A DNA stretch of 52,400 nt, taken from positions 1 through 52,400 of the forward strand of contig JAFQEB010000141.1 of NCBI GenBank assembly GCA_017399225.1. Direction: 5' to 3'. The translations under genes were made by a program, and so were the position numbers. Shown in pieces: positions 1 to 52,400 of this stretch (position 1 is the stretch's first letter; the number at the start of each line of letters is the position of its first letter). The DNA comes from Clostridia bacterium (GTDB taxonomy: Bacteria > Bacillota_A > Clostridia > Christensenellales > Aristaeellaceae). The notes below the pieces were generated by a model that was not told the origin of the DNA, did not search any database, and worked only from the letters and a program-made list of their open reading frames with translations.

Positions 1-698
1 ATGTCGGTGTTGGCGGAGCAGTGCATGGAGGCCATGCCGTTCAGGGGCAGGTAGTAGTTCATCATGGAGAACATGCCCTTCTTCATCTCGCCGCCGTACC
101 AGGTGTTCAGGATGACCTGCTCCTTGGAGGTGATGTTGAAGATGGCAGCGGTCTCGGAGTTCAGGCCCAGCTCCTTGTAGTTGGTCACCTTGGCCTTGGC
201 CGCGTTGTAGGAGACGAAGTCAGGCTCGAAGTTGGCCAGCTCCTCCTCGGTGGGGTTGATGAACATGTTCTTGACGAAGTGGGCCTGCCAGGCGACCTCC
301 ATGATGAAGCGGATGGCCATGCGGGAATCCTTGTTGGTGCCGCAGAACACGTCCATCACGTACAGCTTCTTACCCGACAGCTGCTCCTGCGCCAGGCGCT
401 TGCACTCGGCCCAGGCTTCCTGGGAGGCGGGCTTGTTGTCGTTCTTGAACTCGTCGCTGGTCCACCACACGGTGTCCTTGGAGTTCTCGTCCATCACGAT
501 GAACTTGTCCTTGGGGGAGCGGCCGGTGTAGATGCCGGTCATCACGTTCACGGCGCCCAGCTCGGTCAGCTGGCCCTTCTCAAAGCCCTCCAGGGCGGGG
601 TTCATCTCTTCCTCAAACAGCTTCTCAAAGGAGGGGTTGTGCACGATCTCAGTCGTGCCGGTGATGCCATACTTGGTCAGATCAAGAGTCATCTTCAT
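1..698 (-). CDS. pckA: Phosphoenolpyruvate carboxykinase (ATP), 5' part only
   Basis: Encodes the N-terminal ~232 residues of ATP-dependent PEP carboxykinase, which interconverts oxaloacetate and PEP in the cytoplasm. In anaerobic fermenters it often runs toward oxaloacetate. The frame opens with [20 protein letters not shown] and then shows the family signatures [17 protein letters not shown] and, at the window edge, [16 protein letters not shown], just before where the kinase-1a P-loop would follow. The C-terminal half lies outside the window. The start is at 698, preceded by AGAAAGAGGT; an in-frame ATG six bases further in (692) has better spacing and may be the true start. A TTGATT/TAGTAT promoter lies upstream. 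Identification is by recalled family motifs and is secure. Confidence 0.95.
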
Positions 699-773
699 TT
701 ACCTCTTTCTGCGATGATCGTTCTGTAACACTGCAGCGGGTTGGCACAAAAACCACTTTCTCCCGCAGTATAC

Positions 774-802
774 ATACTACACTAACTATCCTGAAAAATC
801 AA
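774..802 (-). promoter_or_regulatory. Predicted sigma-A promoter of pckA
   Basis: On the minus strand TTGATT (797-802) and TAGTAT (774-779) are 17 bp apart, about 75 bp upstream of the pckA start. The surrounding sequence is AT-rich, unlike the coding regions. Confidence 0.45.
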
Positions 803-844
803 GAGGAAGGTTGATAAAATTTTATCGGAGATAAAAACCGAGGG

Positions 845-1040
845 GAATTGGAATTCGGAATTCAGAATTCGGAATTCGGAATTTAGATACTGGGACGGCA
901 GCGCCCAGTCACCGCACAAAAAGCTCCGGCCGAATCTCAGCCGGAGCTATCGGTTCATGCCGCTGCACGGCATGTCTCACGAACCAAACACATCATTCGG
1001 AATTCCCAATTTCAATTCCGAATTCCGAATTCCGAATTTT
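845..1040. repeat. Two opposed clusters of GAATTCG-type units around a terminator
   Basis: Cluster 1 (about 848-884) is a run of GGAATTC/AGAATTC units and cluster 2 (about 997-1037) carries AATTCCG units. They can pair with each other or fold on themselves because GAATTC is palindromic. Between them sits the terminator of the sensor kinase transcript. The rest of the 699-1041 gap holds only the pckA promoter; no gene is visible. Similar low-complexity opposed clusters with a different unit (TGAATA) occur at 12.69-12.80 and 20.31-20.46 kb. Confidence 0.8.
918..948 (-). terminator. Rho-independent terminator after the rarA-kinase transcript
   Basis: Perfect 9-bp stem AGCTCCGGC (922-930) / GCCGGAGCT (940-948) with a 9-base loop, followed on the minus strand by five T (complement of 918-922). 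Confidence 0.8.
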
Positions 1041-1041
1041 C

Positions 1042-1926
1042 TCACGCTCCCGCCGTTTTGGGCACGAACCCGGAAAACTCCGTGCCCTCCGCCCCGCTGG
1101 TCAGGACGATGTCTCCGCCCCGGTCATTGAGCGTCTTGCGGACAATGTACAGGCCCATGCCGTGGCCCTCGCCCTTGGTGGTGACGCCGGGCTGGAAGAT
1201 GCCCTCCTGCATTTCCTGCGGGATGGGCGTGCCGGTGTTCATAACGCTGAAGCAATACTGGCGCAGGTTTTCCGTCAGCGAAATGGTCAGCTGGCGCTTT
1301 TTGGACGGGATCGACTCCATCGCGTCGATGGCGTTGTCGATCAGGTTGGAAAGCACCTTGCACATCTCCCACGCGGGCAGGGTCTTCTCGATCTGCTCCC
1401 AGTTGGAGGTGATGTTCAGCTTCACCTTCACATGGGCCTTTTCACAGGCCGCCACCTTCACCTGCAACAGGGCATTGACGGCGGGCACGGCGGTCTTCAT
1501 CACCCGGCTGACGGCGGTGATGCGGCCGTACACCTTCTCGATGTACTCGTTGGCCTCCTGATACTCCTCCATTTCAATGAGGGAATACACCACCTGCAGG
1601 TGATTGAGGAAGTCGTGCCGCTGGGTGCGCAGCGTGATGTTGAGGCTGGCCATGGCCTCGATGGTCTCGTCCATGTCGTCCAGCTGCTTGAGGAGGCGGC
1701 GGGTGGAGAATGCCTCGCGGATATCCACCACCGCGCCCCAGATGACCACCAGGGACGCCAGCAGCGTGAGCATCAGCAGCAGCCTGGGGGAAGCCTGGAT
1801 CTCCGGGACGATCAGCACCGCGAAGAGCACCACAAGGATCAGGAGAATTTGAAGGCCGTTGATGATCACGGCGTAATATGTTGCCTTGCGGATGGAGACG
1901 TTCGTCTCGCGCTTGAACAGCTTCAC
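1042..1926 (-). CDS. Orphan membrane sensor histidine kinase, SpoOB/CitA-type dimerisation box
   Basis: 294-residue sensor kinase. Two hydrophobic segments (about 15-42 and 47-67) form a short membrane hairpin with almost no extracellular loop. The phosphoacceptor box RHDFLNHLQ places the candidate His at 104 and is typical of SpoOB/citrate-kinase-type helices. A GHKL ATPase domain follows with the N box NLIDNAIDAM (~198-207) and G box GHGMGLYIVRK (~258-268). The start is a GTG whose GTGA overlaps the rarA stop, with GGGAGGG seven bases upstream, so translation is coupled to rarA. No response regulator is encoded nearby; its partner and signal are unknown. The short sensor suggests sensing within or just inside the membrane (inference). 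Confidence 0.85.
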   Translation of the reverse strand: MKLFKRETNVSIRKATYYAVIINGLQILLILVVLFAVLIVPEIQASPRLLLMLTLLASLVVIWGAVVDIREAFSTRRLLKQLDDMDETIEAMASLNITLRTQRHDFLNHLQVVYSLIEMEEYQEANEYIEKVYGRITAVSRVMKTAVPAVNALLQVKVAACEKAHVKVKLNITSNWEQIEKTLPAWEMCKVLSNLIDNAIDAMESIPSKKRQLTISLTENLRQYCFSVMNTGTPIPQEMQEGIFQPGVTTKGEGHGMGLYIVRKTLNDRGGDIVLTSGAEGTEFSGFVPKTAGA

Positions 1927-3227
1927 TTTCTTCCCTCCCTCGCCTGGTGGTTCTTGAGTATCGTGGCCTCGTGGCCCATCTCGGTGGGCTGGTAGTATTT
2001 CCTGCCGCGCACCTCGGGGGGCATGTACTCCTGCCGCACCCAGTGCCCGGGGAAGTCGTGGGGGAATTTGTACCCGTCGCCGGAGCCAATGCGCTCGTGC
2101 CCCTGGTAGTGGGTGTCCCGCAGGTGGACGGGCACCGCGCCGAAGCCGCCCTTCTCCGCATCAGCCATGGCGGCGTCCACGGCGGCGCACACGGCGTTCG
2201 ATTTGGGGCTCTCGCACACGGCGATGATGGCCTGGGCGATGGGCAGCCGCGCCTCGGGCATACCCAGCATCTCCAGATCGGCGGCCGCGGCCTGGGCCTG
2301 CAGCATCGCGATGGGATTGGCCAGCCCCACGTCCTCGCTGGCGTGGGCGATCACCCGCCGGCAGATGATGCGCGGGTCCACCCCGGCGTAAATGAGCCTG
2401 GCGAACCACGCCAGGGCCGCGTCGCTGTCCGAGCCCCGCAGGGACTTGCAGAAAGCGCTGAGCATGTCGTAATACAGGCTCTCGTCGCAGCGCATCATGG
2501 GCTTCTGAATGGATTCCTCCGCCACCGCGAGGGTGATGTGGATGGCCCCGTCCTCCCCCGCGGGGGTGGTCAAAACCGCCAGCTCCACCGCGCCCAGCGC
2601 CGCGCGGGTATCGCCGTTGGCGATCCGGGCGATGTGCCGCAGGGCGTCCTCGTCCACGCGGACGTTCAGCGCGCCGTAGCCCCGCTCGGGGTCGGCAAGG
2701 GCCCGTCGCATCGCGGTGATCACATGCCCCTCCGTCAGCGGCTGGAACTGGAACACCCGGCATCGGCTGACGATGGCCGGGGTCATGGCGATCATGGGGT
2801 TCTCGGTGGTCGAGCCGATGAAGCGGATCACGCCCCGCTCAATGGCCGGCAGGATCGAGTCGCTCTGCGCCTTACTCCACCGGTGGCACTCGTCCAGCAG
2901 CAGATAGGTGGGCTGCCCGTAGAGGGTGCGCCGCTCCTGGGCGGCCTTCAGCACCTCGCGCACATCCGCCACGCCGGAGGTCACGGCGTTGAGCTGCACA
3001 AAGGCCGCCTTCGTCGCCCCGGCGATGATGGAGGCCAGGGTGGTCTTGCCGCAGCCGGGAGGCCCGAAGAAAATGGAGGAGGTCAGCCGATCAGCCTCAA
3101 TGGCGCGGCGCAGCAGCCGCCCCTGCCCCACCAGATGCTCCTGCCCGATGAACTCCGCCAAGCTGCGCGGACGCATCCGGTCTGCCAGCGGCGCGCTTTG
3201 CTCCTGCGTGAACAGATCGCCCATCAT
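1923..3227 (-). CDS. rarA: Replication-associated recombination protein A (AAA+ ATPase)
   Basis: RarA/MgsA/WRNIP1-family clamp-loader-like ATPase acting at stalled replication forks. Visible: N-terminal PLADRMRPRSLAEFIGQEHL, Walker A GPPGCGKTT (55-63), Walker B LLLDECHR (~109-116), sensor-1 GSTTENP, and the C-terminal helical tetramerisation region ending with the RarA-specific stretch DTHYQGHERIGSGDGYKFPH. At 434 residues it has the normal family length. Two adjacent ATGs (3227, 3224) share the GGGGAGGTGG ribosome site; the first is given. It is the first gene of a two-gene transcript with the downstream sensor kinase. The Walker B region reads DECHRW where the family usually has DEIHRF, a conservative change. 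Confidence 0.95.
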   Translation of the reverse strand: MMGDLFTQEQSAPLADRMRPRSLAEFIGQEHLVGQGRLLRRAIEADRLTSSIFFGPPGCGKTTLASIIAGATKAAFVQLNAVTSGVADVREVLKAAQERRTLYGQPTYLLLDECHRWSKAQSDSILPAIERGVIRFIGSTTENPMIAMTPAIVSRCRVFQFQPLTEGHVITAMRRALADPERGYGALNVRVDEDALRHIARIANGDTRAALGAVELAVLTTPAGEDGAIHITLAVAEESIQKPMMRCDESLYYDMLSAFCKSLRGSDSDAALAWFARLIYAGVDPRIICRRVIAHASEDVGLANPIAMLQAQAAAADLEMLGMPEARLPIAQAIIAVCESPKSNAVCAAVDAAMADAEKGGFGAVPVHLRDTHYQGHERIGSGDGYKFPHDFPGHWVRQEYMPPEVRGRKYYQPTEMGHEATILKNHQAREGRK

Positions 3228-3269
3228 TCCACCTCCCCGGCACGCAAAATGCCGATATTACTCAAGGAT

Positions 3270-3298
3270 ATCATACCATGCTTTCCCCGATTTGTCAC
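3270..3298 (-). promoter_or_regulatory. Predicted promoter of rarA-kinase operon
   Basis: Minus-strand GTGACA (3293-3298) and TATGAT (3270-3275) with 17-bp spacing, about 40 bp before the rarA start. Confidence 0.45.
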
Positions 3299-3409
3299 GG
3301 GAACGGCAGTGGCGCGGCTGTATTCTTTGCGTATTTTCCCGAACCAAAAGGCTCCGGAGCGAAGCAGAGGCATATGCCGGCCCGTAGGGACTGATGAGGT
3401 GGACGCCGC

Positions 3410-3660
3410 ATTGACGCTCAGCCCCAGCGGCAGCGCCCCAAGGCTCCCTCCGGGAGGGAGCTGGATTCGTTCCAGGCTTGAAAAGCCGGGAACGAAGACT
3501 GAGGGAGAGCGCGGGAGCTGCTCCTGGGCCCTGTTGCTTAGAAGAAGACCACTTGCCCCCAACGTGCGCAGCTGTTTGGCAGTGACCTGTATTGGAACTC
3601 CCGCATTCTCCCTCAGTCAGCTTAGCTGACATCTCCCTCCCGGAGGGAGCTATTTTGCCG
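3410..3660. repeat. Two copies of a CTCCCTC/GAGGGAG palindromic intergenic element
   Basis: Around 3440-3510 and 3603-3652 the gap carries CTCCCTCCGGGAGGGAGCT palindromes, each linked to a second part containing GACTGAGGGAG (or its complement CTCCCTCAGTC). The copies lie in opposite orientation. A third, diverged copy lies at ~10010-10062 inside a coding region. No open frame with a ribosome site is visible in 3228-3704. Confidence 0.75.
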
Positions 3661-3667
3661 CCCCATC

Positions 3668-3700
3668 AAAAAGGGAGACCAGCCCCTCGCCGGTCTCCCT
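3668..3700 (-). terminator. Rho-independent terminator of the carboxylesterase gene
   Basis: Perfect 9-bp stem AGGGAGACC (3672-3680) / GGTCTCCCT (3692-3700) followed on the minus strand by a run of T. It starts only five bases past the esterase stop. Confidence 0.85.
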
Positions 3701-3704
3701 CATA

Positions 3705-5216
3705 TCACTTCAAATACTCCTCCAGCAGGAACTTCTCCAGCCCGCTCATCGTCCACCTCTCCGGCTGCGCGCGGTCGGCGAACACCATCCACGCCGGGTC
3801 ATCCGCCTTCAATTCCGGCCACAGTGGCAGGGTTGCCCCCTGGCTGTCGATGCCGTTGGGGTCGCCCGTGCGGAAGAAATTCACCCAGTAGTCGCACATG
3901 TTCCGCGCCAGGTCGTAGTGCTTGCCGGTGAAGGGCCGCCAGCTCTTCGCCAGGGTCTCGAAGAAGAACCACAAGTCGACGGAGTGGAAGGTGCCCGGGT
4001 TGTCCCAGCCGGGGATCTCCGCGTCGAAGTTGTAGGCGTACAGCTTTTGCGGGCTGCCGGTCTCGGCATTGCGCCGGGCGGCGGCGCGGATGGCAAAGCC
4101 GATGGCATGCATGCGCCCCTCCTCCGCAATGCTTTCCTTCGTCGCCGGGTGGCTGAAGAAGCCCAACAACTCCTCCGCCTTCTCCCCGAAGCGCTCCTGC
4201 GCCAGCGCGGCCAGGCTTTCCTCGGAGTCCGCCATGGGCGCGGCCAGGAACTCGCTGCTGGTCTGGCCCAGCATCACGGGGCAGTGCACGCGGTCCTCGT
4301 GGAGGTACCACTCGCCGCTGGGGTAGCGGGAGAACACACCGTCCACCGCCTCGCCCCAGATGCCCCAGGGCATACTGAGAGACGCGTCCTCCACCACGCG
4401 GGCAGGTAGGGCGCGGGCCTCCGCGAGGGTCTTCACGCCCAGCTTTTCAAAGAAGGAGACGCCCAGGGCCTCGCATTCTTCGAGGCTCCGGGGACGCAGG
4501 CCCATCTTGCTGCCGTAGGGCTGGGCGAAGGTGCCGCTCTCGACGATCGCCCGCTGGAACAGCCCCTCGTTCTCCACGTTGGTCATCTGGGCGCACACGC
4601 TCATGCCGCCGGCGGACTGGCCGCCGATGGTGATATTCTCCGGGTCGCCGCCGAAGGCCGCGATGTTGCGCTTGACCCACCGCGTCGCGCACTGCTGATC
4701 CAGGAAGCCGAAGTTCGCCGGGGCGTCCGGCTGCCGGGCGGTGATCTCCGGGTGGCACATGAAGCCGAAGCAATTCAGCCGGTACCCCACCGTCACCACC
4801 ACGACGCCGCGCCTTGCGATGCGCTCGCCGTCAAACTCCATCTCGGTGGTGTTGCCCACCTGCAGTCCGCCGCCGAAGTACCACACGAACACCGGCAGAT
4901 TTTTCCGGCCGTCCGCAGGGGCCCAGACGTTCAGGTACAGGCAGTCCTCGCTCATGGCCAGGTCCTTGTCCACGGCCCACTCGCGGGAGTAGATGTCCTT
5001 CTGCGGGTCGCCGGCGCAGTTGGCCTGCATGGCGATGGGCCCGAAATCCGCCGCGAACAATTCGCCCTCCCAGTCCTGGCAGGGCTGGGGCGCACGCCAG
5101 CGGTTCTCCCCCACCGGCGGCGCGGCAAAGGGAATGCCCTTGTAGCTGGTGATGCGCGGGTCGGCGGCAGGCAGGCCGCGAACCCAACCGTTTTCAACCT
5201 TCACTCGACGGATCAT
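3705..5216 (-). CDS. Type-B carboxylesterase (para-nitrobenzyl esterase family)
   Basis: 503-residue alpha/beta-hydrolase without a signal peptide, so probably cytoplasmic. It shows the type-B layout: N-terminal YKGIPFAAPPVGENRWRAP, SEDCLYLNVWAP, oxyanion-side FGGGLQVG, nucleophile elbow GGQSAGG with candidate Ser201, and catalytic-His region TFHSVDLWFFF (candidate His411). The acidic member of the triad cannot be fixed by eye. The start at 5216 has AAGGAGG seven bases upstream. It is divergently transcribed from an AraC regulator, with the two promoters only ~40 bp apart, which suggests control by that regulator. Possible substrates are acetylated or feruloylated plant-polymer fragments, since GH10/GH43 genes are in the window; that is inference. 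Confidence 0.92.
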   Translation of the reverse strand: MIRRVKVENGWVRGLPAADPRITSYKGIPFAAPPVGENRWRAPQPCQDWEGELFAADFGPIAMQANCAGDPQKDIYSREWAVDKDLAMSEDCLYLNVWAPADGRKNLPVFVWYFGGGLQVGNTTEMEFDGERIARRGVVVVTVGYRLNCFGFMCHPEITARQPDAPANFGFLDQQCATRWVKRNIAAFGGDPENITIGGQSAGGMSVCAQMTNVENEGLFQRAIVESGTFAQPYGSKMGLRPRSLEECEALGVSFFEKLGVKTLAEARALPARVVEDASLSMPWGIWGEAVDGVFSRYPSGEWYLHEDRVHCPVMLGQTSSEFLAAPMADSEESLAALAQERFGEKAEELLGFFSHPATKESIAEEGRMHAIGFAIRAAARRNAETGSPQKLYAYNFDAEIPGWDNPGTFHSVDLWFFFETLAKSWRPFTGKHYDLARNMCDYWVNFFRTGDPNGIDSQGATLPLWPELKADDPAWMVFADRAQPERWTMSGLEKFLLEEYLK

Positions 5217-5285
5217 ATGGATTCCTCCTTGCTTGTTTTACGGGCAAATGGCCCGGCGATCAACTCTTTTTCGCTCTTTATCACC

Positions 5286-5314
5286 AGTATAAGGTGCGGC
5301 GCGCCCCTCCGCAA
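5286..5314 (-). promoter_or_regulatory. Predicted promoter of the carboxylesterase gene
   Basis: Minus-strand TTGCGG (5309-5314), 17 bp, TATACT (5286-5291), about 70 bp before the start codon. Confidence 0.5.
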
Positions 5315-5356
5315 CATGAATAACGCGAAATTTCAGGACAAATATATCCTTTTCCT

Positions 5357-5385
5357 TTACATTCCGTCCCCCTTGCTGTATAATT
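5357..5385 (+). promoter_or_regulatory. Predicted promoter of the divergent AraC regulator
   Basis: TTTACA (5357-5362), 17 bp, perfect TATAAT (5380-5385), about 40 bp before the chosen start. It faces away from the esterase promoter. Confidence 0.65.
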
Positions 5386-5427
5386 GTCCCATCCTGTATA
5401 CTCATCTGTCCGATGGAGGAATTGCAA

Positions 5428-6249
5428 ATGCTTCCGGTCTTTTATGAGCAGCGCCCCGAGTCCCTTTTCATAGGGGACATTTGTGATCATCCCTTCCCCG
5501 CCCATGTGCATGATGTGACGGAGGTCATCTGCCTGACTGCCGGCCGGGCGGACATGACCATCGGCGGCGCAAAGCTGAGCCTGAAGCCGGGCGACGTGGC
5601 GATCGCATTTCCCTCCGTCCCTCACAGCTACGACGAGGTCTCCGAGGACGCGGCGGGCCTTTCCATGATCTTCGCCGCAGACGCGATCGCCGAGTTCACC
5701 CACACCTTCCGCACCATGCAGCCCTCCTCTCCCCTTCTGCCCGCGAAGAAGGTGCCGGAGGAGCTCCGGGCGATCATCCGCAAGCTGACGTCCCTGTCCC
5801 AGCAGGAGCTGCTGCCCCTGCGGCTGGGGTATATGCACCTGTTCCTGTCCTACCTTTTCACCCAGCTCCCGCTGCAGCCGCTGTCCAAGAGCATCCTTTC
5901 CGGGCTGCCCCAGCAGGTGCTGCACTATGTATCCGAGCATTTCACCGAGCCGCTGTCCCTGGAGAGCACCGCCCGCGCCCTGGGGGTGAGCCGCATCCAC
6001 CTCAGCCACATCTTCTCCCAGCAGCTGAACATCAACTTCCGCCAGTACATCAACACCCTGCGTATCGACAGGGCCTGCGCGCTGCTGCGCAATCCGGCCT
6101 ATTCCGTATCGCAGATCATCGACCTGTGCGGCTATCAGAATCCCCGCACCTTCCACCGGGCCTTCCTGGCCCAGTGCGGCGTCCCCCCCAAGCAGTACCG
6201 GGCCCGCCTTGCCGGCACATTCCCGGAGGAGCCCGAAGAATCCGACTGA
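5428..6249 (+). CDS. AraC-family transcriptional regulator
   Basis: About 273 residues. The N-terminal half is a cupin-like sugar-binding fold (HPFPAHVHDVTEVICLTAG, then a LKPGDVAIAFPSVPH turn); the C-terminal ~100 residues hold two helix-turn-helices, including LESTARALGVSRIHLSHIF and VSQIIDLCGYQNPRTFHRAF, as in AraC/XylS proteins. The first in-frame ATG (5413) overlaps the ribosome-binding site ATGGAGGA; the ATG at 5428 is eight bases beyond GGAGG and is preferred. Divergent from the carboxylesterase gene and most likely its activator, binding in the ~210-bp shared region. The effector is unknown. Confidence 0.92.
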   Translation: MLPVFYEQRPESLFIGDICDHPFPAHVHDVTEVICLTAGRADMTIGGAKLSLKPGDVAIAFPSVPHSYDEVSEDAAGLSMIFAADAIAEFTHTFRTMQPSSPLLPAKKVPEELRAIIRKLTSLSQQELLPLRLGYMHLFLSYLFTQLPLQPLSKSILSGLPQQVLHYVSEHFTEPLSLESTARALGVSRIHLSHIFSQQLNINFRQYINTLRIDRACALLRNPAYSVSQIIDLCGYQNPRTFHRAFLAQCGVPPKQYRARLAGTFPEEPEESD

Positions 6250-6254
6250 CACAA

Positions 6255-6296
6255 AATGCCCGCCTGCTTCACAGAGCAAGCGGGCGTTTATTCTTT
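6255..6296 (+). terminator. Terminator between convergent AraC and DUF1294 genes
   Basis: Stem GCCCGC (6258-6263) / GCGGGC (6280-6285), extendable through a bulge, followed by GTTTATTCTTT on the plus strand. On the minus strand the stem is followed by ATTTTG, so it may serve both directions. Confidence 0.7.
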
Positions 6297-6331
6297 ACGG
6301 GACCGCCCGAGGGCAACAGTTCCCCCATATC

Positions 6332-6616
6332 TCACAGCACCAGCGACGCGCCGTACACAAGGGCGATGACCTGAACGATCAGCAGCACCGGGAAGCCGAT
6401 GCGGAAGTACCAGTGCTTCGTCTTATGATGGAACATGAACATGCCCAGCGTGCCGCCAAGGCCGCCAAAGAGCGCCGTGGTCAGGAACAGCGTCTTTTCC
6501 GGGATGCGCCAGGCGCCCTTCTTTGCCCGGCGCTTGTCGATCCCCATCAGGAGGAAGGCCGCGGCATTCATCACCACCAGGATGACGGCCGCAATGATCA
6601 GGAGCACATTCTTCAT
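6332..6616 (-). CDS. DUF1294 small membrane protein
   Basis: 94 residues with three hydrophobic segments (about 3-23, 44-62, 72-92). It carries the DUF1294 core: MGIDKRRAKKGAWRIPEKTL, then a glycine-rich LFGGLGGTLGMFMF helix and HHKTKHWYF before the last helix. Function is unknown across the family. It lies 21 bp behind the lipase gene, probably on the same transcript. GCGGAG upstream is a weak ribosome site. Confidence 0.88.
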   Translation of the reverse strand: MKNVLLIIAAVILVVMNAAAFLLMGIDKRRAKKGAWRIPEKTLFLTTALFGGLGGTLGMFMFHHKTKHWYFRIGFPVLLIVQVIALVYGASLVL

Positions 6617-6637
6617 ATGGATATTCTCCGCTTTCTC

Positions 6638-8080
6638 TCATTCTCTGCTCGATCGCCCTTCCGCGGGCGGGATATACAATCTTTCCGGCGGCAGCCCTGC
6701 CCGCCAGATGCTGGGGATCAGCCGGTCTGCGGCATTTGCGGCGATCCAGGCGTAGGGCGTCAGGAACTCGCCCGCGCTTCTGGCAGAAATGCGGTGCGGA
6801 TAGCGCAGCAGCTGGAACAGCGCGCCCATGAAGGGCTTGAGCCCCGTCTGGGCGATGATCTGCCGCATGAGGGCTGCGGCCTCCTCCACCCGCTCCGCCG
6901 GGAGCGCCTCTCCCGCAACGGACTGATACGCAGCCTCCAGGCGGCGGTTCACCCGATCCAGCGCCGCCTTCATATCGGCGACCTCCAGCAGCTTGCCGAT
7001 GGGCAGGCCATCGCCCAGCCCCAGCACCTCAGCGATCTCCGCCGCACTCCGGCTGCCCAGCACCGCCAGCATGGCCCGTGCCTGCACGATGCAGTTGGCG
7101 TTATCCGTCATCTGGCGCACCACGGGCCGCACGGCGATGCGCGCCCGGACGGCCGCTTCATCCCGGGGCCAGCCGTAGCATGACCGCCGTAGGGCCTCGT
7201 CCGCCTGGCAGGTCAGGCACACGCCCAGGTGCAGCGCGGCGCCGCAGCGGGGCACCAGGTCATCGCTGTTATGAACATGGTAGAGGGGATACGCCTCGGG
7301 CTGGGCGACGGCCCGGCCCGTCATCACCGAGGGGGATGCGAAGCCGTACCCGACCACATTCAGCGGGTGGACGCCCTCCTCGACGATCTTGCGGTGGGCG
7401 TAGACCTGCATCACCGCGCCGCCCTGGCTATGCCCGCTGAGCCACAGCAGAAAGCGGCTCTTCGGGCTTTTCATCTCTTTGAGGATATGCGCCAGGGTGA
7501 GCTTCTCCAGGTTCAGCTCCGCTGCCGTCTGCGGGAATGCGATGCGACCCTCGTTCTCCTCGAACTGGGCGGTGATCTGCCCGAAGCCCTTATGGATGCC
7601 GTCCGGCGCGGACATGCGGAAATTGGAGAACCAGTCGTAGAACCTGGTGCCGGTGCCCATGAAGCACACCGCCACCACATAGCGCCCATCCTCCGCCGGG
7701 CGGATCATGACGACCGCCTTGCCTGTTGCGCTGCTCTCCCTCTCCCGGAGCGCCCCGGCAATCTGCGAAACGGGGTTATAGCCCCGCATTTTTGACCGGA
7801 CGAGCTGCCGCTGCCATTTGGCCGCCAGGCTGCCCTCCGCATTTTCCAGCGCGGTCAGCTCCCCGTCCACCTGCACGGTGACCTCCCGCCAACCTGCCCT
7901 CAGCCACGGGCGGATGTTCAGCGAATGGCACGCCGCAGCCAGCTCCGCGCTCATCTGCAACGCCTCCACCGACAGGGGCGGCCGCAGCCTTCCCCAGGGA
8001 TCCATCTCCCACGGATGCAGGAAGGCCGCCGTTTGCGCGATGTTCACGCTCGTCAGCGGGCCGAATACCGGCTGGGTCAT
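6638..8080 (-). CDS. Lipase, class 3-like alpha/beta-hydrolase
   Basis: 480-residue protein without a signal peptide. Nucleophile elbow WLSGHSQGGAVMQVYAHR follows FMGTGTRFYDWFSNFR, as in class-3 (Mbeg1-like) lipases. Later YHVHNSDDLVPRCG supplies an Asp and nearby His candidates typical of this fold. The C-terminal ~150 residues are helical and not recognised. The open frame continues far upstream, but only through repeats; MTQPVF at 8080 has AAAGGAG eight bases ahead and is the start. Upstream, 450 bp of duplicated repeat separates it from the 71-aa gene, so it may have its own promoter. Substrate unknown. Confidence 0.85.
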   Translation of the reverse strand: MTQPVFGPLTSVNIAQTAAFLHPWEMDPWGRLRPPLSVEALQMSAELAAACHSLNIRPWLRAGWREVTVQVDGELTALENAEGSLAAKWQRQLVRSKMRGYNPVSQIAGALRERESSATGKAVVMIRPAEDGRYVVAVCFMGTGTRFYDWFSNFRMSAPDGIHKGFGQITAQFEENEGRIAFPQTAAELNLEKLTLAHILKEMKSPKSRFLLWLSGHSQGGAVMQVYAHRKIVEEGVHPLNVVGYGFASPSVMTGRAVAQPEAYPLYHVHNSDDLVPRCGAALHLGVCLTCQADEALRRSCYGWPRDEAAVRARIAVRPVVRQMTDNANCIVQARAMLAVLGSRSAAEIAEVLGLGDGLPIGKLLEVADMKAALDRVNRRLEAAYQSVAGEALPAERVEEAAALMRQIIAQTGLKPFMGALFQLLRYPHRISARSAGEFLTPYAWIAANAADRLIPSIWRAGLPPERLYIPPAEGRSSRE

Positions 8081-8532
8081 ACGGGCGGCTCCTTTCTTTT
8101 TTGTGGTGGGGGTTGTCTTTTTCCTCCGGGCTGGGTGGAAGTGGGGGTTTTTGTCTTTTCCTTTGCGGCTGGGTGAGCTGTTCCGGCGAAGCCTTGGGCT
8201 TCGCCGGAAGGCGCGTGCTTGTTTTGCGCTGCGGCGCGGAAGTCTCCGACGGCCAGGGCTCTGCCCTGGACCCGCGAAGGACATCGTGCAGGCATGTGTC
8301 CCCAGTGGGGACTTCGCCGCAGGCGAAAATGCCAAGCGATGTTGGATCTTCGGCCCTCTCGACTCCCTTTTTGTCTTTTCCTTTGCGGCTGGGTGGGCTG
8401 TTCCGGCGAAGCCTTGGGCTTCACCGGAAGACGCGTGCTTGTTTTGCGCTGCGGCGCGGAAGTCTCCGACGGCCAGGGCTCTGCCCTGGACCCGCGAAGG
8501 ACCTTCGGCCCTCTCGACACCCATTTTTTCCC
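8081..8532. repeat. Repeat island with a 135-bp direct duplication
   Basis: Positions 8148-8282 and 8368-8502 are near-identical (a handful of substitutions) in the same orientation, 220 bp apart. Each copy contains the hairpin CCAGGGCTCTGCCCTGG and a TTCCGGCGAAGCC / GGCTTC(G/A)CCGG inverted pair. The last copy runs into TTTTTTCCCTTA, whose TTA is the stop of the minus-strand 71-aa gene. No ribosome site or believable gene is seen in 8081-8532. Confidence 0.9.
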
Positions 8533-8748
8533 TTAGAGCTGGCCGTCGTCGCCTTTGCGGAAATCGACCGCCAGTATGTCCGCGCGCAGCGCCGTCTGCG
8601 TTCGGGGAGATCGGGTCGTCACATACTCCACCTTCTCCCCGTCATACGCCAACACCCGCGCATTTACCTGCGCCAGCTTGCCCTCCTGCAGCAGCATCAG
8701 CCGGATCACCCGGTCATGCTCCACAGAGTATCGCAGCAGCCGTTCCAT
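8533..8748 (-). CDS. Small protein of unknown function (71 aa)
   Basis: Not recognised. The 71-residue product (MERLLRYSVEHDRVIRLMLL...) looks like a small soluble beta-rich domain (LAQVNARVLAYDGEKVEYVT) with a charged C-terminus, reminiscent of WYL/SH3-like folds but too short to assign. The gene is believable because AGGAGGAG, embedded in the last codons of the upstream membrane-protein gene, sits nine bases before the ATG, and the two genes are three bases apart, implying coupled translation. Its end coincides with the edge of the repeat island. Confidence 0.7.
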   Translation of the reverse strand: MERLLRYSVEHDRVIRLMLLQEGKLAQVNARVLAYDGEKVEYVTTRSPRTQTALRADILAVDFRKGDDGQL

Positions 8749-8751
8749 CCG

Positions 8752-11019
8752 TCAATTCTCCTCCTGCGGCGCGACCCGCCAGATTGTTGCCTCCCGGTTC
8801 TCAAAAACCCGCGTGTACTGCGCGTCCAGCGCCTCCCTGTCGATGGCATAGTCGCTCCGTTCATAGCTGGAGACCATGATGTAGTCCACCCCATACTTCT
8901 CCAGCACTTCCTTCTGGCCCGCCGGATCCGCATAGAAGCAGCGGATATCGAACTTGCGGTCATCCGTGTCCAGACCATGATAATACAGCCAGAGATCCGG
9001 GCCGCAGACGATCTTCCTGCCGGCAATGGAGGCCACCGGGTTCAGGTGATGTACGCCGGTGAGGAAGGTCGCGTCCTCCTCCGTGTTGTCGCGGACGTAC
9101 TCGCCCACCTCCACCGCCTGGGGGGAGAAGAGCTGGTAGTTGCTCAGGGCCTCCCGCCAGAGGGTCAGCCCCGCGGAGAGGAAGAAGGTCGCCGCTGCCA
9201 GCGCAGCGATCACCGGGCGGGCACGCAGGCCCTTCAGCTTGTGCCAGAGCATACGGCACCAGTCCGCCACGATCATCGCGCACAGAAGCCAGGCCAGGTA
9301 CAGCAGCTTGTTGTTGTCATAGATATTGGGCTGGAAGCGGATCATTTCGCCCGCGAGGATGATGGGCAGCGCCCCGGCAAAGATGCGCCGCCAGCGGGGA
9401 TTGCGCTCAAACAGCGCAAAGATCAGGATCAGGAAGGGCAGGCCGATGTTTTTGAGGTAGAACCAGCCGTAGCCGTCGATCATCCCCTGCACCGTACCGT
9501 CGCCGGAGTTAACCCAGTTGAACCACACCTCGATAAAGGAATTGCCGGCTCCCTGCATCCCCTCCTGGAACACCTGGTTGAAGGTGAACCCGAAGAGCTG
9601 GGGTACGGACAGCACGCAGGCGATCCCGCCGTAGAGCACATACCATCCAAGGGGCCGCCAGCGGCCCTTCAGCTGCGTCTCCGCCGGGGGATTCCCCATC
9701 CGGATCGCCACGAAGGCGCTCACCAGCGCAGCGGCCCCCGGCGCCGCCAGCATCCACAGCCGGGTCTTCTCCGGCCAGCGGATATGGGCCGCCAGCAGCA
9801 CCGCCGTCAGCAGCGCATACACCGCCGCGCTGCCCCAGACCACCAGCTGCTCCCACCGGGCTTTGGGTTCATTTCGTCCGGGCAGGTGCAGCACGTCGTA
9901 GATCACCAGGCCCAGCGAGCACAGCGCCAGCGCGGTGAAGGAGTGCGTATGGATCAGCGGCAGCGCACCACCCCACACGCCCAGCAGAACGACAGGTCTC
10001 CAGGTGCTCGCCCGTGAGGTTCCCTCCCCGAGGGAGCTGTCATCCGCAAGGCTGGCCGAGGGAGTGCGGAAGGTCGTAAACAGCAGATAGAAGCACGGGA
10101 TCACCATGCACCAGCCGCCCAGCAGCGTCCGCTGGGGCAGCATCAGATCAGCGATCACGTTCGACCAGCGCAGGTTATTGGGCGTGGGCTGGTTGGTGGG
10201 CGTCTTGTAGTATCCCTCCAGGATTGCCTCGATCCGCCGCCAGATGGTCAGCGTGCCGTCGGCCTCCACGCCGCCTGCCAGATCGAAATCATAGATAAAG
10301 CCCAAGCCGCCGTTGAGGAAGAACAACAGCGCCGCCAGCACGACGGTCTTTTTGCCCGCCGTCATTTCCCGGGCCAGGCACATCACGCCCATGTAGCACA
10401 GCGCCATCATCAGCGTGCCGGGGACAGTCATCGTCAGCTGGAGCGGCCAGCCGAACAGATACAGGCTGGTGCTCAGGCTGTCCATCAGGAAGGGGTAGCT
10501 CAGCTGCTGCCCGGGAAACAGCGCATACTCCGGCGGGAAGGCCGCGTTCTTCAGCGAGGTCACGAAGCTCATGTGCATCGCCAGGTCGCCGTAGGTGCTC
10601 TGCCCGCCCCACCAGCCGCCATCGCTGCCGATGCGCACATAGTGGGTGTACTGCAGGTAGCCCGACAGCAGCGTGAGCGGCAGCACCACCAGCAGCATCT
10701 GCCCCAGGAGGGTGCTTTCCTCCCGCGTCCAGCCCTGCACAGGCCGCTTGTCCCGCAGGAACCACGCCCCTGCCGTCAGCCCCGCCAGCGGGATGAGCGC
10801 CAGCAGATGCGCCGTCATGGTGAAATCCACCCCGAAGGCCAGCAGCGCCGGCAGCCACATCATCATAAGCAGGCCCAGGCTCATGCCCAGCCACAGCCGG
10901 GTCAGCGGCGAATGCCTGGGCAGCAGGCAGCGGATGATCCACCATCCGCACATCAGATATGCCAGCAGATACGCCGCGCCGCCCAGGCCCAGCAGGATCT
11001 GCATCACTTGTTCCAGCAT
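8752..11019 (-). CDS. Large polytopic membrane protein, GT-C glycosyltransferase-like
   Basis: 755 residues with roughly 12-14 hydrophobic segments, then a soluble C-terminal ~130 residues. An early extracytoplasmic loop GDLAMHMSFVTSLKNAAFPP (with an Asp as in GT-C catalytic loops) and LSYPFLMDSLSTSLYLF resemble lipid-phosphate-sugar-dependent glycosyltransferases; the C-terminal part (VGEYVRDNTEEDATFLTG, VDYIMVSSYERSDYA) resembles the soluble tail of YfhO/GT-C-like proteins. The start at 11019 has CTGGAGG seven bases upstream; longer versions would translate repeat DNA. Residues ~319-336 (TPSASLADDSSLGEGTS) are encoded by an inserted palindromic repeat. A role in decorating surface glycans or teichoic-type polymers is inference. 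Confidence 0.78.
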   Translation of the reverse strand: MLEQVMQILLGLGGAAYLLAYLMCGWWIIRCLLPRHSPLTRLWLGMSLGLLMMMWLPALLAFGVDFTMTAHLLALIPLAGLTAGAWFLRDKRPVQGWTREESTLLGQMLLVVLPLTLLSGYLQYTHYVRIGSDGGWWGGQSTYGDLAMHMSFVTSLKNAAFPPEYALFPGQQLSYPFLMDSLSTSLYLFGWPLQLTMTVPGTLMMALCYMGVMCLAREMTAGKKTVVLAALLFFLNGGLGFIYDFDLAGGVEADGTLTIWRRIEAILEGYYKTPTNQPTPNNLRWSNVIADLMLPQRTLLGGWCMVIPCFYLLFTTFRTPSASLADDSSLGEGTSRASTWRPVVLLGVWGGALPLIHTHSFTALALCSLGLVIYDVLHLPGRNEPKARWEQLVVWGSAAVYALLTAVLLAAHIRWPEKTRLWMLAAPGAAALVSAFVAIRMGNPPAETQLKGRWRPLGWYVLYGGIACVLSVPQLFGFTFNQVFQEGMQGAGNSFIEVWFNWVNSGDGTVQGMIDGYGWFYLKNIGLPFLILIFALFERNPRWRRIFAGALPIILAGEMIRFQPNIYDNNKLLYLAWLLCAMIVADWCRMLWHKLKGLRARPVIAALAAATFFLSAGLTLWREALSNYQLFSPQAVEVGEYVRDNTEEDATFLTGVHHLNPVASIAGRKIVCGPDLWLYYHGLDTDDRKFDIRCFYADPAGQKEVLEKYGVDYIMVSSYERSDYAIDREALDAQYTRVFENREATIWRVAPQEEN
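10010..10062. repeat. Palindromic CTCCCTC/GAGGGAG element inside a coding region
   Basis: The forward strand carries CCCTCCCCGAGGGAGCTGTC followed by a GCCGAGGGAGTGCGG tail, the same layout as the two intergenic copies at 3.4-3.65 kb. Read on the minus strand it stays in frame with the GT-C-like gene and encodes TPSASLADDSSLGEGTS. Confidence 0.7.
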
Positions 11020-11069
11020 CCATATGCCTCCAGTTGTGTGATTTGCGCCAGCACACCGCGCTTGCGTGA

Positions 11070-11439
11070 TTGTTGGGGAAACAAAACGGAACAAAACCCC
11101 ATCCCACCAGCCCCGCCCCACCAACTCCGCCGCCCGCAGGCGGCGAACCTCCGAGCTGGGCGGCTGCAGAATCAGCCCCAAAGGAGCGATGCGGCGAATT
11201 TGCGAAGGGTTGCTTCCGCTGAAAGCGGAAAATCAGAGCAACCCTGAGCAACCCGAGCCGCCCCGGGTGCAGCCGCAAAACGGACAACTCAAAGAGGACG
11301 GCGGGGGGACCGGGGGGAAAGCACCTTTTGCTTTCCCCCCGGCGGCTTTGGTACTTTCGACGCGCGAAAGTACCTCCCGCTGCAGATACAGACAGCCCTT
11401 AAGAAACCGAAATCAAACACCATTTTGTTTCCCCAACAA
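11070..11439. mobile_element. 370-bp MITE-like element with 17-bp terminal inverted repeats
   Basis: TTGTTGGGGAAACAAAA at 11070-11086 is matched by its exact reverse complement at 11423-11439. The interior has two perfect hairpins: GGGGGGAAAGCA/TGCTTTCCCCCC (around 11313-11342) and GGTACTTTCG/CGAAAGTACC (around 11349-11374). No transposase or convincing gene is inside. A non-autonomous element is the simplest reading, but no target duplication was confirmed. Confidence 0.5.
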
Positions 11440-11529
11440 CACGCGGGAAGAAGCGCGCGGCTCCTCCCCGCTGGTTGGTTTCTTTGTTGTTGAGCGGTCG
11501 GCCAACAGGTTTATCTACTGTTCCTTGTT

Positions 11530-11670
11530 GACTTTTCCTTTTGGAGTTGGTCGGACTGTTTGACCGATCGGAGATCGGTCAAAGACGTCATGGGGCGTTT
11601 GCCTCCGGCGGGCAGGGCTGCGCGCCCTGCACTGCGCCAGGGGCTTCACCCCTGGACCCTTTTTTTGCCC
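11530..11670. repeat. Hairpin-chain element abutting the M42 gene stop
   Basis: Contains GACCGATC/GATCGGTC, GCAGGGC/GCCCTGC and CCAGGGG/CCCCTGG hairpins, ending with TTTTTTTGCCCTTA, whose TTA is the minus-strand stop codon of the M42 gene. Order and end resemble the island at 8.37-8.53 kb. Together with the 370-bp element this accounts for most of 11020-11670; no gene is visible there. Confidence 0.7.
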
Positions 11671-12651
11671 TTAGCCGAAGTAGGCTTGCAGCAGCTTCAG
11701 ACCGGCGTCCATATCCCTCATATCAATAACCTCACACGCGCTGTGCACATACCTGCACGGCACGCTGATCGTACACACCGGAATCCCCCCGCGGCTCAGC
11801 TGCATCGCACTCGCATCCGTCCCGCCATAGGGCAGCACCTCACGCTGCGTCTTCACGCCCGCCTTCTCGCCCGCCTGCATCAGCGCCTCGCGCAGCTCCG
11901 GATTGGAGATGCTCCCCCGGTCCATCACCTTCACGCCAATGCCTTCGCCCAGCTTGATCTCCGGCTGCGTCGTCCCAGGAGTATCGCCCCAGCCCGTCAC
12001 GTCAATGGCAATGCCCAGATCCGGCGCCTTGGCAAAGCTCGCCACCTTCGCACCGCGGCAGCCGACCTCCTCCTGCACGGAGAACACGGCAATAATGGTA
12101 TCCTGCGTCTCGCCCAGGGTCTGCAGCAGCTTCACCAGCAGCGCGCAGGCGCAACGGTCGTCCATCGCGGGGGCAGCCACGCGGTTCTCGCCCAGGCGGA
12201 AGCACTCGCCCGCGTACACGCACACATCGCCCAGGGACACCATCTTCAACGCGTCTTCCTTGTCCTGCGCGCCGATATCCACGAACAGGTTCTTCAGCGC
12301 CGGCTGGCCGGACACAGGCTCCGCCACCACCACGCCGTTGACGCCGTTGGGGAACACCACGCGGCGGTTGTAGCTGTTGTTCATGCCGATGCCGCCCACA
12401 TTGGTCACGCGCAGGTAGCCTTCCTTCTCCACGCCGGTCACGATGTAGCCGATGTGATCCATATGGGCGGAGAGCATCACCTTGCGGGGATTTTCCGCCT
12501 TGCCGAGCTTGGTGGCGATCAGGTTGCCCAGCGCGTCCACCTCGATGGTATCCACATGATCCTTGATTTCCTCGCAGATGACCTCCGCCACGGGGCCCTC
12601 CAGGCCGCTGGGGCCGATGGGGGCGAGGACCTTTTTCAGCAGTTCAAACAT
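11671..12651 (-). CDS. M42-family metallo-aminopeptidase, copy 1
   Basis: 326-residue cytoplasmic M42 (TET/PepA-like) peptidase, expected to bind two metal ions and trim peptides inside a tetrahedral oligomer. Metal and catalytic motifs: SAHMDHIGY, APAMDDRCAC, VQEEVGCRGA (Glu-Glu pair), a later Asp in AIDVTGW, and the C-terminal His in SVPCRYVHS. The start has AAGGAGA nine bases upstream. It is the last of three paralogues in a row, separated from copy 2 by ~150 bp filled with TGAATA repeats, so it may be read through or separately transcribed. Actual substrate preference (Glu/Asp versus general) cannot be told from sequence. Confidence 0.93.
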   Translation of the reverse strand: MFELLKKVLAPIGPSGLEGPVAEVICEEIKDHVDTIEVDALGNLIATKLGKAENPRKVMLSAHMDHIGYIVTGVEKEGYLRVTNVGGIGMNNSYNRRVVFPNGVNGVVVAEPVSGQPALKNLFVDIGAQDKEDALKMVSLGDVCVYAGECFRLGENRVAAPAMDDRCACALLVKLLQTLGETQDTIIAVFSVQEEVGCRGAKVASFAKAPDLGIAIDVTGWGDTPGTTQPEIKLGEGIGVKVMDRGSISNPELREALMQAGEKAGVKTQREVLPYGGTDASAMQLSRGGIPVCTISVPCRYVHSACEVIDMRDMDAGLKLLQAYFG

Positions 12652-12679
12652 GTTGGTTGTCTCCTTCTATGTTTGTCGG

Positions 12680-12800
12680 TTGATTCTTTAATGAAAAATG
12701 AATAGTGAATAATGAATAGTGAATAGGAAATGCACGCCCTCCGCCAACCATACAATTATCCATTATTCATTAGCGAAGCGGCTTCATTATTCATTATTCA
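12680..12800. repeat. Opposed clusters of TGAATA/TATTCA units between M42 genes
   Basis: Left arm (~12691-12728) is a run of AATGAATAGTG/ATAATGAATAG units; right arm (~12757-12803) is its complement (CATTATTCATTA). Transcribed, they would form a long AU-rich stem between two co-oriented genes. Confidence 0.85.
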
Positions 12801-13811
12801 TTAAATCTCTTTCAGCAGGGCGCGGGTCAGCTCAAACTGGCTTTCCGCGTCAGACAGCTTGATGACGGTGGACGGGCTGTGGATGTAGCGGCAGGGAACG
12901 GACAAGACCAGCGTGGGGATGCCCTCCCGCGCCCGCTGGATGACGCCGCCGTCGTTGCCGCCGGAGACAGAGCCCTTCACCTGATGGGCGATGCCTTCCT
13001 TTTCGCCAATTTCAAGGGCCTTTTTGAACAGCTCCCGGTTGCCGATGGACGCATTGTCCATGAAGGATACTGCCACGCCATGACCGGTCTTGCAGACCTG
13101 CGCCACCTCCGGGATATCGCCCAGGTCATTGCAGGTGGTGCCCTCCAGCACGATGCCGACGTCCGGCTCCTGCGCGAAGGCCGCACCGCTCGCGCCGCGG
13201 CACCCGACCTCCTCCTCGCTGACGAAGGCCGCCACCAGATCACAGGGCAGCTCCTCCTGAAGCAGGCGCAGGATCGTCCAGCAGCCCACACGGTCGTCAA
13301 AGGCCTTGCCGCAGGCGTAGCCCTCGCCGTATTCCACATAGGGGGTGTCGAAGCTGATGTAGGTACCCTTGGGAGCCTTGCCCTCGGCTTCGGCCTTGCT
13401 CTTGGCGCCGATATCCACGCAGATATCCCGGTAGCCCATCACGCGCTGACGGTCTGCGGCGGACTGCAGGTGGATGGCCACCGCGCCGATCACGCCGGGG
13501 ATGTTGTCGTCGCCCACCAGCACGCGCTTGGAGATCAGCACGCGGGTGTCGATGCCGCCGGCCTGGGTCACCTTGAGGAAGCCGTCCTCCGTGTGACCGG
13601 TGACGATGAGGCCCACCTCATCCATATGGGCGGCGACCATCACCCGCTTGCGGGGCGCAGGGCCGACGCCTTCCTTGACCACGATCACATTGCCCATACG
13701 GTCGATCGTGGGGTTGAAGCCCTTCTCCTTCAGTTCCGCCAGCAGTGCCCGGCGGATCGGCTGCTCATGGCCGGAGGGGGCGTTGATTTCCGTCAATGTC
13801 TTCAGATCCAC
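12801..13811 (-). CDS. M42-family metallo-aminopeptidase, copy 2
   Basis: About 336 residues with the complete M42 set: AAHMDEVGLIVTG, CGKAFDDRVGCW, VSEEEVGCRGASG, VLEGTTCND and SVPCRYIHSP. The start is uncertain: a GTG at 13811 has GGGAGG seven bases upstream inside the tail of copy 3; an in-frame ATG at 13826 lacks a good ribosome site. Either choice overlaps the copy 3 gene, indicating translational coupling. Sequence divergence from copies 1 and 3 suggests an old triplication with different peptide specificities (inference). Confidence 0.93.
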   Translation of the reverse strand: MDLKTLTEINAPSGHEQPIRRALLAELKEKGFNPTIDRMGNVIVVKEGVGPAPRKRVMVAAHMDEVGLIVTGHTEDGFLKVTQAGGIDTRVLISKRVLVGDDNIPGVIGAVAIHLQSAADRQRVMGYRDICVDIGAKSKAEAEGKAPKGTYISFDTPYVEYGEGYACGKAFDDRVGCWTILRLLQEELPCDLVAAFVSEEEVGCRGASGAAFAQEPDVGIVLEGTTCNDLGDIPEVAQVCKTGHGVAVSFMDNASIGNRELFKKALEIGEKEGIAHQVKGSVSGGNDGGVIQRAREGIPTLVLSVPCRYIHSPSTVIKLSDAESQFELTRALLKEI

Positions 13812-14860
13812 AGGTCTTCCTCCCATCCCGCGTCCAGCTCGCTGACAAAGTGCGCCAGCAGACGCGCGCCCTCTTCCAGGGTGTCCAGAGAAATCGTCTC
13901 AACAGAGGTGTGCATATACTTCAGCGGCAGGGACAGGAGCACCGTGGGCACGCCTTCGCGGCTCGCGCCGATCTCGTCCGCATCGGTGCCGGTGGAACGG
14001 CCCGCCACGTTCTCGCTGATCTTCACACGCTGCGCCTTCGCGCAGTCGATCAGCCGCTGGTTCAGCTTGGGCTGCACAAAGGGGCCGTGGGTGACGACCA
14101 GGCTATCCAGCGGCGCCGCCACGTCGGGGCCGCAGCCGGGGGTGAGGGCAAAATCGACGTCCAGCACCACCGCGCAGTCCGGCTCCACCTGGAAGGCCGC
14201 CGTCATCGCGCCCCGGCCGCCCACCTCCTCCTGGGAGGAGCAGACGAAGTACACGTCCGCATCGCAGCTCATGCGCTGCAGCCGCTCCGCCGCCCGCAGC
14301 AGGATCGCCACGCAGGAGCGGTCGTCCAGGGACTTGGCGGCCACCTGGCCGTTCATCAGCTCCGTGAAGGGGGTGCCGAAGGTGATCAGATCGCCGATGC
14401 GCACCTGCTGACGCACCTTTTCGGCGCTCATGCCCAAATCGACATGGAGCTTGTCCATCTTGTAGTTGTTGGCCCTGTCCTCCGCGCTCATCAGGTGGGG
14501 CGGCAGCGCGCCGATGGTGCCGAAGAGCTTGCCATCCTTGCCATGCACCCACACCCGGGAGCCGGGCAGGATACGGGGATCAACGCCGCCCACGCTGGAG
14601 AAGCGCACGCTGCCGTCGTCCTCGATCTTCGTGACCATCAGGGCGATCTCATCGTGGTGCGCGCACAGCAGGACCTTCGGGGCATGTTCCTTATCCGGGC
14701 CCGTACACTTTTTGCAGGCGATGACATTGTACATCGCATCCACCTTGACCTCGTCCACCAGCGGGCGGAACTGCTCGGCAAAATACGCCGCGACCTCCGC
14801 CTCATGGCCGGACACGCCGAGGGCAGCAGTCGCCTCAGCCAGTATTTTCTTCACGTCCAT
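13802..14860 (-). CDS. M42-family metallo-aminopeptidase, copy 3 (first in operon)
   Basis: 352 residues. Metal motifs CAHHDEIALMVT (note HHD in place of HMD), AKSLDDRSCVAIL, SSQEEVGGRGAM, VLDVDFALTPG and LPLKYMHTSVE. The start at 14860 has AAGGAGG six bases upstream; the upstream promoter TTGCGT/TATAAT is ~55 bp away, making this the first gene of the M42 operon. It is slightly longer than its two paralogues, with extra residues in the flap between the first two metal motifs. Confidence 0.93.
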   Translation of the reverse strand: MDVKKILAEATAALGVSGHEAEVAAYFAEQFRPLVDEVKVDAMYNVIACKKCTGPDKEHAPKVLLCAHHDEIALMVTKIEDDGSVRFSSVGGVDPRILPGSRVWVHGKDGKLFGTIGALPPHLMSAEDRANNYKMDKLHVDLGMSAEKVRQQVRIGDLITFGTPFTELMNGQVAAKSLDDRSCVAILLRAAERLQRMSCDADVYFVCSSQEEVGGRGAMTAAFQVEPDCAVVLDVDFALTPGCGPDVAAPLDSLVVTHGPFVQPKLNQRLIDCAKAQRVKISENVAGRSTGTDADEIGASREGVPTVLLSLPLKYMHTSVETISLDTLEEGARLLAHFVSELDAGWEEDLWI

Positions 14861-14914
14861 GGGATTCCTCCTTATGCAGGCCTTCCGGCCCGTCCTCAAA
14901 AACGGATTTCATTT

Positions 14915-14943
14915 ATTATACCATGCAGGGGCGCATCACGCAA
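14915..14943 (-). promoter_or_regulatory. Predicted promoter of the M42 operon
   Basis: Minus-strand TTGCGT (14938-14943), 17 bp, perfect TATAAT (14915-14920), ~55 bp before the copy 3 start. The rest of 14861-15226 holds the oppositely directed promoter of the next gene and a CCCCGTGAAATCGGGG hairpin, no gene. Confidence 0.6.
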
Positions 14944-15111
14944 GTGCCTCGGGCCGCTGCCCGCACAGCTGCACCGCCGGACAGCCTCAATTTCAGGTGT
15001 ACCCCTCCCTCCCCGCCGGCACGATCTGCCGCGATGTGTAAAAACTGTCCGCAAACCGTCCCCCTGGTACATATTCCCCCGTGAAATCGGGGTAATTATG
15101 AAGGCTTTTGC

Positions 15112-15141
15112 TTGACAGACCGCCCCGTTTACGAGTACAAT
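15112..15141 (+). promoter_or_regulatory. Predicted promoter of the CARDB-like gene
   Basis: Perfect TTGACA (15112-15117), 18 bp, TACAAT (15136-15141), leaving a leader of about 80 bases. Confidence 0.6.
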
Positions 15142-15226
15142 AGGATTGAAGGTCTGTATCCATCACAGACCATGCGATCGATCCTGAGCCTGCTTAGGCA
15201 GGCGCGGAAGGAGGAAGGGCGGTTTA

Positions 15227-17068
15227 TTGACCACCCGAATAACAGCTATGAAGAAGCATATCCTGATTTGCCTGATGCTGGCGCTGCTGCTGATGGGCAT
15301 CTGCAGCACTGCCATGGCCGCCAATGTACCCGAGGTCTCCGTGGTGCTGAGCGAGAACCGCTTCACCGGCCCCAAGGAGGTCACGGTGACCATCCGCGTC
15401 GCCAACACCGCCGATACGGACATGCCCGGCCCCATGGCCCTTTACGATCCCAGCGGCGCGCGCATCGTTGATTTCGGCACCCCCACCCTGGCCGCCGGAG
15501 CCTCCAAGTCCTGGACGGGCACCTGGATGGTGACCGAGCAGCAGCTGGCCGAGGGCCGCCTGGCCTTCGTGATCGCCTACACCATGGCCGATGACAGCGG
15601 CGTGCTGATCACCAAGCAGCAGCCCTTCTACTGCTCCATCGTCAACGCGGGCGCGGAGGCGAAGATCGAGGTCAAGCGCACCATCACCCCCACCACCGCC
15701 CGGCAGAACCAGAAGGTCTATGTGATCTATGAGATCAGCAACGTCGGCGGCGTGGACGTGACGGACGTGACCATCAAGGAAAGCAGCGCCGTCTCCTCCG
15801 AGGTGGGCAAGATCCCGCTGATCAAGGCCGGCGAAAAGGCGACCTACACCTTCTCCGTCAAGATGGCCAAGAAGAGCCTGAGCTCCCACGCCACCGTCAC
15901 CGCCAAGGCGGGTGACCAGACCCTGACCCAGCAGGTGGACGACGCCACCATCAAGTACGGCAACGTGAAGCTGGAGGCGGCCCTCAAGGCTGACAAGAAG
16001 GGCGGCCCCGTCGGCGATACGATGAAGCTGACCCTGACCATCAAGAACACCGGCAAGGTGGATTATCAGAACGTCAACGTGACCGACGCCGTGCTGGGCA
16101 CCGTCTTCTCCGGATTGACGGTCAAGGCCGGCGAGACCCTGACGCAGGAGAAGGAGCTGACCATCGCCCAGAGCGGCGAGTACCAGTTCACCGTCACCGG
16201 CGCCGATTCCTCCGGCACGCAGATCGAGACCGCGACCGACCGCATCAGCGTCATCGCGGTGGATCCCGCCAAGGAGGTCGGCCTCTCCGTCGTCGCCGAG
16301 GCTGACAAGTCCACCATCTACATGCTGCCGGGCATCGTGAAGTTCACTGTGCACGTCACCAACACCAGCGCTGTGGACGCCAAGGACGTGTCCGTGGTTT
16401 CCTCCGGCGTGAAGCTGGCCGACTTCGACGTCATCGCCCCCGGCCAGACCCGCTCCTTCGTGCGCGACGTCCGCGTGGACATCGCAGGCCGTTTCCGCTT
16501 CGACGCGGTGACCGCCAACCAGCTGGGCGAGAGCGTGACCTACTTCGGCAACGAGGTGCCCATCGCCTACTCCGCCCCCACCGCCACGCCCTCCCAGGTG
16601 CCCCTGGCCACCCCCGCACGTCCCGTGCTGGAGAACGTGCCCCAGGACGACGGCCTGCCGGAGTATGTGGACACCATCCAGCAGGCGCTGAACATCGGCT
16701 TCTGGGTGCTGTTGGGTCTGAGCGGCCTCTGCCTGGCGCTGGTGGTCGTCGGCATCGCCGGCCGCAGCTCCCGCGCTGCCCAGTCCAGCAAGGCTGAAGA
16801 TCATCTGGAGCGCGACGGCTACAGCGACTACACCCAGGCCATGCCCGCCAAGAAGCGCCGCGTGCTGCCCGAGGAGGAGCGTGCCGACGAGGATGACGGC
16901 GACAGCAGCCACAAATACCTGGCCGACGAGCCCACGGACGTTCCCGCCCCTGTGGTGAGCGAAGAGACCGCCGGAGACATGCAGGACGCCATGAACGAGC
17001 TCTACCCCGACGCCGCCAAGGAGGAGACCGCGACCTACCGTCGCCGCCGCACCGACGCGGACGAATAA
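15227..17068 (+). CDS. Secreted, C-terminally anchored CARDB/DUF11-like multidomain protein
   Basis: 613 residues. A signal peptide (KKHILICLMLALLLMGICST, cleavage after AMA) is followed by four to five immunoglobulin-like beta modules of ~100 residues, each with a pattern such as LTIKNTGKVDYQNVNVTDA, as in CARDB/NEW3/DUF11 domains; then a Pro/Thr linker (TATPSQVPLATPARP), one membrane helix (NIGFWVLLGLSGLCLALVVV) and an acidic/basic cytoplasmic tail ending RRRRTDADE. The ATG at 15248 has no ribosome site; a TTG at 15227 follows GGAGGAAGGG and is the likely start. Two terminator hairpins follow. Function unknown; surface scaffold or envelope-stress sensor are possibilities. Confidence 0.82.
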   Translation: MTTRITAMKKHILICLMLALLLMGICSTAMAANVPEVSVVLSENRFTGPKEVTVTIRVANTADTDMPGPMALYDPSGARIVDFGTPTLAAGASKSWTGTWMVTEQQLAEGRLAFVIAYTMADDSGVLITKQQPFYCSIVNAGAEAKIEVKRTITPTTARQNQKVYVIYEISNVGGVDVTDVTIKESSAVSSEVGKIPLIKAGEKATYTFSVKMAKKSLSSHATVTAKAGDQTLTQQVDDATIKYGNVKLEAALKADKKGGPVGDTMKLTLTIKNTGKVDYQNVNVTDAVLGTVFSGLTVKAGETLTQEKELTIAQSGEYQFTVTGADSSGTQIETATDRISVIAVDPAKEVGLSVVAEADKSTIYMLPGIVKFTVHVTNTSAVDAKDVSVVSSGVKLADFDVIAPGQTRSFVRDVRVDIAGRFRFDAVTANQLGESVTYFGNEVPIAYSAPTATPSQVPLATPARPVLENVPQDDGLPEYVDTIQQALNIGFWVLLGLSGLCLALVVVGIAGRSSRAAQSSKAEDHLERDGYSDYTQAMPAKKRRVLPEEERADEDDGDSSHKYLADEPTDVPAPVVSEETAGDMQDAMNELYPDAAKEETATYRRRRTDADE

Positions 17069-17079
17069 GCCATACGCAG

Positions 17080-17108
17080 AGGACTCAGCCCTGTTTGGGC
17101 TGAGTCCT
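17080..17108 (+). terminator. Hairpin after the CARDB-like gene, copy 1
   Basis: Perfect 12-bp stem AGGACTCAGCCC / GGGCTGAGTCCT with loop TGTTT, but followed by CAAACTG rather than a T run. The same stem recurs at 17321-17349. Confidence 0.6.
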
Positions 17109-17320
17109 CAAACTGTCAACAAACCCCGGGAGGCGTCGGAGGGCTCGCAAGCCCTTCGACTTCAGATCGAAAATCGGCGACATGCGCGGCGATTTTCGCA
17201 CTTTTCCGTCAGGAAAAGCTTCCTTACACGAACGAACGGCCGGGAGAACGACTTGTCGTTCGACCAGTGAGAGAGTGCAAAGCCTCGACAAAGTGCCTTC
17301 AGCACTTTGTCGATACACTG
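17109..17320. repeat. 212-bp hairpin-rich segment between two identical terminator stems
   Basis: Holds GGGCTCGCAAGCCC, a CGATTTTCG palindromic part, AACGACTTGTCGTT, and CGACAAAGTGC/GCACTTTGTCG hairpins and no gene. It looks inserted into a terminator that was duplicated. Confidence 0.55.
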
Positions 17321-17354
17321 AGGACTCAGCCCTGTTGGGGCTGAGTCCTTTTTA
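17321..17354 (+). terminator. Rho-independent terminator, copy 2
   Basis: Same 12-bp stem as at 17080 (loop TGTTG) followed by TTTTT. This copy has a proper T tract and is presumably the functional one. Confidence 0.85.
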
Positions 17355-17398
17355 TATTTCCTGCACATTCCGGTCAAATAGCTGCCGGATTTTTCCGC

Positions 17399-17427
17399 TT
17401 GCGCAGGGTGAAAAATTGTGCTATATA
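17399..17427 (+). promoter_or_regulatory. Predicted promoter of the MATE transporter
   Basis: TTGCGC (17399-17404), 17 bp, TATATA (17422-17427), about 80 bp before the start. Confidence 0.4.
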
Positions 17428-17504
17428 TGCAGTTGGTTTTGCGCAATGCAAGCGAAGCCGCTTTCCCTGCATGACCGACTGAATGATACGAAAAGAGGCG
17501 CATT

Positions 17505-18935
17505 ATGGCCCGTACTGTCACCCGCGACCTGACGCAGGGCTCCCCGATGAAGCTGCTGCTGGGCTTCGCCATTCCCCTGCTGGGCGGTTTCCTTTTTCAG
17601 CAGCTGTACAGCTTTGTGGATACGCTGATCGTCGGCGTACACCTGGGCTATGACAAGCTGGCCGCCGTGGGCTCCACCGGCTCGCTGAACTTCCTGATCA
17701 ACGGCTTCTGCATGGGCATCTGCTCCGGCTTTTCCCTGCCCATCGCCCAGGCCTTCGGCGCAAAGCAGGAGACGGAGCTGCGCCGTTTCGTGATGCACGC
17801 GGTCTACCTGTGCGCCATCATCTCCGTGACGCTGGGCCTCCTGACCGGCGTCTTCACCCCCCAGCTGCTGGACATGCTGGGCACCATCGGCGACCTCCGC
17901 GCCGACGCCATCTCCTACATCCGCCCGGTGTTCTTTGCCATCCCGGCCACGGTCATGTACAACATGGCCTCCGGCGTGATGCGCAGCCTGGGCGACGGCC
18001 GCACGCCGATGATCGCCATCGTGATCGCGGCGCTGACCAACATCGTGCTGGACGTCCTGTTCATGGTGGGCATGGGCATGGGCGTGGAGGGCGCTGCCTA
18101 TGCGACCGTCATCAGCCAGCTGGTCAGCGGCCTGTGGTGCCTGCTGGTCATCCGCAGGAAGTTCACCATCCTGAGGATGCAAAAGAACGACCTGCGCTGG
18201 CGCGCCCCCTTTGTGCGCCGCCTGATGAACATGGGCATCCCCTTCGGCCTGCAGTATTCCATCACCGCCATCGGCAGCCTGACCGTCACCGCCGCCATGA
18301 ACAACATCTCCACCGAAGCGGTGTCCGCCGTTACGGCCGCGGGCAAGCTGAGTATGCTGTTCTGCATCGTCTTTGACGCCCTTGCCTCCGCCATGGCGAC
18401 CTTCGCCGGGCAGAACGTGGGCGCAAAGAAGCTGGACCGCATCAACCAGGGTCTCAAGTCCGCCTCCATCGTGGGCTGCATTTACTGCGTGCTGGCCTTT
18501 GTGGTGATCTGGTTCTTCGGCCGCGACATGGTGTCCCTGTTCATCCGCGCCGACGACCCGGAGATCGCGAACACTATCGAAACGGTGCTGAATATGGCGC
18601 ACCAGTTCCTGATCGTCAACAGCGCGCTGTATATCCCGCTGCTGTTCGTCAACATCGTGCGCTTCACCATCCAGGGCGTGGGCTTCACCACCGTGGCGAT
18701 GACCGCGGGCCTGATGGAGCTGATCGGCCGCGCCTTTGTGGCGGTGGTGCTGGTGCCCCATCTGGGCTTCGACGCCGCCGTGTGGGCCAACCCCGCCGCC
18801 TGGCTGCTGGCGGACGCATTCCTCTTCCCCTGCTATTTCACGGTGATGAAGTGGCTGCGCAACCGTCTGAACACCACCGGGCAGCTGTCGCAGAGCCCGA
18901 AGGAGTATATGGCTGCTCACCGTGCAGAAAAGTAA
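17505..18935 (+). CDS. MATE-family multidrug/metabolite efflux transporter
   Basis: 476 residues, about 12 membrane helices in two similar bundles. Signatures: N-terminal LTQGSPMKLLLGFAIPLLGG, FQQLYSFVDTLIVGVHLG, LAAVGSTGSLNFLINGFCMG, MRSLGDGRTPMIAIVIAALT and, in the second half, VTAAGKLSMLFCIVFDALASA and FAGQNVGAKKLDRI. It exchanges Na+ or H+ for drugs or metabolites at the cytoplasmic membrane; the substrate cannot be inferred. The start has AAGAGG six bases upstream. It is monocistronic, with its own promoter and terminator. Confidence 0.95.
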   Translation: MARTVTRDLTQGSPMKLLLGFAIPLLGGFLFQQLYSFVDTLIVGVHLGYDKLAAVGSTGSLNFLINGFCMGICSGFSLPIAQAFGAKQETELRRFVMHAVYLCAIISVTLGLLTGVFTPQLLDMLGTIGDLRADAISYIRPVFFAIPATVMYNMASGVMRSLGDGRTPMIAIVIAALTNIVLDVLFMVGMGMGVEGAAYATVISQLVSGLWCLLVIRRKFTILRMQKNDLRWRAPFVRRLMNMGIPFGLQYSITAIGSLTVTAAMNNISTEAVSAVTAAGKLSMLFCIVFDALASAMATFAGQNVGAKKLDRINQGLKSASIVGCIYCVLAFVVIWFFGRDMVSLFIRADDPEIANTIETVLNMAHQFLIVNSALYIPLLFVNIVRFTIQGVGFTTVAMTAGLMELIGRAFVAVVLVPHLGFDAAVWANPAAWLLADAFLFPCYFTVMKWLRNRLNTTGQLSQSPKEYMAAHRAEK

Positions 18936-18942
18936 ATCCCGC

Positions 18943-18977
18943 GGATGGCACGCCCCAGCAGGCTGCCATCCTTTTTT
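18943..18977 (+). terminator. Rho-independent terminator of the MATE gene
   Basis: 8-bp stem GGATGGCA (18943-18950) / TGCCATCC (18964-18971) followed by six T. Confidence 0.85.
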
Positions 18978-18988
18978 CTTCCAAATCA

Positions 18989-19017
18989 TTGACATCCAAT
19001 GAAGGCTGTGCTATCTT
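18989..19017 (+). promoter_or_regulatory. Predicted promoter of the GH27 gene
   Basis: Perfect TTGACA (18989-18994), 17 bp, TATCTT (19012-19017), 37 bp before the start. Confidence 0.6.
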
Positions 19018-19054
19018 ATCGGCAGATAAAACGCTGTACGGAGGTACGTTTCAA

Positions 19055-20299
19055 ATGATCGCAAAGCACCCCCCGATGGGCTGGAACAGCTGGGACTGCT
19101 ACGGCGCTGCAGTCACCGAAGAAACCGTCCGCAAGAATGCGGAATACATGGCCGAGCACCTCAAGCCCTATGGCTGGGAGTATGTGGTGGTGGACATCCA
19201 GTGGGCGCAGCCGACGGCGAAGAACCACGAGTATGAGCCCTTCTCCACCCTGGAGATGGACGAATACGGCCGACTGCTGCCGGCGGTGAACCGCTTCCCC
19301 TCCGCTGCGGGCGGCGCAGGCTTCAAGCCCCTGGCGGATTATGTGCACAGCCTGGGCCTCAAGTTCGGCATCCACATCATGCGCGGTATGCCCCGCGCAG
19401 CCGCCCACCAGCGCCTGCCGATCAAGGGCAGCGAATCCTTCTGCCATGAGGTAGCCAACCCCAACAGCATCTGCGCCTGGAACCCCGATATGTACGGCCT
19501 GCGCTGCGATAAGCCCGGCGCGAGGGCCTATTACGAGTCCATCTTCCAGCTCTATGCTGAGTGGGGCGTGGACTTCGTCAAGTGCGACGATATCGCCCGC
19601 GAGTATCCCCACTGCCAGCGGGAGATCGAGCTGATCTCCGAGGCCTGCCGCGCCTCCGGTCGCGATATGGTGCTGTCCCTCTCCCCCGGCCCCGCCCCCA
19701 TCGAGCAGGCCGAGCACCTGAAAAAGTACGCGAACATGTGGCGCATCACCGACGACTTCTGGGACAAGTGGGAGCTGCTCAAGGGCATGTTCGAGCGGGC
19801 CGAAAAGTGGTGCATCCACTCCGCCCCCGGGCACTGGCCGGACGCCGACATGCTGCCCCTGGGCGCGCTGCGCCAGGACTACGACCCCGACGACTGGACG
19901 AAGTTCACCCAGTCCGAGCAGCGCACGATGATGACGCTGTGGTGTATGATGCGCTCCCCGCTGATGATCGGCGCGGAGATGACCAAGAACGATGATTTCA
20001 CCCTGAGCCTTTTGCAGAATGCCGACGTGCTGAACATCGGCAAGGAGAGCTTCTGCGGCCATCCCCTGTGGACGACCGGGGAGGAAGCCGTATGGGTGGC
20101 CCCCCGTCAGGATGGCCAGGGCGTGTATGTGGCGCTGTTCAACCTGTCGGACGAAAAGCGCACCGTATCCGTCAGCCGCAGCCAGTACGAGGTCGGCACT
20201 TCCGCCCGCGAGCTGTGGAGCGGCGAGGCTGCCGACGCGGGCATTTGCCTGTCCCGCGAGCTGCCTCCCCACGACGCCGCCGTCTACCTGGTCATCTGA
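19055..20299 (+). CDS. Glycoside hydrolase family 27, probable alpha-galactosidase
   Basis: 414 residues, no signal peptide, so cytoplasmic. GH27 features: PPMGWNSWDCYG near the N-terminus, YVVVDIQW, LKFGIHIMRGMPR, the nucleophile strand DFVKCDD (candidate Asp178) and an acid/base region MWRITDDFWDKW (Asp233/234). A C-terminal beta domain (YVALFNLSDEKRTVSVS) completes the fold. Length is normal. The start uses GGAGG ten bases upstream; it has its own promoter. Releases alpha-galactose, or possibly beta-arabinopyranose, from oligosaccharides. It lies just before the importer locus, so it may process imported hemicellulose fragments (inference). Confidence 0.92.
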   Translation: MIAKHPPMGWNSWDCYGAAVTEETVRKNAEYMAEHLKPYGWEYVVVDIQWAQPTAKNHEYEPFSTLEMDEYGRLLPAVNRFPSAAGGAGFKPLADYVHSLGLKFGIHIMRGMPRAAAHQRLPIKGSESFCHEVANPNSICAWNPDMYGLRCDKPGARAYYESIFQLYAEWGVDFVKCDDIAREYPHCQREIELISEACRASGRDMVLSLSPGPAPIEQAEHLKKYANMWRITDDFWDKWELLKGMFERAEKWCIHSAPGHWPDADMLPLGALRQDYDPDDWTKFTQSEQRTMMTLWCMMRSPLMIGAEMTKNDDFTLSLLQNADVLNIGKESFCGHPLWTTGEEAVWVAPRQDGQGVYVALFNLSDEKRTVSVSRSQYEVGTSARELWSGEAADAGICLSRELPPHDAAVYLVI

Positions 20300-20304
20300 C
20301 CCCC

Positions 20305-20465
20305 ACCACTCACCATTCATTATTCATTATTCACTATTCATTATTCACTATTCACTTTTCCTCCCCTCCTCTGCTCTGCCAATCCGCAGGACAATCGCAG
20401 GCTTTAGTGAATAGTGAATAGTGAAGCCGCGTGCCTTAGGCCCGCTGGTGAATAGTGAATAGTTG
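20305..20465. repeat. Opposed clusters of ATTCATT / AGTGAAT units
   Basis: Left arm ~20310-20359 (ATTCATTATTCACTATTC units), right arm ~20405-20462 (AGTGAATAGTGAATAG units). Same unit family as at 12.69-12.80 kb. It fills the gap between convergent GH27 and AraC genes; no gene seen in 20300-20554. Confidence 0.85.
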
Positions 20466-20490
20466 ATTGGTGTCCAAACCTGAAAAAACT

Positions 20491-20534
20491 GAAAAGCGAT
20501 CTGCCGGGCCCAAGCCTGACGGATCGCTTTTTGC
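20491..20534 (-). terminator. Bidirectional terminator between GH27 and AraC genes
   Basis: AAAAGCGATC (20492-20501) pairs with GATCGCTTTT (20522-20531); both strands end in T runs. It lies 20 bp past the AraC stop. Confidence 0.7.
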
Positions 20535-20554
20535 ATGTATTTCTACATATTATA

Positions 20555-21478
20555 TTATTTGCGCTGGCTTTCATCATAGATCAGCCGGTACTGGGTGGGC
20601 GTGCAGCCCCGCACGTCGCGAAAAACGCGGTTGAAGGTAGCGATGGAGTTGAACCCGCACTGCAGCGCCACCTGCGTGACCGGGATCTTCGTGCCGGCCA
20701 GCAGCTCCTCCGCCATGGTGACGCGGCGCTTGTTGAGGTACTGGGTGAAGGTCATGCCCGTATGCTGGCGGAACATGCGGCTGAGGGTATAGCGGGAGAA
20801 GCCCGCATAGGCCGCCAGGCTGTCCAGCGTCACGTCGTCCATGTAATTCTCCATCACATAGTCCAGCGCGCGGTTGAAGGCGTCCTCGCCGGAAAGCTGA
20901 CGGTTGATGGCGTTGACCTCCGTCTGCGTCGCGGTGGTCATCAGGTAGTTCTCACCCAGCCGGGCGTACATCTCCAGCAGCAGCGCATAGCAGTGCATGT
21001 TGCGCAGCACGCTCTGGCTCCTGTAGACCGCGATGACCTCCATCAGCTTTTCCCTGGCCGCCGCGCACACAGGATGCTCCAGGTCCAGGTAGATGGGCCG
21101 GCTCAGCATCTGGCGGAAGGCGCCGAACTCCTTCAGGGTGAACACGCCATTCATCTCAAACAGCATCAGCTCCCGCTCGCTGCCCTCCTCCATTTTCAGG
21201 GAATGGGTGCAGCCCGCCGGGATGATCAGCACCTCGCCCTCTACCAGGCGGTACTGCCGCTTCTCGACCGCCGCGTGCAGCTCGCCCCGGGTGGGGATCA
21301 GCACCTCCACGGCGGAATGAAAGTGCGCATCGTAGGAATCCGGGATCACACCGTGCCAGATTCGGATGCTGGTATTGGCGGGATAAGTGATGAACTCATG
21401 CTGATCCTCCTTGAGCACACGGAACCCCATGTGGAACTGCTCCTTGTCCTCCTGGCTCACCAGTGGCTTCTGCTTCAT
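20555..21478 (-). CDS. AraC-family regulator of the importer locus
   Basis: 307 residues. N-terminal cupin sensor (SYDAHFHSAVEVLIPTRGEL, then GEVLIIPAGCTHSL), a helical linker, and two C-terminal helix-turn-helices (LDSLAAYAGFSRYTLSRMF; VTQVALQCGFNSIATFNRVF) typical of AraC sugar-utilisation regulators. A start at 21478 is chosen because GGAGG lies seven bases upstream; the longer frame to 21514 has no ribosome site. Transcribed away from the ten-gene importer locus across a 289-bp region, so it is the obvious candidate activator, responding to an imported oligosaccharide. Candidate direct repeats GGTATTNTA lie in that region. Confidence 0.92.
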   Translation of the reverse strand: MKQKPLVSQEDKEQFHMGFRVLKEDQHEFITYPANTSIRIWHGVIPDSYDAHFHSAVEVLIPTRGELHAAVEKRQYRLVEGEVLIIPAGCTHSLKMEEGSERELMLFEMNGVFTLKEFGAFRQMLSRPIYLDLEHPVCAAAREKLMEVIAVYRSQSVLRNMHCYALLLEMYARLGENYLMTTATQTEVNAINRQLSGEDAFNRALDYVMENYMDDVTLDSLAAYAGFSRYTLSRMFRQHTGMTFTQYLNKRRVTMAEELLAGTKIPVTQVALQCGFNSIATFNRVFRDVRGCTPTQYRLIYDESQRK

Positions 21479-21492
21479 ATCGCCGCCTCCTT

Positions 21493-21506
21493 TGGTAACG
21501 TTTTCG
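21493..21506. promoter_or_regulatory. Weak cre-like (CcpA) site
   Basis: TGGTAACGTTTTCG differs from the cre consensus TGNAANCGNWWNCA at two positions and lies just upstream of the AraC start. Low confidence by eye. Confidence 0.2.
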
Positions 21507-21609
21507 GAATTCATGTAAGGATTTACACAAAAAATCCGCTCCGGATATGTCTATCCTACCACAAACCTCAAGAACTTTCAAGCAAATTCTGACTTATACC
21601 GCGCAATTT

Positions 21610-21644
21610 TTGATAGGTATTTTACAAAGCCGGTATTGTATAAT
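21610..21644 (+). promoter_or_regulatory. Importer-locus promoter region with GGTATTNTA direct repeats
   Basis: A perfect TATAAT is at 21639-21644 without a well-spaced -35 box, as expected for an activator-dependent promoter. Just upstream and overlapping it, GGTATTTTA (21616) and GGTATTGTA (21632) are direct repeats with 16-bp periodicity. The same GGTATTNTA motif recurs at 35364 before the second binding protein. Proposed AraC operator; inference. Elsewhere in 21479-21767 nothing further is seen. Confidence 0.4.
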
Positions 21645-21767
21645 AAGGCTGGATAAAAACCGTTTTGGATATCTGGAATACATGAACCGGCGGATCCGAA
21701 CAAGCAGGCATCCGCTTTCATGTCTATTTCATATTTCCGGACAACGTAAGGAGGGCAAAAAGAGATC

Positions 21768-24700
21768 ATGGTGCGTTCATTTGTCAACAAGTACGGAAAA
21801 TGGATCGTCTCTGCCGTGATCGTACTGGCTCTTGCTCTGTGGTTCATCCTGTCCAACAACACAGAGAATTATGCGCATAAGTACGAAGGCGTGGATCTGA
21901 GCGTATCGACCGAGGGCATCGGCCGTGACAACACCTACGAGCTGTACCTGAGTGGCTCCATCATTCCCGCGGATATCTCTGCGGCGGAGCTGACGGGCGA
22001 GGCAGCATACCACACCAGCCTGGCTGTGACCGAGGCCGGCGTGGTTCTGACCGCCGAGGAGCTGCCCGAGGACGCCTCTGCCACCACGCTGGAGAACGGC
22101 ACGCCCTTCGAGCGCTACAGCAACGTGCTGGTGGCTGAGAACGGCGCGGGCGCGGCCTTCAAGGTCAGCGTGCCCACGGCCGGTCTGTACACCATCACCT
22201 TCAGCTATTCCGAGCTGAGCGAAACGCAGCTGGATCTGACCTCCATGCTGCTCAACGGCAGTACGCCGGTGGTGGAGACCTCCTCCTCCGCGGCGGATAC
22301 GCACGCTGCCCTCTACCGCCTGAATGCGGGTGAGAACACCGTCGCCGTTTCCTTTACCGGCCATACCGTCATCGATACCCTGAACGTTCAGGGCCCCGTG
22401 CGCAGCAATGCCGCCGAGGACGTGACGGTGGATCTGGCCGGCGTGGAGGCCGGCGAGGGCGTTGCCTACCACACCGCAGGCAGCATCACCAGCAAGGGCT
22501 ACTTCCTGCCCGGCGAGAATGCCCAGCCTTCCGACGCGGAAAAGCAGGGCGAAGTCATCCTGCAGGTGAAGAACGTCGTGCAGACCGACAGCGACTCCAG
22601 CGCCTCCTGGAAGGTGAACGTGCCGGCCAGCGGCTACTACAATGTGCAGCTGACCTACCTGACCACCCTCTCCCGCGGCGTTGACCTGGAGCGCGAGCTG
22701 CTCATCAACGGCGAGCTGCCCTTTGACGGCGCCAACAAGATGACCTTCTCCCGCATCTGGACCGATGGCCCCAAGCCCGAGAACGACACCCAGGGCAACG
22801 AGCGCCGTCCCCAGCAGGTGGAGGTGTTCGGCCGTGAGCAGAGCGCCTGGTGCCGCGACTCCATGGGCTATGTCACCGAGCCTTACCTGTTCTACTTCGA
22901 GGCCGGCGAAAACACCATCACCCTGAACGCCACGAGCGAGCCGATGCTGCTGACTGGCATCGCCCTCAAGGCCCCCACCCAGCGTCAGAGCTACGAGGAT
23001 TATCTGGCCGCCATCGGCGACAAGCCCCAGCCCGAGGGCCTCAAGTCCCTGGCGCCCATCGAGGGTGAAGCCAGCGTCCGCCGCTCCTCCCCCTCCCTGT
23101 ATGCCAAGTATGACCGTTCCTCCCCCGCCACCGTCCCCTATGACGTGGCCCACACCGTGCTCAACTACACCGGCGGCGACGCCTGGCGTGACGCCGGCCA
23201 GTGGATCGAGTGGGACTTCACCGTCGATCAGGCCGGCTGGTACAACATCACCATCAAGGGCCGCCAGACCTACAGCCGCGGCTCCGTCTCCAGCCGTATC
23301 GTTTATCTGGACGACCAGATTCTCTTCGACGGCATGGAGAACGTCGACTTTGCCTACTCCAGCAACTGGAACATGAACACCCTCTCCGATGCTGAGGGCA
23401 ACGCCTACCGCTTCTACCTGACCGAGGGCTCCCACAGGATCCGCATGGAGGCCACCCTGGGCGATATGGGCCCCATCCTCTCCGATATGGAGGAGAGCGT
23501 CTACCGCCTCAACAGCATGTACCGCAAGATCCTGGTGCTGACCGGCGTGACCCCCGACCAGTACCGCGATTACCATCTGGAGCAGAAGTATCCCGAGGTC
23601 ATCGCCGAGATGGATAAGGAGAGCAAGCGCCTGTTCAAGCTGCTCGACGACACCGTCGCCCTGACCGGCCAGAAGTCCGACCGCATTGCCTCCGTCCAGA
23701 CCCTGGCCCTGCAGCTGGAGACCTTCGTGGATGATCCCGCGGAGATCACCCAGGCCTTCACCAACTTCAAGGACAACATCACCTCCATCGGTACCTCCAT
23801 GCTGAACCTGCGCCAGGTTCAGCTGGATGTGGACCAGATCTACATCACCGCCGACGGCGAAAAGCCCGCTCAGCCCAACGAGGGCTTCCTGGCCAAGGCC
23901 TGGCACGAGATCGTCTCCTGCTTCACCTCCTACACGGTTGACTACAGCGCGCTGGGCAACGTGTACGAAGGCGACGACGTGCTGGAGGTGTGGATCGTGA
24001 CCGGCCGCGACCAGTCCAACGTGCTCAAGGCCATGGTCGACGATACCTTCACCAGCCTCACCGGCATCCCGGTCAACGTTATGCTGGTCGACCCCAACGC
24101 ACTTCTGAACGCCACCGTCGCCGGCAACGGCCCCGACGTGGTCGTCTCCACCGACAGCTGGAACCCCGTCAACTACGCCCTGCGCGGCGCGGCGGAGGAT
24201 CTGACCCAGTTTAACGCCGAGTTCGTGCAGAAGAACATCATCGACAAGTACGGCATCGACACCACCAAGGTAAGCGTGAAGCCCTACGACGAGGTGATGA
24301 CGCAGTTCTACCCCAGCGCCTACCAGGCCTTCAAGTTCATTGACGAGACCGGCCATGAGGGCGTGTACGCGCTGCCCGAGACGCAGCTGTGCTCCATCAT
24401 GTTCTACCGCAGCGACATCCTGGAAGAGTATGGCCTGGAGGTGCCCAGGACCTGGGACGCCCTGATCGCCATGCTGCCCACGCTGCAGGGCGCCAACATG
24501 TCCGTGGGTATCCCCTACCCGGACATCGTCGCCCCCAACCTGTCCAGCTTCTACTCCATGATCTATCAGCGCGGCGGCTCCATCTACAATGAGGACGCCA
24601 CCATGACCACCCTTAACGAGGAAGCAGCCGTTGCCGCCTTCGACATGTACACCTCCCTGTACAACGACTACGGCCTGCCGCTGATCTTCGACTTCGTCAG

Positions 24701-25340
24701 CCGCTTCCGTTCCGGCGAAATGCCCATCGGCATCTTCGACTACACCACCTTCAACACCCTGAACGTCTCCGCCCCCGAGATCCGCGGCCTGTGGGAGATC
24801 GCCGTCATGCCCGGCACCGCCAAGACCGATGAAAACGGCCAGCCCCTGCTGGATGAAAACGGCGAGCCCGTCATCGACCACGCCGGTCACACCCAGGGCG
24901 CCTGCTGCATGATGATCGCCACTGACGACGAAGCCATCAAGGCCCAGGCCTGGGCGTTCATGCAGTGGTGGGTCTCCACCGATGCGCAGGTCCGCTTCGG
25001 CCGTGAGATCGAGGCCATCCTGGGCTCCTCTGCCCGCTACGCCACGGCGAACATCGCCGCCATCGAGCAGCTGGCCTGGTCCGAGGATCAGCTGGACGTC
25101 ATCCGCGAGCAGATGAAGGTCGCCATCGGCTTCCGCGAGGTCGCCGGCGGCTACTACACCACCCGCCACATCACCAACGCCGTGCGTAAGGTCACCAACG
25201 AAAAGACTGACCCGCGCGAGACCCTCCTGGATTACGCGCGTACCATCAACGAGGAAATCGTAAAGAAGCGCGAGGAGTTTGGCCTGCCCGTTCCCGAGGA
25301 AGCCATCGAGGCGACCCGGAACGCCACGCCTACCAACTGA
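21768..25340 (+). CDS. Membrane-anchored substrate-binding protein with three carbohydrate-binding-like modules
   Basis: 1190 residues, about 2.5 times a normal sugar-binding protein. One N-terminal membrane helix (WIVSAVIVLALALWFIL, no cleavage site or lipobox) anchors it outside. Three beta-sandwich modules follow (~40-205, 230-415, 430-590), each with a core like ASGYYNVQLTYLTTLSRGVD or QAGWYNITIKGRQTYSRG and a late ITLNA/IRMEA strand, resembling CBM6/35-type folds. A helical spacer (~600-700) leads to a type-1 extracellular solute-binding domain (~730-1120) with ETQLCSIMFYRSDILEEYGL and the usual FMQWWVSTDAQ. First gene of the ABC locus; permeases follow 41 bp later. AAGGAGG lies 13 bases before the ATG. 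It probably captures oligosaccharide through several modules and delivers it to the permease pair (inference). Confidence 0.85.
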   Translation: MVRSFVNKYGKWIVSAVIVLALALWFILSNNTENYAHKYEGVDLSVSTEGIGRDNTYELYLSGSIIPADISAAELTGEAAYHTSLAVTEAGVVLTAEELPEDASATTLENGTPFERYSNVLVAENGAGAAFKVSVPTAGLYTITFSYSELSETQLDLTSMLLNGSTPVVETSSSAADTHAALYRLNAGENTVAVSFTGHTVIDTLNVQGPVRSNAAEDVTVDLAGVEAGEGVAYHTAGSITSKGYFLPGENAQPSDAEKQGEVILQVKNVVQTDSDSSASWKVNVPASGYYNVQLTYLTTLSRGVDLERELLINGELPFDGANKMTFSRIWTDGPKPENDTQGNERRPQQVEVFGREQSAWCRDSMGYVTEPYLFYFEAGENTITLNATSEPMLLTGIALKAPTQRQSYEDYLAAIGDKPQPEGLKSLAPIEGEASVRRSSPSLYAKYDRSSPATVPYDVAHTVLNYTGGDAWRDAGQWIEWDFTVDQAGWYNITIKGRQTYSRGSVSSRIVYLDDQILFDGMENVDFAYSSNWNMNTLSDAEGNAYRFYLTEGSHRIRMEATLGDMGPILSDMEESVYRLNSMYRKILVLTGVTPDQYRDYHLEQKYPEVIAEMDKESKRLFKLLDDTVALTGQKSDRIASVQTLALQLETFVDDPAEITQAFTNFKDNITSIGTSMLNLRQVQLDVDQIYITADGEKPAQPNEGFLAKAWHEIVSCFTSYTVDYSALGNVYEGDDVLEVWIVTGRDQSNVLKAMVDDTFTSLTGIPVNVMLVDPNALLNATVAGNGPDVVVSTDSWNPVNYALRGAAEDLTQFNAEFVQKNIIDKYGIDTTKVSVKPYDEVMTQFYPSAYQAFKFIDETGHEGVYALPETQLCSIMFYRSDILEEYGLEVPRTWDALIAMLPTLQGANMSVGIPYPDIVAPNLSSFYSMIYQRGGSIYNEDATMTTLNEEAAVAAFDMYTSLYNDYGLPLIFDFVSRFRSGEMPIGIFDYTTFNTLNVSAPEIRGLWEIAVMPGTAKTDENGQPLLDENGEPVIDHAGHTQGACCMMIATDDEAIKAQAWAFMQWWVSTDAQVRFGREIEAILGSSARYATANIAAIEQLAWSEDQLDVIREQMKVAIGFREVAGGYYTTRHITNAVRKVTNEKTDPRETLLDYARTINEEIVKKREEFGLPVPEEAIEATRNATPTN

Positions 25341-25381
25341 CGCACCTCAACGCAATAATAAGATAGGAGGGAAAAGCGGCC

Positions 25382-26320
25382 ATGACCACGTTCCTGAAAA
25401 AGTACTTCGCGCTCAGGAAGCGTAACACCATCATCGCGTGGGAAAAGGCGAAGCAGATGAAGTTCTGCTACGCCTTCCTGGCTCCCTACGCGGTGCTGTT
25501 CCTCGCGTTCTATATCCTGCCGATGCTCACGTCGATCTATTACAGCTTCACCTACTATAACATTCTGGAGCCCGCCAAGTTCGTCGGCGCCAGCAACTAC
25601 ATCGATCTGATCCTGAATGACGACGTGTTCCTCAAGGCCATCACCAACACCTTCACCCTGGCAGTCATCACCGGCCCCATCGGCTACATCCTGTCCTTTG
25701 GCTTCGCCTGGCTGATCAACGAGCTGCCCCGGTGGATCCGTACCCTCGCCGTGCTGATCTTCTACGCGCCGTCCATCGCGGGCAACGCGTACGCGATCTT
25801 CTCCATCATCTTCCGCGGCGACGCCTACGGTTACCTCAACTCCATCCTGATGAACCTGGGCATCATCAATACCCCCATCCTGTGGCTCACCACGCCGGAT
25901 TACATCATGCCCGTCATCATCATCGTCACGCTGTGGATGTCCATGTCCACCGGCTTCCTGTCCTTCGTGGCAGGCCTGCAGGGCGTTGACCGCGCCCAGT
26001 ACGAGGCCGGCTATGTGGACGGCATCCGCAACCGCTGGCAGGAGCTGTACTACATCACGCTCCCCAACATGAAGCCCATGCTGCTCTTCGGCGCGGTCAT
26101 GGCCATCACGCAGGCCTTCGGCGTTTGTGACGTGCCCATGGCGCTGGCTGGCTACCCCTCCACGGACTACGCCGCCCGCACCGTCGTCACGCACCTGTTC
26201 GACTACGGCTACACCCGCTTTGAAATGGGCTACGCATCCGCCATCGCCACGATGCTGTTCATCGTGATGATCCTGTGCAACAAGCTCATCCAGAGCGCGC
26301 TGCGAAAGGTGGGTACCTGA
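25382..26320 (+). CDS. Sugar ABC transporter permease, MalF/LacF type (half-system 1)
   Basis: 312 residues, six predicted membrane helices. N-terminal helix FLAPYAVLFLAFYILPMLTS, then FTYYNILEPAKFVGASNYID, the classic segment before helix 2 in MalF-type permeases. The cytoplasmic EAA loop reads YEAGYVDGIRNRWQELYYIT, which couples to an ATPase. AGGAGG lies 11 bases before the ATG. It is followed after one base by the partner permease, so the two form the heterodimeric channel for the 1190-aa binding protein. Confidence 0.93.
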   Translation: MTTFLKKYFALRKRNTIIAWEKAKQMKFCYAFLAPYAVLFLAFYILPMLTSIYYSFTYYNILEPAKFVGASNYIDLILNDDVFLKAITNTFTLAVITGPIGYILSFGFAWLINELPRWIRTLAVLIFYAPSIAGNAYAIFSIIFRGDAYGYLNSILMNLGIINTPILWLTTPDYIMPVIIIVTLWMSMSTGFLSFVAGLQGVDRAQYEAGYVDGIRNRWQELYYITLPNMKPMLLFGAVMAITQAFGVCDVPMALAGYPSTDYAARTVVTHLFDYGYTRFEMGYASAIATMLFIVMILCNKLIQSALRKVGT

Positions 26321-26321
26321 T

Positions 26322-27266
26322 ATGACGACAGTGAAGCATTACAAGGGCCCCGTTCGTGCAGACGGCACGCCCATCGCAGTACCCAAGAAGGTTCAGCGCC
26401 TGCAGCAGACCGCCAAGGCCAAGAACCGCAAGCCCAACCGTTCCCGCGTCGGCGACTTCCTGATCTACCTGATGCTGACCCTCGTCGCCTGCGCAATGGC
26501 CTTCCCGCTGGTATTCGCCATTTGCTCCTCCCTCAAGCCTCTGGATGAGCTGTTCCGCTTCCCGCCCACGCTCTTCCCCAGGCAGCCTACCTTCGATAAC
26601 TTCTCTGACCTGCTGGTCACCATGGGCCAGAGCTGGATCCCCTTCTCCCGCTACATCACCAACACCGTGTTCATCACCGTGGTGGGCACCTTCGGCAACG
26701 TGATCATCGGCTCCCTGGCCGCCTACGTCCTGGCGAAGTACGACTTCCCGCTGGGCAAGCCCTTCTTCAGCCTGGTCGTGACCGCCCTGATGTTCAACGG
26801 CTACGTTACCGCCATCCCCAACTACCTGCTGATGAGCAGTATGCGCATCGTGGATACCTACTGGGCCATCATCCTGCCCTCGCTGGCAGCGCCCATGGGC
26901 ATGTTCCTGATGAAGCAGTTCATGGAAGGCCTGCCGATGTCGCTGATCGAATCCGCGAAGATCGACGGCGCCAAGGAGCTGCGCATCTTCTGGCAGATCG
27001 TGATGCCCAACGTCAAGCCCGCCTGGCTGACGATGATCATCTTCTCCGTGCAGGGCCTGTGGAACTCCCGCGCCTCCACGGTCATCTACTCCGAGGCGAA
27101 GAAGACCCTGGTGTACGCGCTGCAGCAGATCCAGGCCGGCGGTATTGCCCGTACCGGTCAGGCCGCGGCGGTTACCGTGGTGGTCATGATCGTGCCCATC
27201 ATCACCTTCATCCTCTCCCAGAGCCAGATTCTTGAAACCATGGCCACCTCCGGCCTGAAGGACTAA
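26322..27266 (+). CDS. Sugar ABC transporter permease, MalG type (half-system 1)
   Basis: 314 residues with a basic cytoplasmic N-terminus (~40 residues, many Lys/Arg), then six helices. MalG features: PLVFAICSSLKPLDELFRFP, TNTVFITVVGTFGNVIIGSL, the EAA loop IESAKIDGAKELRIFWQIVM and the closing QSQILETMATSGLKD (MalG-type C-terminus LxxGLxxGAVK-like). Starts one base after the preceding stop and uses AAGGTGGG in the end of that gene as ribosome site. No ATPase follows; a shared MsmK/UgpC-type ATPase encoded elsewhere is expected. Confidence 0.93.
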   Translation: MTTVKHYKGPVRADGTPIAVPKKVQRLQQTAKAKNRKPNRSRVGDFLIYLMLTLVACAMAFPLVFAICSSLKPLDELFRFPPTLFPRQPTFDNFSDLLVTMGQSWIPFSRYITNTVFITVVGTFGNVIIGSLAAYVLAKYDFPLGKPFFSLVVTALMFNGYVTAIPNYLLMSSMRIVDTYWAIILPSLAAPMGMFLMKQFMEGLPMSLIESAKIDGAKELRIFWQIVMPNVKPAWLTMIIFSVQGLWNSRASTVIYSEAKKTLVYALQQIQAGGIARTGQAAAVTVVVMIVPIITFILSQSQILETMATSGLKD

Positions 27267-27289
27267 TTGCGAGAAAGGACGACCGCTAT

Positions 27290-28789
27290 ATGAAGAACGC
27301 CATCCTGCGTCTTTCGGCTCTGCTGACTGCGGTATGCCTGCTCGCAGGTATCCCGCTGGCTTATGCGGCTGACGGCTATGATTACGCCTACACCTACACC
27401 TACGATTTCTGGAGCGATATGCGCTACTCCCCCGATGCATACCGCGTCAAGGATTTCCTGACCTCCGCATCCCTGGGGCTGGATAAGCCCATGGTGAACC
27501 CCCAGGGCCTGTTCGTGCGGGACAACGACATCTACGTCTGCGACACGGGCAACAACCGCATCCTGCAGATCCGGTATGAGAACGACAGCTACAGCCTGGT
27601 TCGCTACATCACCGAGTTCAAGGGCGATGCGCAGCCCCTGACCTTCGCCGCCCCCAGCGACATCTACGTGGGCGAGGACGGCATGATGTACATCGCCGAT
27701 ACCAACAACAACCGCGTCGTGAAGCTTGACCAGGAGCTGAACTACCAGCTCTCCTTCATCAAGCCCACCGACCCCACCTACGACCAGAGCAAGTCCTTCC
27801 TGCCCTCCAAGCTGGTCGCTGACGTCTCCGGCCGCGTGTTCTGCCTGGCCACCAACATCAACATGGGCCTGATGAAGTACGAGGCCGACGGCACCTTCAC
27901 CGGCTTCATCGGCGCGGCGCCGGTCAAGTACACCTGGTACGAGATCATCTGGCGCACCCTCTCCACCAAGGAGCAGCGCGCCCAGCAGGCCTCCCTGGTC
28001 GCCACCGAGTACGATAACATCGCCATCGACGAGAAGGGCTTCTTCTACGTCGTGACCCAGACCTTCGATGAGAATGAGCTCAAGAGCGGCGCGGCCGAAC
28101 CCATCCGCCGCCTGAACAGCCTGGGCACCAACATCCTCATCGAAAACGGCTCCTACCCCGCCATCGGCGATATCCAGTGGGCCGCCGGCAACCTGAACAT
28201 CACCAACTCCGGCCCGTCCCTGTTTGTGGACATCACCGTGCTGGACAACGGCATCTACGTTGCGCTGGACGAGAAGCACAACCGCCTCTTCGGCTATGAC
28301 CACCAGGGCAACATGCTGTGGGCCTTCGGCGGCCTGGGCAACGCGCTGGGCTACTTCAACCGCCCCACCGCCATCGAGCACATGGATCATGACCTGCTGG
28401 TGCTGGACGGCACTGCCGCCGCGCTGACCATCATGACCCCCACCGAGTACGGCAAGCTGATCTATCAGGCCAACGACCAGTACAGCCAGGGTCTGTACAA
28501 CGAGTCCGCTGAAACCTGGCAGAAGGTGCTGCAGCGCAACGGCAACTACGACCTGGCCTACATCGGCGTAGGCCGCGCCGAGCTGCAGAAGGGCAACTAC
28601 GCCACCGCCTGCGAGTACTTCAAGATGGCCCGCGACGACAAGAACTACTCCGAGGCCTTCCGCTACTACCGCAGCGAGCTGGTGGAGGATAACATCGGCT
28701 GGATCTTCGCCATTGCCGCAGTGGTCCTGGTCGTTCCCGCAGTGGTCGGCCGCCTCAAGAAGATTAAGTGGGAGGTGGACAACGCATGA
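27290..28789 (+). CDS. Secreted NHL-repeat / TPR protein with C-terminal membrane anchor
   Basis: 499 residues. Signal peptide with cleavage near PLAYA-ADG (26). NHL beta-propeller repeats follow, clearest at PQGLFVRDNDIYVCDTGNNR (~70-90), SDIYVGEDGMMYIADTNNNR (~125-145) and ITVLDNGIYVALDEKHNRLF (~317-336). Two to three TPR-like helix pairs occupy ~390-465 (YNESAETWQKVLQRNGNYDL, KGNYATACEYFKMARDD), then one helix (IGWIFAIAAVVLVVPAVVG) and a short basic tail. The propeller and TPRs thus face outside. The last bases overlap the Yip1-like gene (ATGA). No enzymatic motif is seen; an assembly platform or glycan-contacting scaffold for the importer is inference. Confidence 0.85.
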   Translation: MKNAILRLSALLTAVCLLAGIPLAYAADGYDYAYTYTYDFWSDMRYSPDAYRVKDFLTSASLGLDKPMVNPQGLFVRDNDIYVCDTGNNRILQIRYENDSYSLVRYITEFKGDAQPLTFAAPSDIYVGEDGMMYIADTNNNRVVKLDQELNYQLSFIKPTDPTYDQSKSFLPSKLVADVSGRVFCLATNINMGLMKYEADGTFTGFIGAAPVKYTWYEIIWRTLSTKEQRAQQASLVATEYDNIAIDEKGFFYVVTQTFDENELKSGAAEPIRRLNSLGTNILIENGSYPAIGDIQWAAGNLNITNSGPSLFVDITVLDNGIYVALDEKHNRLFGYDHQGNMLWAFGGLGNALGYFNRPTAIEHMDHDLLVLDGTAAALTIMTPTEYGKLIYQANDQYSQGLYNESAETWQKVLQRNGNYDLAYIGVGRAELQKGNYATACEYFKMARDDKNYSEAFRYYRSELVEDNIGWIFAIAAVVLVVPAVVGRLKKIKWEVDNA

Positions 28790-29451
28790 GTATCCTGACT
28801 GCACTGACGAACCGTCAGCGTTGGGCACGGTACTGGGATTCGCTGAAGTACGCGTTCTACACCATGTTCCACCCCTTTGACGGCTTCTGGGATCTGACCC
28901 ACGAGAAGCGCGGCTCCATGGCGGCGGCCCACACCATCGTCATCGCCGTTCTCATCGTCCGCCTCCTCGGCCTGGAGCACACTTCCTTCCTGTTCAACAA
29001 TGTTTACTGGCCCGAGGTCAACATCCTGCAGCAGTGCCTGAGCGTGCTGCTCCCGCTGGTGATCTTCGTGGTGGGCAACTGGGGCCTGACGACCCTGTTC
29101 GACGGCAAGGGCCGCCTCAAGGACGTCTACATGGGCACCTGCTACGCCCTGTTCCCCTACGTGCTGCTGCAGATCCCCATGATCATCCTGTCCAACTGGA
29201 TCACGGTGGATGAAGCCAGCTTCTACACGATCCTCAACACGCTCAGCCTGATCTGGGCCGGCGGCCTGATCGTCTGCGGCATGATGATGATCCACGACTA
29301 CAGCCTGGCCAAGACCCTGCTGTTCATCGTCATGACCATCTTCGCCATGGCCGTCATCATCTTCCTGATCCTGCTGTTCTTCACCCTGGTCGGCGACGGC
29401 GTCGGCTACTTCACCTCCATCTATAAGGAGATCACGTTCAGACTCTATTGA
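28786..29451 (+). CDS. Yip1-family membrane protein
   Basis: 221 residues with about five hydrophobic helices. N-terminal amphipathic YWDSLKYAFYTMFHPFDGFW is typical of the start of bacterial Yip1-domain proteins (FxxPxxGFxxL). Further signatures: NWGLTTLFDGKGRLKDVYMG and CYALFPYVLLQIPM. Function unknown. The ATG overlaps the stop of the NHL/TPR gene and has GGAGG ten bases upstream, so translation is coupled; a DUF5696 gene follows 21 bp later. Co-occurrence with sugar ABC genes suggests a membrane accessory subunit (inference). Confidence 0.82.
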   Translation: MSILTALTNRQRWARYWDSLKYAFYTMFHPFDGFWDLTHEKRGSMAAAHTIVIAVLIVRLLGLEHTSFLFNNVYWPEVNILQQCLSVLLPLVIFVVGNWGLTTLFDGKGRLKDVYMGTCYALFPYVLLQIPMIILSNWITVDEASFYTILNTLSLIWAGGLIVCGMMMIHDYSLAKTLLFIVMTIFAMAVIIFLILLFFTLVGDGVGYFTSIYKEITFRLY

Positions 29452-29472
29452 TGAAAGGAGATTGCCATCTCT

Positions 29473-32100
29473 ATGAAGCGACGCATCATTTGGCGCATCG
29501 TGCTTGGCCTGGTGATCCTCCTGGCTCTGGCGCTGTGCGTGACAAAGGTCTTCATCCCCCTCTTTGATACCTCTGACGAGGCAAAAACCTATGTGCCGGA
29601 TATCAAGCGCTTCGCAGGCACCAGCGAGACCTTCACGCTGGAAAGCGAGAACCTCTCCTTCGTGCTGGATCCCGACACGACCCACTTCACCGTTACCGAC
29701 AAGCGCACCGGCAAGGAATGGAACTCCGTTGCCTCCGGCATCGACAGCTCCAGCCCCACCCTTTCTGCTGAGCAGAAGCGCTTGCTGTCCGTGCTGACGG
29801 TGGACTACAAGGCCAAGAATACCAAGCTCCCCACCAACTTCACCTCCTTCGAATTCTCCGTGCTCAACAGCCTGTACAGCATCGAGTGGGAGAACGAAGA
29901 GAAGGACGCCATCCGCGTGACCTATACCATCGGCAAGATCGCCCGCGAGTTCATGTATCCCGTGGCCATCCGCGATGAGGACATGCAGGCTGTGCTGAAT
30001 GCTGAGGGCCTGGGCTCCAAGGACAAGCGTACCATCAAGGACGGCTACAAGGAGTACAACCCCAACAAGTACGGCAAGAAGGATGACGTGGCTGCCCTGG
30101 AGGCCGCCTACCCTGCCCTGACCGAAGGCGTGACCGTCTGGGTCGAGCGCAGCGTTGTGAACAACAAGGCGCTCTCCGAGAACAACGCCAAGAAGCTGGA
30201 GGCAGCCTTCGCTGCCGGCGGCTACACGGCTGCTGATTACGAGCGCGACAAGGCCAACGTCGTCACCAGCGGTGAAACCGAAGGCGCCACCGACAAGGCC
30301 ATCTTCAACGTCTCCATGGTGTACCGTCTGGAGGGTGACGACCTGATCGTCGATATCCCGATGGACAGCATCACCTACAACCCCACCTACGCGATCACCG
30401 CCATGAATGTGCTGCCCGCCTTTGGCGCGGCGGACGAGAAGGCCGAGGGCTACATCCTCGTGCCCGAAGGCAGCGGCGCGATCATCAACTACAACAACGG
30501 CAAGACCACCCAGCCCGCTTACACCGCTCAGATGTACGGCCATGACTGGGCGCTGATCCGCAAGGAAGTCAACGGCGAGACCCGCATCACCTTCCCTGCC
30601 TTTGGCATGGCCGCCACGGACGCCGGCAGCTCCTTCGTGTGCATCATGGAGGACGGCAAGTCCCTGGCCGGCGTGAACGCCCAGGTCGCAGGCTTCAACG
30701 GCCCCGCGAATACGGTCAACGCCTACTACACCCTCATCCACGGCGACAGCTACGACGTGTCCGAGCGTACGAACAATACGGTCATCATGTTCGAGCAGCA
30801 GCTGCCCGAGGGCAAGCTCAGCCAGCGCTACCGCTTCGTGGCCAGCGACGATTACATGGACATGGCCGCCGCCTACCGCGATTACCTGCTGGCGACCAAC
30901 CCGCTCCTCAACCGCGAGCTGAGCAGCGAGGCCCACACGGTGATTGAGATGGTCGGCGCGATCGACAAGGTGCAGCAGCGCTTCGGCGTGCCCACCAGCG
31001 TCCCGATCCCCCTGACGACCTACAAGGAAGCCAAGGCCCTGCTGGATGAGCTGCTGGCGGAGGATCTGCCGAACCTCTCCATCCGCTACACCGGCTGGAT
31101 GAACGGCGGTCTGAACCAGAGCATCCTCAACGGCGTCCGCCTGATGGGCGAGATGGGCTCCGCCAAGGAGCTTGAAGCCTTCATCAAGGCCGCCAATGAC
31201 GCAAACGTGCCGCTCTACCTGGACGGCCTGGTCGGCTTCGCCCGTGACAGCGGCCTGCTGGAGGGCTTCCTGCCCCTGCGCGACGCCGCCAAGCACACCA
31301 CCCGCGAGGAAGTGGAGATCCCCGAGTACTCCACCATCTGGTACGGCCCGGAGGATTGGCGCGACACCTACTACCTGCTCAAGCCCGGCATCGCCCTGAG
31401 CAATGCTGACGTGCTGAGCAATGCCGCTGCCAACTACGGCGCTGCCGGCGTCTCCTTCCGCGATCTGGGCAATATGCTCAGCGCCGACTACGATCCCAAG
31501 GATCTGGTCACCCGCGAGCAGGCCCGTCTGGACGAGATGGCGAAGCTCAGCGAGCTGCGCGAAAAGGGCCAGCTGGTCATGACCCGCTCCGGCAACGATT
31601 ACTCCGCTGCGCTGTCCGACATCGTGACGGATATCGATCTGGACGGCATGTCCTACCGCATCATCGACGAGATCGTTCCCTTCTATCCCGCGGCGCTGCA
31701 CGGCTCCGTTCCCTACACGGGCGCAGCCATCAACCTGTCCGAGGACCGCGAGCAGATGCTGCTTTGCTCTGCTGAAATGGGCGCAAGCCTGCAGGTCTCC
31801 CTCATGACCGGCGACGTCAAGCAGCTGCAGGATTCCTGGTTCTCCGCCTACTACGGCGCTGACAAGAGCATCATCTACGACGATATGGTCGACATGCTCC
31901 GCACCTACAACGAGAAGCTGGGCGGCACCTTCAACCAGAAGATGACCGGCCACTCCCGCGAGGGCAACGTCACCGTCACCGAGTACGAAAACGGCACGAA
32001 GGTGTACGTCAACTACGGCTACACCGACGCCGAGATCGACGGTGTGACCATCCCCGCTCGTTCCTATGAAACCAATGCTGCAAAGGAGGCGATCGAGTGA
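29473..32100 (+). CDS. DUF5696-domain membrane-anchored extracellular protein
   Basis: 875 residues. N-terminal membrane helix (IIWRIVLGLVILLALALCVT) without lipobox. A beta-rich region (~50-460) begins with LSFVLDPDTTHFTVTDKRTG and includes YILVPEGSGAIINYNNGK. It is followed by a probable alpha/beta barrel (~500-800) with VPLYLDGLVGFARDSG, LSNAAANYGAAGVSFRDLGN and a C-terminal beta part (VTVTEYENGTKVYVNYG). This order (mutarotase-like sandwich then barrel) resembles several glycoside hydrolase clans, and the family is DUF5696 by recalled sequence. Catalytic residues cannot be assigned. The stop overlaps the GTG of the next permease gene. A cell-surface glycan-processing enzyme or receptor for the importer is inference. 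Confidence 0.8.
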   Translation: MKRRIIWRIVLGLVILLALALCVTKVFIPLFDTSDEAKTYVPDIKRFAGTSETFTLESENLSFVLDPDTTHFTVTDKRTGKEWNSVASGIDSSSPTLSAEQKRLLSVLTVDYKAKNTKLPTNFTSFEFSVLNSLYSIEWENEEKDAIRVTYTIGKIAREFMYPVAIRDEDMQAVLNAEGLGSKDKRTIKDGYKEYNPNKYGKKDDVAALEAAYPALTEGVTVWVERSVVNNKALSENNAKKLEAAFAAGGYTAADYERDKANVVTSGETEGATDKAIFNVSMVYRLEGDDLIVDIPMDSITYNPTYAITAMNVLPAFGAADEKAEGYILVPEGSGAIINYNNGKTTQPAYTAQMYGHDWALIRKEVNGETRITFPAFGMAATDAGSSFVCIMEDGKSLAGVNAQVAGFNGPANTVNAYYTLIHGDSYDVSERTNNTVIMFEQQLPEGKLSQRYRFVASDDYMDMAAAYRDYLLATNPLLNRELSSEAHTVIEMVGAIDKVQQRFGVPTSVPIPLTTYKEAKALLDELLAEDLPNLSIRYTGWMNGGLNQSILNGVRLMGEMGSAKELEAFIKAANDANVPLYLDGLVGFARDSGLLEGFLPLRDAAKHTTREEVEIPEYSTIWYGPEDWRDTYYLLKPGIALSNADVLSNAAANYGAAGVSFRDLGNMLSADYDPKDLVTREQARLDEMAKLSELREKGQLVMTRSGNDYSAALSDIVTDIDLDGMSYRIIDEIVPFYPAALHGSVPYTGAAINLSEDREQMLLCSAEMGASLQVSLMTGDVKQLQDSWFSAYYGADKSIIYDDMVDMLRTYNEKLGGTFNQKMTGHSREGNVTVTEYENGTKVYVNYGYTDAEIDGVTIPARSYETNAAKEAIE

Positions 32101-34250
32101 AAGGCAACCGTAAGGCTGACATGCCCAATGCGCAGAAGCCGATCAAATCCTCCTTCATCAGCCGGCTCCCGATGAAGACCCGGCGCTCCATCTCCGGCTA
32201 CCTGTTCATCATGCCCTTCATCATCGGCTTCCTGTTCTTCATGGTTTCGCCGCTGGTGATGTCCCTGCAGATGAGCTTCAGCCGTGTCAACTCCGACACC
32301 ATCCAGCCCAACAACTTCTACATGGATTCCTACCTGGGCTACGGCCCGGAGGTCGAGCTCAGCAAGGAGATCGTGCTGCCCGAGACGCTCCGGTATGATC
32401 CGGCCAGGTACGAGGAGCGCGAGTACGTTGTCGAGCCCGTTGACGAGGTGCTCACCCTCAAGAGCGACTTCGCTTACGACCACACCGTTTCTCTCGACCG
32501 GAAGATCGACCTGCCCAGCTACGTCTGGTACAATCCCTACGACCTCCAGGAGGGCAAGTACAACGTCGAGCCCCTCAAGAGCTTCCTGGATCTGGGCACC
32601 GCCTTCACCTTCAGCAACAACGTGGTGCTGAGCGAGAAGATCCCCCTGCCCAGGGAGTACCAGTACAACAAGATGCTGGAGAAGGACGGCGTCAATGCTG
32701 TGGAGCTCTCCGCTTCCATCCTCTCCCTGGACGCCAAGTTCACCTTCGGCAAGCGCATCGCGGTCAGCAAGGCCATCGACCTGCCCGAAGGCTACCACTA
32801 CCTCCCCGAGGAGGAGCTGTCCGCGGCGGATAAGGAAGCCGGCACGCAGTACATCGTGGCTGACAACGGCGAGAACATCCCCGTTTCCTTCGCGGTGTAC
32901 CTGTTCGAAAACGGCCTGACCACCCAGCTGAAGGCTGCAGTGGAGGCCGTGAAGCCCGATACCACCGTTCGCTTCACCAAGACTGCGGTGTATGACAAGG
33001 CGCTGTATGAGGCCGAGGGCCAGTTCGTGGTCAAGGCTGTGGTGCCCGTCGACTTCGCCGTCTACATGCTGGACAACGGCTACCTGCCTCAGTTTGCTGA
33101 GGCAGTGGCGGCTGTCAAGGGCATGGCCAGCGCGGATGAGCTGAACCTGCCCGAGTACTTCACCTACGACCGTGAGCTGTTCAATAGCAAGAAGAACCTG
33201 ACGATCCAGGTGGCGGATGACGAGGCGGCTGTGCCCACCAAGTTCGCCGCGTACCTGATCGACAACGGCCACAGCGATCTGTTCTACACGACCGCCGACG
33301 TGGTCGCCAACAGCACCGCCGTGTGCGCCCTGTACAAGCCGGAATACGATGCACAGCAGCAGTTGACCGGCTTCGGCGCGGAGCTGCCCGCGGCCATCAT
33401 CTACGACGCTGACCTCTTCGCCAAGCAGGGGATCATCGACGTCAAGCTGAATGCGCCCCAGGTGCCCTTCTCCTTTGCCGGCACGCTCCTGTCCAACGGC
33501 CTGTTCTTCGAGACCATCCTGGATCTGCTGGGCCTGGACAACTACGTGCACATGCTGACCGTTGACCCCAAGTTCAACCAGCTGCTGATCGACGAGATCA
33601 CCAAGATGGTGATCCACACCATCGCCATCCTGGTCGTTTCCTTCGTCATCGCCATCCTGCTGAACCAGGAGTTCAAGGGCCGTGCCTTCGTCCGTGCGAT
33701 CTTCTTCCTGCCGGTCATCCTCTCCAGCGGCGTGCTGGTGAACCTGGAGGCCGACAACAGCCTGATGCAGGGCCTGCAGGATCTGATCTCCGAGCAGACG
33801 CCCTTCACCGTGACGGACTCCATGATGGAGATCCTCCGTCTGACCGGCCTGGGCGGCGACCTGCTGGACATCATCTTCGACCTGATCGCCGAGGTCTACG
33901 ATATCGTCATGGCCTCCGGTATCCAGATCGTCGTGTTCCTCTCCGGCCTGCAGAACGTGCCCGCCAGCCTCTATGAGGCGGCTGACGTGGAGGGCTGCAC
34001 CAAGTGGGAGTCCTTCTGGAAGATCACCTTCCCGCTGGTCTCTCCCCTGCTGATCGTCAACATCATTTACACGATCATCGACTTCTTCACCAAGATGGGC
34101 GGCGATCTGTCTCGCATGATGGACGACGCGCTGCTGAGGATGGAATATGACTACATGTCTGCCATGTCCTGGCTGTACTTCCTGGTGACGCTGGCTCTGA
34201 TCGGCATCAGCGCACTGATCGTTTCAAAGGTGGTGGCTTCCGATGAGTAA
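32097..34250 (+). CDS. Sugar ABC permease with ~400-residue repetitive extracytoplasmic insertion (half-system 2)
   Basis: 717 residues against ~300 for the family. Helix 1 (YLFIMPFIIGFLFFMVSPLV) and MSLQMSFSR are ordinary MalF type; the canonical pre-helix-2 segment LGLDNYVHMLTVDPKF occurs only at ~477. Everything between (~70-476) is an insertion outside the membrane made of about seven degenerate ~45-60-residue repeats with the core LPxxxxYDxxLY, the later ones ending VPxxFAxYLxxNG. Helices 2-6 then follow with the coupling loop YEAADVEGCTKWESFWKITF. The start is GTG, overlapping the previous TGA, with GGAGG seven bases upstream. The insertion probably docks a binding protein or accessory component, like the smaller MalF P2 loop (inference). 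Confidence 0.88.
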   Translation: MKGNRKADMPNAQKPIKSSFISRLPMKTRRSISGYLFIMPFIIGFLFFMVSPLVMSLQMSFSRVNSDTIQPNNFYMDSYLGYGPEVELSKEIVLPETLRYDPARYEEREYVVEPVDEVLTLKSDFAYDHTVSLDRKIDLPSYVWYNPYDLQEGKYNVEPLKSFLDLGTAFTFSNNVVLSEKIPLPREYQYNKMLEKDGVNAVELSASILSLDAKFTFGKRIAVSKAIDLPEGYHYLPEEELSAADKEAGTQYIVADNGENIPVSFAVYLFENGLTTQLKAAVEAVKPDTTVRFTKTAVYDKALYEAEGQFVVKAVVPVDFAVYMLDNGYLPQFAEAVAAVKGMASADELNLPEYFTYDRELFNSKKNLTIQVADDEAAVPTKFAAYLIDNGHSDLFYTTADVVANSTAVCALYKPEYDAQQQLTGFGAELPAAIIYDADLFAKQGIIDVKLNAPQVPFSFAGTLLSNGLFFETILDLLGLDNYVHMLTVDPKFNQLLIDEITKMVIHTIAILVVSFVIAILLNQEFKGRAFVRAIFFLPVILSSGVLVNLEADNSLMQGLQDLISEQTPFTVTDSMMEILRLTGLGGDLLDIIFDLIAEVYDIVMASGIQIVVFLSGLQNVPASLYEAADVEGCTKWESFWKITFPLVSPLLIVNIIYTIIDFFTKMGGDLSRMMDDALLRMEYDYMSAMSWLYFLVTLALIGISALIVSKVVASDE

Positions 34251-35301
34251 AAAGAATATTGCCCATTCGCGTCCCACCGAGAGCTTCTGGGTGCGAAACA
34301 AGAAGTCCCGCGGCTATCTGCTGAAGAAGGAAGCCGGCAACAAGGCCTACAAGTTCATCCGCTTCCTGCTGCTCTTCGGCCTGTGCTTCATGATCGTGCA
34401 GCCGCTGCTGTCCAAGCTGTCGGTGTCCTTCATGATCGAGGATGACCTGTACGATTCCACCATCATCTCCATCCCCCGCCACCTGACGACGCAGAACTAT
34501 GAGGATCTGGCCAATTACCCCGCGCTGATGCACTACTGGCCTGCCCTGGGCAACACGCTGTTCATCAGTACCGTCGTTTCCCTGCTCCAGGTCGCATCCG
34601 CCACGCTGGTGGGCTACGGCTTCGCCCGCTTCAAGTTCCCGCTGAAGAAGTTCTGGTTCTTTGCGGTCATCCTGACGGTCATCATCCCCCCGCAGACCAT
34701 CTCCACCGCGCTGCACCTGACCTTCTCCCATTTCGATCCCTTCGGCATCGTCAGCTCCTTTACAGGCGGCGACACCATCAATCTGCTGAGTAAGGATTTC
34801 TATCTGAACCTCGGCTTCATCTCCATCCCGGTCCCCTACTTTGCCATGTCTGCCACCTGTCAGGGTCTGAAGAACGGTCTGTACATCTACATGATCCGTC
34901 AGTTCTTCGCCGGCGTGCCGGTCTCCCTGGAGGAAGCCGCCTATGTGGACGGCTGCTCCACCTTCAAGACCTTCTGGCGCGTCATCCTGCCCGACGCGGT
35001 GCCGATCCTGGTCTCCTGCTTCCTCTTCGCCTTCGTCTGGCAGTGGACGGACACCTTCTACACGAAGATGTTCATCAAAGACTCCTCCCTGCCCATGCTG
35101 AGCATGAAGCTCTCCGGTCTGGGAGAAGCCACCGGCAAATGGAAGGAAACCATGACCTACACCGGCAACGTGGCGACCATGGGCCACAAGCAGCAGTTCG
35201 TCTCCACCGGTACGCTGATGGTCATCGCGCCGCTGCTGATCCTGTACCTGTTTGCCCAGAAGGGCTTCGTGGAGTCCATTTCCTCCACCGGCCTGAAGTA
35301 A
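34243..35301 (+). CDS. Sugar ABC transporter permease, MalG type (half-system 2)
   Basis: 352 residues. After a basic N-terminal ~45 residues, six helices with MalG-type features: GNTLFISTVVSLLQVASATL, GYGFARFKFPLKKFWFF, EAA loop LEEAAYVDGCSTFKTFWRVI and the closing GFVESISSTGLK. Compared with its paralogue in half-system 1 it has longer extracytoplasmic segments (after helix 1, and around LTFSHFDPFGIVSSFTGGDT). The gene overlaps the preceding permease by eight bases and uses AAGGTGG. It should form a heterodimer with the 717-aa permease. Confidence 0.93.
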   Translation: MSKKNIAHSRPTESFWVRNKKSRGYLLKKEAGNKAYKFIRFLLLFGLCFMIVQPLLSKLSVSFMIEDDLYDSTIISIPRHLTTQNYEDLANYPALMHYWPALGNTLFISTVVSLLQVASATLVGYGFARFKFPLKKFWFFAVILTVIIPPQTISTALHLTFSHFDPFGIVSSFTGGDTINLLSKDFYLNLGFISIPVPYFAMSATCQGLKNGLYIYMIRQFFAGVPVSLEEAAYVDGCSTFKTFWRVILPDAVPILVSCFLFAFVWQWTDTFYTKMFIKDSSLPMLSMKLSGLGEATGKWKETMTYTGNVATMGHKQQFVSTGTLMVIAPLLILYLFAQKGFVESISSTGLK

Positions 35302-35362
35302 GAAAAAAATTTTCAAAGCAAGCAGGAATTCCATGATTGTGTGTAGAATAACAGAATTTAGC

Positions 35363-35375
35363 TGGTATTATACCA
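35363..35375. promoter_or_regulatory. Palindrome TGGTATTATACCA upstream of the second binding protein
   Basis: A perfect 13-bp palindrome containing the GGTATTNTA motif seen twice before the locus promoter; TATTAT inside it could also be a -10 box. GTGGTATACCAC, a perfect 12-bp palindrome with similar bases, lies before GH10 at 37167. Possible operators. Confidence 0.35.
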
Positions 35376-35417
35376 CAATCCCACTTCGTTCTTGGTCCCA
35401 TAATTAGCGTTGGTTGC

Positions 35418-35516
35418 GAGCGGGCGTGCAGCGTCCATCAGCCGGAAAAGCCGCAGGGTATTGGAATGCGGCCCGGAGGCTGATCCCCATGCTGCTGAGC
35501 GCTGCCCCGCCCGCTC
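35418..35516 (+). promoter_or_regulatory. Structured RNA element in the leader of the second binding protein
   Basis: Nested complementary segments, all perfect: GAGCGGGC (35418-35425) with GCCCGCTC (35509-35516); GCAGCG (35428-35433) with CGCTGC (35500-35505); TCAGCC (35438-35443) with GGCTGA (35478-35483); GCCGCA (35450-35455) with TGCGGC (35467-35472). This makes one long four-helix arm of about 100 nt, ending 47 bases before the start codon. It does not resemble a riboswitch class I know. It could be an RNA-stability or processing element raising expression of the binding protein over the permeases, or an unrecognised regulatory RNA. Confidence 0.55.
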
Positions 35517-35563
35517 CACCGGCGATTATCGGGCGAGAAATAAATATTCAAGGAGGTTTTCCC

Positions 35564-36946
35564 ATGAAGAAGACTCTGGCTATGATCCTGGCGATCATGA
35601 TGCTGCTGGCTGTCGTTCCCGCGATGGCTGAGGGCGTCGAGAACCCCTACGAAGAGTACGGCGTTGAGATCTACACCGACGAGAACGGTGAAGTGATCGA
35701 CCTGGGCGGCATGGAAATCGTTATCTGCGACTGGTGGTCCTCTGACTGGCACGACAACATCGGCAATGCCACCACCTCTGCTGCTGAAGCTACCGAGGAG
35801 TACCGTCTGTGGCTGGAAGAGACCTACAACTTCACCATCAAGCAGGCCGCTGCTACCACCTGGGGCAACTCCCCCACGGACTTCAACGACATCGCCGTGG
35901 CTGGCACCGACATCAACTATGTCTGGATCCTCCGTCCCGGCGCCTGGCTGCAGCCCATGAACGCTGGCCTGTTCTACGACCTGGCCACCCTGGACTGCCT
36001 GGACTTCACCGCCGAGAAGTGGAACCCCGTCATCCGTGACCTGGCCACCAAGGGCGACTCCATCCTGGCCATGCGTCCCGAAGCCGCTGAGGCTCGTAAG
36101 GGCATCTTCTTCAACAAGCGTCTGCTGGCCGAGGCTGGCGTTGATCCCGAGTCCCTGTACGACATGCAGGCCAACGGCACCTGGACCTGGGAAGCTTTCG
36201 AAGAGCTCCTGGCCAAGCTGCACCGCGACACTGACAACGACGGTATCGTTGACAAGTACGCCATGATGTCCTTCTCCTCTCACCTGCTGCCCGCCGCGGT
36301 TACCTCCAATGGCGTGGGCTTCGTCGGCGTTGACGAGAACGGCAAGTATGTGAACACCGCTGAGACCGACGCCTTCCTCGAGGCTATGAACTGGGCGGTT
36401 GACCTGGTCAAGAAGTACGAGATGGCCGCTCCCGAAGGCGCTGAGTGGAACTACTTCGAGTCCGCCTTCATCAACGGTGAAGTTGCGATCCAGTGCCACG
36501 AAGAGTACTTCTCCGGCTCCCTGGCCAACATGGAAGACGACTACGGCTTCGTGATGTTCCCCAAGGGCCCCAAGGCTGATACCTACAAGTGGTCCCCCCA
36601 GGACAACGTGTGGGTCATCCCCGCGAACTACGACGCCGAGCGCGCCTGGAAGATCGCTTTCGCCTTCAACCTCTTCACCAACCCCACCCCCGGCTATGAA
36701 GAGACCGACGACTGGAAGACCGGCTTCTACGGCAAGTACCGCGACGACCGCGCTGTGGACGAGACCATCTCCATGATGCGTGACGGCGCCACCCAGATGG
36801 TGTGGTACACCGACATGATCGCCGGCTACGATCTGGGCGCCGACTACATCTGGGACGTGTACGGCCAGGCTGCGACCCCCGCGGAGCAGGCTGAAGCTAT
36901 GCGCGGCACCTGGCAGGCTTACATCGACGCTGCCAACGGCAACTAA
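35564..36946 (+). CDS. Extracellular solute-binding protein for oligosaccharides (half-system 2)
   Basis: 460 residues. Signal peptide KKTLAMILAIMMLLAVVPAM, cleavage after AMA; there is no lipobox Cys, unusual for a Gram-positive binding protein. The mature part begins with an acidic ENPYEEYGVEIYTDENGEV strand, then the type-1 fold: EIVICDWWSSDWHDN, GIFFNKRLLAEAGVDPESLY, WTWEAFEELLAKLHRDTDND (family signature, with a DTDNDGIVDKYA Ca-like loop) and INGEVAIQCHEEYF. Many Trp/Tyr residues suit sugar stacking. AAGGAGG lies eight bases before the ATG. Separated from the permeases by 262 bp with a structured RNA, and followed by a strong terminator, so it may be produced at a higher level. Confidence 0.92.
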   Translation: MKKTLAMILAIMMLLAVVPAMAEGVENPYEEYGVEIYTDENGEVIDLGGMEIVICDWWSSDWHDNIGNATTSAAEATEEYRLWLEETYNFTIKQAAATTWGNSPTDFNDIAVAGTDINYVWILRPGAWLQPMNAGLFYDLATLDCLDFTAEKWNPVIRDLATKGDSILAMRPEAAEARKGIFFNKRLLAEAGVDPESLYDMQANGTWTWEAFEELLAKLHRDTDNDGIVDKYAMMSFSSHLLPAAVTSNGVGFVGVDENGKYVNTAETDAFLEAMNWAVDLVKKYEMAAPEGAEWNYFESAFINGEVAIQCHEEYFSGSLANMEDDYGFVMFPKGPKADTYKWSPQDNVWVIPANYDAERAWKIAFAFNLFTNPTPGYEETDDWKTGFYGKYRDDRAVDETISMMRDGATQMVWYTDMIAGYDLGADYIWDVYGQAATPAEQAEAMRGTWQAYIDAANGN

Positions 36947-36990
36947 TCGATCAAACCTGACCCCTAATCGCATTCCAAGGTAAACCACCT

Positions 36991-37023
36991 GGGCGGGATA
37001 GCACTCGCTATCCCGCCCTTTTT
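36991..37023 (+). terminator. Strong rho-independent terminator after the binding-protein gene
   Basis: Perfect 12-bp stem GGGCGGGATAGC (36991-37002) / GCTATCCCGCCC (37007-37018), loop ACTC, then TTTTT. It separates the importer genes from GH10-GH43, at least partially. Confidence 0.92.
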
Positions 37024-37180
37024 GTACCCAGAGCACGTTATTTTACGCACTTTGGGTACAGAAAAGGGACTTCGTCCCGTTTTGGCGCTGCTGCGCAGTG
37101 CAGTTCCATTGCGGGAGTCCCGTCGCGCAATGGGCGCGACGCGACGCATAAACCGGAGCCGATACAGTGGTATACCACGC
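37023..37180. repeat. Hairpin chain upstream of the GH10-GH43 gene
   Basis: TGTACCCA/TGGGTACA (37023-37030, 37053-37060), GGGACTTCGTCCC (37066-37078), CCATTGCG/CGCAATGG (37106-37113, 37126-37133) and the palindrome GTGGTATACCAC (37167-37178). No clear promoter could be placed. Confidence 0.6.
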
Positions 37181-37232
37181 CTTCATGGCTTATCCCGGAT
37201 TGATACGAGCACACTTAAAGGAGGAATTCCCC

Positions 37233-39743
37233 ATGAGCGCTTATCAGGATTATCTTGCCGCCGGCCGTGCCGAGGCCATCCCCTCCCTCAAGGAGTTCTA
37301 TAAGGATGACTTCCACATCGGCGCGGCGGTCGCCCCCCACTGGATGTTCCGCCCGGATTGCGACGGCGCGCTGCGCAAGCACTTCTCCAGCCTGACGGCC
37401 GAGAACGTGATGAAGCCCTGCGAGGTGCTGGATCATGCCGCCACCCTGGCCTCCGGCAGCGAGACCCGCGCCGCCTTCAACTTCGCGCCTGCCGAGCCCA
37501 TTATGGCCTACGCGAAGAAGAACGGCATGGCCGTGCGCTTCCACACCCTGGTGTGGCACAACCAGACCCCCCGCTGGTTCTTTACAGAGGGCTGGTCCGA
37601 CGCGCCCGACGCGCCCCTTGCTGACCGCGAGACGATGATCCGCCGCCTGGAGAATTCCATCGCGGACGAGATGGACTACGTTAACCGCACCTGGCCCGGC
37701 CTGGTCTACGCCTGGGACGTGGTCAACGAGGCCATCGAGCCCGACCACGAGGCCCCGAACATGTTCCGCACCAAGAGCCTGTGGTATCAGATCCTGGGCG
37801 AGGACTTTGTGTTCATCGCCTTCCGCGAGGCCCGCAAGCACCAGGCCGAGGGCCAGAAGCTCTACTACAACGACTTCAACGTCGCCATGCCCAACAAGGT
37901 AGACTGGGTCTACAGCCTGGTCAAGCGCCTCGACGACGAGGGCACGGTGGACGGCGTCGGCTTCCAGACCCACATCGGCCTGGACTACCCGGACTTCGCC
38001 GACTACGAGGCTGCCATCCGCCGTTACGCCGCCCTGGGCCTGACCATCCAGTCCACGGAGATGGATATCCGCGTGCCCGGCGCCGATCCCGCCAGCCAGA
38101 TGAAGCTGGCCGTGCGCTACCGCGACTACTTCGCCATGATGCGCCGCCTGCGCCGCGAGGGCTGTGACATCGACAGCATCACCCTCTGGGGCCTGGCGGA
38201 TGACACCAGCTGGATCATGGGCTGGAACGGCCCCAACTACCCCCTGTTCTTCGACGGTATGCTGCGCCCCAAGGCTGCCCTCTTCGGCGCGCTGCTGGAT
38301 GAGGCCATCCCCGCCACCTATGAGGACGTGCAGGAGCCGGAGGTCGTCGCCCCCGAAAAGTGCATGAAGGACGTGCATCACCACAACCCCGTCATGACCC
38401 AGCGCTTCGGCGCTGACCCCTGGGCGATGCCCTACAACGGCCGCGTGTACCTGTACATGACCGGCGACTTCTACGAGTACAAGGACGACGGCTCCGTCGG
38501 CCCCAACCACTACGGCAGCATCAATAAGCTGCACTGCCTCTCCTCCGACGACCTGGTCAACTGGGTCGATCACGGGGTGATCCCCGCAGCCGGCCCCTTC
38601 GGCGCGGCCAAGTGGGCCCGCAACAGCTGGGCCCCCGCCGCCGCCCATAAGGTGATCGACGGCAAGGAGAAGTTCTTCCTCTACTTCGCCGACAGCGGCA
38701 ACGGCATCGGCGTCCTGGAGGCGGACAGCCCCACCGGCCCCTTCCGTGATCACCTGGGCCACGCGCTGATCAACCGCCACACCCCGAACTGCGCCTCCGT
38801 CACCTGGCTCTTCGACCCCGCCGTGCTGGTGGATGACGACGGCACCGGCTACATCTACGTCGGCGGCGGCGTGCCCGAGGGCCGCGCGGCTGACCCCGGC
38901 ACCGCCCGCTGCTGCCAGCTGGGCGAGGACATGATCTCCCTCGTCGGCGAGCCCCAGCCCTTCAACCCGCCGTGGCTCTTTGAGGACAGCGGCATCGTGA
39001 AGATCGGCAGCAAGTACGTCTACAGCTACTGCACCAACTTCTCCGTGCCTGCGGGCACCCCCGGTTTCCAGAACGGCGAGATCCACACCATGATTTCTGA
39101 CAAGCCCCTGGGCCCCTTCTCCTACGCCGACCGCGTGCTGAAGAACCCGGAGGATTACTTCGGCACCGGCGGCAACAACCACCACTGCATGTTCCAGTTC
39201 GGCGGCAAGTGGTACATCGCCTACCACAACCAGACCCTGGAGCGCACCATCGGCGTGGGCAGCGGCTACCGCTGCACCTTCATTGACCGCATGGACGTGC
39301 AGGAGGACGGCCGCATCGCCATGATCGAGGGCACCTACGAGGGCGTGGAGCAGCTGAAGGCCTTCGACCCCTACTGCACCTTCCCTGCCGCGACGGCGGC
39401 CGCCCTGGCCGGCGTGACCACCATGCCCACCCGCGCTGGCATGTGCCTGTACACCCAGGTGCCCGCCGGCTGGACGATGCTCTCCGGCGTGGACTTCGAT
39501 GAGGGCGCTAAGTCCCTGACGGCGTCCTACAGCTGCGTGTGCGACTGCAAGATCTCCGTGGTGCTGGATGACGTCAGCAACGCCCCCGTGGCGGAGCTCA
39601 GCCTCCCCCGTCCCGGCTGGGGCGTGCGCGGCCCCATCGAGGCTGCCTGCGAGCTGTCCGATGGCATTTCCGGCAAGCACGATGTGTACTTCATCTACAG
39701 CGCCCCGGCGATGCGGGTGATCTCCTACCGCTTCGACCGCTAA
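37233..39743 (+). CDS. Bifunctional GH10 xylanase - GH43 beta-xylosidase/arabinofuranosidase
   Basis: 836 residues, no signal peptide, so intracellular. GH10 domain (~20-365): VRFHTLVWHNQTPRWF, acid/base in YAWDVVNEA (Glu166), nucleophile in IQSTEMDIRV (Glu276), LWGLADDTSW. GH43 five-bladed propeller (~380-700): base Asp395 in RFGADPWAM, Asp528 in FDPAVLVDDDGTGYIYVGGG, acid Glu584 in LFEDSGIVKIGSKYV. A final ~110-residue beta domain (DFDEGAKSLTASYSC) resembles CBM6/CBM36-like tails. The start has AAAGGAGG nine bases upstream. Last gene of the locus. Cytoplasmic GH10 enzymes typically act on imported short xylo-oligosaccharides, and GH43 trims xylose or arabinose, which supports xylan fragments as the importer substrate (inference). 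Confidence 0.93.
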   Translation: MSAYQDYLAAGRAEAIPSLKEFYKDDFHIGAAVAPHWMFRPDCDGALRKHFSSLTAENVMKPCEVLDHAATLASGSETRAAFNFAPAEPIMAYAKKNGMAVRFHTLVWHNQTPRWFFTEGWSDAPDAPLADRETMIRRLENSIADEMDYVNRTWPGLVYAWDVVNEAIEPDHEAPNMFRTKSLWYQILGEDFVFIAFREARKHQAEGQKLYYNDFNVAMPNKVDWVYSLVKRLDDEGTVDGVGFQTHIGLDYPDFADYEAAIRRYAALGLTIQSTEMDIRVPGADPASQMKLAVRYRDYFAMMRRLRREGCDIDSITLWGLADDTSWIMGWNGPNYPLFFDGMLRPKAALFGALLDEAIPATYEDVQEPEVVAPEKCMKDVHHHNPVMTQRFGADPWAMPYNGRVYLYMTGDFYEYKDDGSVGPNHYGSINKLHCLSSDDLVNWVDHGVIPAAGPFGAAKWARNSWAPAAAHKVIDGKEKFFLYFADSGNGIGVLEADSPTGPFRDHLGHALINRHTPNCASVTWLFDPAVLVDDDGTGYIYVGGGVPEGRAADPGTARCCQLGEDMISLVGEPQPFNPPWLFEDSGIVKIGSKYVYSYCTNFSVPAGTPGFQNGEIHTMISDKPLGPFSYADRVLKNPEDYFGTGGNNHHCMFQFGGKWYIAYHNQTLERTIGVGSGYRCTFIDRMDVQEDGRIAMIEGTYEGVEQLKAFDPYCTFPAATAAALAGVTTMPTRAGMCLYTQVPAGWTMLSGVDFDEGAKSLTASYSCVCDCKISVVLDDVSNAPVAELSLPRPGWGVRGPIEAACELSDGISGKHDVYFIYSAPAMRVISYRFDR

Positions 39744-39763
39744 ATCTTCCATATTGGCGCAAA

Positions 39764-39797
39764 ACGGCGCGTCCCCGCTTTCCGGGGACGCGCCGTT
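39764..39797 (+). terminator. Rho-independent terminator of the GH10-GH43 gene
   Basis: Perfect 14-bp stem ACGGCGCGTCCCCG (39764-39777) / CGGGGACGCGCCGT (39783-39796), loop CTTTC, followed by TCTCTGTT. Confidence 0.85.
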
Positions 39798-39878
39798 CTC
39801 TGTTGTCTTCCGTTGATCAAACCGGCTGCAAGCGGGCAAAAACGCCCGTTTCTGCTCAGATCAAATCAGCGCACTACC

Positions 39879-39900
39879 AAAAGGCCACCGCGTGGTGGCT
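39879..39900 (-). terminator. Terminator of the murB-rapZ-whiA-crh operon
   Basis: Stem GCCACC (39884-39889) / GGTGGC (39894-39899), loop GCGT; on the minus strand followed by CTTTTGG. It lies about 20 bp past the Crh-like stop. Confidence 0.6.
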
Positions 39901-39918
39901 TCTTCTTATCTCCGTCAC

Positions 39919-40167
39919 TCAGCCCAGCAGCGCCTCGATGGCCTCCACCGCCGCCTGCTCGTCGGGGCCTTCGGCGATCAGCACCAGGTCGGTCTGATCC
40001 TCAGCACTCAGGGACAGGAGGCCCAGCGTGGACTTGGCGTTGACGATCTTCTGGTGGCGGGAGATCATCACGCGGGCCTCAAAGCGGCTGGCCGTCTGCA
40101 CGACCTCGGCCGCCAGCGTACGGGTCAGGGGCTGATTTCCGGGGAAGGTGATGGGCTTGCGGATCAT
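39919..40167 (-). CDS. Crh-like HPr-family regulatory protein lacking the catalytic histidine
   Basis: 82 residues with the HPr fold pattern throughout (VVQTASRFEARVMI, KIVNAKSTLGLLSL, LIAEGPDEQAAVEAIEALL). Numbering from the ATG at 40167 lines up exactly with HPr: position 15 is Thr instead of the phosphoryl-accepting His, positions 17 and 18 are Thr-Leu instead of Arg-Pro, while regulatory Ser46 in NAKS is kept. It therefore cannot act in PTS phosphotransfer but can be phosphorylated by HPr kinase, like Bacillus Crh, and serve as a CcpA co-regulator. GGAGG is seven bases upstream; an ATG at 40173 is a poorer alternative. It follows whiA, as crh does in Bacillus. Confidence 0.88.
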   Translation of the reverse strand: MIRKPITFPGNQPLTRTLAAEVVQTASRFEARVMISRHQKIVNAKSTLGLLSLSAEDQTDLVLIAEGPDEQAAVEAIEALLG

Positions 40168-40169
40168 AA

Positions 40170-41165
40170 TCATTCCTCCTGTGTGTCTGCGTCGTATCTT
40201 GCTTTTGCTTCCGCTGCCTCCTCCGCCTCCAGAGCCTTCACGATCTCCATCAGGCGGCGCATACGGTGATTTACGGCTGATTTGGACAGGGGCGGCTCGA
40301 ACATCTGGCCCAGTTCCACGAGGGAGAGGTCGGTGTTGTCCAGCCGCTTCTGGGCAATCTCCTGCAGGGCAGGCGGCAGGGAGCGCAATCCCCGCTGGAT
40401 GACATAATGGCGGATGCCCTGCACCTGTGCGTCCGCCGCGGTGACGGTGCGCTCCAGATTATGCCCGTCGCAGTTGATGGCACGGTTCGCCGCGCCGCGG
40501 GCCTGCTTGCGGATGCGCACGTCCTCCAGGGCAAACACGCTGTTGCTGGCGCCCATGAGGGCCAGCGCATCGCTGATGTGCTGGGCGCTCTTGAGATACA
40601 CCACCGTCGCAGCCTTGCGGACGTAGGTATTCACCGGCAGGCCGGACTTATCCAGCAGGCGGCTGAGCTCCTTGACCAGGCTCTGGTCGGTGGTGGAGAT
40701 TTCAAAATGGTATTCCTTATCCGGCGCGGTCATGGTACCGGAGCCCAGGAAGGCCGCCCGCAGATAAGCCCTGCGGCAGCACTGGCGGGTCATGGGGTGA
40801 CGCACGGCCGTGCGGCGGTAGCGGATGCTGCCGTCCTCATTCTGCTCGATCATGTGCAGGGCCAGCATCAGGCGCTGGCTGTCCTCATCGCCGATGGTCA
40901 GCACACAGGTGCGCTGGCCGCCCAGGCGGGCGTGCTGCACATAATGCAATCGGGGCGTGATGTTCATGCGGGCGCGCAGCAAACGGAAGATTCGCCGGGC
41001 CAGGGCGGCATTCTCCACGCGGTACTGCACCTGCACGCGGCCCAGGCCGTGGAAGCTGAGGCTGCCGCTGGTGCGGTACAGGGCCGTCAGCTCGCTGAGC
41101 ATACAGCAGTTTTTACCCAGGGGCAAACGACACAGCTCATCCTTGACATTCAGTGAAAACGACAT
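40170..41165 (-). CDS. whiA: WhiA, sporulation/cell-division DNA-binding regulator
   Basis: 331 residues of normal WhiA layout: N-terminal MSFSLNVKDELCRLPLGKNC, degenerate LAGLIDADG homing-endonuclease-like fold (CCRRAYLRAAFLGSGTMTAP, YHFEISTTDQSLVKELSRLL) and a C-terminal helix-turn-helix (NTDLSLVELGQMFEPPLSKS, then AVNHRMRRLMEI). It binds DNA and affects chromosome segregation and division in Gram-positives. Starts one base after the rapZ stop with GGAGG eight bases before the ATG, within the rapZ end. Confidence 0.96.
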   Translation of the reverse strand: MSFSLNVKDELCRLPLGKNCCMLSELTALYRTSGSLSFHGLGRVQVQYRVENAALARRIFRLLRARMNITPRLHYVQHARLGGQRTCVLTIGDEDSQRLMLALHMIEQNEDGSIRYRRTAVRHPMTRQCCRRAYLRAAFLGSGTMTAPDKEYHFEISTTDQSLVKELSRLLDKSGLPVNTYVRKAATVVYLKSAQHISDALALMGASNSVFALEDVRIRKQARGAANRAINCDGHNLERTVTAADAQVQGIRHYVIQRGLRSLPPALQEIAQKRLDNTDLSLVELGQMFEPPLSKSAVNHRMRRLMEIVKALEAEEAAEAKARYDADTQEE

Positions 41166-42065
41166 TTACTTTGCCTCCGCGCTGCTCTTCCACAGGGCCT
41201 GCTCCAGCGCCAGGTCGCGGTGGGAGACCGTCGCCTGCCAGCCCTGCGCCTTGAGGAAGGCACAGGTATGCTCCGCAATGGCAACGCTGCGGTGTGCGCC
41301 GCCCGTGCAGCCGATGGCAATGGACAGGCTGCGCTTCCCCTCCTCCTGATAATGGGGCAGCAGGAAGGCCAGCAGATCATCCAGCTTTTCAAGGAAAGCC
41401 ACCGTGACCGGATTATCCAGCACGAAGTCCTTCACATCCTGATCCAGGCCGGTATGCCGCCCCAGGCCCTCGATATAAAAGGGGTTGGGCAGGAAGCGCA
41501 CGTCATAGACCAGGTCCGCCTGGCGGGGCAGTCCGCGCTTGAAGCCGAAGGAGGAGACCTCCACACGCATGGCGTCGGACTGGCTCTCGCCGGAGAAAAT
41601 GCTGCCCAGATACTGCCTGAGCTCCCGATTCTTGAGGGACGTGGTATCAATGATATGGTTCGCCGTCTCCCGCAGGGGCTGCATGATGCTGCGCTCCCGG
41701 TCGATAGCTTCGGTGAGGGAGACGCCCTCCCGGGCCAGGGGATGATCGCGGCGGGTCTCCTTGTAGCGGCTGACGAGAGCCTCGTCACTGGCCTCCAGGA
41801 AGAGGATCTCGATGTTGTAGCCCACCTCGCGGCTTTCGGCGATCAGATCGCTGACGGCCTTGGCGTCGAACAGCTCCGCACTGCGGACGTCCACCGCCAT
41901 GGAGACCAGCGGATAGCCCACCGTGGACTGCTCAAAGGCCTCCATCATCTTGAACATCATGTTGGGCGGCAGGTTATCCACGCAGAATGCGCCCATATCC
42001 TCCAGATACCGGTTGACGGACGTTTTTCCTGCGCCGCTCAGGCCGGTCACCAACAGAAATCGCAC
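41166..42065 (-). CDS. rapZ: RapZ/YvcJ nucleotide-binding protein
   Basis: 299 residues. N-terminal P-loop VTGLSGAGKTSVNRYLED, ENLPP-like FCVDNLPPNM, Walker B-like stretch, and C-terminal domain motifs PNPFYIEGLGRHTGLD and IGCTGGAHRSVAIAE, diagnostic of RapZ/YvcJ (RNase adapter in enterics; GTP/UDP-sugar-linked regulator in Firmicutes). GTG start at 42065 chosen because AAGGAGG lies eight bases upstream and the P-loop begins directly after it; the frame extends 16 codons upstream without family similarity. Unlike in most Firmicutes, yvcK/mgfK is not between this gene and whiA. Confidence 0.95.
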   Translation of the reverse strand: MRFLLVTGLSGAGKTSVNRYLEDMGAFCVDNLPPNMMFKMMEAFEQSTVGYPLVSMAVDVRSAELFDAKAVSDLIAESREVGYNIEILFLEASDEALVSRYKETRRDHPLAREGVSLTEAIDRERSIMQPLRETANHIIDTTSLKNRELRQYLGSIFSGESQSDAMRVEVSSFGFKRGLPRQADLVYDVRFLPNPFYIEGLGRHTGLDQDVKDFVLDNPVTVAFLEKLDDLLAFLLPHYQEEGKRSLSIAIGCTGGAHRSVAIAEHTCAFLKAQGWQATVSHRDLALEQALWKSSAEAK

Positions 42066-42113
42066 CTTTTGTTCCTCCTTGCCCGGTCTGCAGCCGGGCT
42101 TTATCCAGTACAC

Positions 42114-43052
42114 TTACACAGCCTTTGCCGGCGCATCCTCGCCGAGGATCCGCACCTCCGGCTCCAGCATGACGCCCTTCTGCTCATAAACCACATGCTG
42201 CACATGGGCCATCAGGGCCAGGAAATCAGCCGCGGCGCCGCCCTTGTTGATCAGGAAGCCCGCGTGTTTCTCGCTCACCTGCGCGCCGCCGATGGTGCAG
42301 CCCTTCAGCCCGCACTCGTCGATCATCTGGGCCGCATAGCCCTCCCGGGGCCGCTTGAAGGTGCTGCCTGCGCTGAAATTCGTCAGGGGCTGCTTATCCG
42401 CCCGGCGGGTATTGAAATCCACCATCTCCGCCAGCAGGTCATCCCGCTTGCCCTGGGGCAGCTGCATGGTCACATGGGTGACGATCTTGTCCTCCTGCAT
42501 CAGCCGCGTGCTGCGATGGGCAAAGTGCATATCGGGGCGGCCATAGCGGAAGGGCTCGCCCGCCATGGTAAAGCCCTCCACCAGCGTCACGACCTGGCTC
42601 ATTTCGCCGCCATAGGCGCCGGCGTTCATGTACGCGCCGCCGCCGACCGTGCCGGGGATGCCGCTGGCAAATGTCAGTCCGCCCAGGTCATTTTCCGCTG
42701 CAGCCATGGACAGCGCGCTCATCATTGCGCCGGCCTCCGCGCGGATGCGGTCGCCGTTGACCTCGATATTCTGCATATCCCGGCACAGCCGCAGCACCAG
42801 GCCGCGGATGCCGCCATCCTTGACCAGCAGATTGCTGCCGTTGCCGATGATGATCACCGGCACCTCCAGCGCGTGGGCCTCCAGCAGCACCTGCCGGATC
42901 TGCTCCGGCTGATCGGGCGACACCAGCATATCCGCCGGGCCGCCGAGGTGCAGCGTGGTATAGCGCGCCATCGGAACACCACGCTTGATGGACATATTCT
43001 CATAGCGCCCGCGCAGGCGCTTTTCCAATTCGTTCAGGGATGCCTCAAACAT
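42114..43052 (-). CDS. murB: UDP-N-acetylenolpyruvoylglucosamine reductase
   Basis: 312 residues; FAD enzyme reducing UDP-GlcNAc-enolpyruvate to UDP-MurNAc with NADPH in peptidoglycan synthesis. FAD-binding motifs YTTLHLGGPADMLV and VIIIGNGSNLLVKDGGIRG, FASGIPGTVGGGAYMNAGAYGGE, and the catalytic Ser region FSAGSTFKRP of type-II MurB, with a late Glu in LEPEVRILGE. The ATG at 43052 has AGGAGG seven bases upstream and is preferred over ATGs at 43058 and 43070. First gene of the murB-rapZ-whiA-crh transcript. Confidence 0.96.
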   Translation of the reverse strand: MFEASLNELEKRLRGRYENMSIKRGVPMARYTTLHLGGPADMLVSPDQPEQIRQVLLEAHALEVPVIIIGNGSNLLVKDGGIRGLVLRLCRDMQNIEVNGDRIRAEAGAMMSALSMAAAENDLGGLTFASGIPGTVGGGAYMNAGAYGGEMSQVVTLVEGFTMAGEPFRYGRPDMHFAHRSTRLMQEDKIVTHVTMQLPQGKRDDLLAEMVDFNTRRADKQPLTNFSAGSTFKRPREGYAAQMIDECGLKGCTIGGAQVSEKHAGFLINKGGAAADFLALMAHVQHVVYEQKGVMLEPEVRILGEDAPAKAV

Positions 43053-43107
43053 ACGCATTCCTCCTGTCATTCTATTTTACTATATTTTCCGCGCCGTAGC
43101 AAGTGGA

Positions 43108-43335
43108 AATTGGCAGGGGCGGCAGGGGCTCTGCCCCTGCACCCCGCTCAGGGGTGTTACACCCCTGAGAACCCCTTTCCCGCGATGCGGCGGGGTGCCT
43201 TCGGTCAATGCTTCGTTCGCGTGCGGGCAGGGGCGCCGCCCCTGCACCCCGCTCAGGGGTGTTACACCCCTGAGAACCCCTTTCCGCGATGCGGTGGGGT
43301 TCCTTCGGTCTATGCTTCATTCGCGTGCGGGCTGG
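43108..43335. repeat. Tandem 105-bp direct repeat made of G/C hairpins
   Basis: Copies at ~43122-43226 and ~43227-43331 lie head to tail with few differences. Each has GCAGGGGCT/CGCCCCTGC and CTCAGGGGTG/CACCCCTGAG hairpins followed by a TTCGGTC-ATGCTTC tail. No ribosome site or believable gene is seen in 43053-43426. Confidence 0.9.
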
Positions 43336-43386
43336 TGCTCCTGCCATTGCCATATTATATGCAGCATACACAGAAACAAGACACAC

Positions 43387-43419
43387 AAAAGGCTGCGTAC
43401 AGCGCAGGTACGCAGCCTT
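43387..43419 (-). terminator. Rho-independent terminator after the VTC gene
   Basis: 10-bp stem GGCTGCGTAC / GTACGCAGCC, 7-base loop, with TTTTG following on the minus strand, 8 bp past the stop. Confidence 0.85.
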
Positions 43420-43426
43420 TGCCGCA

Positions 43427-44134
43427 TTACGCCTCCATGCCCTCAAACCGGCGGCACCAGGTGTACTTACTGATCGCGCTGGGCAGCGCGTTGGGACAGT
43501 AGGTACACAGCAGGTCACGGATATAAGGAGGCATCACGCGGTTGAATTTCACCTCAAGGATGATATCATTGTTGTCAAAGGGGGACATCGTGGGAACGTT
43601 GGGGTTGAAAAGATCGGTGCTGCGAAGGCCGGTGCGCAGCTGCTTGTCGAAGGTGATGCGCACCTCCTCAGCAGGGTGCAGATAGGCCTCGCGCACATAA
43701 TCAACGATCACCACCGGGCGTAGCAGACCGCAGGTCATCTCGCGGTACACATCGCTCAGCAGGCCGCTGCTGGTCTTCTCCAGGTCAGTGGGGTCGCCGG
43801 CGATCAGCTGGTCGCACAGATCCCGCGGGATGGACAGGCTTCGCTTGGAGATAAGGCTGCCCACCTTGGTCTTGCACTCCAGCTTGATGATCTTGTCCGA
43901 CAGGTTGTAGATGCGGATGCGGTACTTGTTGCGGTTCTGCACGCCGTCCAGCTTATCGAAGTAGGCGTCGTTGAAGATGGTATCAAAATAGAGGCTGCGG
44001 ATGTGGTACTCGTTGTTTTCGTCGCCATTGGGGTCGCGCCAGAGGACGTGATCCAGCTGACGGGACAGCACCTGGTACTGCATCTCGCTGATGAAGAACT
44101 TCAGCTCATGCCGAAGCGGAATATTGGCTGGCAT
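43427..44134 (-). CDS. VTC-domain polyphosphate polymerase-like protein
   Basis: 235 residues, a single triphosphate-tunnel (VTC/CYTH-like) domain. Signatures: LRHELKFFISEMQYQVLSRQ, HIRSLYFDTIFNDAYFDKLD, NKYRIRIYNLSDKIIKLECK, ISKRSLSIPRD and the late DIILEVKFNRVMPPYI, giving the alternating Lys/Arg and Glu residues lining the tunnel. Eukaryotic Vtc4 homologues make polyphosphate from ATP; the bacterial activity is assumed, not shown. Start with AAAGGAGG upstream. Follows DUF4956 after 268 bp of hairpin DNA and forms a functional set with the CotH-like gene. Confidence 0.92.
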   Translation of the reverse strand: MPANIPLRHELKFFISEMQYQVLSRQLDHVLWRDPNGDENNEYHIRSLYFDTIFNDAYFDKLDGVQNRNKYRIRIYNLSDKIIKLECKTKVGSLISKRSLSIPRDLCDQLIAGDPTDLEKTSSGLLSDVYREMTCGLLRPVVIVDYVREAYLHPAEEVRITFDKQLRTGLRSTDLFNPNVPTMSPFDNNDIILEVKFNRVMPPYIRDLLCTYCPNALPSAISKYTWCRRFEGMEA

Positions 44135-44139
44135 GGATA

Positions 44140-44410
44140 CGACCTCCTTTCTAATTCGCTGACGCTCTCGTCAAAATGCTGCGGCATTTTGACGAAAGGG
44201 GTTTTGCACTCACTGGTCGGACAGCAAGCTGTCCTCCCGGAGCAAGAGCGAGCCCCCATTTCCCTCCCCCACCCCCACGCGTCGCGCCGCGTCTGTCACG
44301 CGGCGTGACTCCCGCAAAGGAAAAGCCCGGCCGCATCACCAAAAGGGGGGAGTCCAGAGGGCCGATGGCCCTCTGGCAGGGATCCCTAAGGGACAGAGTC
44401 CCTTAGGCGC
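44140..44410. repeat. Hairpin-rich spacer between DUF4956 and VTC genes
   Basis: CCAGAGGGCC/GGCCCTCTGG (44354-44363, 44367-44376) and CCTAAGGGA/TCCCTTAGG (44385-44393, 44399-44407); the second hairpin overlaps the DUF4956 stop codon. Further weak palindromes (AATGCCGCAGCATTTTGACG complement) lie near 44165-44195. No gene. Confidence 0.65.
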
Positions 44411-45128
44411 CGGCTTCGGTCTGGCAGGCTACGAGGGTCGCGTCGTGAACGCCCTCGATGTTGAGCATGAGGGCCACGAGATCCTGCTTGTTATCCAGGC
44501 GGACTTCGTAGGTCATCTCAGCGCCGGCACGGGTGACGGTCTTGGAGCGCAGACGGCGATGCTTCACGGAGCGACGCAGCTGCTGGGTGATATCGTACTC
44601 AGCATCCTCATCATAGTGCAGGACGAGGAGGAAGGCATTGGGGCTGGAGAACTGCAGCAGGTTCAGCACGAAGAGGATGACGGAGATCGCCGCCACCACC
44701 ACCAGGGAAATGATGTACTGACCCGCGCCCAGCAGGATGCCCATCGTCAGCGCCCAGAACATGTAGGCGGTATCGAGGGGATCCTTCACCGCAGTACGGA
44801 AGCGCACGATGGACAGCGCGCCCACCATGCCCATGGACAGCGCCACATTGGAGCCGATGCACATGACCACCGGGGTGGTGATCAGGGTCATCATGATCAG
44901 GGTGATGGCGAAGTTGGGGCTGTAGAGCACGCCGCGGTAGCAGCGCTTGTACACAAAGGCGATCACAAGGCCGACGATGAAGGCAAACAGCAGGCCCAGG
45001 CCCACCGTCCAGGGGGTCAGGTTGGCCAGCTGCTGCTCAAAGAAATCAGTCAGGGTATTGGCGCCGGTCGTGCCGGAGCTGACCAGACCATCCGTATTCA
45101 GGCTGCTCAGAAGAGCCAGATCAGACAT
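44403..45128 (-). CDS. DUF4956 membrane protein
   Basis: 241 residues. Three to four membrane helices (~42-60, 75-100, 128-165) followed by a soluble ferredoxin-like C-terminus (~170-238: FLLVLHYDEDAEYDITQQLR, LVALMLNIEGVHDATLVAC). The family hallmark is GMVGALSIVRFRTAVKDPLD followed by AYMFWALTMGILLGAG. Function unknown, but DUF4956 genes are repeatedly next to VTC-domain genes, so a polyphosphate-handling or channel role is plausible. The start has GAGGAGG seven bases upstream and its own promoter. Confidence 0.92.
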   Translation of the reverse strand: MSDLALLSSLNTDGLVSSGTTGANTLTDFFEQQLANLTPWTVGLGLLFAFIVGLVIAFVYKRCYRGVLYSPNFAITLIMMTLITTPVVMCIGSNVALSMGMVGALSIVRFRTAVKDPLDTAYMFWALTMGILLGAGQYIISLVVVAAISVILFVLNLLQFSSPNAFLLVLHYDEDAEYDITQQLRRSVKHRRLRSKTVTRAGAEMTYEVRLDNKQDLVALMLNIEGVHDATLVACQTEAGA

Positions 45129-45177
45129 GGAGGTTCCTCCTCATAATCGTTCGTCAGGACAGATGTCCACTCGTACT

Positions 45178-45206
45178 ATTATACAGCATCTGCGCTGTAT
45201 CCGCAA
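45178..45206 (-). promoter_or_regulatory. Predicted promoter of the DUF4956-VTC genes
   Basis: Minus-strand TTGCGG (45201-45206), 17 bp, perfect TATAAT (45178-45183), ~50 bp before the start. Confidence 0.6.
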
Positions 45207-45249
45207 ACACTTTTCGGGCAATTTCCGCATTTTACATGGGTCATGCCGC

Positions 45250-48200
45250 TTACCACTCCAGATCGGCCTTGTCCCACACTGCGTCGTCGCGCTTTTCGGG
45301 CCTGGGGCCGAAGTAGGCCTCCATTTCCTCATTGGTCAGCTTGAACTGCTCGCGCACCTGACCCCAGAGGATGTAGGGCCGCTTTTTGAGGGTATTGCGC
45401 AGGTTGTTGACGTGCTTCTCCCAGTAGCGGATCGCACCGTCCACGGTGGTGGGCCACTCGGAGATGACCATGGGATCATGCAGCTCCGCCCAGGTGCTGA
45501 AGTGCCAGGTCATTTCCGGCTCGATCTCCTTCAGGCAGCCCTCCAGCACCTCCAGCATGTGGTCGGTGGTGAAGGTCTGGAAGATATCGCCGAGCTTGCG
45601 CAGGAACAGATCGCGGTATTCCGGCACGGACAGCACCGTGCGGAAGATGGTGTTGTCGATGTTCTGCTGGCCCATGCCGGTCTTCTTGGTGTAGCTGTAG
45701 GGGCTGTTGAAGCGTGCCTGCCAGAAGCCGTAGTCGGCGTCGTACCAGATCCACTTCCACTTATAGCGCTCGCCCGTCTCCGGGTCGATGCCGTGCAGGC
45801 GGTAGTAGCGGGTGTTACCGATATCGGAGTTGCCCGCGAACATCTCCAGCGCCATGTACTCCAGGAAGTTGTCGATGTCGATGTTGGCGTCCAGGTAGGC
45901 GCGGTCCTCCGGGTTGTTGGCGGGATCGCTGTTCTTGAGCTTCTTGATCATCGCCTTGTACTCCGCGCCGGAGCCGTACTCCACGGAGCCGCTGCCGACC
46001 AGGATATCCATGTTGTCCGCCTGGTCAAGTGTCAGGCCCTCGTGCTGGGCGATGAAGAAGCGATCCACGCGCTCGCGCAGGTTGTAATGCCCCCAGTACT
46101 CACCGTTGAGGTAAACAGCCACCGGCTTCCATGCCTGGTGGATGACCTGCGTGTTGTAGGTATCCAGCAGCCGGGACTGGAAGCCGTCGCGCACACGGGA
46201 CCAGACACCATCGTTGCCGCAGTTGCGCAGGACGACGGACTTGTACTCCGTATAGGGGCGATCCTCAAAGAGGGCGGCGGCGAAGGTCTTTTCGCCGTAG
46301 AGGGACTTGGCGCGCAGCTTCATGGACTTCTGGGGCAGATCCAGCGAGTAATCGCCGATCAGGCCAATGGCCACGCCCTGAGAGAGCACCAGCTGCCCGT
46401 TCTCATCAAAGTATTCCATGTAGCCCTCGCGGGGCTCCTTGCCGAATTCGCGGTAGACCGTGTTCTTGAAGGGCAGGATACCGGGGCCGGGCTTGACCAT
46501 ATCGGGACCCGCGGCCAGCATACCGTTCTCCTCATTCCACAGCTCGTAGGGATCCACCACCACGGAGACGACCGGCACCTTGTGGCGCGCGTCGATCAGG
46601 TAGGTGCCCGTGGTGACCGTGCTCTCCCGGTACATGGGGTCCACCGGGAAGGCCCGGGCACGAAGCACGGTGGTCTCGTTCACTTCGATTGCTTCCCCGT
46701 TGTAGGGCTTGCTGGCGCTGTTGTAGGGGCCGGGGACGGAGCCGTCCAGGGAATAATAAACCGTGGTGTCCTCGGGGATCGTGACGCCCACGGCAATGCC
46801 TGCCAGGTACTTGCCCTGCGCGACGGTCAGCTGGGGCGCCTCCGCATAGCCCAGAAAGCCGGTGGCGCCGTTCTGAGCGCCGGGGCTGGGCACATCGTAA
46901 TAAAAAAAGCCCTCACGTCCGGAAGCGCGGCCGTAGGACACATTTGTTGGTACCGCAGGCAGCACGACCTTGTCCAGAATTTTACCCGTTGGATCTGCAA
47001 GCACAAGGGTTTCCGAGCCGCCCTTGAGGAGCTTGAAGGAGGTATGGGCTTCCGCTGCGGTATCCTTTTCCTTTTCGCCATCGCACCAGACGATCTTATA
47101 CTCGCCCGGTGCGATGGTGGTGCCCTGCGCAAACTGCCACTTTCGGGCACGGCCTACGGTATCCGAAAGGCCGTACCCGGAAAGGTCAACAGTCACGCCG
47201 GAGGAATTGTACAGCTCGATCCAGTCCACGAACTCGGCGCCGGAGGCCGTCTCCGTGCTGTCGTTGGAGGCCATGACCTCGGTGATGTACACGCCGCTCT
47301 CGTTCAGCGCGCGAAGGTATACGTCCATCCGGTTCGCGCCGTCTTCCGTGTTGGGCAGCTGGGGCGTTGTGCGGTAATGGATGGAGAAGCTGCCGTCCGC
47401 ATTGCGGGCATAGGAAGCATCCTCGGGGATATTGTCGATGGTCACGCGATCCACCAGGCGGCCGCGGCTGTCCGCCAGCACGATGGTATCATGCTCCGCG
47501 CTGATGCTGAAGTTGGCATGGGGCACGTCCGTGGGGCCGGAAACGACATCCTTGCCGGAGCAGTAAACAATGTAATACCCATAGGGGGCAACCATCGCGC
47601 CCTCGGGGAAGCGCCACTTGAGGGGCTTGTTCTCCCGGTCGGAGAGCGCGTAGTTATCCAGGCTGACAGGGCTGCCGGTGGTGTTGTAAAGCTCCACCCA
47701 GTCGCACAGCTCGCCGTCGGCGTCGCGGTAGCCGCTGAGGGGATCGGGGCAGATCTCGCTGATGATCAGCGCGCCGTCGGTCACCATGGTATCCGTGCGG
47801 TAGGCCAGGTGCCCGGCGGAGGTATTCTCATAGCCGGGGCTGTACTCGGGCGTCTGCACCCAGGTGCCGTTCGCCTGCAGGGCATAGCTCTCATCGGCGG
47901 ACATAATGGGCGTTTTGACCGAGTGGATCATGCGGGTATCGGGATCGTAAAGCACGATGGTCTCGCCCTTGCTGGACAGGCCGAACTTTGCGTGCAGGGG
48001 CTTGCCCGACACGGCCTGGTTCGTCTTGTCGCACACGACGATGATGCGCTCATCGGGCTGGATGGTCATCCTGGGGAAGAGGAAGCTGATGGACAGCTCA
48101 TCGTCGCTCAGGCCCACATTGTACAGGTCGATCTCATGATCGGAACTGTTCCAGATCTCCACCCAATCGGAGAATTCGCCCTTTTCATCCGGCATGGCCG

Positions 48201-48489
48201 TCTGGTTGGAGGCCATCGCCTCGCTGATGACCAGGCCGCTGTAATAAGAGGCGTTTTCGTCGCCGTGGATCCCGCTGCCGCCGATGGAATAGTAGGCGTG
48301 CTTGATCGGCTCCTTGGGCATGATGATGATCGCCACCACCACAAAGCCAAGCAGGAGGCCCAGGGCCAGGGCGTTGCCGATCCTGCGGCGCTTCTTGCGC
48401 CGGCGGATCACCGCAGGCTTCTCGGCCGGAGCGTTCATGGGCGTGCTGTGGGCCCGCCTTCTCCGCCGCTGAACTTCAACAGGCTGCAT
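45250..48489 (-). CDS. CotH kinase-like protein with three lamin-tail domains
   Basis: 1079 residues. A very basic cytoplasmic N-terminus (RRRRR and RRRKKRRR runs) precedes one membrane helix (~38-58, ALALGLLLGFVVVAIIIMP). Outside are three lamin-tail domains with the pattern SDWVEIWNSSDHEIDLYNVG, CDWVELYNTTGSPVSLDNYA and VDWIELYNSSGVTVDLSGYG; a chitobiase-like beta module (VYYSLDGSVPGPYNSASKPY); and a CotH protein-kinase-like domain (~690-1030) with KSMKLRAKSLYG, VVLRNCGNDG, GHYNLRERVDRFFIAQHEG and the Mg-binding-like WYDADYGF. The start at 48489 follows GGAAAGGATG. Secreted CotH kinases phosphorylate coat or surface proteins; here the target may be a surface protein (inference). Upstream of DUF4956-VTC in the same direction. 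Confidence 0.88.
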   Translation of the reverse strand: MQPVEVQRRRRRAHSTPMNAPAEKPAVIRRRKKRRRIGNALALGLLLGFVVVAIIIMPKEPIKHAYYSIGGSGIHGDENASYYSGLVISEAMASNQTAMPDEKGEFSDWVEIWNSSDHEIDLYNVGLSDDELSISFLFPRMTIQPDERIIVVCDKTNQAVSGKPLHAKFGLSSKGETIVLYDPDTRMIHSVKTPIMSADESYALQANGTWVQTPEYSPGYENTSAGHLAYRTDTMVTDGALIISEICPDPLSGYRDADGELCDWVELYNTTGSPVSLDNYALSDRENKPLKWRFPEGAMVAPYGYYIVYCSGKDVVSGPTDVPHANFSISAEHDTIVLADSRGRLVDRVTIDNIPEDASYARNADGSFSIHYRTTPQLPNTEDGANRMDVYLRALNESGVYITEVMASNDSTETASGAEFVDWIELYNSSGVTVDLSGYGLSDTVGRARKWQFAQGTTIAPGEYKIVWCDGEKEKDTAAEAHTSFKLLKGGSETLVLADPTGKILDKVVLPAVPTNVSYGRASGREGFFYYDVPSPGAQNGATGFLGYAEAPQLTVAQGKYLAGIAVGVTIPEDTTVYYSLDGSVPGPYNSASKPYNGEAIEVNETTVLRARAFPVDPMYRESTVTTGTYLIDARHKVPVVSVVVDPYELWNEENGMLAAGPDMVKPGPGILPFKNTVYREFGKEPREGYMEYFDENGQLVLSQGVAIGLIGDYSLDLPQKSMKLRAKSLYGEKTFAAALFEDRPYTEYKSVVLRNCGNDGVWSRVRDGFQSRLLDTYNTQVIHQAWKPVAVYLNGEYWGHYNLRERVDRFFIAQHEGLTLDQADNMDILVGSGSVEYGSGAEYKAMIKKLKNSDPANNPEDRAYLDANIDIDNFLEYMALEMFAGNSDIGNTRYYRLHGIDPETGERYKWKWIWYDADYGFWQARFNSPYSYTKKTGMGQQNIDNTIFRTVLSVPEYRDLFLRKLGDIFQTFTTDHMLEVLEGCLKEIEPEMTWHFSTWAELHDPMVISEWPTTVDGAIRYWEKHVNNLRNTLKKRPYILWGQVREQFKLTNEEMEAYFGPRPEKRDDAVWDKADLEW

Positions 48490-48641
48490 ACTGTCATCCT
48501 TTCCGGTGCCGGGCGTCTCCCGGCGATATCGCGGCATTTCCCGCCGCAAATGCCGCTCTTTATGATCGGCATGTCACATGGCTTTCGTGTCCGGACGCAT
48601 GTCCTTCACATATGTAACGAAGGAAGTGCATCCGTTCTTGC

Positions 48642-48671
48642 ATTGTACCACAAATCGCCATGTTTCTGCAA
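48642..48671 (-). promoter_or_regulatory. Predicted promoter of the CotH gene
   Basis: Minus-strand TTGCAG (48666-48671), 18 bp, TACAAT (48642-48647), leaving a leader of about 145 bases. Confidence 0.45.
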
Positions 48672-48737
48672 GCCCTGCGGAAGATTCGTTATGTAACAAT
48701 CGCCACAAATACATTCTTCCGCCTCTGCAGCCCGGAT

Positions 48738-48766
48738 TTGACGGCCGGAGCGATATCGCATATAAT
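48738..48766 (+). promoter_or_regulatory. Predicted promoter of the Nudix-GNAT gene
   Basis: TTGACG (48738-48743), 17 bp, perfect TATAAT (48761-48766), about 60 bp before the start. Back to back with the CotH promoter. Confidence 0.65.
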
Positions 48767-48825
48767 GTTGACACACCGCCCGCCCATGCCATTTGCTGAA
48801 ACCGAGGAACAAGGAGGCTCCCCCT

Positions 48826-49797
48826 ATGTCCCGCGATATTCTCTTTGACCACGACAGCGCCCGCTTCTCTTACCGCATTTCCGCCATCATCGTGCATGAC
48901 GGCCGTGTGCTGCTGCAGTGCCCCGTCAGCACAGAGGATTACGCCTTCATCGGCGGCCATGTGGCCTTCGGCGAAACCGCCGCCCAGACCCTTCTGCGGG
49001 AGATCCGCGAGGAGCTGCACGCCGGCGCCTCCGTCGGGCCCCTGATGGCCGTGGGCGAGGTGTACATCGACTGGGGCTGCTGCCCGGACGGCTCACCGCG
49101 CCATTGCCATCAAATCGGCCTGTACTTCCATACGGAGGTCGATATGGCACAGCTTCCCTCCGGCGACAGCTTCCACGGCTTTGACGAGGCCGGCGGCGAG
49201 CGCTTCGACCTCATGTTCCATTGGGTTCCCCTGGAACAGCTGCGCACCATGACGGTCTATCCGCCGGAGGTCGCGGCGCATCTCCTCAGCGGCTCACATG
49301 AGGTGCTGCATTTCGTCTATTCCGAGCTTCCGGCAGATACCGCATGGCCGGAACAAGCATCCCGAAACCGCCCCCCGGAGGTATTTATGCAAACCGTCAT
49401 CCGTCCCGCACATCCCGGTGATCTCCCCTTCCTCGCCGCCCATGACCATCACGTTTCCCGCTCAGAGCTGGAGAGCATCATCCGGCAGGGCCGCATCCTC
49501 CTGGCGGAATGCGGCGGCGAGATCATCGGCTGGTTGCGCTGGGGGATGTTTTGGGATAATACGCCCTTTATGAATCTGCTGTACCTGCTGGAGGAGCACC
49601 GGCAGCAGGGACATGGGCGCGCCCTGGTGCAGCACTGGGAGGAAAGCCTGCGGCAGGCCGGCCACGCCCTGGCGATGACCTCCACCCAGGCCAATGAAGA
49701 CGCGCAAATCTTCTACCGGCGCCTGGGCTACCGCGACGTCGGCGGCTTCATGCTGCCGGGAGAGCCCTACGAGCTGATCCTGATCAAAGAGCTGTAG
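48826..49797 (+). CDS. Nudix hydrolase - GNAT acetyltransferase fusion
   Basis: 323 residues. The N-terminal Nudix domain (~1-165) has the box G44-x5-E50-x7-R58-E59-x2-E62-E63 (GHVAFGETAAQTLLREIREE); the closing Gly of the consensus is replaced. After a linker (~170-187) a GNAT domain (~188-323) shows IIGWLRWGMFW, the acetyl-CoA loop HRQQGHGRALVQHW and FYRRLGYRDVGGFML. The single frame is continuous with no internal ribosome site at the junction, so a true fusion. AAGGAGG lies eight bases before the ATG. Likely couples hydrolysis of a nucleotide derivative with acetyl transfer to a small molecule; substrates unknown. Confidence 0.92.
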   Translation: MSRDILFDHDSARFSYRISAIIVHDGRVLLQCPVSTEDYAFIGGHVAFGETAAQTLLREIREELHAGASVGPLMAVGEVYIDWGCCPDGSPRHCHQIGLYFHTEVDMAQLPSGDSFHGFDEAGGERFDLMFHWVPLEQLRTMTVYPPEVAAHLLSGSHEVLHFVYSELPADTAWPEQASRNRPPEVFMQTVIRPAHPGDLPFLAAHDHHVSRSELESIIRQGRILLAECGGEIIGWLRWGMFWDNTPFMNLLYLLEEHRQQGHGRALVQHWEESLRQAGHALAMTSTQANEDAQIFYRRLGYRDVGGFMLPGEPYELILIKEL

Positions 49798-49823
49798 CCC
49801 CGGATATAGCACCGGCGCAAAAT

Positions 49824-49854
49824 GCCCGGCGAAGCTTTGCCTGCTCCGCCGGGC
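49824..49854 (-). terminator. Terminator of the NusG-II/Gx operon
   Basis: 8-bp stem GCCCGGCG (49824-49831) / CGCCGGGC (49847-49854); on the minus strand followed by ATTTTG. It may also stop plus-strand transcripts of the Nudix gene. Confidence 0.65.
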
Positions 49855-49868
49855 GTTCCATATGCTGC

Positions 49869-50456
49869 TTAATCCTCGGATCCGTCATCCGTCTTCACGA
49901 CCGTATCCTTGAACTTCACGACAGGCTTTTCCTGCACAGCGGGCTTTGCACCCACCCGTGCCAGCCTTGCGGGCTTCATGATCCTGATGACCCGATCCGC
50001 GCACACGCCGGTGAGCAGGCCAAAGCCCAGGCCCGCCAGCATCAGCCCAGGCAGCGCTGTCAGGACCGCCTGATTCCCCAGCAGCACCAGCATGAGGATC
50101 TGGCCGACATTGTGCATCGCGCCGCCGACCATGCTGACCGTCACGATATGCACACCCTTCACCCTGGACAGGCCGATCATGGCCGCCAGGCTGACAAAGC
50201 CGCCCGCGAAGCCGATGAAGAAGGTCGTGCCGAAATTGCCAAAGAGCAGGTTGGAGAGCGTCACCTTCATCACCATCAGCACGATGGCCGTGGGGATGTC
50301 CAGCATATACACCGCAAAGATCAGCACGCTGTTGCTCAGGCCCAGCTTGACGCCGGGTGGCAGCGGAAACTGCTTTTCCACCCATCCCAGGATGAGCATC
50401 ATCGTCAGCAGCAATCCGCACAGCGCAACGCGCTTTGCATCAAAGCGTTTCTTCAT
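49869..50456 (-). CDS. Gx transporter / heptaprenyl diphosphate synthase component I-like membrane protein
   Basis: 195 residues, five to six membrane helices plus a charged tail (KPVVKFKDTVVKTDDGSED). Signatures: VALCGLLLTMMLILGWVEKQ, LPPGVKLGLSNSVLIFAVYM, LLFGNFGTTFFIGFAGGFVS and GGAMHNVGQILM, matching the Gx family (often misnamed hepS component I), related to ECF substrate-binding subunits. The ATG overlaps the NusG-II stop (ATGA) with GGAGGAGGGG upstream. Cargo unknown; adjacency to NusG-II proteins is a recurring arrangement, sometimes near flavin-carrying redox proteins. Confidence 0.9.
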   Translation of the reverse strand: MKKRFDAKRVALCGLLLTMMLILGWVEKQFPLPPGVKLGLSNSVLIFAVYMLDIPTAIVLMVMKVTLSNLLFGNFGTTFFIGFAGGFVSLAAMIGLSRVKGVHIVTVSMVGGAMHNVGQILMLVLLGNQAVLTALPGLMLAGLGFGLLTGVCADRVIRIMKPARLARVGAKPAVQEKPVVKFKDTVVKTDDGSED

Positions 50457-50938
50457 TCCGCCCCTCCTCCTGTCCAGTCGGGCATAAGCTCCCGCAGTTC
50501 CTCCAGCGTGTACAGCTCCAGCGCCACATCGTTGGGCAGGCAGAGGATCATGTTCTGCAGCACGCGGCTCTTCCGGTTCTCCAGGTTGACCTCCCCCTGC
50601 AGCACGCAATTCTGATTCTCGCAGGTGGATTCAGCCATGCGGATGCTGTCCGCAGTGACTTCAATGACATTCACGCACCCGTCGCGGCTGATCGTGAACC
50701 GGCCATCTGCCGCCAGGGGGATCGGTTCATAGGTACTCCCTGCGGCAGTCACGACCAGATAGGCCTGCGCAGCCCCCTCAGACGACGGCGCACCCGCCAG
50801 CTCGCCGGCATTGGGCTTCACCTCCCGGGGCGTCAGCCTGACCGCCACAACCGCAAGCAGGATCAGCAGCAAGGCCGCCGCGATCACCAGCGCATTCCTG
50901 CCCCGGCCTTCCGCGAGGTTCCGTTCCGACAGTTTCAT
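50453..50938 (-). CDS. NusG domain II-like extracytoplasmic protein
   Basis: 161 residues. N-terminal membrane helix (NALVIAAALLLILLAVVAVRL) followed outside by a small beta domain: YLVVTAAGSTYEPIPLAADG, the paired Cys motif CENQNC, GEVNLENRKSRVLQNMILCL and an acidic C-terminus. This is the NusG_II domain found in Gram-positive membrane proteins, unrelated in role to the elongation factor. The two Cys plus Cys in MILCLP and DGCVN may form a disulfide or bind a cofactor. GAAGGAG lies seven bases before the ATG. First gene of a two-gene operon with the Gx transporter. Confidence 0.9.
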   Translation of the reverse strand: MKLSERNLAEGRGRNALVIAAALLLILLAVVAVRLTPREVKPNAGELAGAPSSEGAAQAYLVVTAAGSTYEPIPLAADGRFTISRDGCVNVIEVTADSIRMAESTCENQNCVLQGEVNLENRKSRVLQNMILCLPNDVALELYTLEELRELMPDWTGGGAE

Positions 50939-50968
50939 AATTCAGCTCCTTCAGGAGATATACACCTT

Positions 50969-50998
50969 ATAATACAATGCCTTTGCCCGGTTCGTCAA
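50969..50998 (-). promoter_or_regulatory. Predicted promoter of the NusG-II/Gx operon
   Basis: Minus-strand TTGACG (50993-50998), 18 bp, TATTAT (50969-50974), about 30 bp before the start. Confidence 0.55.
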
Positions 50999-51125
50999 GC
51001 ACATCAGCCGCCGCGCCCCACTCGCGGATAAATGCAGGGAATATCCTCGCTGGCAACTTTTCCACCACATCCGACACGCCCGGGTTTCTCGCCGAAATTT
51101 TCCCGCAAACCCTGCAATTTCCTGC

Positions 51126-51154
51126 TTTACAGACGGCCGCCATTTCAGTATAAT
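51126..51154 (+). promoter_or_regulatory. Predicted promoter of the GMP synthase subunit
   Basis: TTTACA (51126-51131), 17 bp, perfect TATAAT (51149-51154). The leader is only ~60 bases, too short for a known purine riboswitch. Confidence 0.65.
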
Positions 51155-51221
51155 AATTTTGTTAATCTCAAAACCCCGTGCGTAAGATCCCTACTTCGAC
51201 AAGTAACAGGAGGTCTTTCCA

Positions 51222-52217
51222 ATGAGCATTTTTCTCGATAGCATGAAGCGCCCCGACGATATGGTGCGCATCACCACTCCCGAGCTCGCCAAGGCTTTCC
51301 TTGACGAGGTCATCCCCGCTGTGCAGGCGCAGGTGGGCGACAAGAAGGTCCTGCTGGCCCTGTCCGGCGGCGTGGACTCCTCCGTCGTGGCCGCCCTGCT
51401 GGTGAAGGCCATCGGCAAGCAGCTGGCGTGCGTGCACGTCAACCACGGCCTGATGCGCAAGGGCGAGAGCGAGCAGGTCATCGAGGTGTTCCGCAACCAG
51501 ATGGACGCCAACCTCATTTACATCGACGCCACCGACCGCTTCCTGGACAAGCTGGCCGGCGTCAGCGAGCCCGAAAAGAAGCGCAAGATCATCGGCGGCG
51601 AATTCATCGAAGTCTTCGCCGAGGAAGCCGAGAAGCTGGAGGGCGTTGAATTCCTGGCGCAGGGCACCATCTACCCCGACATCCTGGAATCCGACGGCGG
51701 CGTGAAGGCCCACCACAATGTAGGCGGCCTGCCCAACGGCATGACCTTCACCCTCTGCGAGCCCGTGAAGCTGCTCTTCAAGGACGAGGTGCGCGTGGTC
51801 GGCGAGGCCCTGGGCCTGCCCCACGACATGGTGTACCGTCAGCCCTTCCCCGGCCCCGGCCTGGGTGTGCGCTGCCTGGGTGCCATCACCCGCGACCGTC
51901 TGCACGCCCTGCGCGAAGCCGACGCCATCCTCCGCGAGGAGTTTGACATCGCAGGCCTGGCCGGCAAGGTGTGGCAGTACTTCATCTCCGTCCCGGACTT
52001 CAAGTCCGTGGGCGTGCGCGACGGCAAGCGCTACGAGGGCTGGCCGGCCATCATCCGCGCCGTGAACACCACCGACGCCATGACCGCCACCATCGAGGAG
52101 ATCCCCTACGCGCTGCTGCACAAGATCACCGACCGCATCACCCACGAGGTCGAGGGCATCAACCGCGTGGTGATGGATCTCACGCCCAAGCCTATCGGAA
52201 CCATTGAGTGGGAGTAA
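51222..52217 (+). CDS. guaA: GMP synthase ATP-pyrophosphatase subunit (no glutaminase domain)
   Basis: 331 residues. Contains the PP-loop LLALSGGVDSSVVAALLVKA (44-62), VHVNHGLMRKGE, AQGTIYPDILES, the GuaA hallmark YRQPFPGPGLGVR, and the dimerisation-domain end ITHEVEGINRVVMDLTPKPI with terminal IEWE. It adenylates XMP and accepts ammonia to give GMP. Normal bacterial GuaA (~510-520 residues) begins with a ~200-residue class-I glutaminase; here the ATG with AGGAGG eight bases upstream begins directly at the synthetase domain, and no glutaminase frame precedes it. Thus a two-subunit, archaeal-like enzyme, or an ammonia-dependent one. Confidence 0.94.
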   Translation: MSIFLDSMKRPDDMVRITTPELAKAFLDEVIPAVQAQVGDKKVLLALSGGVDSSVVAALLVKAIGKQLACVHVNHGLMRKGESEQVIEVFRNQMDANLIYIDATDRFLDKLAGVSEPEKKRKIIGGEFIEVFAEEAEKLEGVEFLAQGTIYPDILESDGGVKAHHNVGGLPNGMTFTLCEPVKLLFKDEVRVVGEALGLPHDMVYRQPFPGPGLGVRCLGAITRDRLHALREADAILREEFDIAGLAGKVWQYFISVPDFKSVGVRDGKRYEGWPAIIRAVNTTDAMTATIEEIPYALLHKITDRITHEVEGINRVVMDLTPKPIGTIEWE

Positions 52218-52333
52218 CCCAAGAAGTGGCGCAAACCCAGTAAAATCAAGGCGTTCCGAACTTCGGAATCATTGCTGATACTGGTTTGATACTATTTGGG
52301 GTTATTATTCACATAGTAGGAAGACATGAGAAT

Positions 52334-52368
52334 GCCCTCCGAAACGGCAAGTTTCGGAGGGCTGTTTT
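52334..52368 (+). terminator. Rho-independent terminator of guaA
   Basis: Perfect 12-bp stem GCCCTCCGAAAC (52334-52345) / GTTTCGGAGGGC (52351-52362), loop GGCAA, then TGTTTTC. The stretch 52218-52333 otherwise holds only a small CCGAACTTCGG hairpin. Confidence 0.85.
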
Positions 52369-52400
52369 CATGTCTTTATTCTTTTTTACGCCATTCCCGG

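Follow-up and report, generated by a model that had tools for sequence, protein, structure and literature searches.

In Gram-positive gut and soil bacteria, the ABC importers for fibre fragments are usually modelled as one solute-binding protein (SBP) and one permease pair. The CUT1-type carbohydrate ABC importers (MalFG/UgpAE-like) share with the locus described here the SBP_bac_1 domain, the EAA-like BPD_transp_1 permeases and the lack of an adjacent ATPase gene, and the CUT1 combination of two EAA-loop permeases with an SBP is indeed found. In contrast to these importers, the present module has two permease pairs, three conserved accessory proteins and a TM-anchored first SBP with CBM-like arms. 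At the level of whole loci, the available part of PMC5320581 defines a Gram-positive PUL (gpPUL) by at least one polysaccharide-degrading enzyme, a carbohydrate transport system and a transcriptional regulator. All three stand together here as well, in the form of a GH10-GH43 enzyme, SBPs with permeases, and an AraC regulator. The suggestion of the initial annotation that the locus is a Gram-positive counterpart to a PUL thus agrees with the published definition, but the idea is not new, because the gpPUL is already a named concept. That definition is silent on the present module, and the main text of that source does not contain the term NHL. The novelty is the module, rather than the likeness to a PUL. 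With the SusCD-type PULs of the Bacteroidota the locus would share surface capture, import and an intracellular enzyme, whereas ABC permeases take the place of SusC/SusD; no SusC/SusD-type Pfam family was matched by the locus proteins scanned. In the literature searched we found no description of the module among the matches listed and no mention of DUF5696, and the available part of the Paenibacillus JDR-2 transcriptome paper contains neither NHL nor Yip1.

The window, which is the whole stretch of 52,400 nucleotides that was analysed and probably stems from a bacterium of an animal gut, contains the following features, where P1a/P1b denote the first and P2a/P2b the second permease pair.

20555..21514, minus strand: AraC-family regulator with a cupin-type sensor domain, oriented divergently to the operon (Pfam HTH_18, AraC_binding)
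21768..25340, plus strand: SBP1 (Pfam CBM35, SBP_bac_1)
25382..26320, plus strand: permease P1a with EAA loop (BPD_transp_1)
26322..27266, plus strand: permease P1b with EAA loop (BPD_transp_1)
27290..28789, plus strand: NHL beta-propeller and TPR protein (Pfam NHL, TPR_16; hydropathy)
28786..29451, plus strand: Yip1-like integral membrane protein (Pfam Yip1; hydropathy; sequence)
29473..32100, plus strand: DUF5696 protein (PF18952; structure model; fold comparison; hhalign)
32097..34250, plus strand: permease P2a with EAA loop (BPD_transp_1; TM scan; EAA sequence)
34243..35301, plus strand: permease P2b with EAA loop (BPD_transp_1)
35564..36946, plus strand: solute-binding protein SBP2 (SBP_bac_1)
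36991..37018, plus strand: strong terminator-like hairpin in the SBP2/GH10-GH43 interval (12 pairs, then TTTTTG)
37233..39743, plus strand: GH10-GH43 enzyme (Pfam; sequence; hydropathy)
39763..39797, plus strand: terminator-like hairpin 3' of GH10-GH43 (15 pairs)

SBP1, P1a, P1b, NHL/TPR, Yip1, DUF5696, P2a, P2b, SBP2 and GH10-GH43 follow each other on the same strand. Sequence and Pfam matches thereby confirm what had been noticed initially, a double run of SBP and permease pairs with the three accessory genes in between, flanked by an AraC regulator at one end and GH10-GH43 at the other. The tight overlaps that had been described are present between NHL and Yip1 (ATGA, 28786-28789) and between DUF5696 and P2a (GTGA, 32097-32100), and P2a and P2b overlap by 8 bases; the overlaps do not extend to SBP2, which lies behind a 262-base gap. 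The likely start codons, judged from the sequence, are 28786 for Yip1, 35564 for SBP2 and 37233 for GH10-GH43; reference sequences with starts at 28783 and 35561 begin one codon too early. Because the hairpin at 36991-37018 is strong, the GH10-GH43 gene is probably a transcription unit separate from SBP2, or an attenuated one. Its product has no N-terminal hydrophobic segment in the hydropathy profile and is probably cytoplasmic, as had been proposed. No ATPase was seen here either: a Pfam scan of 39 different window ORFs, part of those in the window, gave no ABC ATPase, and a shared one would be expected to be encoded elsewhere. Searches of the whole window for tRNAs and for Rfam families, the latter at the gathering threshold, gave no match.

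SBP1 has a TM segment at residues 10-28 that serves as a membrane anchor, with no lipobox seen, followed by CBM35/CBM6-like beta-sandwiches, a helical part and finally the SBP domain; residues ~50-250 form an additional part that is rare among relatives. The top Foldseek match of SBP1, 5x7o (E 2.1e-10), was rejected as a structural likeness at a TM-score of 0.14, and we therefore limit our statement to the CBM35-like domain. SBP2 carries a signal-like segment without a lipobox, and its sequence weakly matches UspC (E 5.3e-6) and an arabino-oligosaccharide-binding protein (E 5.8e-6). The NHL/TPR protein combines an N-terminal hydrophobic, signal-like segment with a C-terminal TM at 469-487 in the hydropathy profile; its TPR_16 match lies below the curated Pfam cut-off. 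For the Yip1-like protein hydropathy predicts 5 TM segments, and NHL and Yip1 form a single ORF at 24 loci (22 distinct). P2a contains a ~430-residue insert between TM1 and TM2 that recurs in two related loci, L003 and L004.

The neighbourhood of DUF5696, Yip1 and NHL, which had been named as a check, revealed a shared order near and far. Among the nearest relatives, for which the best 80 were taken from 537 confirmed places, SBP1-P1a-P1b-NHL-Yip1 is kept in all 65 loci with upstream room and P2a-P2b in all 76 with downstream room. Twenty distant loci gave the full order in 16 cases, a rearrangement in three and the absence of one half in one; in L128, NHL and P2a are assigned by a relaxed rule only. 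Yip1-DUF5696-P2a-P2b was found in 30/30 short loci. The wide set of 20 and the short set of 30 share members; together they contain 38 distinct distant DUF5696 genes, not counting L081, which duplicates L076. At the genome level, a strong DUF5696 is present in 37 of the 398 genomes sampled from the phylum, a sample centred on a genome picked for having DUF5696 (G001) and scored with at most three candidates per genome for DUF5696 and SBP1; two genomes with matches barely above the cut-off (G303, G326) are excluded from the 37. At least three DUF5696 copies occur in 8/37 module genomes. The N-terminal part of SBP1 is found in 37/37 of these genomes and is strong in 2/361 others (Fisher p about 4e-50, uncorrected for kinship), so that the half-systems and accessory genes do co-occur elsewhere. 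Altogether 13 genomes have an SBP1 N-terminal match without strong DUF5696: 2 strong, 5 partial (G008, G055, G094, G128, G158; E 1e-34 to 1e-49) and 6 weak. G008 and G128 have weak DUF5696-like ORFs in addition, and in the two strong cases (G105, G155) the contigs end inside the next gene. Conserved order together with genome-level co-occurrence rules out chance neighbours.

From this data we consider it probable that the locus exemplifies a deeply conserved and so far undescribed set of eight import proteins, namely SBP1, P1a, P1b, NHL/TPR and Yip1 (the last two often fused), DUF5696, P2a and P2b, around which SBP2, the regulator and cargo-specific enzymes are exchanged. SBP2 diverges more than any other part (median identity 0.36 at the 66/100 loci with all nine parts) and is undetected at L013 and L024 although there is room. 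At the same 66 loci the distance matrices of SBP1, P1a, NHL, Yip1, DUF5696, P2a and P2b are correlated with each other (r 0.89-0.97) and with that of SBP2 (r 0.84-0.90); the values for P1b, 0.55-0.79, are lowered by longest-ORF starts overlapping P1a.

A serious contender, which overlaps with this explanation and falls just short of probable in our judgement, holds that SBP1-P1a-P1b and SBP2-P2a-P2b are two ordinary, independent CUT1 importers of a common regulon, the accessory proteins serving one of them, most likely P2, and denies physical joint action. In its favour, each permease pair has EAA-like loops of its own, with the motif in 66/66 length-filtered P1a, 38/38 length-filtered P1b and 76/76 P2b sequences, the window's own among them, and in 75/75 relatives of P2a, while the window's P2a, outside that count, was separately found to carry it. 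L121, L125 and L126 have the two halves in swapped order, and elsewhere the halves are apart, with stretches that lack SBP1-P1a-P1b (L117, L144, L147, L150) or hold it alone (L140, L143); at L146 SBP1 has no permeases of its own nearby. The tightest unit is Yip1-DUF5696-P2a-P2b. However, all loci with swapped or separated halves come from genomes that hold both halves, and SBP1 in every DUF5696 genome means that the halves are hardly ever apart at that level, both strong exceptions being truncated contigs. Distances between the halves also correlate about as well as those within them (0.89-0.97). The module may assemble physically; common inheritance and gene order fall short of proving it, and the separated halves in some genomes argue against taking the gene overlaps as proof that all parts assemble. 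The strictest version appears rather doubtful to us: a single two-channel ABC machine in which a shared ATPase would feed all four permease subunits, a GH fold that has lost catalysis would act as a third kind of substrate receptor, and a propeller-Yip1 protein would form the bridge.

DUF5696 consists of an N-terminal TM anchor and a GH129-type fold that spans almost the entire ectodomain according to structure model and fold comparison (hhalign with GH129: Prob 97.6, E 2.6e-12, residues 365-861). Its closest known counterparts are the GH129/GH101 enzymes NagBb, ZgGH129 and EngBF, from which it differs by the loss of the acid/base Glu, the unmatched PF11308, the membrane anchor and the coupling to an importer. 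That DUF5696 is an active exo-glycosidase on a membrane anchor, trimming side chains ahead of import as the initial annotation suggested, seems improbable. Asp664 aligns with the nucleophile column in hhalign, and Asp fills this column in 73/80 close relatives (best 80 of 537), and in 15/38 distinct distant genes, counts that are uncertain at an alignment identity near 25%, as are those for the acid/base column. The latter, occupied by Glu478 in what we take to be the acid/base position of NagBb, is Arg705 here; Glu appears in 0/80 close relatives (best 80 of 537; Lys 35, Asn 28, Arg 13), with Glu in 9 and Asp in 6 of the 38 distant genes. At E up to 10, 26 DUF5696 members matched 14 families between them, none of which is PF11308, in a search whose HMMER filters discard most hits with E above about 0.1. 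With PF11308 unmatched and the acid/base Glu absent, we rejected DUF5696 as an ordinary GH129 enzyme. ZgGH129-like enzymes are nevertheless active without the NagBb acid/base residue, according to the available part of PMC5698469. Additionally, D732 (79/80 close, 35/38 distant) and E768 (74/80, 37/38) are highly conserved, the 80 again being the best of 537, and catalysis could proceed via the other conserved acids E492, D672, D732 and E768. Surface trimming is unsupported because DUF5696 lacks the acid/base Glu and GH10-GH43 the N-terminal hydrophobic segment. A DUF5696-permease fusion (P0061) was discarded as well: it would join an outside C-terminus to an inside N-terminus, and an error of one base would account for it.

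The cargo was approached through the neighbouring genes. One scan (A2) covered 87 of 191 same-strand ORFs of at least 280 aa (317 at a length of at least 230 aa), hand-picked and mostly downstream, and another (A4) 63 of 82 ORFs of at least 230 aa; among the matches listed, the best 25 of 62 and the best 25 of 81, the adjoining families include GH10, GH43, GH5, GH26, GH30 and GH3. Because GH10-GH43 adjoins the module here and in close relatives, xylan is the likely cargo in this genome. A module dedicated to xylan, as first envisaged, is rejected: GH10 over the cut-off occurs in 30/37 module genomes and 14/361 others, and is missing in 7/37. These seven genomes would also fit import of a non-sugar, with the glycan enzymes adjoining through lineage. 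Named database records with the module include Butyrivibrio fibrisolvens D1, where it is on pNP243, and a plasmid of Paenibacillus cellulosilyticus. The latter copy would fit a non-sugar cargo too: it is surrounded by genes for LLM flavin oxidoreductases and aldo/keto reductases, with one UgpC-type ATPase gene adjoining and no annotated glycoside hydrolase within the stretch read. The CBM35-like arm of SBP1, the GH fold of DUF5696 and the GH10/GH43/GH5 neighbours make such a cargo very improbable, and LLM and AKR genes would presumably also suit the breakdown of sulfoquinovose, a sugar.

Returning to the conserved eight-protein set, we picture a CUT1-type import module that has two channels, a receptor of GH fold and a propeller/Yip1 scaffold. 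SBP1, with its CBM-like arms and membrane anchor, and SBP2 would capture oligosaccharides, while DUF5696, anchored beside P2a/P2b, may bind glycan through its GH fold without cutting it. NHL-TPR-Yip1 would form the scaffold in the membrane, and one common MsmX/UgpC-type ATPase may power both permease pairs. In this genome the cargo would be an (arabino)xylo-oligosaccharide, cleaved inside the cell by GH10-GH43 under putative control of the AraC regulator. Since the three accessory proteins accompany the importers in very distant bacteria, these surface proteins and the two importers probably act jointly in the uptake of plant-fibre fragments.

DUF5696 hereby gains a fold as well as a role that can be tested, and the NHL and Yip1 proteins become genetically testable in an import setting. 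If the single-machine reading were true, it would represent a new carbohydrate-import architecture in about one in ten of the genomes sampled from the phylum (37/398). The eight-protein set in these genomes would mean that rumen and gut Clostridia and Paenibacillus possess a common import route that has so far no name.

Pfam searches on the translated genes bore out the gene identities of the initial annotation. Divergent from an AraC regulator gene on the minus strand, the run reads SBP1, P1a, P1b, NHL/TPR, Yip1, DUF5696, P2a, P2b and SBP2 (two solute-binding proteins, two permease pairs and three accessory proteins), followed by GH10-GH43, with one terminator-like hairpin between SBP2 and GH10-GH43 and one after GH10-GH43. 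The tight overlaps, which had also been claimed, are present in the sequence (ATGA at 28786-28789, GTGA at 32097-32100), and the P2a and P2b genes share eight bases. One further gene lies close by:

18782-20299, operon's strand: alpha-galactosidase-like gene (Melibiase_2), immediately preceding the AraC gene

The divergent regulator separates it from the operon. Between its TM1 and TM2, P2a (32097-34250) has an insertion of some 430 residues (about 55-490) on the extracytoplasmic side, with repeated LP..Y-type units; its relatives in loci L003 and L004 are equally long, those in L001 and L002 are not. SBP2 (35564-36946) has a signal-like segment without a lipobox Cys, while a lipobox-like pattern occurs in 35 of the 63 sequences of the SBP2 set. 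Elsewhere in the window we saw three tandem M42 peptidase genes (11671-14899), at 45250-48549 and 43427-45128 a CotH kinase protein that contains three stretches of lamin tail domain, next to a DUF4956 protein and one with a VTC domain, and a NUDIX-GNAT fusion protein (48793-49797).

A DUF5696 alignment was searched against contigs of one genome per species (84,980 species), giving 537 confirmed places, and the best 80 of these were annotated by BLASTP and HMM. Among these best 80, SBP1, P1a, P1b, NHL and Yip1 were found in all 65 loci with at least 6.7 kb upstream, P2a in 80/80, and P2b in all 76 with at least 1.75 kb downstream. SBP2 came next in 68; of the remaining 12, 10 end within 3.4 kb and two (L013, L024) have room. 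The nearest of the 80 loci belong to Clostridia MAGs from ruminant guts, and the closest named DUF5696 relative (P0003, 80% identity) comes from an Aristaeellaceae MAG; a genome of this kind is therefore the probable source of the window. Matches to Yip1, DUF5696, P2a and P2b were adjacent in 30/30 short distant loci, the Yip1 match sitting inside a larger ORF in several. In 20 wider distant loci, P2a, P2b and NHL were each always present; Yip1 was a separate match in 15 and part of an NHL fusion in the remaining 5. The SBP1-P1a-P1b set lay upstream in 16 of these loci and downstream in 3, and was absent from the stretch in 1. Since 11 of the 20 were already among the 30, there are 38 distinct distant DUF5696 genes. 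Where measured, the DUF5696 of these distant loci is 23-38% identical to that of the window (L081, the same as L076, included). In the neighbourhood analysis proposed by the initial annotation, the half-systems and accessory genes thus do recur together, in close and distant loci alike.

DUF5696 was over the cut-off in 39 of 398 sampled genomes of the phylum, with E <1e-100 in 37. A model of the SBP1 part preceding the SBP domain, run on the same 398 genomes, matched in 37/37 of these (in G104 partially, at a contig start); among the other 361 the match was strong in 2, partial in 5 and weak in 6. Both strong exceptions lie on contigs (3,788 and 4,307 bases) ending inside P1a. GH10, unlike the SBP1 part, was over the cut-off in 30/37 module genomes versus 14/361 others (Fisher p values for genome co-occurrence ignore kinship); it is therefore associated with the module, yet no part of the conserved unit.

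Three genomes (G008, G094, G128; loci L151, L152, L153, L154, L155) encode partial SBP1-like proteins. Two of them, G008 and G128, have a free-standing SBP1-like SBP (432 aa) close to an ORF of 662-663 aa that weakly resembles DUF5696; this arrangement may be a relative of the module in split form. The metagenomic protein P0061 (1156 aa) joins DUF5696 to the P2a permease; this fusion may be a one-base error.

Inspecting places where the halves looked unlinked, we found SBP1-P1a-P1b alone, with no DUF5696 in the stretch, at L140 (8886-13885) and L143 (5629-10800), SBP1 with neither P1a nor P1b nearby at L146, and NHL-Yip1-DUF5696-P2a-P2b with the SBP1 half absent from the stretch at L117, L144, L147 and L150. 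All these genomes contain both halves. Linkage is thus usual but has exceptions, whereas joint presence per genome has almost none. The chief rival explanation, two independent importers under one regulator, overlaps with that of a single functional module, and we give it somewhat less than an even chance.

SBP2 shows the lowest identity of the parts (median 0.36) and, leaving aside the artefact-affected P1b, the weakest distance correlation; it may lie on either side of the module, be present more than once (L116) or be missing. Among the families listed, neighbouring ORFs include GH10 (15/87), GH43 (11/87) and GH5 (6/87) in the close set, and GH26 (2/63), GH3 (2/63) and one each of GH10, GH30 and pectate lyase in the distant set, there scattered among mixed genes. 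On pNP243 of Butyrivibrio fibrisolvens D1, the module is accompanied by GH43, two additional SBPs and a two-component system. A Paenibacillus cellulosilyticus plasmid (L158) has it with NHL and Yip1 fused, one gene annotated as UgpC ATPase, and LLM flavin oxidoreductases and aldo/keto reductases, genes which we take to resemble those of sulfoquinovose breakdown. With such differing neighbours, the cargo seems to differ between copies; in the window, the presence of a GH10-GH43 that lacks a signal-like segment suggests that (arabino)xylo-oligosaccharides are imported.

We consider it probable that the eight proteins from SBP1 to P2b act as one functional import module. The SBPs and CBM-like arms would capture the substrate, two ABC channels would be served by a shared ATPase, the GH-fold protein would be the receptor and the propeller-Yip1 the scaffold. 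That all eight form a single complex is less certain and rather unlikely.

DUF5696 was absent from the papers searched, and a search joining Yip1, NHL and transporter found no description of the module, subscription papers and preprints being mostly outside the scope of both. The proposed counterpart to a PUL holds in that the locus fits the gpPUL (Gram-positive PUL) definition given in PMC5320581; gpPULs are already a recognised concept, and any novelty would lie in the module inside. Within the gpPUL, this module appears to be a new form of CUT1 importer.
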